From a virus: DNA of 34,070 nucleotides. Within the stretch, counting starts at the first letter, position 1, and each line of letters starts with the position of its first letter. The notes below the pieces were generated by a model. The model saw nothing but the letters and a program-made list of their open reading frames with translations, did no database searches and was not told the DNA's origin. Below, one piece after another: positions 1 through 34,070 of this stretch. The stretch lies in the IMG/VR virus record IMGVR_UViG_3300032093_000463, positions 1 to 34,070 of that record. One strand, written 5' to 3'. Both the position numbers and the translations under genes were made by a program.

Positions 1-137
1 GACAAGTGCACTTCCATGGGGGGATATTTATATATATATGTGTACATCTATAAAAAGCACTGGGGTCATGTGTGTACGATTCGGGCGTTTCGTCGGGGCA
101 TGGGGGGCCCTCATCGGCGCATTGGCCCACTAGTGCA

Positions 138-182
138 CCCCCCGGGGGGAGGGGGGGGGCGACCGGCGGGCCCCCGGGGGGC
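138..182. repeat. G/C-tract palindromes
   Basis: Six C followed by six G at 138-149 form a perfect palindrome. A run of nine G follows, and then a second block of five C and six G (171-181). GTGCACC lies on both flanks, at about 133 and 185. The tracts can form very stable hairpins or quadruplexes. Function is unknown; a genome-end, packaging or replication role is only a guess. Confidence 0.5.
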
Positions 183-227
183 CAGCGTGCACCTATCTAG
201 CGGGTAGGACTGTCACCCCTTGCCACT

Positions 228-424
228 AGTGCCATGCCTACTGGCCGCGTGCCTTGCCTAGCCCGGGGCTATGCCATGCGGTGCGGTGCTGGCCGGGGCT
301 ATGCCTTGCCTTGCCAGTGCTGGCCGTGCCTTGCCGGGGTGTCTGCCTGCCAGTGCCTAGCCTGCCTAGCCCTAGCCTGCCCGGGCTGTGGGCCCGGGCT
401 TGCCTTGCCTGCCCCGTGTGCCAA
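228..424. repeat. TGCC-rich low-complexity repeat array
   Basis: About 200 bases are built from short recurring words. GCCTTGCC occurs about five times, GCCTAGCC about three times, and GGGGCTATGCC, GTGCTGGCC and TGCCAGTGC twice each. The top strand has few A residues. The units are irregular, so this is not a clean tandem repeat and not a CRISPR array. It lies just upstream of the early promoter region, where iterons or repressor-binding clusters would be plausible, but I cannot assign a role. Confidence 0.6.
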
Positions 425-437
425 GCATGGCCCGACA

Positions 438-457
438 CGTGTGACGTAGGTCACACG
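438..457. promoter_or_regulatory. Inverted repeat upstream of early promoter (operator candidate)
   Basis: CGTGTGAC and GTCACACG are perfect 8-bp arms around the loop GTAG. The element ends 20 bp before the -35 box of the promoter at 478-506, a usual place for an operator. The right arm plus two bases (GTCACACGAT) recurs exactly at 12495-12504, in front of the leftward replication operon. Confidence 0.45.
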
Positions 458-477
458 ATATTAGTAGGCAGACACGC

Positions 478-506
478 TTGACACCTTGTGTCCCTGCTAC
501 TATCGT
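478..506 (+). promoter_or_regulatory. Sigma70-type promoter for the rightward early operon
   Basis: A perfect -35 box TTGACA (478-483) is followed after 17 bp by TATCGT (501-506), which fits the actinobacterial TAnnnT -10 pattern. GACAC (471-475) and GTGTC (488-492) are inverted around the -35 box, so a bound protein would block polymerase. Read on the minus strand, the -35 box forms part of TGTCAAG. This is the end of the L5 repressor operator as I recall it, but TTGACA alone accounts for most of that match. The transcript would run into the genes from 876 onward. Confidence 0.6.
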
Positions 507-831
507 TCCCATTAGCACGACAGGCGGGCCCCGCCGAGACAAGCGGGGCAGAGCCAGGGGATAGCACGACCCCCGCCTAGTGGCCCGGCAGGGCCGATGG
601 GGGCAACGGTGACCACGATTCCCCTGGTCCGCACGGTGAGCACCCCCGGCAGGGACCGACCACGGGACTAACGGGACAGGCAGGCGATCACCCCTGGCAG
701 GCATGCCGGGGCCAGAGCCGCCAGATAGCGGACGATACGGGGCACGACGGGCCCGGGGTGTTCACCACTACGCAAGGCAGGCGGGGCCGGTGACAGTGGC
801 CCGGATGCGACGTCTGCCCCTTGCGGTGTGT

Positions 832-852
832 CCCCGGGCATTGGGCCCGGGG
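832..852 (+). repeat. Pre-start hairpin, copy A
   Basis: CCCCGGGC and GCCCGGGG pair around the loop ATTGG. The hairpin ends 23 nt before the ATG at 876, immediately upstream of the GGGGAGG ribosome binding site. Related hairpins with the same 5-nt loop pattern occur at 1568, 2333 and 2801. Confidence 0.65.
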
Positions 853-875
853 GCAGACTGTGGGGAGGCGTAATC

Positions 876-1238
876 ATGGCAAGGACTAAGGAGGAACGCG
901 CCGCGTTCCATGCAACGCTGCGGGGCATGGCCGAGACTGCCGAGCGGGAGCACCCGGAAGCGGTCGCGGCACTGGCCGCGATTCTTGGCAACTATTCCAT
1001 GCGGAACGCGGCCCTCATCTGGTCGCAGTGCCCGGATGCTAAGGCGGTGGCCGGGTTCCATGACTGGCGCAAGGCGGGCCGGGTAGTGCGGAAGGGTGCT
1101 AAGGGTCTGGCGATTCTTGCGCCTATGGCGCGGAAGCGTGAAGACGGGGAGGAAGGGTCCGCGCTGGCAGGGTTCCGCGTAGTGTACGTGTTCGACGTGT
1201 CGCAGACCGAGGCACTGGCCGAAGGGGTGGCGGCGTGA
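876..1238 (+). CDS. ArdC N-terminal-domain-like protein
   Basis: This 120-residue protein resembles the N-terminal single-stranded-DNA-binding domain of ArdC antirestriction proteins (DUF1738-like). It shows a helix-rich start, the segment NYSMRNAALI (about 47-56), and then a stretch on the pattern A.GFHDWRKAGRVVRKGAKG with an ILAP strand, which is typical of that domain. It lacks the C-terminal metalloprotease half of full ArdC, which runs to about 300 residues, so it is a stand-alone domain. The ATG at 876 is preferred because GGGGAGG precedes it. It is the first gene of the early operon, where antirestriction or DNA protection at entry would be useful. Its stop overlaps the next start by four bases (GTGA). 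Confidence 0.6.
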   Translation: MARTKEERAAFHATLRGMAETAEREHPEAVAALAAILGNYSMRNAALIWSQCPDAKAVAGFHDWRKAGRVVRKGAKGLAILAPMARKREDGEEGSALAGFRVVYVFDVSQTEALAEGVAA

Positions 1239-1519
1239 GCGCGGCGACCCTGACACGGTGTGAGTGTGGGAACGTGGCCACCCCTGGCGGGGTGGCGTGT
1301 GAGTGGTGCGAGGCGCACGAGGACTGTCGCACCCCTGCCGGGGTGCGTGTGGGCCGGTCGCATATGGCAGGGACGGCTATCGCATGGTGCGAGGGGTGCG
1401 GTATGCGGTGGGGATATTGGGACTGTGCGTGTGACCTCGCGCATGAGTGCCCGCCGTGTGACTGTGTGTGTCATGACGGGGCAGGGAGCCATGATGAGGC
1501 GGCATGCTGGTGCCGTTAG
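1235..1519 (+). CDS. Cysteine-rich small protein
   Basis: This 94-residue protein starts with GTG inside the GTGA overlap with the upstream gene. It has 15 cysteines, arranged as CxC (9/11), CxxC (22/25), C31, CxxC (52/55), CxC (64/66), C72, then CxCxC (75/77/79) and CxC (91/93), with histidines nearby. Several zinc-ribbon or treble-clef-like sites are likely. I recognise no family. The translational coupling suggests that it is made together with the ArdC-like protein. Its stop codon TAG runs directly into the first copy of the repeated 12-mer. Confidence 0.7.
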   Translation: MSAATLTRCECGNVATPGGVACEWCEAHEDCRTPAGVRVGRSHMAGTAIAWCEGCGMRWGYWDCACDLAHECPPCDCVCHDGAGSHDEAACWCR

Positions 1520-1530
1520 TAGCATGCCAC
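1519..1530 (+). repeat. 12-mer GTAGCATGCCAC, copy 1
   Basis: An exact copy that begins in the last base of the preceding stop codon. GGCATGC at 1501-1507 is inverted relative to GCATGCC at 1522-1528. The GCCAC half can also pair with GTGG near 1556-1559, enclosing a GGCCC/GGGCC stem. It is followed by TAC, which gives GTAGCATGCCACTAC. Confidence 0.75.
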
Positions 1531-1567
1531 TACGCCCGGCCCTAACGGGTCGGGCCGTGGTGCTGGA

Positions 1568-1588
1568 CACCCGGCATGGGGCCGGGTG
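1568..1588 (+). repeat. Pre-start hairpin, copy B
   Basis: CACCCGGC and GCCGGGTG pair around the loop ATGGG. It ends 24 nt before the ATG at 1613 and just upstream of the AGGAGG binding site. The outer pairs differ from the other copies while pairing is kept, which argues that the structure is selected. Confidence 0.65.
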
Positions 1589-1612
1589 CCTTGCATCATG
1601 AGGAGGCACATG

Positions 1613-1813
1613 ATGGGCTGGATTGAAGTGCATATCGACACGGATAACGATGCTTTCGCGGGCGAGGATGGGCACCATGAGGTCGCCCGCATCTTCTCCT
1701 ATCTGGCGGAACGGTTCACGGCTGGCGATGTGCCTAACGGCATGCGTCTGCGGGATATCAACGGGAACCGTGTCGGTTCCGTGGAATACGACGACAACGA
1801 TGAGGAGGTTTAG
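1613..1813 (+). CDS. Hypothetical small acidic protein
   Basis: This 66-residue acidic protein begins MGWIEVHIDT and ends in an Asp/Glu-rich tail (YDDNDEEV). The start at 1613 has AGGAGG (1601-1606) six bases upstream; the ATG at 1610 and a GTG at 1586 are alternatives with poorer spacing. No family is recognised. The fold may be alpha/beta. The next gene follows within four bases, so the two are probably translated together. Confidence 0.65.
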   Translation: MGWIEVHIDTDNDAFAGEDGHHEVARIFSYLAERFTAGDVPNGMRLRDINGNRVGSVEYDDNDEEV

Positions 1814-1816
1814 ATC

Positions 1817-2245
1817 ATGGCTGGATACGTGTTTAATAGTGCGCCGGTTATCTATGCGTACACGGCGGCCGATGCACTGGCGGACGGGTTCCTAGTGTCG
1901 GTGCCGGAAGTGACGGCACGTGAGGCAGGGTTCACCATTCCCGTGGTGATGAGCCGGGGTGCGTGGGATGACTGTGTGACGTGGGATGAGGGGCCCGAGG
2001 GCAACGTAGACCCGGCTAAGCCTGCCACGGGGCAGGATGAGGCGGGCCGCTTGTGGGATGTGTTGTGGCTGGCAAGCCAAGCGGCACGGCGTGCCGCTGG
2101 TGATGACATGGCGGTGTTCGATGTGTTGCGGGTTCCGGCTTATGGCCGGGGCGTGACGGCTAAGCCTGTCAGACTGTGGGCCACTGTGGGCCCGGGTGAT
2201 GACGGTTCCCCACTGGTGACAATCATGCGGCCCGAGGACTACTAG
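1817..2245 (+). CDS. DUF6573-like protein
   Basis: This 142-residue protein matches what I remember of the DUF6573 family, found in actinobacterial plasmids and phages. It has an early segment on the pattern Y.AADALADGFLV.VPE, then TAREAGF, a W-DD-C-V-W stretch, GRLWDVLWLA near the middle, and a C-terminal segment on the pattern GPGDDGSPLVTIM.PEDY. Function is unknown. GAGGAGG precedes the ATG. Its presence beside an ArdC-like domain resembles the cargo of plasmids and integrative elements. Confidence 0.6.
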   Translation: MAGYVFNSAPVIYAYTAADALADGFLVSVPEVTAREAGFTIPVVMSRGAWDDCVTWDEGPEGNVDPAKPATGQDEAGRLWDVLWLASQAARRAAGDDMAVFDVLRVPAYGRGVTAKPVRLWATVGPGDDGSPLVTIMRPEDY

Positions 2246-2256
2246 CGGTCCCGATA

Positions 2257-2268
2257 GTTACATGCCAC
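2257..2268 (+). repeat. 12-mer variant GTTACATGCCAC, copy 2
   Basis: Ten of twelve bases match the consensus. Its GCCACAC (2264-2270) pairs perfectly with GTGTGGC (2277-2283) around TATGCG, forming a 7-bp hairpin directly after the element. It lies 11 bases beyond the stop codon of the upstream gene. Confidence 0.65.
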
Positions 2269-2332
2269 ACTATGCGGTGTGGCGGCCACGACTTAGCAGG
2301 CACCAGGGTGCGGGCCCCTGGCGTGGCACGTT

Positions 2333-2351
2333 GCCCGGCATAGGGCCGGGC
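2333..2351 (+). repeat. Pre-start hairpin, copy C
   Basis: GCCCGGC and GCCGGGC pair around the loop ATAGG. The hairpin ends 19 nt before the ATG at 2371 and abuts the AGGAGGAGG binding site. Confidence 0.65.
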
Positions 2352-2370
2352 ATGGCAGGAGGAGGCAGGC

Positions 2371-2745
2371 ATGGATGTGTTGAGGCAACCTGATGAGAGG
2401 CACGAGCGGGACCGCACGGTAACGCTTAGGTGGCGGACGGGCGAGATGGTGGCCGACGGGTACGGGCGTGAGGGTGAGGTCATCATCACGCTGGACGTAT
2501 CCCACGTCGGGTACGGCAAGCGGTACGTGGCTTCGCTGCGGCGGTCCACGGTGTCAGACGGGTGGGAGCGGTACACGATAGGGGATGGGGTGCAGGTGTA
2601 TTCCGAGCCGTGCGCACGGTTCAGCCGTAGCGGACTGGCACGTGCGCAACTAGCGGCGTGGGATGTGGTGCATGCGTATCAGGGTGATCACGCACTGGTG
2701 TGTGAGTTGGTGGCTCTTGCCAACCGTGAGCCTGTCGCTGCCTAA
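2371..2745 (+). CDS. Hypothetical early protein
   Basis: This 124-residue protein follows a very strong ribosome binding site (GGAGGAGG). It has a charged N-terminus with many Arg and Asp, a beta-rich middle on the pattern EVIITLDVSHVGYG, and an alpha-helical C-terminus rich in Ala and Val. No cysteine cluster, signal peptide or membrane segment is visible. No family is recognised. Codon use is GC-rich like its neighbours. It is flanked on both sides by the repeated intercistronic elements. Confidence 0.7.
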   Translation: MDVLRQPDERHERDRTVTLRWRTGEMVADGYGREGEVIITLDVSHVGYGKRYVASLRRSTVSDGWERYTIGDGVQVYSEPCARFSRSGLARAQLAAWDVVHAYQGDHALVCELVALANREPVAA

Positions 2746-2800
2746 CGGCAGCCGCCCCTACTAGAAGGCATCCCCGTGCGAGCCGGGGGAGGGGCACTGA

Positions 2801-2817
2801 CCCGGCATGGTGCCGGG
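2801..2817 (+). repeat. Pre-start hairpin, copy D
   Basis: CCCGGC and GCCGGG pair around ATGGT; counting the A/T closing pair, the stem is 7 bp. It ends 21 nt before the ATG at 2839, upstream of AAGGAGG. Confidence 0.65.
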
Positions 2818-2838
2818 CTATTGGCAAGGAGGCAAGCC

Positions 2839-3486
2839 ATGACAACGACAAGCATTGAGGGTACGGCAGTGGAGAACGTGACTGTGCTGGCGCTGGACGT
2901 GTCCGTGTTTCGGGATCTCGTAATGTCTGCGGCAGTGGCGGCAGGCAAGGACGACATACTGCCCACGCTGACGGGTATCCGGGTGGAATGGGACTCATTG
3001 AGTGTGCGCATGGTCGCCACTGACCGATTCCGCTTGGTCAAGGCGGAGTGGCTGAGTGCAAGCAACGTGCAGTCGGGTTCGGCGTTGGTGCCTGCCGGTG
3101 ATCTGGTGGCTTACGTAAAGACACTGCCTAAGCCTGCCCGATTCGGGCTGCCGCCCACCGTGGTGATTCACCCCGAGGATGGGCAGGTGCGGTTCACGTG
3201 TGTCACGCACGAGGGTGAAGTGAGTCGCACGATCCGTACGTTGGATGGTGAGTTTCCTAAGTATCAGTCACTCATCCCGACAGGGTTCACTGACCTGCCC
3301 GAGGAGGGTATCGCCATGAATCCTAAGTACGTGGCGGACGTGGCCAAGATGCCGGTCCCCAAGAACGGCGGGGTGCGGGTGCAGTTCACTGGCAGTGGCC
3401 GTCCGATGGTGTGGACACCTATGGCCCCGCTGGATAGCGGTGTGCAGTGGCTTTACCTCTTGATGCCCGCTCGGATCGGAGCGTAG
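2839..3486 (+). CDS. DnaN-like sliding clamp (shortened)
   Basis: This 215-residue protein resembles the DNA polymerase III beta subunit. The diagnostic stretch LPTLTGIRVEWDSLSVRMVA followed by TDRFRL (about 36-60) matches the conserved clamp motif that ends in aTDryRL. Later segments (RTLDGEFPKYQSLIP) match the start of a following clamp domain, and the C-terminus LYLLMPARIGA resembles the MPMRL end of bacterial DnaN. Bacterial clamps have three domains and about 370 residues, so about 40 percent is missing. Ring closure would then need a different oligomer, such as a trimer of a shorter unit. The ATG at 2839 is chosen because AAGGAGG lies nine bases upstream. It may recruit host polymerase or control another clamp-dependent step. 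Confidence 0.7.
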   Translation: MTTTSIEGTAVENVTVLALDVSVFRDLVMSAAVAAGKDDILPTLTGIRVEWDSLSVRMVATDRFRLVKAEWLSASNVQSGSALVPAGDLVAYVKTLPKPARFGLPPTVVIHPEDGQVRFTCVTHEGEVSRTIRTLDGEFPKYQSLIPTGFTDLPEEGIAMNPKYVADVAKMPVPKNGGVRVQFTGSGRPMVWTPMAPLDSGVQWLYLLMPARIGA

Positions 3487-3490
3487 GGCC

Positions 3491-3682
3491 ATGACTACGA
3501 CAGTGGACTTCGCCTACACCGTAACACTGGTGTGGGACTACGCAACGATGACAACGACAGTGAACGTCGAAGATAAGGACAGTGCCTTCGGTGCTGCCAT
3601 TGACCTAATCAACTCACAGTACGGGATTCCGTACTCGCTGCTGGGGTCCGCTGATGACGTGTTGGTGGAGTTGGCGGGCTGA
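3491..3682 (+). CDS. Hypothetical small protein
   Basis: This 63-residue protein starts four bases after the clamp gene stop. It has a beta-rich Thr/Val N-terminus, then a helix and a short acidic C-terminus (DDVLVELAG). There are no cysteines. No family is recognised. The tight spacing to the clamp-like gene suggests co-expression. Confidence 0.6.
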   Translation: MTTTVDFAYTVTLVWDYATMTTTVNVEDKDSAFGAAIDLINSQYGIPYSLLGSADDVLVELAG

Positions 3683-3685
3683 TTA

Positions 3686-3697
3686 GTAGCATGCCAC
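3686..3697 (+). repeat. 12-mer GTAGCATGCCAC, copy 3
   Basis: An exact copy three bases after a stop codon. CCACGG pairs with CCGTGG (3705-3710) around CTGGC. A pre-start-like half element (CCCCGGC + ATAGG, 3714-3725) follows. Its right arm (GGGGC, 3751-3755) is separated from it by an inserted hairpin, CCGTGG/CCACGG. Confidence 0.75.
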
Positions 3698-3788
3698 GGC
3701 TGGCCCGTGGTGGCCCCGGCATAGGCGTGACCGTGGTGCGAGTCCACGGCGGGGCACGCGCAATAAGGCGCAAGGAATGGAGGCAGTG

Positions 3789-4160
3789 ATGAGCACGGCA
3801 ACAATGCTTTACCACTGGGAAGACGAGCGCATCGCTGGTGAGCATGCGCTGGCTGAACGTATTGAGCAGGCGTTCACTGAGATTGAGGCAGTGATCGAAG
3901 ACGTGGACGCTATCGCTTGGGATTCGTGCCACAAGATTTACGTGAGCATGAACCCTGAGCAGACGGCACTGCTTGACGAGTACGGCTATGCGCCGTACCT
4001 AATCCGGCCCGTGGACGTGGAGACTGGGCAACTACTGACGATTCTCAGGTCTTGGTATGAAGATTCGTGCGGGCTTCGGTTCATTAGTGGGTGTGCTGGC
4101 GATCCGCTTGACACTGAGTGGATCACTTTCATCCCGCAGGTATTTATTGAGGCGGCGTGA
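3789..4160 (+). CDS. Hypothetical early protein
   Basis: This 123-residue acidic protein is rich in Glu and Asp in its first half (helical, pattern EQAFTEIEAVIEDVDAIAWD) and has aromatic and hydrophobic residues later. The ATG at 3789 is chosen over 3777 because TGGAGGC lies just upstream with proper spacing. No family is recognised. It contains three cysteines but no clear metal motif. It starts a run of tightly packed small genes with little or no space between them. Confidence 0.65.
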   Translation: MSTATMLYHWEDERIAGEHALAERIEQAFTEIEAVIEDVDAIAWDSCHKIYVSMNPEQTALLDEYGYAPYLIRPVDVETGQLLTILRSWYEDSCGLRFISGCAGDPLDTEWITFIPQVFIEAA

Positions 4161-4161
4161 C

Positions 4162-4368
4162 ATGGCTGTGATTACTAGAAGTGTGACGTTGAAGATCACG
4201 TTTGACACTGACGTGTGGCTGGACCCGCTGGCTTGGGACTGGTCCGATCTTGTGGGTGACGTGTGGGACGGCCCGACTGAGGGCCGCACGGTGCGGCTGG
4301 CTGGCATGCATCTTGATGATGAGGACATTCCGTGGGGAGAGGAGGCAAGTGATGCAGATGCTTCGTGA
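4162..4368 (+). CDS. Hypothetical small protein
   Basis: This 68-residue acidic protein is rich in Trp and Asp (motif WLDPLAWDWSDLVGDVWDG). It starts two bases after the upstream stop. The longer frame from 4057 is rejected because it runs through the upstream gene. The 3' end overlaps the next gene by 17 bases. No family is recognised. Confidence 0.6.
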   Translation: MAVITRSVTLKITFDTDVWLDPLAWDWSDLVGDVWDGPTEGRTVRLAGMHLDDEDIPWGEEASDADAS

Positions 4369-4537
4369 AGTGGTGACACATGAGGGCATTGTGTTTGAGG
4401 CGTGGCCGGAGCATGGCTGCTGGTATCAGCGTGGCCATGCCGACCAGTTGGGTGCACTGCACATGCCTATGGGTGTTGATGGTCGCCCCGTCTTTGAGGA
4501 CTTGGGTGAGGTTGAGGTTCGTTGGGAGGAGGCGTGA
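4352..4537 (+). CDS. Hypothetical small protein
   Basis: A 61-residue protein whose ATG at 4352 has GAGGAGG upstream inside the preceding gene. A GTG one codon earlier is also possible. It is beta-rich with a short aromatic stretch (FEAWPEHGCWYQ). No family is recognised. Its TGA overlaps the next ATG by one base. Confidence 0.6.
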   Translation: MQMLREVVTHEGIVFEAWPEHGCWYQRGHADQLGALHMPMGVDGRPVFEDLGEVEVRWEEA

Positions 4538-4674
4538 TGCATGAGTATTGGGTGCGGCTGGACGCATACGTGCAAGACAACACGCTAGATAACGCTTTGG
4601 AGCGTGCCGTTGATGCCCTATCGGGTATCGCTGTCGAAGTTCATGTAGTGGAAGGAGGGCAGACAGGTGATTGA
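4537..4674 (+). CDS. Hypothetical 45-residue protein
   Basis: The reading frame MHEYWVRLDAYVQDN... continues for 45 codons and stops at 4672-4674. The start is coupled through a TGATG junction, with GGGAGGAGG upstream. The sequence reads like an alpha/beta fold (strand, helix, strand: IAVEVHVVEGG). No family is recognised. It overlaps the next start by eight bases. Confidence 0.55.
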   Translation: MHEYWVRLDAYVQDNTLDNALERAVDALSGIAVEVHVVEGGQTGD

Positions 4675-4876
4675 AGCGATCACGTTCATCGTGTGCGCGT
4701 TCATCATCGGGCCAGCGATCTTCATGCTGGTCGATGAGTGGCGTGAGTTGCGGGCTGACCGTGACTTTTACAAGGAGTTCTATGAGCACATGCGTGCTTC
4801 GGAGATTGACGCAAGCAAGCAGCGGCACCCTGCCGTTGCCGTAAGTAGCATGCCACGACTGAGGAGGATCAAGTGA
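4667..4876 (+). CDS. Small single-pass membrane protein
   Basis: This 69-residue protein starts with GTG after GGAGGG. Residues about 3-22 form one hydrophobic segment (ITFIVCAFIIGPAIFMLV), followed by a charged helical, probably cytoplasmic, tail rich in Arg, Glu and Lys. No family is recognised. Small membrane proteins in phage early regions sometimes act in superinfection exclusion or host takeover, but nothing here shows which. The last codons contain an exact copy of the repeated 12-mer, so that element is translated here. Confidence 0.65.
   Translation: MIEAITFIVCAFIIGPAIFMLVDEWRELRADRDFYKEFYEHMRASEIDASKQRHPAVAVSSMPRLRRIK
4845..4856 (+). repeat. 12-mer GTAGCATGCCAC, copy 4
   Basis: An exact copy, but inside the 3' end of a coding region, 20 bases before its stop and just ahead of the GAGGAGG site of the next gene. 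I see no pairing arm for the GCCAC half here. The sequence rather than the hairpin may therefore be the constant part. Confidence 0.75.
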
Positions 4877-5067
4877 GTGTCCGTGAGTTGGCGAAGTTCA
4901 TTGACAAGGAGTGCTTGCTGCCGGTGGATGGGATGGAGTTCCCGGTGAAGGTGGCTGACGTGAAGCAGTCCTACGGGAACCTGCGGTGCCTGGTGCAGCC
5001 CATTGGTGGCACGGGTGGTGCATGGGTGGATGCGTCGCGGCTTGGTATCACGGGGGAGGACGCATGA
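4873..5067 (+). CDS. Hypothetical small protein
   Basis: A 64-residue protein with GTG start in a GTGA overlap and a GAGGAGG site upstream. The pattern of strands (EFPVKVADVKQSYGNLRCLVQPIGG, split here by turns) and the final WVDASRLGI suggest a small beta barrel, SH3- or KOW-like, but this is only an impression. No family is recognised. It is coupled by ATGA to the next gene. Confidence 0.6.
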   Translation: MSVRELAKFIDKECLLPVDGMEFPVKVADVKQSYGNLRCLVQPIGGTGGAWVDASRLGITGEDA

Positions 5068-5276
5068 GTAGGGCGAAGATGGAGTTGAACTTTGAGCATC
5101 GTGAGTTCGTGGCGATGCTGGATTGCCTGGTGCTTGGCATCACGGAGGCGGTGTCTGACATGGAGTTGGAAAGGCCAACACGTGTGGAGCCTGGCGATGT
5201 GTTGCAGGCAATACGTATTGCGGAGCACATGACGGAGGCGATCAGGACCGGGAGGATTCATGACCACGTGGGCTGA
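5064..5276 (+). CDS. Hypothetical small helical protein
   Basis: A 70-residue, mostly helical protein with evenly spaced Leu, Met and Ile. The ATG at 5064 overlaps the upstream stop (ATGA) and has GGAGGA before it. The longer frame from 4986 runs through the upstream gene and is rejected. No family is recognised. It overlaps the WhiB-like gene by 17 bases, so the two are probably translated in sequence. Confidence 0.6.
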   Translation: MSRAKMELNFEHREFVAMLDCLVLGITEAVSDMELERPTRVEPGDVLQAIRIAEHMTEAIRTGRIHDHVG

Positions 5277-5763
5277 TCGTTGCCGTGAGGAAGGATGCAC
5301 CGAAGGTATCTATGGGGATCGTTACTGCCAGGCACACTACTGGGATAACCGCCATGCGGTGCTCTTGGAGGCGATGGAGGGCACGCAGCCGACACACCCT
5401 GACTTGCTGCCGGTGAAGCCGTTACGTGTGGAGTGGGGGAAGACCGGGTGGGCGGCATACATGCCGCTGCCTGAGCCTCGCAACGATCACCTGTGCCGGG
5501 ATCATCCGGATGACTTCTTCGCTGAGGAGAAGGATCGTGCGTCCACGTCTACGGAGAAGTGGAAGCGGGCGATGGTGTCGTGTATGCGGTGCCCGAGCCG
5601 GGTGCCGTGTGCCGAGTACGGCATCGCTCACTCTCGTGACTTCGGTATTTGGGGTGGCACGACACCGAAGGACAGGAAGCGCATCCTTGCGGTGCGTGGC
5701 CAGGTGTTTGTTGAGTTGCATGCGGCTTGGGGTAGGGATGACATGAAGAAGGAGGCGTCATGA
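5260..5763 (+). CDS. WhiB-like iron-sulfur transcription regulator
   Basis: This 167-residue protein carries the WhiB signature: C79, then C108xxC111xxxxxC117, followed by the G[VI]WGG turn (FGIWGG, 128-133) and a basic tail (TTPKDRKRI) that contacts DNA. WhiB proteins hold a 4Fe-4S cluster, bind the sigma factor of actinobacterial RNA polymerase and reprogram promoters. Phage members can repress host whiB genes or block infection by related phages. This one has an extra N-terminal motif, C8-x4-C13...C23xxH26, that looks like a small zinc finger, making it longer than the usual 80-130 residues. GAGGATTC precedes the ATG. It is coupled by ATGA to the next gene. Confidence 0.88.
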   Translation: MTTWADRCREEGCTEGIYGDRYCQAHYWDNRHAVLLEAMEGTQPTHPDLLPVKPLRVEWGKTGWAAYMPLPEPRNDHLCRDHPDDFFAEEKDRASTSTEKWKRAMVSCMRCPSRVPCAEYGIAHSRDFGIWGGTTPKDRKRILAVRGQVFVELHAAWGRDDMKKEAS

Positions 5764-6095
5764 GGCCGCTGCCGAGCATGATCAACAAGGTGGCGAAGCG
5801 CCTGGATGAGCCAGCCGATGATGTGAATGGACTGGCGAAGGAGATTGTGGCCCTCATCTATGAGGCGTGGGCTAATCAAGGGCATTACATCGTGGTGGTC
5901 ACGGAACCTAGCGGGCTTTGGCATGCGTGGGGTCCGTACGCCACGGTGAAGGAGGCACACAAGGCTATCGGTGATCCGATTATTGCCTGCCGTGCTGGTG
6001 CAAGGGGTGTGCTGCTGAAACTGCACAAGGACGTGCAGGCTTTCCTAGATGCCGAGGTCGATGGGGCAGGGGAGCCTGACGATAGTGCCGCATGA
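5760..6095 (+). CDS. Hypothetical protein, last gene of early operon
   Basis: A 111-residue protein starting in an ATGA overlap with the WhiB-like gene. It has a helical N-terminal third, a central stretch of strands (HYIVVVTEPSGLWHAWGPY) and an acidic Gly/Asp-rich end. No family is recognised. The 3' end overlaps the convergent minus-strand gene by about 50 bases. The two operons therefore meet without an evident terminator, which could cause transcriptional interference. Confidence 0.65.
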   Translation: MRPLPSMINKVAKRLDEPADDVNGLAKEIVALIYEAWANQGHYIVVVTEPSGLWHAWGPYATVKEAHKAIGDPIIACRAGARGVLLKLHKDVQAFLDAEVDGAGEPDDSAA

Positions 6096-6269
6096 AGCGC
6101 ACTGCCCTTCTAGCACCCACAGGGACGGTTCCCCCTGGTCGAAAGACACGAGAGTATGGAAAAGGTTGGAGCCGCAGGCACATTCATGGACCGGCCCAAG
6201 CATGCGAAGGTCATCCTTCGCTGCGGGCGGGGTGTGCCATGCGGCAACAACCTCAGTCGGTGCGTTCAT
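6045..6269 (-). CDS. Zinc-ribbon-like small protein
   Basis: A 74-residue protein with CxC (HECACGSN) and CxxC (QCASCGT) pairs separated by about 25 residues, fitting a zinc ribbon. It ends with TVRLPCPID-like strands (IVRLPCPIDLGI). It is the last gene of the leftward operon. Its ATG overlaps the upstream stop (ATGA). Similar short zinc-ribbon proteins occur in many actinophages without known function. It overlaps the 3' end of the rightward early operon on the opposite strand. Confidence 0.7.
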   Translation of the reverse strand: MNAPTEVVAAWHTPPAAKDDLRMLGPVHECACGSNLFHTLVSFDQGEPSLWVLEGQCASCGTIVRLPCPIDLGI

Positions 6270-6409
6270 TCCGGTGTCCCCATGCAGCAGTTGTTATCAG
6301 GACAGACATGAGTCCATTTGGCTTTCTCATCGGCCCTGACCTTCGTGATGAGGTCGCATCGGCAGTTGTACGGGTCGTCGTCCGCATCGCACAGGGGGTC
6401 GTGGGTCAC
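6266..6409 (-). CDS. 47-residue Cys-rich protein
   Basis: A GTG start in a GTGA overlap with the upstream gene and an ATGA overlap with the downstream one bracket a 47-codon frame, beginning MTHDPLCDADDD. It has six cysteines (7, 16, 18, 36, 41, 42), with CxC and CC pairs and an acidic N-terminus. It probably binds metal. The double coupling and lack of any gap make this a credible gene despite its size. No family is recognised. Confidence 0.6.
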   Translation of the reverse strand: MTHDPLCDADDDPYNCRCDLITKVRADEKAKWTHVCPDNNCCMGTPE

Positions 6410-6612
6410 GACTTGATACCCCGCACCTTCTCGGCCACTTCCCACAACACCTCAGCCGTATCCTTGTCGTCCATCACGGCAGCCCACTGCATGATGATGG
6501 TGCAGGCTTCCTCTTTCATGGTGAGCCTGCCCAGTTTCTTTGCCGACTCATACGGGTCCACTGACAGGCGAAGATCACCGGGCATGCTGCACCCACTGGT
6601 GGCCGGTGCCAT
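6406..6612 (-). CDS. Hypothetical small helical protein
   Basis: A 68-residue protein, mostly helical after residue 20 (ESAKKLGRLTMKEEACTI, then WAAVMDDKDTAEVLWEVAEK). The first ATG at 6612 overlaps the upstream small gene by 38 bases; the internal ATG at 6585 would shorten the overlap to 11, and I cannot decide between them because neither has a good ribosome binding site. No family is recognised. Confidence 0.55.
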   Translation of the reverse strand: MAPATSGCSMPGDLRLSVDPYESAKKLGRLTMKEEACTIIMQWAAVMDDKDTAEVLWEVAEKVRGIKS

Positions 6613-6721
6613 GCTGACAGGTGCAGGACTGTGGATAGTCGCACGTGTTGTGCAGTGTGCGGGCCACGTTGTAGGTGCCGATAGCGTTCACGTCACCCGC
6701 TGACCGGCAGTTGCGACACAT
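6575..6721 (-). CDS. 48-residue zinc-finger-like protein
   Basis: The frame begins MCRNCRSAGDVNAIG and has CxxC at 2/5 and later C27...C33xC35 with histidines (HGTGHQW), consistent with one zinc site. The ATG overlaps the upstream TGA (TGATG), and GGAGGA lies about 11 bases before it. No family is recognised. It is one of four consecutive very small genes at the end of the replication operon. Confidence 0.55.
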   Translation of the reverse strand: MCRNCRSAGDVNAIGTYNVARTLHNTCDYPQSCTCQHGTGHQWVQHAR

Positions 6722-6951
6722 CACAGCGGGTCCTCCCCCCACTTAGTGAACGCATCCTGCGTCCACACGGAATGGTTCTTGCCTTCCGTCAGGCCAAGCG
6801 CAAGCGGAAACAGGATGCTGCCCAGGTTGGCGTACAGGTCTTCCGGATGAGACTTACGTTCAGCCTCACCCTTCCCATACACCTCTATGAAAGCCCGCTC
6901 CACGAGCACGAGGTAGTCGTGCAGCGTGATGCCCGTTCTCGTCATGCTCAC
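6721..6951 (-). CDS. Hypothetical small protein
   Basis: A 76-residue protein with GTG start in a GTGA overlap; GAGGAG lies five bases upstream. Helical N-terminal half (LHDYLVLVERAFIEVYG), charged middle, and a hydrophobic stretch (LGSILFPLALGL) too short to be a sure membrane segment. No family is recognised. Confidence 0.6.
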   Translation of the reverse strand: MSMTRTGITLHDYLVLVERAFIEVYGKGEAERKSHPEDLYANLGSILFPLALGLTEGKNHSVWTQDAFTKWGEDPL

Positions 6952-7085
6952 AGGTACTCCTCATCTTCATTCGGCCACACGTCATTCATGTCCGACAAGG
7001 TGCGCAGCATGTCCGCTGCAGCCACACCCACATAGATGCCCGCAACGAGAGCGATGCTGACCACCGTGAACTTCACCCAGTCCAT
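6948..7085 (-). CDS. 45-residue membrane protein
   Basis: The frame begins MDWVKFTVVSIALVAG. One membrane segment spans residues about 5-24, followed by an acidic tail ending NEDEEYL. The ATG lies inside the end of the sigma-like gene (13-base overlap), and the stop overlaps the next GTG (GTGA). Function is unknown. A small membrane protein beside a sigma-like regulator could be an anchor or regulator, but nothing shows this. Confidence 0.65.
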   Translation of the reverse strand: MDWVKFTVVSIALVAGIYVGVAAADMLRTLSDMNDVWPNEDEEYL

Positions 7086-7756
7086 GTCCGCCCCCCGTCA
7101 TAGGTGTTGCGGGTGTCGGCTTGGGCTTTAGCGTTGGAGCGATGCACCCTGCGTGTCAGATCCCACGGGGAATCTCCACCGAGATAGTCCATGATCTTCA
7201 CTGTCGCCTTGACAACACGCTTGCGTACCGCCTCAGCAGACACGTCATCCTGGTCAGCGATCTCCTGCAACGTCATGCCATGCCGGTAACGCATCTGCAA
7301 GGCACGCTCCTCATCCGTGGACAAGGTGCGCAGCGCCGCTGACACGTCAGCGAGCATCGCCATGCGCGAGCCACCCTCACTGGGGATAGACTTGTGCCGG
7401 ATCTCCTGCTCATCCCCACCACTGGACGCAGCCCACGACTCCACATCCCACACGTCAGGCAGCAACGTTTCCAGCACGGCCAAGTGGTAGAAGTATTGGT
7501 CGCTCACGGAACCACTGGATCGTGTGCGTTCGTTCAGCACATACTGCTGGCAGTTGCGCAGCATCACCGTGTACAGCAGGTTCTTCATGTCGGGGTCAGC
7601 GGACCAGTCCAGTACGTCATTCTTGTTGGCCGCGATCCATTCAAAGTTCACGGACACAAGTTCGTCTTCGGGAATGATCTGCCGGTGCGACTTGGCTACC
7701 CGCTTAGCCACGGCCCGGCCCATCTTCAATGCCGAATCGGGCACGTCCCATGTCAT
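7073..7756 (-). CDS. Sigma-70-like (region 4) transcription factor
   Basis: This 227-residue protein has a C-terminal helix-turn-helix of sigma region 4 type at about 140-195: LSTDEERALQMRYRHGMTLQ, then EIA, and a recognition helix containing SAEAVRKRVVKA. The N-terminal part (helical, pattern NEWIAANKNDVLDW-like) may be a degenerate region 2. Such proteins redirect host RNA polymerase to phage promoters; a stand-alone activator of late genes (RinA-like) is the main alternative. Its ATG overlaps the phosphoesterase stop (ATGA). The basic C-terminal tail after about 200 has no assigned role. Confidence 0.7.
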   Translation of the reverse strand: MTWDVPDSALKMGRAVAKRVAKSHRQIIPEDELVSVNFEWIAANKNDVLDWSADPDMKNLLYTVMLRNCQQYVLNERTRSSGSVSDQYFYHLAVLETLLPDVWDVESWAASSGGDEQEIRHKSIPSEGGSRMAMLADVSAALRTLSTDEERALQMRYRHGMTLQEIADQDDVSAEAVRKRVVKATVKIMDYLGGDSPWDLTRRVHRSNAKAQADTRNTYDGGRTWTG

Positions 7757-8496
7757 CGGTACTCCACACCCCCGATGCGGTTGCCGATGATGGGATGCAG
7801 TAGCGGGGAGCCGTTGTCGATGACCGTGACACCCTGCTGCCAGTTTCCACTGCCAGCCTTGAGGTAGGAAGCAGCCGACAGGCGCATCAAGTGACCGCTT
7901 TCGACACCGAACAAGTGCCGGGTGATCTTGCCGTTCACGCTGTTGTGGTCATGCTGCAGCCCCAGCCGGTGCGTGTGTCCACAAACCACGCTCTTACCCC
8001 AGCGTTTCGCCAGGCCGAGGGCGGTCCCCCCACTGGTGCGAATCAGTGAACCCTCATCGCCGTGGGCGAGCAGCCAGCCCTTCTCAAACTCGTAGGGCTC
8101 GTCATGCCACGTGATGTTGAGTGCGTCCAGGCCAACCAGAGTCGGGTAGTCCAATGCACGCAGGCTTGCCAGCGCGGGTGCGTACTTATGGATGTAGTGA
8201 CTGATGCGGTCTGTGTGATTTGAGCGCATCAAATGGATGGGTGCGTCGCCCATCACTTCACGGAACTGTGCCAGCACCTTGTGTGTGCGGTCAATGTTCT
8301 TCTGCAGAGTTCCGGCGTACTCGCCAGCGGTGCCCTTGTTCCAGCGGGACGGTTCCGGCTGGTCACACTCATCACCCACGATGAGCATGCCCGTAAACTC
8401 TTGCCACTCTTCGTCTATCCAAGTGCACACCATGTCCACGGCTCGCTGGTCATGGTCGGGGACTTGCAGGTCAGGGATTACCACCCAGCGGCTCAT
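7753..8496 (-). CDS. Calcineurin-like metallophosphoesterase
   Basis: This 247-residue protein has the metallophosphoesterase motifs in order: PDLQVPDHD (8-16) in place of DxH, GDECD (41-45), SNHTD (92-96; the GNH motif with Ser for Gly), HGDE (145-148) and GHTHR (173-177). The family hydrolyses phosphodiesters or phosphomonoesters with two metal ions. Phage members are found in replication operons and may act on nucleic-acid ends or nucleotides. AAGGAG precedes the ATG with short spacing. It overlaps the upstream gene by 26 bases and the downstream sigma-like gene by four. Confidence 0.85.
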   Translation of the reverse strand: MSRWVVIPDLQVPDHDQRAVDMVCTWIDEEWQEFTGMLIVGDECDQPEPSRWNKGTAGEYAGTLQKNIDRTHKVLAQFREVMGDAPIHLMRSNHTDRISHYIHKYAPALASLRALDYPTLVGLDALNITWHDEPYEFEKGWLLAHGDEGSLIRTSGGTALGLAKRWGKSVVCGHTHRLGLQHDHNSVNGKITRHLFGVESGHLMRLSAASYLKAGSGNWQQGVTVIDNGSPLLHPIIGNRIGGVEYR

Positions 8497-8920
8497 CGTT
8501 CTCCTTGCTTAGAGGCGTCATCTGGTTACGTGCGGAGTTCCCTGGCCAGTTACCGTCAATGTTCATCACGCCAATCAAGGCGTAGTTGCCGAGGTCAAGC
8601 CAACTGTCACGCATCCGTTCCCCGTACAGGTCGGCTTCGCCTTTGCGGAGAATGTTCTTGATGCGTTCCATCTTGTCCGACATGCGCACAATCAAGGCAG
8701 TGAGCGGGTCGGGGTATGCGTTAGCGATGTTCAGCGGCCCATAGTCACGATGCCTGCCAAGCATCAGCAGCAAAGCCTCACGGTATGTTTCAGCGGCTAC
8801 TGCCTCAATGGAGGGATACGCACTAGCAGTGTCCCGTTGCGGCGGTCCATGCGTTGCACTTCCAACCCAATAGAGCGGATCGCGTCGATCAACCGGGCCC
8901 AGTCCTCGTCGGTCACTCAC
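8471..8920 (-). CDS. Nmad1 (DUF1599)-like protein
   Basis: The conserved part begins near the segment ETYREALLLMLGRHRDYGPL, followed by NIANAYPDPLTALI and RMSDKMERIKNIL, and ends with a segment on the pattern SWLDLGNYALIGVMNIDGNW. This resembles the nucleotide-modification-associated domain 1 family (DUF1599), often encoded by phages that modify nucleotides or bases and related in pattern to MazG-type helical enzymes. The start is uncertain. GTG at 8920 has AAGGTGG six bases upstream, but the first 36 residues then read poorly and overlap a better-looking 39-codon frame (8797-8916). A later TTG at 8773 or ATG at 8764 would truncate the first helix. Confidence 0.55.
   Translation of the reverse strand: MSDRRGLGPVDRRDPLYWVGSATHGPPQRDTASAYPSIEAVAAETYREALLLMLGRHRDYGPLNIANAYPDPLTALIVRMSDKMERIKNILRKGEADLYGERMRDSWLDLGNYALIGVMNIDGNWPGNSARNQMTPLSKENDEPLGGNP
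8797..8916 (-). CDS. Candidate 39-residue ORF overlapping the Nmad1-like start
   Basis: From a GTG in a GTGA overlap with the primase Toprim gene, the frame MTDEDWARLIDAIRSIGLEV continues for 39 codons. It reads as a helix followed by strands (NGTLLVRIP) and has strongly GC-rich third positions. The alternative frame over the same bases (the N-terminus of the Nmad1-like call) is poorer in this respect. Either this is a real mini-gene, or a frameshift joins it to the Nmad1-like domain. Confidence 0.42.
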   Translation of the reverse strand: MTDEDWARLIDAIRSIGLEVQRMDRRNGTLLVRIPPLRQ

Positions 8921-9548
8921 TGACACCCACCTTGCGGCGCACCTCAGCGGGACCAAACTTGAGGAACACTTCATTCACATCCATGCCATCCGGCATGAAG
9001 ATCGGGGTGGCTCCTTGCACACTGGCGGCAATCTTCTTACCGAACTCCCGGCCAGCGGCGTCACCATCACACAGCACAAACACCTTCCTCTCCTCAAACA
9101 GCAGCGGGTAATGCGATTGCCAGTTCGACGCACCCGGCACACCCACACTGGGCAGGCCACACAGCCCGTCAGCGACAATGCAGTCCATTTCGCCTTCCGT
9201 GATGCACACGAATGGGCTTGGCTTGAGCAGGTTGCCGACACCGAACAGGCGGGTGTGTGAGCCAGGCTTCGACAGGTACTTGGCTCTGGCTTCGCCACTG
9301 ATGTCACGGAACCGCATGTCGATCACGCCACCGTTAGGGGTGACGAACGGTATGGCAAGCCTGCCAATCATGTCCGTGTCACCCGGTTGCGCGTTCGCCA
9401 CCGTTACGAAGCCGAGGCGGTATGTACGCGCGGTTTCCAGTGGTATGCCGCGAGCCGCCAGATACGACTCGGCTAGATGTATGTCCGCTTCGTATGCTTG
9501 AGTCGCCTGCTCCAAAGAGTTGCGCTCCGATACGCTTGGCATCTGCAA
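8913..9548 (-). CDS. DnaG-type primase, Toprim part
   Basis: This 211-residue protein has the primase core that follows the zinc domain. A helix leads into YLAARGIPLETARTYRLGFV (about 29-48); later come the Toprim motifs TEGEMD (catalytic Glu), GVPGASNW and CDGDAAGR (Asp pair and basic residue). The start is TTG at 9548 with AAGGAG exactly six bases upstream; an in-frame ATG is two codons further on. It lies in a different frame from the zinc-finger gene and overlaps it by 170 bases. The two parts may be separate subunits or may be joined by frameshifting. Confidence 0.8.
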   Translation of the reverse strand: MQMPSVSERNSLEQATQAYEADIHLAESYLAARGIPLETARTYRLGFVTVANAQPGDTDMIGRLAIPFVTPNGGVIDMRFRDISGEARAKYLSKPGSHTRLFGVGNLLKPSPFVCITEGEMDCIVADGLCGLPSVGVPGASNWQSHYPLLFEERKVFVLCDGDAAGREFGKKIAASVQGATPIFMPDGMDVNEVFLKFGPAEVRRKVGVSE

Positions 9549-9765
9549 AGTTCACTCCTTCGTGGTGCATGATCACGTTGTATGAGTCGCCCTTGAAGTC
9601 GCAGGCCATACAGCGGATCACCTGCAGGTCATAGTTCACGCGGCATGAGGCGTGCCGTTCGTCATGCACGAGGCAGCGCACACTGCGCCAGCCAGGATTC
9701 TCGGCGGGTGGTTGCCAGCCGTAGTGATCTAGCACCGAGTAGAGGTCAGGCTTATCGGTGGTCAT
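9379..9765 (-). CDS. DnaG-type primase, zinc-binding part
   Basis: This 128-residue protein has a CHC2-type zinc finger: C31xxH34, C52xxC55 (CLVHDERH and CMACDFKGDS). It is followed by the usual helix NVIMHHEGVNFADAKRIGAQ that links to the catalytic core. After about residue 80 the frame loses similarity and is Ser/Arg-rich, because the primase continues in another frame. The finger recognises the initiation site on single-stranded DNA. Its ATG overlaps the end of the resolvase-like gene by 14 bases. Confidence 0.78.
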   Translation of the reverse strand: MTTDKPDLYSVLDHYGWQPPAENPGWRSVRCLVHDERHASCRVNYDLQVIRCMACDFKGDSYNVIMHHEGVNFADAKRIGAQLFGAGDSSIRSGHTSSRVVSGGSRHTTGNRAYIPPRLRNGGERATG

Positions 9766-10120
9766 GAAGCCACCAGTCGTACTCTTGGATGACGTAGGCC
9801 CTACCCACTCCGGCCATGCGGCGCTTCGCCAGCACGACTGGGATCACAATGTTGGGGTCCAGGCGGTTTAGGGTGGCGTAGTTGTCGGCTTCGATAGCCG
9901 CCTCGGTGACCCATCCGGCTAGGTCTAGGGCCCGCTCAGCCTTGCACTCAAAGACATAGTGCACGGGGGTCACCGCGCGCGCGGGTACACGGATCACTTT
10001 GTCGCCTATGTCTTTGGCCCCGTTGGGGGACAGGCGTGTTACGTCGAAGCCTTGTTCGATGTCATAGTCCCGAGTGTCGGTTTCCCACTTCGACCCTTTG
10101 CGCTTGCTGGGATTACTCAC
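9752..10120 (-). CDS. Holliday-junction-resolvase-like nuclease
   Basis: A 122-residue protein of PD-(D/E)xK type. The N-terminus is basic (SNPSKRKGSKWETDTRDYD, with E13), then SPNGAKDIGD (D37) and VFECKAE (E58-x-K60), matching the arrangement of archaeal-type Hjc and related phage resolvases. These cut four-way junctions and branched replication intermediates. GTG start within a GTGA overlap with the helicase gene. Alternative: a VRR-type nuclease. The position between helicase and primase favours a role in replication-coupled recombination. Confidence 0.7.
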   Translation of the reverse strand: MSNPSKRKGSKWETDTRDYDIEQGFDVTRLSPNGAKDIGDKVIRVPARAVTPVHYVFECKAERALDLAGWVTEAAIEADNYATLNRLDPNIVIPVVLAKRRMAGVGRAYVIQEYDWWLHDHR

Positions 10121-10899
10121 GCTGCCTCACCTAGATCGCTGATGGTCATGGTGGCGGGCTCCCATGACAGCCACGTCACGTCCTGCCCGCCAGGGGAGGC
10201 GGGACCGTAACGGTTCTTGACGGCGCACACGCCGATGAAACCGGGCTGCTCGTTGGTGAGAGTCATGATGAGCGCGGGGACGGCACTGATCTTGCCTTGC
10301 AGTGACCACAGGGGAGGGGCTTGACCGCCGAACGACTCCTGCCGGGTGTGATGAAGCACAAGCACACTGGCGTTGGTGTCCCGCGCAAACCAGCGAAGTT
10401 CCCTCATCAAAGTTTGTAGTGCCTGCCACGTGTCACCCGTGTCGAAGGCCACGTCTTGCGCGTTGTCGATCACGATGAGGGCGGGGTCAGTGCCGAACTC
10501 ACGGAAAGCGTTGATGCTGTTCTCAATGTATTCCAGCGTGGGGGCACTGTTCGTTTCCACGGCCACGTGGGAAAAGCCCTGCAACACTTGGCTGGCCCAC
10601 ACTGGATCATTGGTGCGTGCCGATTCGGCGGACTGCTGATCCATGCCGGTGAGCATGGATAGGGCACGGATCTCCACGTTCTCCCGTGTCGTATCGGCGC
10701 TGAAATACAAGGTGGGTAGACCGCACCGGACAGCGAGGGCCAGAGCAATACTGGACTTCCCGCTGCCCGGTGCGGACCCGATCATGCTCAACTCACCACG
10801 GCGCAGGGTGATGCCACGTTCCGCCAGGGAAGGGAACATGCCAGGCAGGGAGGCAACCGCCTGGCGAGGCATCAACACGGCTTGATGAAGGAAGAGCAT
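10117..10899 (-). CDS. DnaB-like/RecA-fold replicative ATPase
   Basis: A 260-residue single-domain ATPase. Walker A GSAPGSGKS (41-49), Walker B LIVIDN (141-146), and a sensor-like stretch SVLVLHHTRQESFGG near 178-192 fit the C-terminal domain of DnaB-type helicases. The N-terminal primase-interaction domain is absent, as in many actinophage helicases. With the primase and resolvase next door it forms a compact replication module. The start at 10899 has only a weak AGGGA upstream, so a start a few codons later (ATG at residue 10) is possible. Confidence 0.75.
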   Translation of the reverse strand: MLFLHQAVLMPRQAVASLPGMFPSLAERGITLRRGELSMIGSAPGSGKSSIALALAVRCGLPTLYFSADTTRENVEIRALSMLTGMDQQSAESARTNDPVWASQVLQGFSHVAVETNSAPTLEYIENSINAFREFGTDPALIVIDNAQDVAFDTGDTWQALQTLMRELRWFARDTNASVLVLHHTRQESFGGQAPPLWSLQGKISAVPALIMTLTNEQPGFIGVCAVKNRYGPASPGGQDVTWLSWEPATMTISDLGEAA

Positions 10900-10911
10900 G
10901 ACGACTATTCC

Positions 10912-11298
10912 CTAGACGCTGATCTTCTTGTCGCACTGCTGGCCGCGAGGCTGAGCGCAGGCGTAGAAGGCGCGGTAGGGCTTGCCGGTTGCCTTGCTGA
11001 CACCGGCCTGGACGAAGCGCATGGGGATGCCGCAGTTGCACAGGTGCTCATCACCCTGAACGGGTGCAGGTGCAGCGGGCTGCGGTGGCTGCTGTGCCGG
11101 TGCTGCCACGGGCACATGCTGTGCCACGGTGGAGGCGGGGACGATCTGTGACTCAATGGCCACGATCTTTGCCAGGAACTCGGGGAACGCATCCAACTGG
11201 TCAGCGAAGTCGCCGCCGTTCTCAGCGTAAATGTTGAGCAGGGTTCCTGCCGGGGTCTTGAAGTTCGCCTGATAGGCGATGCCTTGCGTAGCGGACAC
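10912..11298 (-). CDS. Protein with C-terminal zinc ribbon (possible ssDNA-binding)
   Basis: About 128 residues. The N-terminal half is beta-rich and starts SATQGIAYQANFKTPAG, the middle is an Ala/Pro-rich linker (about 55-80), and the C-terminal part is a zinc ribbon (CNCGIPMRF...YRAFYAC...C) resembling GRF or topoisomerase-type fingers. Such architecture suits a DNA-binding replication accessory protein; I infer this partly from its neighbours, a helicase and a RecB-like nuclease. GTG at 11298 is preferred since TAGGAG lies eight bases upstream; the ATG at 11316 contains that site. Confidence 0.6.
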   Translation of the reverse strand: MSATQGIAYQANFKTPAGTLLNIYAENGGDFADQLDAFPEFLAKIVAIESQIVPASTVAQHVPVAAPAQQPPQPAAPAPVQGDEHLCNCGIPMRFVQAGVSKATGKPYRAFYACAQPRGQQCDKKISV

Positions 11299-11327
11299 GG
11301 ACGGTACTCCTAACATGGTAGATGCTA

Positions 11328-12128
11328 CTAACGGGAAAACGAAGGGGCAGTCCCGCCGACTGCCACGCAGTGCTCACGCACTGAGCATGACCCGCACATG
11401 GCGGTGACATGAGGCACGAACACCTCATCCTCAATGGCTTCGCGTGCCTTCCCGAACCACTGCGCGAGCAGGTCGGGGGTGTAGTGCAGCAGGCTGGCTT
11501 GGGGTGTGAGTGTGGCGCTGCGCGCCATGTAGTACCTGCCGATTGAAGGCATCACCTCTAGCGCCTGGTAGGCACCGTGCGCGTAGGTGCCCAACTGCAG
11601 GGTCCACGCAGGGGTGTGGCTGCCCGTCTTGATGTCATGGACTTCCACCTCCCCATCAGGGTTCGCCATTACCCGGTCGATAAAGCCACGGATCTCCACT
11701 CCACCGATGCTGATTTCAAAGGCGGTTTCCACACCGAGCAGGGTCCAGCCGGTTGTCAGCAGTGTGTGCATGTGCTGCGCATATGAACGCACCATGTCTA
11801 GGCCGTTCTGTTCCCACCACGTGCGGTCTTCCTTGTTGGGCCACTGCTTGCTAACTCGGCCACCGGCTCGCACATCGTTGAAGTCAGTGACGGTAGCGAT
11901 CTGCTTGTCCCACGCCTGCTGCCACGCCTCTTCCGGCGTGTCAATGGCACCCGTGTCCAGCAGTTCAGTCGCCTCATGCACGGCTGAACCACCCAGCAGA
12001 TACCAGGCTTGCTGCTGATGCACGCCGACCACTTTCTGCAGGCGGTACTTCTCGCCGCAGGTAAGCCACGATTCCAGGCTTGAGAAAGACAGGTACTTGC
12101 TGCCTGTCAATGCTTCCAGGCTACTCAC
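11328..12128 (-). CDS. RecB/Cas4-like PD-(D/E)xK exonuclease
   Basis: A 266-residue nuclease. It opens with SFSSLESWLTCGEKYRL (C24), then GSAVHE (H51), GFIDRV (D151), VHDIKTG (D165-x-K167) and QLGTYA (Q178, Y182), the motif series of the RecB nuclease family. The final MCGSCSVREHC gives C245, C248 and C254, which together with C24 match the four-Cys iron-sulfur clasp of AddB/Cas4 enzymes. It probably resects DNA ends during phage recombination. GTG start in a GTGA overlap with the 89-residue gene upstream. The last codons lie about 30 bases from the next gene. Confidence 0.85.
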   Translation of the reverse strand: MSSLEALTGSKYLSFSSLESWLTCGEKYRLQKVVGVHQQQAWYLLGGSAVHEATELLDTGAIDTPEEAWQQAWDKQIATVTDFNDVRAGGRVSKQWPNKEDRTWWEQNGLDMVRSYAQHMHTLLTTGWTLLGVETAFEISIGGVEIRGFIDRVMANPDGEVEVHDIKTGSHTPAWTLQLGTYAHGAYQALEVMPSIGRYYMARSATLTPQASLLHYTPDLLAQWFGKAREAIEDEVFVPHVTAMCGSCSVREHCVAVGGTAPSFSR

Positions 12129-12394
12129 TCTGCCTTCTCCAACCTGAGCACGAACACGTCGAAGTTGCCGTTACTGGCGTGGTCCCACCAGTCAACGCCT
12201 TGACCTTCCATGACGTAGCCCTGCTCTTCGTAGGTGTCGATGATGCGGTCGTAGTCGTCGCTCTCCCAGTCACCGAAGCCGATGATCACGAGGATGAGGC
12301 CAACCTTGACGTGGGCCAGCCAGCCAGCCTGCCCACTGGGGGCTTCGTCCTGCACGTTCAGAGCGGTGATCTTGCCCACATTGGTAGCATGCAT
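12125..12394 (-). CDS. Hypothetical protein, first gene of leftward operon
   Basis: An 89-residue acidic protein starting at the ATG at 12394, six bases after AGGGGG; an adjacent ATG at 12397 is possible. The longer frame from 12751 is rejected because it runs through a terminator and non-coding DNA. Contents: a strand-rich part (KVGLILVIIGFGDWE), a helix (DDYDRIIDTYEEQGYV) and a final strand (FDVFVLRLEKAE), a ferredoxin-like pattern. No family is recognised. It is coupled to the nuclease downstream. Confidence 0.7.
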   Translation of the reverse strand: MHATNVGKITALNVQDEAPSGQAGWLAHVKVGLILVIIGFGDWESDDYDRIIDTYEEQGYVMEGQGVDWWDHASNGNFDVFVLRLEKAE

Positions 12395-12494
12395 CATGTT
12401 CCCCCTAAAGTCCAATCGTTCGCCAAGGAATCCGTACGCAAGTTGAGCGCAGATCCCAACATCGCGCAAGGGGCATAAACGGCGTGTCCCGCCT

Positions 12495-12521
12495 GTCACA
12501 CGATTGGACATTTCCGAAATG
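12495..12521. promoter_or_regulatory. Operator candidate upstream of the leftward operon
   Basis: CATTTC and GAAATG flank a single C (12509-12521), a perfect 13-base inverted repeat. GTCACACGAT directly before it (12495-12504) is shared with 450-459 near the early promoter. CGATTGGAC occurs here and again at about 12415 (on the other strand). The region lies about 100-130 bp upstream of the first gene of the leftward operon. I could not place a convincing -35/-10 pair. Confidence 0.35.
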
Positions 12522-12580
12522 CCGTGACTAGACTGTCCTTTCGTGGGGGGTTGGTAAGGGAAAAGCCCTGCAAACAAACA

Positions 12581-12612
12581 GAAAAATAGCCCCGGCCCAT
12601 GAGGGCCGGGGC
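12581..12612 (-). terminator. Intrinsic terminator after the repressor gene
   Basis: A stem of ten GC pairs (12589-12598 with 12603-12612) with a 4-base loop is followed on the minus strand by CTATTTTTC. It lies 31 bases beyond the stop of the repressor-like gene and isolates that gene from the leftward operon. Confidence 0.85.
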
Positions 12613-12642
12613 ATAAACATTTGCAGTTACGAACATGCAGGC

Positions 12643-13098
12643 TCAGTCTTCTGGGTAATGCAGAAACACCGGCTTCCGTCTGATCGGAATGTCTTTCGGG
12701 TCTGACGCTTCCCTCGGCACGTAAATGATACGTGGCACTGAATCCGCACAATAGGCGACAACGGCGTCCTGTTCGCCCAGTTTGTCCAGCCAGTTGTTGA
12801 GGCGGGTGTTCTCATCCGGCGTCAGTTCCTCACCGGCACGCCGCCTGCCCAGGAGCCTGAGCATGCGAATCCCGTAGTGCTTCAAGTCTTTCCCGTTCAA
12901 CCGCCACGGGATTTCCTCTGAGTAGCGGCGCTTCTCCTCCGTCAGCCCAGCCCTTGATAGGGCCACGCTGACTGCCGCACGGGACACCGGGTATCCGGTG
13001 TCCTTCGACACCTGCTGAGCAATCTCCGTATGCGTCATGCCCGCTTGTACCATTTCTAGCAGTTTGTCCGCATTGGGAAGTATCTGTGGTCTTGCCAT
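12643..13098 (-). CDS. Immunity repressor-like HTH protein (L5 gp71 type)
   Basis: This 151-residue protein has a helix-turn-helix at about 21-50 (MTHTEIAQQVSKDTG, then a recognition helix with SRAAVSVALSRAG). The rest resembles, as I remember it, the L5-type mycobacteriophage repressor: a IPW motif after the HTH, a basic helical stretch, RLNNWLDKLGEQDAVVAY and then IIYVPREASDPKD-IPIRRK. That family binds 13-bp asymmetric operators and many further sites (stoperators) as a monomer and keeps lysogens silent. The ATG at 13098 is chosen for AGGAGG seven bases upstream; the longer frame runs through the tRNA. It is monocistronic, followed by a strong terminator. Confidence 0.65.
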   Translation of the reverse strand: MARPQILPNADKLLEMVQAGMTHTEIAQQVSKDTGYPVSRAAVSVALSRAGLTEEKRRYSEEIPWRLNGKDLKHYGIRMLRLLGRRRAGEELTPDENTRLNNWLDKLGEQDAVVAYCADSVPRIIYVPREASDPKDIPIRRKPVFLHYPED

Positions 13099-13124
13099 AA
13101 TGTTGCCTCCTGCGGGCATTGTTG

Positions 13125-13172
13125 CATGACCCTGGGGGTGAACACTACAAACAGCAAGCAAATGACTGGTCA
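13125..13172 (-). promoter_or_regulatory. Possible repressor promoter
   Basis: On the minus strand just after the tRNA, TTGACC is followed after 18 bases by TGTAGT, with the repressor ATG about 40 bases further on. The -35 match is good (5 of 6), the -10 moderate. Co-transcription with the tRNA is the alternative. Confidence 0.35.
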
Positions 13173-13175
13173 AAG

Positions 13176-13261
13176 TGTCCGAGGCGGGACTTGAACCCGC
13201 ACAGCCCGTAAAGGCCACTGGCACCTCAAGCCAGCGCGTCTGCCAATTCCGCCACCCGGAC
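13176..13261 (-). tRNA. tRNA-Leu (anticodon GAG)
   Basis: A complete 86-base class II tRNA. Acceptor GTCCGGG pairs with CTCGGAC (one G-U pair). The anticodon stem CTGGC/GCCAG closes the loop TTGAGGT, giving anticodon GAG. A long variable arm (GGCC...GGGC) is typical of leucine tRNA. The T arm is GCGGG-TTCAAGT-CCCGC. The discriminator is A and CCA is not encoded. It lies between the repressor and the integrase, a usual place for attP; its 3' half could be the crossover core shared with a host tRNA gene. Confidence 0.93.
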
Positions 13262-13518
13262 GAGTGCCGCATCAGGGTAGCAAGTCCAAAGAGCAGATAG
13301 ACTAGGGGGCGTCAACTAAACAGCGGGCCGCTAGTAACTGATCCCCACAGGTTCAACATGGTTCATGTACAGGCATTGGAAAGGGCAGTGTTTGCCCACG
13401 TCAAAGCCGCATATCTTTTATGAACCCAACTGCAAGAGTGTGGCATGCTACGAAAGCCACACACGGCAGGCTGTGGCAGGTTACAATCGGCCCAAAGAGC
13501 ACCCCGGAGGAGGCTTCA
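13262..13518 (+). promoter_or_regulatory. Integrase upstream region (candidate attP and control)
   Basis: 257 bases without a convincing gene. A weak promoter-like pair TTGCCC...TTTTAT lies near 13391-13420. The hairpin GTGTGGC/GCCACAC at 13438-13462 carries an inverted 12-mer. Recombinase arm sites may lie here, but I see no clear repeats of the integrase-arm type. A GGAGGAGG ribosome binding site ends the region. Confidence 0.4.
13438..13462 (-). repeat. Inverted copy of the 12-mer in a perfect hairpin (copy 5)
   Basis: GTGGCATGCTAC (13440-13451) is the exact reverse complement of GTAGCATGCCAC. GTGTGGC (13438-13444) pairs with GCCACAC (13456-13462). It is the only exact copy outside the early operon and sits about 57 bp before the integrase start. 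Confidence 0.75.
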
Positions 13519-14565
13519 ATGAACAGGAACATCCAACCAGCGAGCCTGTCAGCGGCGATAGATGAGTTCGCCGCTCACCTGCGAGCCAAGAGGCGAGCAA
13601 AGAACACGGTCGATGGATACGTGTACGTGCTACATAAGGCACTCAAGACGTGGGGTGATATCTCCACGGATGCGATAGAGCCCATCCACATTGACCGCTT
13701 CTTCGCGGCAGGCGACTGGGCTGACTCCACACAGAACCAGTACCTCGCCAGCCTGCGTGTCTTCTTCAAGTGGCTGCGGAACTCCCGCTACACCTGGCCC
13801 GACCATGACCCCACGGTCACGTGGGAGGTGGCCAGGGTGCGGTCGAAGGACCGCTTGCGCCTGTCGCCGGATGAGTTCTACCCGCTGATGGATGCCTGCA
13901 GCCACCCCCGTGATCGGGCAGTAGTGGCTCTGGCCTTGTTCACCCTGCTGCGTGGCTCCGAGATCGCCACCCTCAAGTGGGCTGACGTGGACTTCGGCGC
14001 TGGCTTGCTGCATGCGGTGCATCACAAGACGAAGTTGGAGGATGCGAAGCCGATTGGTGAGGAGTTGCGGGAGGAACTGGTGGCTTGGCAGAACTGGTAT
14101 CGCCTGGATCAAGGCACCATCAAGCCTGAGTGGTTTCTGGTTCCGGCGAAAGGACCGGACTTCTATGAGCAGGACCCGGCAACGAAGCGGCTTGTGCGGG
14201 ACACCCGTAAGCCAGCGCACCTCAAGCCGACGAAGAAGTTGGGCAAGCCGTATGAGGTGATCAAGAGGCCGTTGAAGGCTCTCGGCTACGACACCCACTG
14301 GGAGGGTGTGCACACCTTGCGGCGTTCCGGTGGCTCTGCCCGCTTCCAAGAGTTGCGAGGTTCGGAGGGTGCGGACTTCGCCATCATGGAGGTGGCCAGC
14401 CTTCTCGGGCACACCGACGTGAAGGTGAGCCAGCGGTATATCGGTTGGAATATCGCCAAGGAGCAGCGCAACGAGTCGATCATTGGCAAGCGTATGTATC
14501 CGTCAATCCAGCGGGATAGTAGGATTCGCCTTGTCAGGGGAGGCGAGCATGGCTCAACGTCTTAG
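13519..14565 (+). CDS. Tyrosine site-specific integrase
   Basis: A 348-residue tyrosine recombinase. The N-terminal core-binding domain (about 8-95) has the usual SAM-like helices; the catalytic domain shows R145 (LLRGSEI), a lysine at 170-172 (HHKTK), H265xxR268 (HTLRR), H298 (LLGHTD) and nucleophile Y307 (QRYIG). It joins attP and attB during lysogeny. Start ATG at 13519, five bases after GGAGGAGG; no arm-binding N-terminal domain is evident, so it may be of the simpler type. The next gene overlaps its 3' end by 17 bases. The adjacent tRNA suggests integration at a tRNA gene. Confidence 0.93.
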   Translation: MNRNIQPASLSAAIDEFAAHLRAKRRAKNTVDGYVYVLHKALKTWGDISTDAIEPIHIDRFFAAGDWADSTQNQYLASLRVFFKWLRNSRYTWPDHDPTVTWEVARVRSKDRLRLSPDEFYPLMDACSHPRDRAVVALALFTLLRGSEIATLKWADVDFGAGLLHAVHHKTKLEDAKPIGEELREELVAWQNWYRLDQGTIKPEWFLVPAKGPDFYEQDPATKRLVRDTRKPAHLKPTKKLGKPYEVIKRPLKALGYDTHWEGVHTLRRSGGSARFQELRGSEGADFAIMEVASLLGHTDVKVSQRYIGWNIAKEQRNESIIGKRMYPSIQRDSRIRLVRGGEHGSTS

Positions 14566-14767
14566 TGTGGTGTGTGACGGCTGCCAGGTGGAGGGGCCCA
14601 CAGAGCGGTTCCGGATCAAGAACCGGCATGGCACGGAGTGGTTCATGGACTACTGCCCCGACTGTGCGTGGCCGCTTGAGCGGGGCAAGGGCGTGAACCT
14701 GCCTAAATCAACTAGGTATCAAAGGTTCAAGGTGACTCACCTACCACCCCAGACAAGGCGTAAGTAG
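14549..14767 (+). CDS. Small zinc-ribbon protein next to integrase
   Basis: A 72-residue basic protein with C9xxC12 and C36xxC39, a clear zinc ribbon, and a basic C-terminal tail (Arg/Lys-rich). GGGGAGG precedes the ATG, inside the end of the integrase gene, so the two are co-translated. The position just after integrase is where recombination directionality factors often lie, but the sequence does not show a known Xis fold. Function unknown. Confidence 0.65.
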   Translation: MAQRLSVVCDGCQVEGPTERFRIKNRHGTEWFMDYCPDCAWPLERGKGVNLPKSTRYQRFKVTHLPPQTRRK

Positions 14768-14790
14768 CACGGGCCCTAGCATGCCCGTAG
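14764..14790 (+). repeat. Degenerate 12-mer-like element in a hairpin
   Basis: GTAGCAC is followed by TAGCATGCC (14778-14786), which shares nine contiguous bases with the 12-mer core. ACGGGC and GCCCGT (6 bp) pair around CCTAGCAT. It lies in the stop region of the zinc-ribbon gene, the same position relative to a gene as the early copies. Confidence 0.4.
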
Positions 14791-14823
14791 GAGGCCACAG
14801 GAGCCCCGTAGAACGACGAAAAG

Positions 14824-14855
14824 GCCCGGACCCCTACATGGAGTAGGGTCCGGGC
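14824..14855 (-). terminator. Strong terminator after the lysis genes
   Basis: A 13-bp stem with one bulged C (14824-14837 with 14843-14855) and a five-base loop, followed on the minus strand by CTTTTCG. It ends the long leftward late operon just beyond the endolysin stop. It may act in both directions, since the rightward integrase operon converges here, but the plus side has few T residues. Confidence 0.8.
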
Positions 14856-14876
14856 TCTGATCGCCTGAGAATGGCT

Positions 14877-15506
14877 CTATTTGATGATGCTTGTCCAGCG
14901 GTCCAGCAGGCCCCGCCACCCCGAAGGGGCGGTGCCCATCAGTCGGGCCACCCGCTTCCGCTCACGGGCCCGGCTCAACCCACTCGGATCATTCTTTCGG
15001 CCAGGCGGCAACGCATAGTCTTTGTGGAAGTCAAGAGCCTGCATCGGGTCCAGGCCGTAATGCTTCATGATCGCTGCCGTCCCACGACGCAGCGAATCCA
15101 ACTGAGCCTTCTCCCACTTTTCCCCAAGAGTCATGTCAGTCTCAATGCCCAGCAAATACTGATTGCCAGTTGAGTTCGGAGCAATCGGACTAGCGCCTAC
15201 CCCGGCATGGTTCGTCTGGCCAGCCGCGTAAACCCACCACTTGCCACGCCGATCCACCCAAATCGCGGCACACGGAGCCAACTCCGAATACATGCACCAC
15301 TGCAAAGCACCAGGGCTATCGCCCTCCGGGCTCGCATCGTGATGCCACATCACACCACGCAGTTCACGGTAACCCAGGCCATTCCAGCCCACGCCCTTCC
15401 ACCGCTTACCCGCATACCGCCCGTACTTGTAGGTCAATCCCTCAGCATCAACACCAGCCTGACGGAGCACCTTCACCAGATCAGTCAGCCACACACCCGT
15501 AGCCAA
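14877..15506 (-). CDS. Endolysin, N-acetylmuramoyl-L-alanine amidase (Amidase_2)
   Basis: This 209-residue enzyme has the Amidase_2 pattern: VMWHHDAS (H55/H56), QTNHAG (H100), LLGIETD (E122) and FHKDYALPPGRKNDPSGL (H161, K171, D173). It cuts the bond between the sugar and the stem peptide in the cell wall. No separate cell-wall-binding domain is clear; residues 180-209 (RERKRVARLMG, W-rich) may help binding. The start is TTG at 15506, six bases after GAGGA; no ATG/GTG is better placed. It is the last gene of the late operon, preceded by two membrane proteins that form the lysis cassette. Confidence 0.88.
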   Translation of the reverse strand: MATGVWLTDLVKVLRQAGVDAEGLTYKYGRYAGKRWKGVGWNGLGYRELRGVMWHHDASPEGDSPGALQWCMYSELAPCAAIWVDRRGKWWVYAAGQTNHAGVGASPIAPNSTGNQYLLGIETDMTLGEKWEKAQLDSLRRGTAAIMKHYGLDPMQALDFHKDYALPPGRKNDPSGLSRARERKRVARLMGTAPSGWRGLLDRWTSIIK

Positions 15507-15508
15507 GA

Positions 15509-15763
15509 TCAGTCCTCATCCCAAGGCAGCGGCTCAACAACCGCCTCGCCAGCCAGCGACGGGCCCTCAAACGGGCCCAAGCGCAGCGACGCAACCGAAG
15601 TCAACACCGACACGAGAGCAGCCGTGCCCGCCACACCAAGAGCCTGCTGCCAATCCAGCGTCAGCACCGTGACACCGGCCACGAACAAAGCCACAAGCGC
15701 CTGGCAGAAAGTCTTTGCAGCCCGCTCGCCAGTAGCCAGCCAGAAATGCTTATCAGTCAACAA
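15509..15763 (-). CDS. Holin, r1t-type
   Basis: About 84 residues with two hydrophobic segments separated by a short turn (VALFVAGVTVLTLDW and LGVAGTAALVSVLTSVASL). The second segment and the preceding W-QQALGVAG match the r1t holin family as I remember it. An acidic tail ends PLPWDED. The start is a TTG pair (15763 or 15760) near the end of the upstream gene, with GGAGAG further upstream. It should form pores that release or activate the amidase. Confidence 0.72.
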   Translation of the reverse strand: MLTDKHFWLATGERAAKTFCQALVALFVAGVTVLTLDWQQALGVAGTAALVSVLTSVASLRLGPFEGPSLAGEAVVEPLPWDED

Positions 15764-16022
15764 GGTGATCCAACTCTCCGTCGATACGAATGATCTCCTT
15801 CTCAATCCGCACAATGCGGTCAGAGATCACATCCACTTTCTGATGCAAGTCACCAAGTGACTTGCCGCCGTTACGCGGCGTGCGCTGATCTATGTAATGT
15901 TCAAGCGGACGCACAATCAGGAAGCGACCCACAGCCGCCACAGCACCCACCACTGCAGCGATGACACCAATCAAGATGCCGACATCCTGAGCAATCTGAA
16001 TCCAGTCCGGAGTCTCATACAT
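15753..16022 (-). CDS. TM/coiled-coil membrane protein (DUF2746-like)
   Basis: An 89-residue protein with one membrane segment (VGILIGVIAAVVGAVAAV, about 14-31) and a charged heptad-like C-terminal helix (DLHQKVDVISDRIVRIEK and on). This matches DUF2746-type proteins that sit beside phage holins. It may regulate holin timing. The ATG overlaps the stop of the large tail gene by one base. Confidence 0.68.
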   Translation of the reverse strand: MYETPDWIQIAQDVGILIGVIAAVVGAVAAVGRFLIVRPLEHYIDQRTPRNGGKSLGDLHQKVDVISDRIVRIEKEIIRIDGELDHLVD

Positions 16023-17950
16023 CAGATCAGCCTCAACACCACTTGGCCGACACCGCCAGCATTACCGTTCGCACGAGTCGGGGGAGTGGTGCGCTGCAGC
16101 GACACCCGCTCTATGTAAGCCTCAGCCACTTCACCCGTAGTGAAGTCACGCCACAACACCACGCCAGCAGAAGACTCAAGATCCTCAAGAGCCTTCAAGC
16201 GCAGATAAGCACCGCCCACCTGGCCATGACGCAAGCCCTTGCGGTCAGTCTCGAAATCGAACAGCATGACCACGGCCTGCACTAGACGACTGCGCTTCGG
16301 TGCAGGCACCGCACGCACCTGATAACCCACCACCGAAGGTGACGTAGCCTGCCCCGAAGGGGCCACCAGTCGCACAGCCACAAACAGTTCCGCCTCCGGA
16401 TTAGGAGACACCGCAGCCAAAGAGCCATACGAGTCATAGGCAGTGCCATCAACACCGATGACACGACTCCACACAGAAGGAGCCGTCGTGTCACGAGTGG
16501 AGGCATAAGCCTCAGCAGACCCCGTAGATGCACGCTTCACAATCAAACGCACATCCCGCCACGCCTTCGGCTCAAGAGTGCCAAGACGGATACGGCCAGA
16601 CTCAAGCCAACCCTCAGACACGAGCGTGGACTTCTCGCGGAACAAACCAGCACCATCCACCGCGAACCACACCCGGCCACCAGCAAGAGTCACCTGCGTA
16701 GCCGAACCAGCCGTACCTGCAGGGGCCACAAGATCCGCCGCATAGGCGTACCGCAACTGGCCAGAATCAAGAGGCTGGCCAAGGTCAATGCGGTACAGGC
16801 CAGCCCGCTTCACCCGGTTACCCGCATCAGCATCAGCGGCACCCGTCGCATACACGTAGCGGTCCACAGCAACCGCATCCTTAGATCCGCCAGCAATCTC
16901 CACAATCAGCGGACCCATACTCAGGCTTCCGTCTGACTGAATGGCAGCGATACGCACACCCTTGCTCGTGCCCACAATCAGGAACGAGCCAATGTAGGAG
17001 TACGTGCTAAGCACAGTCTCACCGCGAGGCAGTTCAGCCACCACCACCGGCTGATCCAACTCAACAGCCGTAGTCGAAGCAGTCACACCAATGTTGAAAA
17101 TGGCAGACGTATCACCGGCATAGCCGGACGCATAAATGCTTGCAGGTCCCTCAGCGAAATCAGTCCACGTCCACGAAGACACAGGATGCGTGTACAGAGC
17201 AGCAGGCAGCGCTGCAGGGGCACCAGAAGGTGACAAGTCAGTCACCTCATGGATCGCCGCACCTGTCGCCACCATGAGACGCTGCTTCACCCAGCGCACA
17301 AGGCCAGCAGCAGAAAGTTCATAGATCGCGGAGCCCGCACTAGACGGCAAGTTGCCCTTGTAAATCTTGTCGTTGTCGCACACGAAGTATTGGGAGCCGT
17401 TAGAAGCCAGGCTCGTGATCGCGTTAGACCCGCCCCACGTCACAGCACTACTGCTACCCGACGAAGGCTGATACGTCAGGTCAATGCCCTGCCCATACAG
17501 CACACCCGTATCCACACCGATCAGCACCGGGCCAGCGCCCGTGTCCGTGACCAGTCGCTCCGTGTCATGCAGTAGCCGTAACTCGCCAGGAGTCCACGGG
17601 TCCACGCCACCAGATGCAGCGAAGCGGAACCGAGCCTCAGCATCATTCACTTCCAGAGGCTCAGCGGAAGTCAGCCCAGCACCGTAATGCCAAGAAGACT
17701 GCGACCGAATCCAGAACCCCGAATCAAGGGACTGCTCGCCCACATCACGTTGACTATCGACCCGCTGCCTACGAAACTCAGACGTTTCCCTGCGCATCGG
17801 ATACTGGTCCGACAAAGCAAACAGGAAAGGCAAGCCACCCACACTGCAATCCCATGCCACGTTGCTAGACACCGTGGCCTGAGTGGGGCTAGAAGCACCC
17901 CGGCCAGTCAGGTCAAAGACCACATCCTCAGTGATGTCAAACGACGGCAC
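16022..17950 (-). CDS. Beta-propeller-like tail (nozzle-type) protein
   Basis: This 642-residue protein is built of repeated beta blades. Segments such as ITSLASNGSQYFVCDNDKIY, KQRLMVATGAAIHEV, SIYASGYAG, GSFLIVGTSKGVRIA and GGRVWFAVDGAGLFR each resemble a propeller blade. The C-terminal part (about 460-640) is a beta-sandwich-like appendage. In podoviruses the tail nozzle (T7 gp12-like) has this architecture and length. Functions fit cell attachment and DNA passage. GTG start, AGGAG five bases upstream. It lies between the tail-fibre-like genes and the lysis cassette. Confidence 0.62.
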   Translation of the reverse strand: MPSFDITEDVVFDLTGRGASSPTQATVSSNVAWDCSVGGLPFLFALSDQYPMRRETSEFRRQRVDSQRDVGEQSLDSGFWIRSQSSWHYGAGLTSAEPLEVNDAEARFRFAASGGVDPWTPGELRLLHDTERLVTDTGAGPVLIGVDTGVLYGQGIDLTYQPSSGSSSAVTWGGSNAITSLASNGSQYFVCDNDKIYKGNLPSSAGSAIYELSAAGLVRWVKQRLMVATGAAIHEVTDLSPSGAPAALPAALYTHPVSSWTWTDFAEGPASIYASGYAGDTSAIFNIGVTASTTAVELDQPVVVAELPRGETVLSTYSYIGSFLIVGTSKGVRIAAIQSDGSLSMGPLIVEIAGGSKDAVAVDRYVYATGAADADAGNRVKRAGLYRIDLGQPLDSGQLRYAYAADLVAPAGTAGSATQVTLAGGRVWFAVDGAGLFREKSTLVSEGWLESGRIRLGTLEPKAWRDVRLIVKRASTGSAEAYASTRDTTAPSVWSRVIGVDGTAYDSYGSLAAVSPNPEAELFVAVRLVAPSGQATSPSVVGYQVRAVPAPKRSRLVQAVVMLFDFETDRKGLRHGQVGGAYLRLKALEDLESSAGVVLWRDFTTGEVAEAYIERVSLQRTTPPTRANGNAGGVGQVVLRLI

Positions 17951-17986
17951 CAGTGCTCCTCACAGTACGGCGGGCATGCAGAAGAA

Positions 17987-18008
17987 GGCCGGGCCCGAAG
18001 GCCCGGCC
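17987..18008 (-). terminator. Hairpin after the 202-residue tail gene
   Basis: A perfect 9-bp GC stem with a UUCG loop on the minus-strand RNA, followed by TTCTTCT. It lies 15 bases beyond the stop of the upstream tail protein gene. The stable tetraloop with a weak T-run suggests partial termination or mRNA protection that would lower expression of the genes beyond. Confidence 0.65.
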
Positions 18009-18022
18009 CCCCACCACAAACA

Positions 18023-18631
18023 TCAGGTCAGGTCAATCCACACGTAGCGGAACGTTGCCGCAGCCTCGTCAATAGGCGAAGCCGTCACGTTCGTCGCATA
18101 CACCGTGACCGTATTGGAGGCCGTCACAGCGGCCCCACCGAACACAAGGCCAGTGGTGAGAGCAGGCGGATTCACAATCACGACATCGCCAGAGGCAGCG
18201 CCAGTCAGCGTGAACGTGGCCGAACCAGTCGCACCAGCAGCAATCTCCGGCAGATTCACAGACGCCGTAGCCGTCGCAATCAGGGCCTTCTGCGCCGCAC
18301 CCTTGCCCACATAGCGGGCATCCGACTCCTCAACACTGACACGACGGTCAGGGTCCGAAGACGGGGTGAACACGAGAGCCTGGCCATCCTTGATACGCAC
18401 AGTGCGAGTGCCATCAGGAGTGTTGGCAACCTCAACACCGTTGCGCTTCACAGAGATGACAACATCCGTGTCCCTGCCGATGTAGTACGACTTGCTCGCA
18501 GTGATCGTGTCAGGGAAAGACGCAGCCGAGGTAAGAGCCTCGTCCGTGTACCAAGTCCCGCCAGTGAACGTGACAACGAATGTCTCGCTACGCGGGTTAT
18601 CGACGCGAACTTCGCCTCCGAGAGAGGACAT
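18023..18631 (-). CDS. Tail-associated (minor tail/fibre-like) protein
   Basis: A 202-residue beta-rich protein with an N-terminal beta domain (EVRVDNPRSETFVVTFTG), a central stretch on the pattern DARYVGKGAAQKALI and a Thr/Ala-rich beta-sandwich C-terminus. The central DARYV motif is common in phage fibre proteins. AAGGAG six bases before the ATG. No enzymatic motif. It is preceded by a structured non-coding region (18632-19052), so it may have its own promoter or regulation. Confidence 0.55.
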   Translation of the reverse strand: MSSLGGEVRVDNPRSETFVVTFTGGTWYTDEALTSAASFPDTITASKSYYIGRDTDVVISVKRNGVEVANTPDGTRTVRIKDGQALVFTPSSDPDRRVSVEESDARYVGKGAAQKALIATATASVNLPEIAAGATGSATFTLTGAASGDVVIVNPPALTTGLVFGGAAVTASNTVTVYATNVTASPIDEAAATFRYVWIDLT

Positions 18632-18670
18632 ATGTATCTCCTTGCTAGTTATCGGTATACCGTGGAAAGC

Positions 18671-18684
18671 GAGGGGTGCCCCTC
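18671..18684 (-). promoter_or_regulatory. Palindrome between leader ORF and tail gene (attenuator candidate)
   Basis: GAGGGG-TG-CCCCTC is perfectly symmetric apart from its two central bases. On the minus strand it is followed by GCTTTCC. Its location between the 16-codon ORF and the tail gene suggests a weak terminator or attenuator. Confidence 0.4.
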
Positions 18685-18701
18685 ACAGAAGTGACTTGAG
18701 T

Positions 18702-18752
18702 TCAGTCGTCGTCAAAGTCGCCGTACAGGATCGTCCAGATGTCGTCATCCAT
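18702..18752 (-). CDS. 16-residue leader-like ORF
   Basis: An ATG preceded by AGGAG with five-base spacing opens a 16-codon frame, MDDDIWTILYGDFDDD, which is highly acidic. It ends 71 bases before the next gene and is followed by the GAGGGG/CCCCTC hairpin and GCTTTCC. The arrangement resembles a leader peptide with an attenuator. It could equally be an accidental ORF, although the ribosome binding site is as good as those of real genes here. Confidence 0.4.
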   Translation of the reverse strand: MDDDIWTILYGDFDDD

Positions 18753-18771
18753 AGAGACTCCTGTTCAGAAA

Positions 18772-18789
18772 TCGGCACGATCGTGCCGA
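18772..18789. repeat. Palindrome 1, TCGGCACGATCGTGCCGA
   Basis: A perfect 18-bp palindrome just upstream of the 16-codon ORF. Its 7-bp arms CGGCACG/CGTGCCG are identical to those of palindrome 2, with centres 61 bp apart (about six helical turns). It would suit a dimeric DNA-binding protein, or a stem-loop in RNA. Confidence 0.6.
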
Positions 18790-18833
18790 AACCTTCAATA
18801 TGGGGAATCGGTAGCAAAGGTTTTGGGGCTAAA

Positions 18834-18849
18834 CGGCACGAACGTGCCG
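18834..18849. repeat. Palindrome 2, CGGCACGAACGTGCCG
   Basis: 16 bp with 7-bp perfect arms around AA, the same arms as palindrome 1. It is flanked by AAA on both sides in the plus strand. Confidence 0.6.
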
Positions 18850-18866
18850 AAAGTCGGGGTAATGCC

Positions 18867-18934
18867 TAAGCCGGAATAGCGCGTCCGTTATTGCTGGATA
18901 AACGCCGGAACAGGCTGCCCGTTATTCCGGCTTA
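18867..18934. repeat. Nested direct and inverted repeats
   Basis: TAAGCCGGAATA (18867-18878) is inverted at TATTCCGGCTTA (18923-18934). Two imperfect direct repeats, both opening GCCGGAA and both carrying CCGTTATT, lie at 18870-18897 and 18904-18930. The combination gives a 68-base element that can form one large stem or two smaller ones. Confidence 0.6.
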
Positions 18935-19052
18935 CGCCGTGTCGCTAACGTGACGGTTCGCGACTACTCATTACCGGGGGATAAACCCCGCCTATGAGAA
19001 GTGTCCGAAACTCTTACTTTCCGGACAACGTTCGCAATCCCTAGGTTCCGAA

Positions 19053-19289
19053 CTAGACGCCTAGGAGGGCGGCGGCCTCGTCTGCGGTGAGGCCGAGGGC
19101 TTCCAGCTTGGCGACAGCCGACGCCTTGGCGGCAGCCTTGGCCTCCTCGGCAGCGACCCGCTCGGCCTCGGCAGCGGCAGCAGCAGCCGCGTCGGCCTCA
19201 CGCTGGGCGATCTCCTCGGCGGTGAGGGGTCGCTCCTCGACCTGGCCTGTCTCGCAATTCACGATGACGGCGATGGGTGTGTCAGACAT
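19053..19289 (-). CDS. Small coiled-coil protein
   Basis: A 78-residue protein. A short N-terminal beta part (IAVIVNCETGQVEERPL) is followed by a long Ala/Glu-rich helix (about 23-62) and a final helix-turn (LEALGLTADEAAALLG). Similar short proteins with this ending occur near phage tail genes and may act as assembly chaperones, but this is inference. AAGGAG lies five bases before the ATG. Confidence 0.6.
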   Translation of the reverse strand: MSDTPIAVIVNCETGQVEERPLTAEEIAQREADAAAAAAAEAERVAAEEAKAAAKASAVAKLEALGLTADEAAALLGV

Positions 19290-19297
19290 GAGGCTCC

Positions 19298-19801
19298 TTA
19301 TGCCTTAGTGATTCCGTAGAGGAAGAATGAGGACCCGGTGGCGATGTTCCCTGAGTTGCTGGCGAACTCCAGTGACGTGATTGCCGCAGTATTTGACCAC
19401 AAAGTCGCAAAGGCGAGGATGTATGCAGTCGTGCCGTTATTCTCGGAGACTGCGGTTGCGCTGATTGACTTGTTGGTGGAGCCCCGATAGTTCGGGATGT
19501 AGATTTCATTGGATGCAAAAGTATTCGATGTTGCCGTAGCCCCCACCAGCGTGCCTGCATATCGCTGAGACTGCGCTGAACTGAGCGCAGATGCGCCAGT
19601 GCCGTACAGGAAGCGCGTTGTAAAATTGCTCGTGGAGCCGTTGATGCCCATAAAGAGATCGGTCGCTAGGGCTGAGATCGTTGATCTGCCCGACACAATC
19701 ACGATGAGGTCGTCGTATGTCGCAGGGATTGAGGTGAAGGACGTGGAGGCGCTGTCGGACCCCAGCACATTCTTGGCAATCAACTTACAGGTCGTCGGCA
19801 T
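19298..19801 (-). CDS. Tail fibre-like beta protein, paralogue 3
   Basis: A 167-residue Ser/Thr-rich beta protein. Shared motifs with the two upstream genes: SFTSIPATYDDL at the start, NYRGSTNKS in the middle, LWSNTAAITSLEF, and FFLYGITKA at the end. It is probably a jelly-roll or beta-sandwich virion protein involved in adsorption. GGGGGA precedes the ATG. Tandem paralogues of this kind often differ in receptor specificity. Confidence 0.6.
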   Translation of the reverse strand: MPTTCKLIAKNVLGSDSASTSFTSIPATYDDLIVIVSGRSTISALATDLFMGINGSTSNFTTRFLYGTGASALSSAQSQRYAGTLVGATATSNTFASNEIYIPNYRGSTNKSISATAVSENNGTTAYILAFATLWSNTAAITSLEFASNSGNIATGSSFFLYGITKA

Positions 19802-19838
19802 CAGCGGTCCCCCGTTCGCAATTCATGGGTTAACGTCA

Positions 19839-20348
19839 TCATGCGCTGGCCTTGATTCCGAAGAGCGAAAACGTGGAGCCTGACTTGAACTTGGCAGTAC
19901 CAGGAACGAAAACCACAATCTTGTTGATCGCAGTCGTGGAGCGCCACAGGTCTACAATCCGACTGACCTCATACGAGCCATTGGACTCAGACAAGATGGT
20001 TTTATTGACATTCGTATTGGAATACGACTGGAAGATGCTGCGGACCATGTGCTGCTCATTCGCTAGAGCTCCGTAACTCACAGCGTGCGCGAGACGGGCC
20101 GAGGTCCGATTGGATTCACGGGTGGAAGATGTCGTCGTGCTAAACGACCCAGCAAGATAGGTGCCGCTGTAGTTGCTGCCCGTGTCGTCATTCACCTGAC
20201 ACAAGATCGAGGCGTGGTTAGTGTCAATGGCGCCAGCGAACACAAGTACAAGGTCGGTAAACGATGCTGGCACGCTAGTGAAGGTCGCCCCTGTAGCGTT
20301 ATCTGAGCCAAGGGTGACTGAGGCAATCGGCTCATACGTCCTAGCCAC
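19839..20348 (-). CDS. Tail fibre-like beta protein, paralogue 2
   Basis: A 169-residue beta protein with FTSVPASFTDLVLVF, SYSNTNVNKTIL, LWRSTTAINK and FSLFGIKA at matching positions to its neighbours, so the three genes arose by duplication. The GTG start has only a weak GGGGTGG upstream. No enzymatic motif. Confidence 0.6.
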   Translation of the reverse strand: MARTYEPIASVTLGSDNATGATFTSVPASFTDLVLVFAGAIDTNHASILCQVNDDTGSNYSGTYLAGSFSTTTSSTRESNRTSARLAHAVSYGALANEQHMVRSIFQSYSNTNVNKTILSESNGSYEVSRIVDLWRSTTAINKIVVFVPGTAKFKSGSTFSLFGIKASA

Positions 20349-20381
20349 GATCCACCCCTGTCCATAACTGTGTCGTTAGAG

Positions 20382-20921
20382 TCATGGCGCCTTCACCCCG
20401 TACAGCGCCGCGGTGGAGTATTGGCCGAATGAGTTGGTAGCCGCTGTGACGGAGAGCGATGTCACGGCATTAGTGCTCATCCAAAGCCCTGACCCAATGT
20501 CGATGTATCCGCTGCCGTTGAAGTCACGACCCGTGAATCTCCGCACCGTCTTATTCTTTGACGTGCTGCCATAGTCAAGAATGTCAACGACTCCGGCAGA
20601 GACATAGGTCGCGCTGTCGGTGTAGATAAGTTGGATGCGATTGCCGCTGGTGCCATTCTCCGTGAACACGGCAGACCCTGAGCCGTACATATTGTGCCAT
20701 GCGTAGTTATTGCCGCTGTCAGAGTTGAATCGGAGGTAGCCATACTGAGCGCCGCCACCCGACGCGGTGCTAGCCAGTAGCGTTAGCCGTAGTTGGAGGT
20801 GCTGATAGCCGCTGGGGATGTCTGAGAATGTCAGACTAGACGCCGAGCTACTGAGCGTCACCGTAGCGATGGACTCGAAGTCACCACCACCGGCATAAAT
20901 GAACGGATTGATAAAGAACAT
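20382..20921 (-). CDS. Tail fibre-like beta protein, paralogue 1
   Basis: A 179-residue beta protein starting MFFINPFIYAGGG, a short Gly-rich leader absent from the other two paralogues. Common motifs: LTFSDIPSGYQHLQL, STSKNKTVRR, LWMSTNAVTSL and AALYGVKA. The ATG overlaps the upstream stop (TAATG). Its N-terminal leader may attach it to the tail. Confidence 0.6.
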   Translation of the reverse strand: MFFINPFIYAGGGDFESIATVTLSSSASSLTFSDIPSGYQHLQLRLTLLASTASGGGAQYGYLRFNSDSGNNYAWHNMYGSGSAVFTENGTSGNRIQLIYTDSATYVSAGVVDILDYGSTSKNKTVRRFTGRDFNGSGYIDIGSGLWMSTNAVTSLSVTAATNSFGQYSTAALYGVKAP

Positions 20922-21748
20922 TAGGCACGCCGCCCGATCAGGTAAACCTTGGCGCCCTTAGCCCCGGTCCCTGCTACGTCGATGTCTATCGTGATCTCAG
21001 CATCGTCAGCCAGACCTGTGTCACTAATCACCGCCGCCGTGGCAGCCGTCGTGCTGGTCTTCTCATTCGCGTCGATCGTGAGTTTCGTAGACAGGATCGT
21101 CGTCCCGCCCTCATTTATGTCGAACGTAGGCAGGCCAGACGTAGACGCCGTGGACAGGGACGCCCGTACCGCCGTCAGCGTCATCGCGAACGGCATCCGG
21201 AACGTGACCTTAGCCGTGCCCGTGGTCAGGGCGGTCTCCTCATCGGAGACCGCGATCCCGATCACCTCCGCGGGACCCTGCCAGATGAGGCCCGTCGCCT
21301 CACCAGATGCCGCGACGAGTACCTGACCATTCGAGCCGACCGCGAGGCGTGCGGGAGTGTTGTCAGCGGTCGCCGTGACGAGGTCGCCCTTGGCGTCAAC
21401 TAGGGCTTTTAGGACGTACTGCCCGTGAACGTCCGTAGACGTGTCGTTAACGTGCGCATTAGGCTCATCGAAGTCACGGGCCGAAACGCCGTGATTCACG
21501 GGGGCACTGGCACTGTGAGACACGCCACTCGTGCCGTCCACGCCACGAGTAACTGTCAGCGTAGTACCAGATGCCGCAGTGACCGTAACAATTTCCTCGG
21601 TCACAAGGTCTTGGTCAATGATCAGCGTGTACGGGAAACTCGCAGGAAACCCTGACGTAGAAGCCACAGTGATCGACGTGACACTAGAGTTGATGCCGCT
21701 AGAGAGAGTTGTCCTAGCAGCCGTACTTGAGTAATACCTTCTTGGCAT
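20921..21748 (-). CDS. Tail fibre/spike-type protein
   Basis: A 275-residue protein. The N-terminal part is a beta domain with repeated Thr/Val strands (about 1-75) and an AHSASAPVNHG-like turn. Next comes a motif common in phage fibres, on the pattern DAKGDLVTATADNTPARLAV then GSNGQVLV. The C-terminal beta-sandwich (about 160-275) probably forms the tip. It should trimerise. It lies directly after the adaptor-like gene and before three smaller fibre-like paralogues. Confidence 0.65.
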   Translation of the reverse strand: MPRRYYSSTAARTTLSSGINSSVTSITVASTSGFPASFPYTLIIDQDLVTEEIVTVTAASGTTLTVTRGVDGTSGVSHSASAPVNHGVSARDFDEPNAHVNDTSTDVHGQYVLKALVDAKGDLVTATADNTPARLAVGSNGQVLVAASGEATGLIWQGPAEVIGIAVSDEETALTTGTAKVTFRMPFAMTLTAVRASLSTASTSGLPTFDINEGGTTILSTKLTIDANEKTSTTAATAAVISDTGLADDAEITIDIDVAGTGAKGAKVYLIGRRA

Positions 21749-21756
21749 CGTGCCTC

Positions 21757-22650
21757 TCAGCGGGTGTAGTGGCTACGGATCGGGTAAAGTTCCTGCAAAC
21801 GCTTCACTTCCTCCTGCAAACGCATCTGATACATCTGCAGCATGTAGCGGCCCAGTTGGCTAGAGCCACCCACGGGCCGCATGTTGGAAGAGAAGTCAGC
21901 CTCAGCGGACATGCCCGACAAGTGCGGGGTGTCGAAGAACGGCACCAGTCGGTAAGCCGCCCCCAGGCGGATCACATCCTCAGAAGAAGCCGGTAGGCCA
22001 GTGACCGTCACATAGTCATCAGAATCATTAGTCATCGTGGTGGGCTGCTTAGAGAACACGACCCTGATGGGTCGGCCAGGCACCACCATGTCGTACACGC
22101 TGATAGTCACACCGGACGTGAACACGGACGGGGCAGCCTGCCTGTCCACGCGCCAGCGGCGCAGTGGAATCCACTCACGAGTGGGGCCGATAGTGCGCCA
22201 CGAGGCAGCCATCACCTGCTGCGCACCCACAGGCAGCGGGTAGGTGAGGATCGCAGGGGAGAACGTGATCTCTGTGGAGCCGATCCCAAACAGGTCCGGG
22301 TACACGGCCCTGATGGACTCGTTCAACACCTGCTTGATCAAAGTCCTGGGGAACAGCGGTGACGTGACCACGCGGGCACCAGAAGAGTGTGCCGCTGCGG
22401 TGGTGCCACGGTAGCCGCGCCCATAAGGCGCGACAGTCACCAGATTGTTCTGCGTGTCCACCGAGTCCACCCACATCAACTCGGAGCCAACCTCAATGAT
22501 GCCCCGGCTAATAGCGGACGTGTCAGCAACCGCGAAGGTCGTGCCATTGTTCGTCAGGTTCGCAGTCAAATGCGTGGACTGATCCTGCAGCGTCGTGAAA
22601 CCAGACAGGTACAGGAGCGTCTGATCCACCATTTCAGTGAACGTGCTCAC
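21757..22650 (-). CDS. Head-tail adaptor-like protein
   Basis: A 297-residue protein. The helical ends and beta middle (IEVGSELMWVDSVDTQNNLV, SRTLIKQVLNE-like helix, ITFSPAILTYPLPVGAQQV) and a C-terminal helical stretch (QMYQMRLQEEVKRLQELYPI) resemble the adaptor/tail-tubular A class of podoviruses. The GTG start overlaps the upstream stop (GTGA). It would form a ring below the portal. A minor tail protein is the alternative. Confidence 0.5.
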   Translation of the reverse strand: MSTFTEMVDQTLLYLSGFTTLQDQSTHLTANLTNNGTTFAVADTSAISRGIIEVGSELMWVDSVDTQNNLVTVAPYGRGYRGTTAAAHSSGARVVTSPLFPRTLIKQVLNESIRAVYPDLFGIGSTEITFSPAILTYPLPVGAQQVMAASWRTIGPTREWIPLRRWRVDRQAAPSVFTSGVTISVYDMVVPGRPIRVVFSKQPTTMTNDSDDYVTVTGLPASSEDVIRLGAAYRLVPFFDTPHLSGMSAEADFSSNMRPVGGSSQLGRYMLQMYQMRLQEEVKRLQELYPIRSHYTR

Positions 22651-22964
22651 GAGTCACCCGCCTTCACGTAAGCCGCAGCAGCCTTAGAGGTAATCAGATG
22701 GGCAGGCGGATCTTTCTCCGCGTTATAGGCACGGCCAAGCCGTTCAGTTGCCTGACGTGCAGCCGTGATCTTGTCCATCGTCGTGCCCTCCGGCTGGATG
22801 CCATCCTTACGAAGAGCCTGATACGCGGACAGTTCCCGCTTCGTCTGCTCAAACATGCCCTGCTTCGGGCTGTTGATCACCGCAGTCACACTGATGTTCG
22901 ATGCTTTAGCGCACTCAGCCCACGAGCGGTGATCCTGCGTGGGGCAGCCAGATCGGCAAGCCAT
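22647..22964 (-). CDS. Small conserved virion-region protein
   Basis: A 105-residue protein opening MACRSGCPTQDHRSWAECAK, a Cys/His-rich start that I associate with a small family near the capsid genes of actinobacterial podovirus-like phages. It continues with a helical region (ELSAYQALRKDGIQPEGTT) and an Ala/Lys-rich end. The N-terminal Cys-x3-Cys...His...Cys could bind a metal. Function unknown. Confidence 0.6.
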   Translation of the reverse strand: MACRSGCPTQDHRSWAECAKASNISVTAVINSPKQGMFEQTKRELSAYQALRKDGIQPEGTTMDKITAARQATERLGRAYNAEKDPPAHLITSKAAAAYVKAGDS

Positions 22965-22966
22965 AT

Positions 22967-23824
22967 CTAGTCTTCCTCAATGTAGGAACCGAAACCTGCA
23001 GCAATCAGGGTTGCCCGCTGCGCCGGGGTGATCGGGTTGTTGCGGCCACCCAAGAAGTAGTAGTCAGCCTCAGCCAGTTCCGTCTGCGACGGAACCTCCA
23101 CCTCAGTGACCACACCGTTCTTCACGATCAGCGACAGGCCAGCGTCAATGGGGTAACGCTTGAGCAGCCAGTCATCCGTGATGGACCGCTTAGCCGAAGC
23201 CATACGCAGCCGGAATACAGGCGAGGCAGTGGCCTGAAAGGCGGTGGCCTCAGCACTCATGCTGGCCGTGCCGAACTTGCGAATGAACGCAGTGCCTTCC
23301 ATGGTGGCCAGGTCGCCCTCAAGGGATGCCTCACCGAAGCGGATCTTCACTGGCTGGCCAGTCGTAAACGTGGCCGCCACATCGCCCGTGAGAGCGGCAG
23401 TGGCGAACGTGACACGCACACCCGCTGACACTGAGCCGGTGTTGCTTGCCAGGTCAGCCGCACCTAGTGCTTTACGCACGCCGGTAGCAGTAGCCGCACT
23501 GTCAGCCGTCATGGCTGATGAGCCACCGAACAGCACCGCACCGTCCGCTGTGACCGCAGACTCAGCCGCCAGGGCTGAGGCGGGGGAGCGGAACGTGGCA
23601 TTAGCCGAACCAGCCAGCACTGCATCGAAGTCGGCGGTGATCGACACAAACAGTGTCGCCCTAGCCGACGCCTGCAGATCGGACTCAACAGTGAGTCCCG
23701 CAGCACCAAGAGCCTTCCGGGTGCCAGCCGCAGACAGGGCAGTGTCCGAAGTGAGGCTTGCCTGCCCGCTGCTTGTGAGGCCGACACCCAGCAGGTCAAC
23801 TACCCTGCTGGTGATGTCACGCAT
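22967..23824 (-). CDS. Ala/Thr-rich repeat-containing virion protein
   Basis: A 285-residue protein with an internal repeat: residues about 24-44 and 105-125 both read (L/M)T.D.A...A.G.RKALGAA.L, implying units of about 80 residues. The composition is Ala/Thr/Ser-rich and beta-like until about 210. The C-terminal part is different and mixed, ending YYFLGGRNNPITPAQRATLI. It is coupled to the upstream gene by TGATG. Role unknown; a decoration or fibre-shaft protein is plausible. Confidence 0.5.
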   Translation of the reverse strand: MRDITSRVVDLLGVGLTSSGQASLTSDTALSAAGTRKALGAAGLTVESDLQASARATLFVSITADFDAVLAGSANATFRSPASALAAESAVTADGAVLFGGSSAMTADSAATATGVRKALGAADLASNTGSVSAGVRVTFATAALTGDVAATFTTGQPVKIRFGEASLEGDLATMEGTAFIRKFGTASMSAEATAFQATASPVFRLRMASAKRSITDDWLLKRYPIDAGLSLIVKNGVVTEVEVPSQTELAEADYYFLGGRNNPITPAQRATLIAAGFGSYIEED

Positions 23825-24207
23825 CAGGACAGGGACAGGGTAATCGAACCGATAGCGAACTCAAGGGTGTCGCCGGAAGTGAGCGCCTTGCTGGCAGTGA
23901 GTGAGCCGTAGGCGAGGCGCGAAGGCGTGCCAGCGGAGTCCCACAGTTCAATGCCCACCACAGTGCACGTGGGCATGTTGGTGAAAGTCTCTACGGCGTC
24001 GTTGCTGATTGAGCCACTTGATGCGGCAGAGAAGGTGATGTTCTGCCGTGCATACGATCCGCCAGACACCTCAGTGCCCGCAGTGGCATCGTTGCCATTA
24101 GCGGTCACCAGGGCCAACTTGATCGGCGTGTCAGCCGAGTAGGAGGCGGTGCCGACAAGAGCATCAAGCATCTTGTTCTCGGCAGTGTTGGTGAGATTGT
24201 CGGCCAC
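23824..24207 (-). CDS. Small beta-sandwich virion protein (tail-fibre/decoration family)
   Basis: A 127-residue protein with the pattern NTAENKMLDALVG, IKLALVTANGN, GTEVSGGSYARQ, ITFSAASSG, VVGIELWDSAGTPSRLAYGS and LTASKALTSGDTLEF. This is a common phage family of about 120-130 residues, often annotated as a tail-fibre or minor virion protein. GTG start after AGGAG. It follows the capsid gene with the terminator between them, so it is probably made in smaller amounts. Confidence 0.65.
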   Translation of the reverse strand: MADNLTNTAENKMLDALVGTASYSADTPIKLALVTANGNDATAGTEVSGGSYARQNITFSAASSGSISNDAVETFTNMPTCTVVGIELWDSAGTPSRLAYGSLTASKALTSGDTLEFAIGSITLSLS

Positions 24208-24255
24208 GTGTTCTCCTATTTAGCCGGGGTTTACAGAAAAGCGGGGGATGCCAAA

Positions 24256-24282
24256 GGGCCGGGGTCTTGTGAACCCCGGCCC
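24256..24282 (-). terminator. Terminator downstream of the capsid gene
   Basis: A perfect 10-bp stem (GGGCCGGGGT with ACCCCGGCCC on the plus strand) around a 7-base loop, followed on the minus strand by TTTGGC and later CTTTTC. Partial termination here would set the ratio of capsid to tail proteins. Confidence 0.75.
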
Positions 24283-24295
24283 CTCAGCGGACGTG

Positions 24296-25231
24296 CTATG
24301 CGATTGAGGAAGAAGACTCAATGCGGTACAGAGCGGGCTCGCGGTAGCGGGCCCATCCCTGCAGTGAGTACCAGCCGATCGGGCGGAAGCGCATCAGACG
24401 ATCGACCACGGGACCGATGACCACGCCGGGCTCAACAGCGGTCGCCTCAGCGAGCGCCTGCTGGCCAGCAACAATCGTGCGGTACACCTTGATGCTAGAA
24501 GCACCATCGTTCGCCGTGAACGCACGCGGGGTTTCCACGAAGTATGCACCGTGCATGACACCCACGACACCACCAAGGATGTTGCCGACGTTGCCCTCGG
24601 TGTACTTACGGATGTCGTCGAACGATCCGCTGCCAGTCTCGGCCCGCAGGTCGTGCGTGACCTCCGGATGTGCGTAGGCCGCGTACAGTTGTCCCTCACG
24701 AGGAACAGCCTTGTTCGCACGCAACTTCGCAACAACCTTGCGAACGTCAGCCGCAGTGATGACATCCTCAGCCGCAACACTCACAGTGGAGGTCGGGGTC
24801 GAAGCGCCACCCGTGCCGTACTCAACATTCGTGCCACCCACGAGAACCGTGTTGACCACGGCATCCAGCGAGTCAGCCATGTTGAACGCCACAATGTTCG
24901 CAACAGCGGGGTCGATGTCGCTGAAAGCGAACTCACCCAACTTGCGAGTCTGCAGCACGGTGTTGCCGTACTCATTGAGCGTCACCGACACCGTGCTGAT
25001 GTCGGACAGCGCAACGGCATCCGGATCAGTGGTTTCAGTGAGAGTGGACGTGGCCGTAGCCAGGTCGTTGTAGATGGAGAACACGACCGACGAGCCAGGC
25101 ATAGCCTGCTGGACAGGGCGCTTGTCCGCGAGCGACCGCATAAGCGGCTGCGAACGCAGAGCGAACTCCACGTAACGGTCATACGCTGCCTTTACAAGAC
25201 CAGCAACAGCAGTTGTACTTGTGTAAGCCAC
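24296..25231 (-). CDS. Major capsid protein (N4-gp56-like, HK97 fold)
   Basis: This 311-residue protein shows features of the N4-gp56 capsid family. An N-terminal helix ends in LRSQPLMRSLADKRPV; then GSSVVFSIYNDL, LTETTDPDAVALSDIS and VTLNEYGNTVLQTRKL. A spine-like helix (ANIVAFNMADSLDAVV) and P-domain-like segments (IRKYTEGNVGNILGG) follow. GTG start with a strong AGGAGG upstream, as expected for an abundant protein. It sits after the scaffold gene and before a terminator. No protease domain is visible. Confidence 0.8.
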   Translation of the reverse strand: MAYTSTTAVAGLVKAAYDRYVEFALRSQPLMRSLADKRPVQQAMPGSSVVFSIYNDLATATSTLTETTDPDAVALSDISTVSVTLNEYGNTVLQTRKLGEFAFSDIDPAVANIVAFNMADSLDAVVNTVLVGGTNVEYGTGGASTPTSTVSVAAEDVITAADVRKVVAKLRANKAVPREGQLYAAYAHPEVTHDLRAETGSGSFDDIRKYTEGNVGNILGGVVGVMHGAYFVETPRAFTANDGASSIKVYRTIVAGQQALAEATAVEPGVVIGPVVDRLMRFRPIGWYSLQGWARYREPALYRIESSSSIA

Positions 25232-25278
25232 AGTTCTTCACCTCCTAACAGTGAAGTAGTAGTCAGAAATGAAACGAA

Positions 25279-25779
25279 CTAGAAGGCGTCAGGACCCTGA
25301 GTGGTTCCGAAGATCACCTTGTTCAACTCCTCCGGAGTGCGGGCACTACGGATGAGTGCAGCCACCTGATCGGAGTCCCCGTCAAATGGCTGCCCCGTGG
25401 ACTGCATCTGGCTAATCTGCGTCAGCCCCGAAAGATCAGGGCCACCCGCCTCACCATCAGAATCCACAGGCGCAGGAGCACCGCCGAAGATTTCGGCGTT
25501 CTCCTCAACCCAAGCCGACACATCCTCCTCAGAGGTCATGTCCTCGGGAATGAACTTTGCGATCTTCGGGCTCAAGCCCTTAGCCGCGAGAACATCCTTG
25601 ACGCTACGTTCACGAGTCTGCTGAGCCAGCCCAGTAAGCCGCTCAGTCAACTCCTTGATCTGCTTCTCCTTCGCACGGTTCTGCTTACGCAGTTCCCGAA
25701 GGACGTTGTTATCGGAGCCGCGAGCGTCCCCGCCGAACTCGTCGTCGTAATCGTCGTAGTCGTCCTCAATGCCTGACAT
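25279..25779 (-). CDS. Scaffolding protein
   Basis: A 166-residue, very acidic protein. The N-terminus is Asp-rich (EDDYDDYDDEFGG), residues about 27-58 form a coiled coil (LRELRKQNRAKEKQIKEL), and the C-terminus is less structured. Length, composition and position directly before the capsid gene are typical of scaffolds. AGGGAG precedes the ATG. Confidence 0.75.
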   Translation of the reverse strand: MSGIEDDYDDYDDEFGGDARGSDNNVLRELRKQNRAKEKQIKELTERLTGLAQQTRERSVKDVLAAKGLSPKIAKFIPEDMTSEEDVSAWVEENAEIFGGAPAPVDSDGEAGGPDLSGLTQISQMQSTGQPFDGDSDQVAALIRSARTPEELNKVIFGTTQGPDAF

Positions 25780-25894
25780 GGCACTCCCTAACTGTTATGA
25801 GATGAACGCAGACCACAGCACCACTGGGGGGTGGGGCTGGCTTCTGCTACCGGGCTCAATACGCGCACAAGGGCCGGTCGGTCTTGTTGCGGAG

Positions 25895-25973
25895 TGGAGG
25901 TGCCAGGAATCGAACCTGGGTTATGGTTCGCCGCCGTCAGCGGGCTAAGCGATCCAACTGTCCATTCACCCCC
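25895..25973 (-). tRNA. tRNA-like gene, anticodon uncertain (possibly Val GAC)
   Basis: Acceptor GGGGGTG pairs with CACCTCC (one G-U), and the T arm CCAGG-TTCGATT-CCTGG is textbook. The total is 79 bases with discriminator A and no encoded CCA. The D arm pairs poorly. The best anticodon arm has the loop CTGACGG (U33 and anticodon GAC) but only three good stem pairs and a nine-base variable region. It sits between the scaffold gene and the next structural gene. It may be a degenerate or unusual tRNA. Confidence 0.6.
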
Positions 25974-25979
25974 CGGTGG

Positions 25980-27200
25980 CTAAATGCCACCGCCCGACAG
26001 AGTGCCGGAAGTAGTTGCTGACTGGCCGGAGAAGCGTGCACGCTCACGCGACTGCATCTTCTTCACCCGCTGCCCAGCCTGGGCGTCGATACCGAACTCG
26101 CCCTTCACCACGTCACGATCAGAGATCCGCTCTTGGTCGATGCCTGACAGTCGGCGCGTCGAACGCGCCAGCCCGCCGATAGCATCGAACTGCGACCGCA
26201 GTGTCCGCTCATCACCGAACGTGAGATCACCGACCTGCTCAGCAAGGCTCGTGTCACCCATAGAGCCAAGGTCAATGCCCTGGCCACGAGCCACACCAGT
26301 AGCGAAGCCCGCGTTCACGCGACGCTGAACCACCTCAAGGGCAGTCTCCGGTGCCAGTACATAGCCCAGCATGTCTGACATGCCCACCCCATACAGGCCC
26401 ACCAGGCTGTTCTTGATGTTCGGGTCAGCGTTGTCAATGACCTTCTTAGCCTGGCCGATACGTCCATCCACCTCGGTAGCGGACACATCCCCACCAATGA
26501 GGGTGGCAAGTTTGTCGCGGCTGTAGTAGTCGCCAGTCAAGCCGTACTTGCGCATCGTGGACTTGATGGCATCCTCGGAAGACAGATACTCCGCTTCCGA
26601 TAGCGCGTTGTATCCATTCTTGATGCGGTCAGCGTTCCCCTTGAACCTAGTCTTGTAGGCATCCGTCTGGCGCAGGCGTGACACGATGATGTTCGTGTTC
26701 GTGCCCCACTCTTTGATCAGTCCCGAAACAGTAGGGATCAGTTCATCAAGCCCATACTGGCTAAGCAGGTCCGTCAGGTACGACTCGGCGGTCTGCCGGT
26801 CACGCTGCTCTTTAGCCTCACGCTCACGCTTATCCGACTCGGACTCGTATCCCTCAATGTCCACAAGTTGACACGTGTTGGACACAGACCCGTCAGGATT
26901 GACGACATAGGCCCCAACCCACCGCTGACCGGCAGGAGCGGCACCGTTCATCTGCTCACAGGGGAACACCTGGGCCTGACCAGTGCCAGTGCCGGTGCCA
27001 CTGTCGTCATCCTTCACAGGCGTGGTCTTCAAGTGGCCGTAGCGCAGTGCCTCCCGCGCGCTACCAGGAATGTCACCAGTCCTGGGATTGGCCATGCTGG
27101 TTGCCTGCTGAATCATCTGATTGGCAACCTGCGGCGTGATAACGCCAGCAGCAAGATCAGCGTTCACCTTATTCGTATAAGTTTGGAGTTCAGTAGCCAC
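25980..27200 (-). CDS. Internal-type virion protein, 406 residues
   Basis: The N-terminal part has helical segments, a Gly/Thr linker (DDDSGTGTGTGQ, about 65-76) and a short beta stretch (CEQMNGAAPAGQRWVGAYVV). The core (about 140-260) carries a pattern I recognise from internal proteins of environmental podovirus-like phages: SQYGLDELIPTVSGLIKEWG, SRLRQTDAYKTRFKGN and NALSEAEYLSSEDAI, then a YGL...YY segment. No catalytic motif is visible. The Ser/Gly-rich tail is probably flexible. GTG start after GGGGTTA, weak. Confidence 0.55.
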   Translation of the reverse strand: MATELQTYTNKVNADLAAGVITPQVANQMIQQATSMANPRTGDIPGSAREALRYGHLKTTPVKDDDSGTGTGTGQAQVFPCEQMNGAAPAGQRWVGAYVVNPDGSVSNTCQLVDIEGYESESDKREREAKEQRDRQTAESYLTDLLSQYGLDELIPTVSGLIKEWGTNTNIIVSRLRQTDAYKTRFKGNADRIKNGYNALSEAEYLSSEDAIKSTMRKYGLTGDYYSRDKLATLIGGDVSATEVDGRIGQAKKVIDNADPNIKNSLVGLYGVGMSDMLGYVLAPETALEVVQRRVNAGFATGVARGQGIDLGSMGDTSLAEQVGDLTFGDERTLRSQFDAIGGLARSTRRLSGIDQERISDRDVVKGEFGIDAQAGQRVKKMQSRERARFSGQSATTSGTLSGGGI

Positions 27201-27202
27201 GT

Positions 27203-28408
27203 CTAACCCCTAAACCCGAACGAGCGAAGGATTCCCTCACCAATATCCGTATACATGGACATAGCGTTGTCAGTCTTCTGCCAGTCGTCAGTGCTACGCA
27301 CTTCCTGCTCAAACTCATACCGCGTCATGGGGCGCGCCTTGCCATCCTCACCGCGCCGCTGCATAGCCCGCTGCACCAGTGGATCGTCAAAGTCAACGTC
27401 CTCAATGGTCCGCTCAAGCAAGTTCGCCATTACTGAGCGGAAGTCCATGGCGATCTCCGAGGCATCCATTCCGCGAGCGAAATCATCGGCATAGCCGCCG
27501 TAAGTCACAGACAAGCGGTTGTCCCGATACCACTGCTTCAACTCGTCAATCGTCGTGCCGCCCGTCTGGATCTGGTCGATGTACCCATCCAGTGTTTCGC
27601 TCTGCACGACGAGCCCGTTGGCCGAAAACCAGTTCGCCAGTGTGGTGCGCAGGCGTCCACGCTCACCACCGCCCGTGAACTCCTGTGAGCCAGGTTCACC
27701 TGCGGCATCATCATCAGCAGGCTTGCGGTTGTCTGTGATCCACCTGCGGACACGGCGAGCCACCGCCATCTGATCGGTTTCTTCACCCGCATAAATCAGT
27801 TCGATAGCCAGTTCCTCGGCAGCGGCCTGATCCAACTGGCCGCCAGCCTCAGCAGTGAAGAACTCCGAGATACGAGTAACTGTACGCTCCACACGCTTGA
27901 GCCAGTTAGACTCGTTGTTCTCCTTGTAGCGGTCAAGGTCAGCGGCGATCTCAGTATTTGTTCGCTTACCGAAAGCGGTATCCGCAATCAGTTCCTCAAA
28001 CTTTGCAAACAGTGTTTGCTCTGTGACCTTGCCACGGGCCAGCATGTCCGACAGTCTGCGGAAAACCTCACGCAACTCCGGATACGCCCGGATCAGTTCC
28101 ATCGTGAAGCCAGACTTGTCCACGATCTCACTGACCGTGGCCCGGTCATTCACGTAAACTTCGTCACGAGCCGCGTTGGCTTCCTTACGGCTGTACTCCT
28201 TGCGGACAGCCTCATAGAACAAGTCACGGGAAGCCTTGTTCTTTAGGTCCGCCTCCGTGTACCCATACTTGCGGAGCAGCCGCTTGCGAGTATCAGCGTC
28301 CTCAAGAACATCAGGCACGCCGTCAGCGTTCTTATCCCACTTGCGCGAAGCCCCAGTCGCAGTGCCACTTGCAGGGGTGCCGCTGTTAGGAACTACCTGA
28401 TCAGCCAC
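27203..28408 (-). CDS. Internal-type virion protein, 401 residues
   Basis: A charged, mainly helical protein. A disordered N-terminus (about 1-25) leads into WDKNADGVPDVLEDADTRKR, then Lys/Arg/Glu-rich helices, among them RAYPELREVFRRLSDMLARG and TLFAKFEELIADTAFG. A Gly/Asp linker (about 240-255) divides it from the C-terminal half. The YPELR pattern and overall shape match internal proteins of podovirus-like phages. The GTG start overlaps the upstream stop by 8 bases. It may be ejected with the DNA. Confidence 0.5.
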   Translation of the reverse strand: MADQVVPNSGTPASGTATGASRKWDKNADGVPDVLEDADTRKRLLRKYGYTEADLKNKASRDLFYEAVRKEYSRKEANAARDEVYVNDRATVSEIVDKSGFTMELIRAYPELREVFRRLSDMLARGKVTEQTLFAKFEELIADTAFGKRTNTEIAADLDRYKENNESNWLKRVERTVTRISEFFTAEAGGQLDQAAAEELAIELIYAGEETDQMAVARRVRRWITDNRKPADDDAAGEPGSQEFTGGGERGRLRTTLANWFSANGLVVQSETLDGYIDQIQTGGTTIDELKQWYRDNRLSVTYGGYADDFARGMDASEIAMDFRSVMANLLERTIEDVDFDDPLVQRAMQRRGEDGKARPMTRYEFEQEVRSTDDWQKTDNAMSMYTDIGEGILRSFGFRG

Positions 28409-29294
28409 TAAACATGCCCCTCTTCTGCAAATACTGCATCATCAAGTCAGCAGACTGTGAGCCAATCGTGTACTCGTTGTAATCCTTAGAATCACGCAGC
28501 GACTCCTGCAAGGCAGCAGTGCGGCCCTCAGCACCAAGGCCACCCTCCACCACCTGCACAGGGTTGCCCTCGTCGTCCACGTCCATGCGCACCGTCTGCG
28601 GACTGGACATTTCCAATTCAGTCAGCGACTTGTAGTACGTCTTGAACTCACGATCCGTGACAGTGCGGCCAAGCATTTGAAGGCTCAACTGGTTGATCAC
28701 CGCACGGGCATCCTCGGGGTTCGTCAGGTTCACCGAACCGACAGACCCACCGCCACCGCCGTAGCCGCCACCGCCACCGTAGGAGTAGCCACCTCCACCA
28801 CCGGACTGATCTTCACCAAGGGTGACCCTGCCATCGGCAAGATCAGCCAGCAGTAGATCCGTGGGGGAGTAGTTCCTGCCAAAGCCGGTTTCGTATGCGG
28901 AGCGAGCCGCATACTCATCAAAGATGGAGTTCACGTTGGACATGCCACCGCGTGCCTGCGCAACCGCATTGAACAGATCCCACTGCCAGCGCGGCAGCGT
29001 GTTGACAAGGTTGCCGCCTTGAGCCGTAGTGACCGGCACATAGTGGTAATACTGGCTGTAATGCGTGTACATGCCAGGGCGGGCAGCGCCCACAGGCCAT
29101 GTCTGCAGGTTCTCCACAATGGGCGTACCCATGGCCACCTGGCCACGGTTAGCCGCAGCACTAGCCGTTGAACTAGGAGAATAGCCACCAGGCACACTCG
29201 GGTACGTGGAAACTGTCTCGCGGTTCTGCGCCGCTTCCTTGCGCTTCTGATACTCCGACCTGTCAGCCGAAGTAGGAACGTCGCCCCTAGCCAC
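28401..29294 (-). CDS. Structural protein with Gly/Tyr-rich hinge, 297 residues
   Basis: The N-terminal half is Tyr/Pro-rich and low-complexity. At about 170-195 there is a striking Gly/Tyr/Ser tract (GGGGGYSYGGGGGYGGGGG), likely a flexible hinge. The C-terminal half is helical (DARAVINQLSLQMLGRTVTD, FKTYYKSLTELE). GTG at 29294 is preferred because GGAGG lies six bases upstream; the in-frame ATG at 29309 is alternative. It overlaps the large protein gene by 8 bases. It is probably an internal or tail-core component. Confidence 0.55.
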   Translation of the reverse strand: MARGDVPTSADRSEYQKRKEAAQNRETVSTYPSVPGGYSPSSTASAAANRGQVAMGTPIVENLQTWPVGAARPGMYTHYSQYYHYVPVTTAQGGNLVNTLPRWQWDLFNAVAQARGGMSNVNSIFDEYAARSAYETGFGRNYSPTDLLLADLADGRVTLGEDQSGGGGGYSYGGGGGYGGGGGSVGSVNLTNPEDARAVINQLSLQMLGRTVTDREFKTYYKSLTELEMSSPQTVRMDVDDEGNPVQVVEGGLGAEGRTAALQESLRDSKDYNEYTIGSQSADLMMQYLQKRGMFSG

Positions 29295-32200
29295 CGAAGC
29301 CCTCCACATCCCAGTTCTTCGACAGCGCCTTCGTCAACGTGTAGACGATGGTGCGGGCCGAATCCTCATCCACGACCTCAAGACCGGCAAGCCACGACGA
29401 CACCGTGGCATCCCACGCATCCTTGATCAGCGGTGACTCCTCAGCGAAATCCATGCTGTAATCAGTGCGCGCCCGGTTCATGTCATTCATCGCGTCAAGG
29501 TATGACTCAATCAGGCTCATCGTTTCCTGAGCCTTACCGTTGCCGCGCGTAGCCAACTCACGGCCAGCCGTCACAATCTGATTAGCCTCGTCAATCCAGT
29601 CATCCCGGTCCTTCTGCTCGCGCAGATTCAAGCGCGTTTCAAGCCCCGAGAACTGGGTGACGAGCGCCCGCTTTGTGTCCTGCCAGGCAGTCTCAGCCAA
29701 CGCATACTGCTCGTTGATAGAGCCGTCAGGGTTGTACTTGGCGACACCGGCAGTGTCGGCCTCAAAGTCAGATTTGCTCAGAAGATACTGCTGGTAGGCG
29801 TACTGCGTGACAAGTTCAGTCCCGTACTGCTCAAGATCCTTGAACTCCGATGCATTGAACATCTGCATCGCCTTGTACGACTTGTACGACTCTTCGCCCG
29901 TGTTCGGGGCGAACACCGTCACACCGTTCGGCACCGTGTCCCACAGGTCACGGTTCTGTCGAATGTAATCGACATTCCCCGACAACGGCTCCACGAAGCC
30001 GTACTCGGAACCCTTACGTCGCGTCACCACGAACGCACCCGAGTTCGGGTTGGCCGCAGTCCACGAAATGTAGGCGTCCTCCCACGTCCTGCCGTTATCC
30101 GTGGACGCCGTGATGGCGTCCCGCAGGGCAGGAACCAGGGACTCCCAGCCAGCCTCACGGGCAGCAATCGTGAGATTGTCGTCCATGTACTGCGGCGAAG
30201 CCGGAGCCATGGTGCCGAAGATCAGCGACAGTACCGACACCTGAATCGTGTGCCGGTCAAGATCCGCAAGGAACTTGCTGGCATTGTCACCCGTCACCCA
30301 CTCTTCGGCAGTGGGTGCAAGACCGGCAGCAGCCATCAACATAAATGTCTTCATGGCAATCTTGTTGCCAAACGTGCCAGGCGGCTGACCGCCATACAGG
30401 GTGCCGCCCAGCGTGGCCAACTTCTTGAAGTTGGGGGGCAGTGCCGAGTACAGGCTGGACGCGAACTCCCCGCCTAGCCCATCGTAAGCCGACTCCACTG
30501 TGGTGTCAGCCGCGATATCACCAAACAGGTTTGACTCAATCTGCTTGGCCGTGTCCTCAGACACCTGAGCAAACTCAGGCAGGTTCAAGAACTCAGTGAA
30601 CATCGGCAAGCGGCGAATAAGCGGCTGCAGGGACACTGCAGCCCACGGGCTTGACAGTGTAGGAATCCACTGGTTCGGGTCAGCCGAAGGGCTGATCCAC
30701 TGCACGTTGCCACCGAAAGCGACCGGGGCTTGCGCGAACTTGGCATCCACGCCGATAGCAGCCAGGTGCGTCAATGCCGCACGACTGAACGGGTACATGA
30801 AGTAAGCGTTTCCGTACTGGTCATTGTTCACGAACCCGAAGTCCTGGCTGGCCTGCCACGCAAGGGTGGCCTTCCAGTAGGCAATCGGATCGTTCTTGCC
30901 CACACGGATCAGACGCCTACCGAAGTCCTCCACGGCACGGTAGTAGCGGGCAATATTTCGGACACTCCACGCAAGTTGCGTGCGCGTCGCAGGATTGTCC
31001 ACATAAGCCATTGTCAGGTTGTAGGCACGCTCAGCAGCCAGGTCTGTGATCATCCGGTCGGCCTGAGCCTCACCGAAAATATTGGCGTACTTGAGGCGCA
31101 GCGGCTCCAACTGGTAGGCAGCATCAAGGTAGTTGCCGTACCACAGAGGCTCACGGGTCATGCGGGCCAGCGAGCGGCCCATCGTTTCCCACGCCCAGTT
31201 CGTGAACCGCTCATACCCGCCACGAGTGGCAGGAAGTAGCGCAGGCTCACCCCGGTACACAAGGATCGACTCAGGTGCATCGAACGTGCCATCCATGAAG
31301 TCCATGTCGTGTACGACAGACTTCTGCTCAGCGTCATCCCAAATGCGGAAGTACGCCCCGCCCTTGTCGTCCTCGGTGCGCAGTGCCTTCCACAGCGACT
31401 CATTCCACTGGCCCCTCCGGGTAGTGAAAGTGGAAGCCATATCCGTGAGCAGGTCTTCCACGAACTTGAGTTCACCGTCTGTGGCGATCTTGCGGAACCG
31501 GGATGCGAACATCGGCCAGTCCTTGCCGCGCCTCGCCTCAGAAAGCACCTCTTCCACGATCTCACGCATAGCAAGACCGTTAGATGCACCAGCGGCGTTG
31601 TACGCCTCCCAGAAGCGGGGCAAGCGTTCAAGGGCGGCCTGTCCAAGCCGACCGTTGCCGACGATGAACTGCAAATGCTGCATCATGGCTCGCGCCTGAT
31701 TCTCATTCAGACGCGCACCAACGCGCTCAGTCGTGTATCCGGCATCGAAGAAGATGCGCCGGAACACCTCACCCTCAATGATGGTGTAGTCACCCATGTC
31801 ATCGACGGCAGGGTACGTTCCGTCCGCAAGGTGCCGTGAAGTTTCGGCGGCATTGTCGCGGTAGATCGTGCCGTACTCAGACTTGAGGAGGCGTTCAGTG
31901 GCAGCCATGGCTTGCTGCTGACGTGGCGACAGTTCCGGAATCTCCGCACCTCGGCGCAGGCGAACAGGGATACCGCGCAGTTCCTTGTCCACGACCAGCA
32001 TCAACTTGTTCCGAAGAATGGCCTTGATCTGCAGGTCAGCAGCAGCCTCACGGCCACCCTCGGCAGCCAGCAGACGCTCCTGCTTCGACGTGGTAGGCAC
32101 GAGCCACTGCGAGAACCGGGCAGCCATATTGTCGTTGACGCGACCGCTCACCGCATCGCGTGACACGCGATCCGAAAGCCGCACAAGCGAAGTGCGAACG

Positions 32201-34070
32201 AAGCCGAGTTTCTGGTTGGCTCCGACCTTGTTGCTCTTCTCAAGATGCTCCAGCACATTAGCGGCACGCTTCAGCCGATCTTCGGCAACCCGCAGATCAC
32301 GCTTGTCGATCTCGCCGTTATCAAACTTCAAGCGAGCCGCATCAAGTTCCTCGGCGGCCTTCTTGCGATCCAGTGTCGCTGCACGCAGGCGCATGTCGTC
32401 ACGAGCCGAAGCCTCACGAACCGTCTGGCTCAGTTTCCGGCCACGGGCAAAGTTGCCGACAGTGCCGCCCGTGAGCGCATACAGGCCCACATCCTCAACA
32501 CCGTTACGCAACTGGAAGCGAGGCCCACCCAAGGTGCCCAGCACCCAGGCGTCCACGATCAGTGATGCCACGTTGTTGTTGAACAGCAGCGCGTTCAGCA
32601 TGGATTTGCGGGCCGTGTAACGATCTAGTGCGGCGAAGTTCGGCATCCATGCCACCGGGCTTGTCTGCCCGATGTACTGCGCTGACGACAGTTCCCCACC
32701 CGCGTGCATGCTGGGGGACACGTAGGTGCGCAGTGCCCCACCTGGCTGACGGGCCTCCTTCTCAAGCGTGCGGGCAATAGTGGACACCGACTCCACAGGC
32801 GGGATTTCCTCACCAGCGGCCTTGGCTGCCCTAGCGGCGGCCTGCTGCTGGGCGTGAATCTCGTTAGCGGCCTTCTCAATGTCACGCATGACACCGCCGT
32901 GCCGGGCCACACTGAATGGTGCATGCAACTCACGGGAAGCAATACCCGTGACACGCTCAAGAACCTCAGCCTCCACCTCGGGAGCCACAAGGTGCATGCC
33001 ATTAGCGCGCAGAGAACTGCGCACAATACCCGTGTACGCCACCATGCGAGCGTTCTCACTGGCACCGATCCAGAAGTCCTTGAACAGTGTGGCTGCAGCG
33101 TGGTCGATGCCAGCCCAACGCATGATCTGATACACCTTGTCCGCATCGGAAGCGTCAGCCGTCACGATGCCGAAACGTGAGTCAGGGAGCGTGGCACCTA
33201 GTCGACGCCAGCGATCCACCTTCGCCACGACGGCCTCACTGAAAGTGAGGTCGCCCCGTCCGAAGTACCAGCCACGGCGGCGATAGCCTTTGCGATCAGT
33301 GCCCAGGGCGGACGTTAGGCGCTCCCGGCTGCCGTAGGCGGTGACGAAGCGGTCAAGGAACCGGGCAACAGCAGTGCGCTGCCCACCGGCATCCATGGCC
33401 ACGAAGTCGCTCAGGCGTGCACCCACGAGGTCTGCGATGTCCTCGCTTCCCAAAGCCGTGAACAGCGCCTCGGTGCGTTCATCAGCGTTCATGGTGCGCC
33501 ACTCAGGCACCACGTCATCAAGCAGTTTCTCCATGCGGGCCACGCCGGGCCCGCCACGAGACATCACTGAACTGCCCAGGATCTTCCCCGACAGGGAAGC
33601 GAAAGCCTCCGATGTGCGAGACATATGGGGCATCATGAGGGTGCGCTTCGGTCCCTGCGCAGCCTTCTGCATGCTTTCCGCACGCGCGGCATCCCACACG
33701 CGCTCAGGGTTGGGACGGGCAGCGCGAGCAGCCCGGGTTGCGTCCTGCCGCGCCTGCGCTCCGTACTGGCTCAGGAACTCCGCGCCCCGCTTGGACGGGT
33801 CAATGAATGGAAAGTTCACGGGCTGGCCCTTGGCCAACTTCTCCGCAGTGTCAAGATCGTCGTAGAAACGGGCCCAATCGTCAGCCGTGTGCAGTTTCCA
33901 CTTCCTGCCCAGTTGGGCGAGGCCAGCGGAACCGTACAGAGCCTCACGCTTGATAAAGCGATTCAGCCGACTCTGAGCGTTCCTTTGCGCGGCCAGATTG
34001 GTGCCTTCGCGGACATCATCCACAGCCTTGAGAGCCGCACCGAAACTGTCATACCAGCGGCGCACAGCCT
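29287..34070 (-). CDS. Very large internal-type virion protein (5' end probably outside)
   Basis: The visible 1592 residues run to the window edge. The apparent GTG at 34065 has no ribosome binding site in view, so the gene probably begins upstream. It is mostly helical and Ala/Arg-rich. Two or three stretches look membrane-active: about 485-535 (SMLNALLFNNNVASLIVDAW and a Gly-rich continuation), near 1095 (THLAAIGVDAKFAQAPVAF) and near 1240 (MKTFMLMAAAGLAPTAEEWV). Size, location before the scaffold and composition resemble T7 gp16-like or polyvalent ejected proteins. No lytic transglycosylase motif could be confirmed. Confidence 0.6.
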   Translation of the reverse strand, partial: AVRRWYDSFGAALKAVDDVREGTNLAAQRNAQSRLNRFIKREALYGSAGLAQLGRKWKLHTADDWARFYDDLDTAEKLAKGQPVNFPFIDPSKRGAEFLSQYGAQARQDATRAARAARPNPERVWDAARAESMQKAAQGPKRTLMMPHMSRTSEAFASLSGKILGSSVMSRGGPGVARMEKLLDDVVPEWRTMNADERTEALFTALGSEDIADLVGARLSDFVAMDAGGQRTAVARFLDRFVTAYGSRERLTSALGTDRKGYRRRGWYFGRGDLTFSEAVVAKVDRWRRLGATLPDSRFGIVTADASDADKVYQIMRWAGIDHAAATLFKDFWIGASENARMVAYTGIVRSSLRANGMHLVAPEVEAEVLERVTGIASRELHAPFSVARHGGVMRDIEKAANEIHAQQQAAARAAKAAGEEIPPVESVSTIARTLEKEARQPGGALRTYVSPSMHAGGELSSAQYIGQTSPVAWMPNFAALDRYTARKSMLNALLFNNNVASLIVDAWVLGTLGGPRFQLRNGVEDVGLYALTGGTVGNFARGRKLSQTVREASARDDMRLRAATLDRKKAAEELDAARLKFDNGEIDKRDLRVAEDRLKRAANVLEHLEKSNKVGANQKLGFVRTSLVRLSDRVSRDAVSGRVNDNMAARFSQWLVPTTSKQERLLAAEGGREAAADLQIKAILRNKLMLVVDKELRGIPVRLRRGAEIPELSPRQQQAMAATERLLKSEYGTIYRDNAAETSRHLADGTYPAVDDMGDYTIIEGEVFRRIFFDAGYTTERVGARLNENQARAMMQHLQFIVGNGRLGQAALERLPRFWEAYNAAGASNGLAMREIVEEVLSEARRGKDWPMFASRFRKIATDGELKFVEDLLTDMASTFTTRRGQWNESLWKALRTEDDKGGAYFRIWDDAEQKSVVHDMDFMDGTFDAPESILVYRGEPALLPATRGGYERFTNWAWETMGRSLARMTREPLWYGNYLDAAYQLEPLRLKYANIFGEAQADRMITDLAAERAYNLTMAYVDNPATRTQLAWSVRNIARYYRAVEDFGRRLIRVGKNDPIAYWKATLAWQASQDFGFVNNDQYGNAYFMYPFSRAALTHLAAIGVDAKFAQAPVAFGGNVQWISPSADPNQWIPTLSSPWAAVSLQPLIRRLPMFTEFLNLPEFAQVSEDTAKQIESNLFGDIAADTTVESAYDGLGGEFASSLYSALPPNFKKLATLGGTLYGGQPPGTFGNKIAMKTFMLMAAAGLAPTAEEWVTGDNASKFLADLDRHTIQVSVLSLIFGTMAPASPQYMDDNLTIAAREAGWESLVPALRDAITASTDNGRTWEDAYISWTAANPNSGAFVVTRRKGSEYGFVEPLSGNVDYIRQNRDLWDTVPNGVTVFAPNTGEESYKSYKAMQMFNASEFKDLEQYGTELVTQYAYQQYLLSKSDFEADTAGVAKYNPDGSINEQYALAETAWQDTKRALVTQFSGLETRLNLREQKDRDDWIDEANQIVTAGRELATRGNGKAQETMSLIESYLDAMNDMNRARTDYSMDFAEESPLIKDAWDATVSSWLAGLEVVDEDSARTIVYTLTKALSKNWDVEGFGG

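Follow-up and report, generated by a model that had tools for sequence, protein, structure and literature searches.

A dispersed near-palindromic word as the probable binding site of a cluster A-related repressor in an uncultured phage

The cluster A immunity repressor is a monomer with two domains that reads an asymmetric site; phages of this cluster carry more than twenty sites across the genome, and the stoperator consensus of L5 is GGTGGcTGTCAAG. Three DNA-contacting residues of the repressor, R45, K81 and R108, are reported to be essential, and in L5 the reversal of a site abolishes its effect (PMC9283540). A repressor–stoperator system has also been published for the Streptomyces phages of R4 type (PMC10276819). 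In Rhodococcus phages of cluster CA a 13-bp repeat, TGTCTATTGTCAA, occurs in up to 20 intergenic copies, mostly in one orientation, together with an immunity repressor (PMC5721134), and phages of cluster K have short repeats, SAS and ESAS, upstream of non-structural genes, some of them with inverted repeats (PMC3203893).

Here we consider a window of 34,070 bases (positions 1 to 34,070 of the virus record IMGVR_UViG_3300032093_000463), which comes from an uncultured phage of actinobacterial type (Table 1). The record is incomplete, because the relatives L010 and L011 show a terminase gene immediately to the left of the window's equivalent. Among phage records the early DNA has no close relatives except for a match to the tRNA, which is also the sole match in an Rfam search of the window. 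The initial annotation had recognized a repressor of L5 type in this DNA, and several independent comparisons uphold the assignment. The nearest named family of the protein is phrog_3929 (E 1.4e-17), and it shares 33% identity with phiHau3 gp31, which is annotated as similar to L5 gp71. A PDB search with the single sequence gave no useful match; a profile of 29 homologues matched 7R6R, a cluster A immunity repressor, over almost the full length (E 2.8e-8). The same entry ranked first when the AlphaFold model of the protein (pLDDT 94.7) was searched with Foldseek (E 8.6e-5), and again with VIA-align, with Z 10.6 over 132 residues, the next match reaching 6.5 and being limited to the helix-turn-helix. 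In the profile alignment Arg40 and Arg99 correspond to R45 and R108 of 7R6R, and the position of K81 is occupied by Tyr75. The window repressor is thus a homologue, though a distant one, of the repressor of cluster A, and its binding to the sites described below is a prediction from sequence and structural model. A scan of bacterial genomes with the repressor yielded 13 distant homologues only and no host for the window's phage.

Table 1. Positions of the genes, strong sites, weak candidate sites and promoter-like sequence of the window.
Feature	Position	Strand	Remarks
Early operon	876-6095		rightward
Second operon	about 12397 down to 6406		leftward; preceded by the repressor gene
Late genes	14877-34065		leftward
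WhiB protein gene	5260-5763
Sigma factor gene	7073-7756
PD-(D/E)XK / Cas4-like exonuclease gene	11328-12128	(-)	follows the repressor as second gene; phiHau3 has the same arrangement
Repressor gene	12643-13098	(-)	151 aa, phrog_3929; predicted to bind the sites
Tyrosine integrase gene	13519-14565	(+)
tRNA-Leu			beside the integrase; may be the attachment site
Strong site GTAGCATGCCAC	1519-1530	(+)	begins at the final base of the TAG stop of ORF 1235-1519; present in L010, L011
Strong site GTTACATGCCAC, 10/12 copy	2257-2268	(+)	12 bases past ORF 1817-2245; a downstream GTGTGGC can pair with its GCCACAC
Strong site GTAGCATGCCAC	3686-3697	(+)	4 bases past the end of ORF 3491-3682
Strong site GTAGCATGCCAC	4845-4856	(+)	in the last part of ORF 4667-4876, before the next gene's start at 4873
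Strong site GTAGCATGCCAC, inverted	13440-13451	(-)	integrase–repressor gap; also in L034, L036
Strong site GTAACCTGCCAC, 10/12 copy	13473-13484	(-)	33 bp away from the 13440 copy; 35 bp upstream of the integrase gene, which starts at 13519; conserved in L036
Weak candidate TTAGTAGGCAGACAC, 11/15	461-475	(+)	just upstream of the promoter-like sequence; identical in L010, L011
Weak candidate TTAGTAGCATCTACC, 11/15	11317-11331	(-)	covers the exonuclease stop codon; sense-oriented
Weak candidate TTGGTAGCATGCATC, 12/15	12381-12395	(+)	covers the start of the leftward operon's first gene; antisense to transcription, doubtful
Promoter-like TTGACA-17-TATCGT	478-506	(+)	putative early rightward promoter; conserved in L010, L011

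What recurs in this genome is a word of 12 bases. Exact copies had been reported at 1519, 3686 and 4845 on the plus strand and, inverted, at 13440-13451, with a 10/12 copy at 2257, and all of them were found again. A sixth strong site, at 13473 (-), had been overlooked. A position weight matrix scan, one of the checks proposed by the initial annotation, was run with matrices of 12 or 20 columns at a threshold of one expected false match and returned exactly six strong sites in the window, none of which falls in the late genes (15-34 kb) of a record that is without part of the genome. The exact copies are near-palindromic, at 10 of 12 positions, and not plainly asymmetric; in the variant copies at 2257 and 13473 the TGCCAC half is intact and the changes are confined to the other half.

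The chance expectation of about 0.004 given for the word is correct for one 12-mer chosen beforehand. With up to two mismatches the word has 15 matches, four of which are the same near-palindromic sites counted again on the opposite strand, against 4.6 expected in shuffles; none of 100 shuffles reached 15, and its sub-words of 10 and 11 bases rank with the most over-represented words of the window. Placement relative to stop codons stood as first described, with the 1519, 3686 and 2257 copies at or just after stops and the 4845 copy inside a gene end. Of the six strong copies, one is at a gene end and the other five are in gaps or overlap a stop codon; all four in the operons are sense-oriented, and 16-103 bases separate the copies from the next start. 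Coincidence, or an unrelated short repeat of the GC-rich sequence, would suit the small number of strong copies, only six, and the commonness of GC-rich repeats in the left 900 bases; the shuffle tests, the non-random positions and the independent equivalents in relatives allow this reading to be practically dismissed.

A looser comparison over 15 columns counts nine matches in gaps or gene ends, against 0.7 on average with permuted words. The single match to a promoter-like sequence within 1-6800 has only the 11/15 candidate at 461 beside it, a quality matched about 6-7 times by chance in the window, as for the weak candidates generally; this site is a possible operator for the putative early promoter. 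The 3686 site is retained in L011 despite the absence of the preceding ORF there, and the 1519 site in L010 despite the divergence of the preceding ORF, although site conservation in L010 is uninformative alone, because whole gaps are about 90-95% identical. A search of viral contigs with the word extended to 15 bases gave 26 stretches, of which only those from the window's phage and its close kin are relevant, the rest being without aligned DNA.

Do related phages possess equivalents of the word? When viral contigs were scanned with the repressor alignment, 78 new loci with related repressors came to light; their intergenic 8-mers were tested against a first-order model. Many of these loci have their own dispersed and strongly enriched intergenic word; in one relative GTTTAAAC has 17 intergenic copies where 0.21 are expected. 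Other such words are CATGTTGC, ACATGACA, CATATTGC (the reverse of GCAATATG) and CATGCAAC, as well as GTGTAAACA, GCAACATGACAC, ACATGACAC, CATGCACC, AATGCAAGG and AATGTCAA, with GTGTGATA or CTTACACA in a Streptomyces group. The frame ATG.CA, or one near it, is common to many of them (CATGCCAC in the window; CATGACAC, TATGACAC, CATGCAAC and TTAAACAC elsewhere). Some relatives depart from the others in frame or orientation (L121, L126 and L154), and the top word of L142 looks unrelated. The relatives' sites are asymmetric, or palindromic in G006. GCCGGC words in G007 were rejected, being mostly coding, and GCAATATG fits that genome instead; an alignment of the phiHau3 word to the shared frame is not claimed, as it needs reversal of the phiHau3 orientation. 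De novo searches in the terL relatives G008-G012, on whose contigs no repressor was found, gave no convincing words.

The sequence of the site changes together with the repressor between relatives. A blind Mantel test of the top intergenic 8-mer against repressor identity gave rho 0.30 with p 5e-5 over 28 genomes, and p 0.038 when restricted to the 15 nearest, values to be read as indications because pairs of genomes are not independent. This test took each genome's top word only, which in the window is an unrelated GC-rich one; the seeds for motif refinement were partly hand-chosen, and the Mantel test on top words is the blind one. In partial correlations with the window's own word, which rest on the same non-independent pairs and are likewise indications, the repressor keeps 0.24-0.48 against six shared proteins (sigma factor, DnaB, exonuclease, WhiB and two others) and 0.12, a small advantage, against the integrase, while seven other shared proteins are left with 0.12 or less when the repressor is held constant. 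Among the shared genes tested, the repressor is the best predictor of the word.

These correlations bear on two other readings of the sites. They could be promoter elements for the phage sigma factor or the WhiB protein, starting genes some 15-100 bases downstream, as the sense orientation upstream of genes, the presence of both regulators in the window and the resemblance of TAGCAT to a -10 element would allow. We regard this as very unlikely, given that no conserved -35-like element was seen at a fixed distance, that sites overlap start codons in some relatives and are inverted in the integrase–repressor gap, and that sigma factor and WhiB retain partial correlations of only 0.06 and 0.11 with the repressor held constant. 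The word could also have nothing to do with the repressor and mark arm-type sites of the integrase, or sites of excision, replication or partition: two copies are found 35-68 bp upstream of the integrase gene, beside the tRNA-Leu, a possible attachment site, and in the 15 genomes that have an integrase its identity accounts for the word almost as well as that of the repressor. Such a role is likewise very unlikely, since it leaves unexplained both the copies at stops in the early and replication operons and the similar arrangement in Streptomyces phages that have serine integrases.

Layout is shared more widely than sequence. Most relatives have sites within the integrase–repressor gap, and those with the shared frame have them also at operon stop codons or stop–start junctions, mostly in sense orientation. 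G007, whose repressor is 40% identical, reproduces the window's layout with a different word, which is sense-oriented in the early operon and has four further copies, on the opposite strand, ahead of the integrase. Where the exonuclease gene ends, the window (with a weak candidate), G007 and L133 each have the word of their own lineage at the junction, three different words in all. An orientation test pooled over all genomes, with arbitrary motif strand, was uninformative (54 vs 53). It was replaced by one on the shared-frame genomes, a choice made after seeing the data, in which nine genomes, the window among them, have 44 sites between co-directional genes, 39 of them oriented along transcription (p 1.4e-7); the loss of effect on site reversal in L5 fits this bias. 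Sites right at stops amount to 24 of the 44, against 37% for random intergenic positions, a modest excess (p 0.015).

The initial annotation had also seen co-varying arms around the word and suggested RNA processing or attenuation. The pairings are real at three copies (2264-2283, 3692-3710 and 13438-13462), but when leaders are compared with shuffles only that of 1519 folds better (z -4.0, and -4.7 for its L010 counterpart), the others giving -0.5 (2257), +0.5 (3686), +2.0 (4845) and -0.7 (13440). For the window as a whole RNA processing or attenuation is unsupported. In G006 a 13-pair stem around the word is common to five early leaders, with 97% of cells paired and 6 of 13 pairs changed on both sides, a number that none of 500 shuffles attains; other copies of the G006 word have no such stem. 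If the word were part of a hairpin acting on termination, processing or translation of mRNA, its DNA would be kept for base pairing, as the 1519 leader, the GCCACAC/GTGTGGC and CCACGG/CCGTGG arms at 2257 and 3686 and the doubly changed pairs of G006 would lead one to expect. This is unlikely, because the remaining four leaders fold no better than shuffles, the 4845 copy lies in coding sequence and lacks a partner arm, the words in the integrase–repressor gap may be on one strand or the other and in G006 also occur outside hairpins, and the word tracks the repressor protein. The hairpin-embedded copies of G006 may nevertheless have a combined DNA and RNA role. We hold it doubtful that early-leader stoperators double as RNA hairpins, with repressor site and structured leader acting together; in that case a polymerase stalled by the repressor would, for instance, be released, or the leader cut, at the hairpin.

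We favour, with a probability of roughly 0.78, the reading that the repeated word is the binding site, as operator or stoperator, of the phage's own 151-residue repressor, a claim drawn from comparative sequence evidence. The stoperator interpretation of the initial annotation is strengthened by the homology of the repressor, by relatives' own words in the same layout and by the covariation of word and repressor. With somewhat less assurance we suggest, by analogy with L5 and R4, that the sites would probably act on initiation in the integrase–repressor gap and on elongation in the operons. In a lysogen the repressor would occupy the two sites of the gap and control initiation there, and it would also sit on the sense sites at stop codons in the early operon (1519, 2257, 3686 and 4845); the site at the stop of the exonuclease gene (11317) would probably be occupied as well. 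Bound repressor would block passing RNA polymerase, leaky lytic transcription would not continue, and with transcription blocked at many points the virus would be kept dormant.

Silencing of a prophage by repressor and stoperators would thereby extend to uncultured phages with tyrosine integrases. The relatives provide a series of repressor/site pairs at 30-55% protein identity in which the evolution of DNA specificity could be read and tested; as the window repressor is a relative of a monomeric binder of asymmetric sites, the series concerns repressors of that kind. The hairpin copies of G006 add a testable question on how elongation is stopped.

How does the locus relate to the described systems? 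Cluster K SAS are only a few bases away from start codons and include ribosome-binding complementarity, whereas the window sites follow stops, at a distance from starts. The repeat of Rhodococcus cluster CA differs in sequence, and a search for a DNA relationship found none. The R4-type phages (Arquatrovirinae) are closer: phiHau3 shares with the window the repressor PHROG family, the gene order of repressor, small gene and exonuclease, and dispersed oriented sites at gene ends, but its site is GTGTGWTAGnnnGAC, in about 20 copies that include the structural genes, and it has another integrase (annotated 37153-39174). With this system already reported, an undescribed type, as had been proposed for the sites of the window, is not supported in respect of mechanism. 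L5 and its cluster A relatives, including TipsytheTRex (7R6R), have a homologous two-domain repressor, sites in short gaps along transcription, one of them adjoining the repressor gene, and a small gene followed by a Cas4-family gene after the repressor. The window differs from them in the distance of this homology, in its fewer sites, none strong in the late genes, in a site of another sequence, near-palindromic in the exact copies, and in a weak or absent operator at the early promoter. Having few sites, none strong in the late genes and no clear early-promoter operator, it is therefore classed here as a variant of the L5/R4 system and not as an ordinary member. Phages of mycobacteria and Streptomyces already provide examples of the mechanism; the site sequence of the window and its lineage are new.

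Two relatives align to the early region of the window, and both differ from it beside copies of the repeated 12-mer, the candidate binding sites of the phage's own repressor. One of them (L011) lacks the ORF at 3491-3682, yet the flanking site is retained; in the other (L010) the ORF at 1235-1519 is strongly diverged, and the divergence reaches as far as the site. The sites flanking these two ORFs may act as recombination borders.

Features of the window outside the repeated sites
Feature	Position	Strand	Context
Palindrome GTGTGACGTAGGTCACAC	439-456	+	5' of early promoter-like sequence
ArdC N-terminal-domain protein	876-1238	+	early operon
Hairpin ACCCGGCATnGnGCCGGG, three copies	1569-1586, 2333-2350, 2800-2817		directly 5' of ribosome-binding sites of three early genes
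Sliding clamp, DnaN-like, phage-encoded	2839-3486	+	early operon
tRNA-Leu (GAG), complete	13175-13261	-	between repressor and integrase

The palindrome has conserved arms and an altered centre in both relatives, and is possibly an operator for a different regulator. At the left end (about 220-420), closely packed TTGCC/GCCTTGCC-like repeats are distinguished by insertions and deletions among the window, L010 and L011.

The tRNA-Leu gene is possibly the attachment site. An apparent tRNA 3' end lies in the integrase-repressor gap of G006 and G007, relatives with related repressors, and the contig of L036, which shares the gap sites, starts at the equivalent of position 13160.

Each of five early leaders of G006 (L103:16481-18416, minus strand) ends in a AGAGAGAGA purine run, the order being word-bearing hairpin, purine run and start codon.
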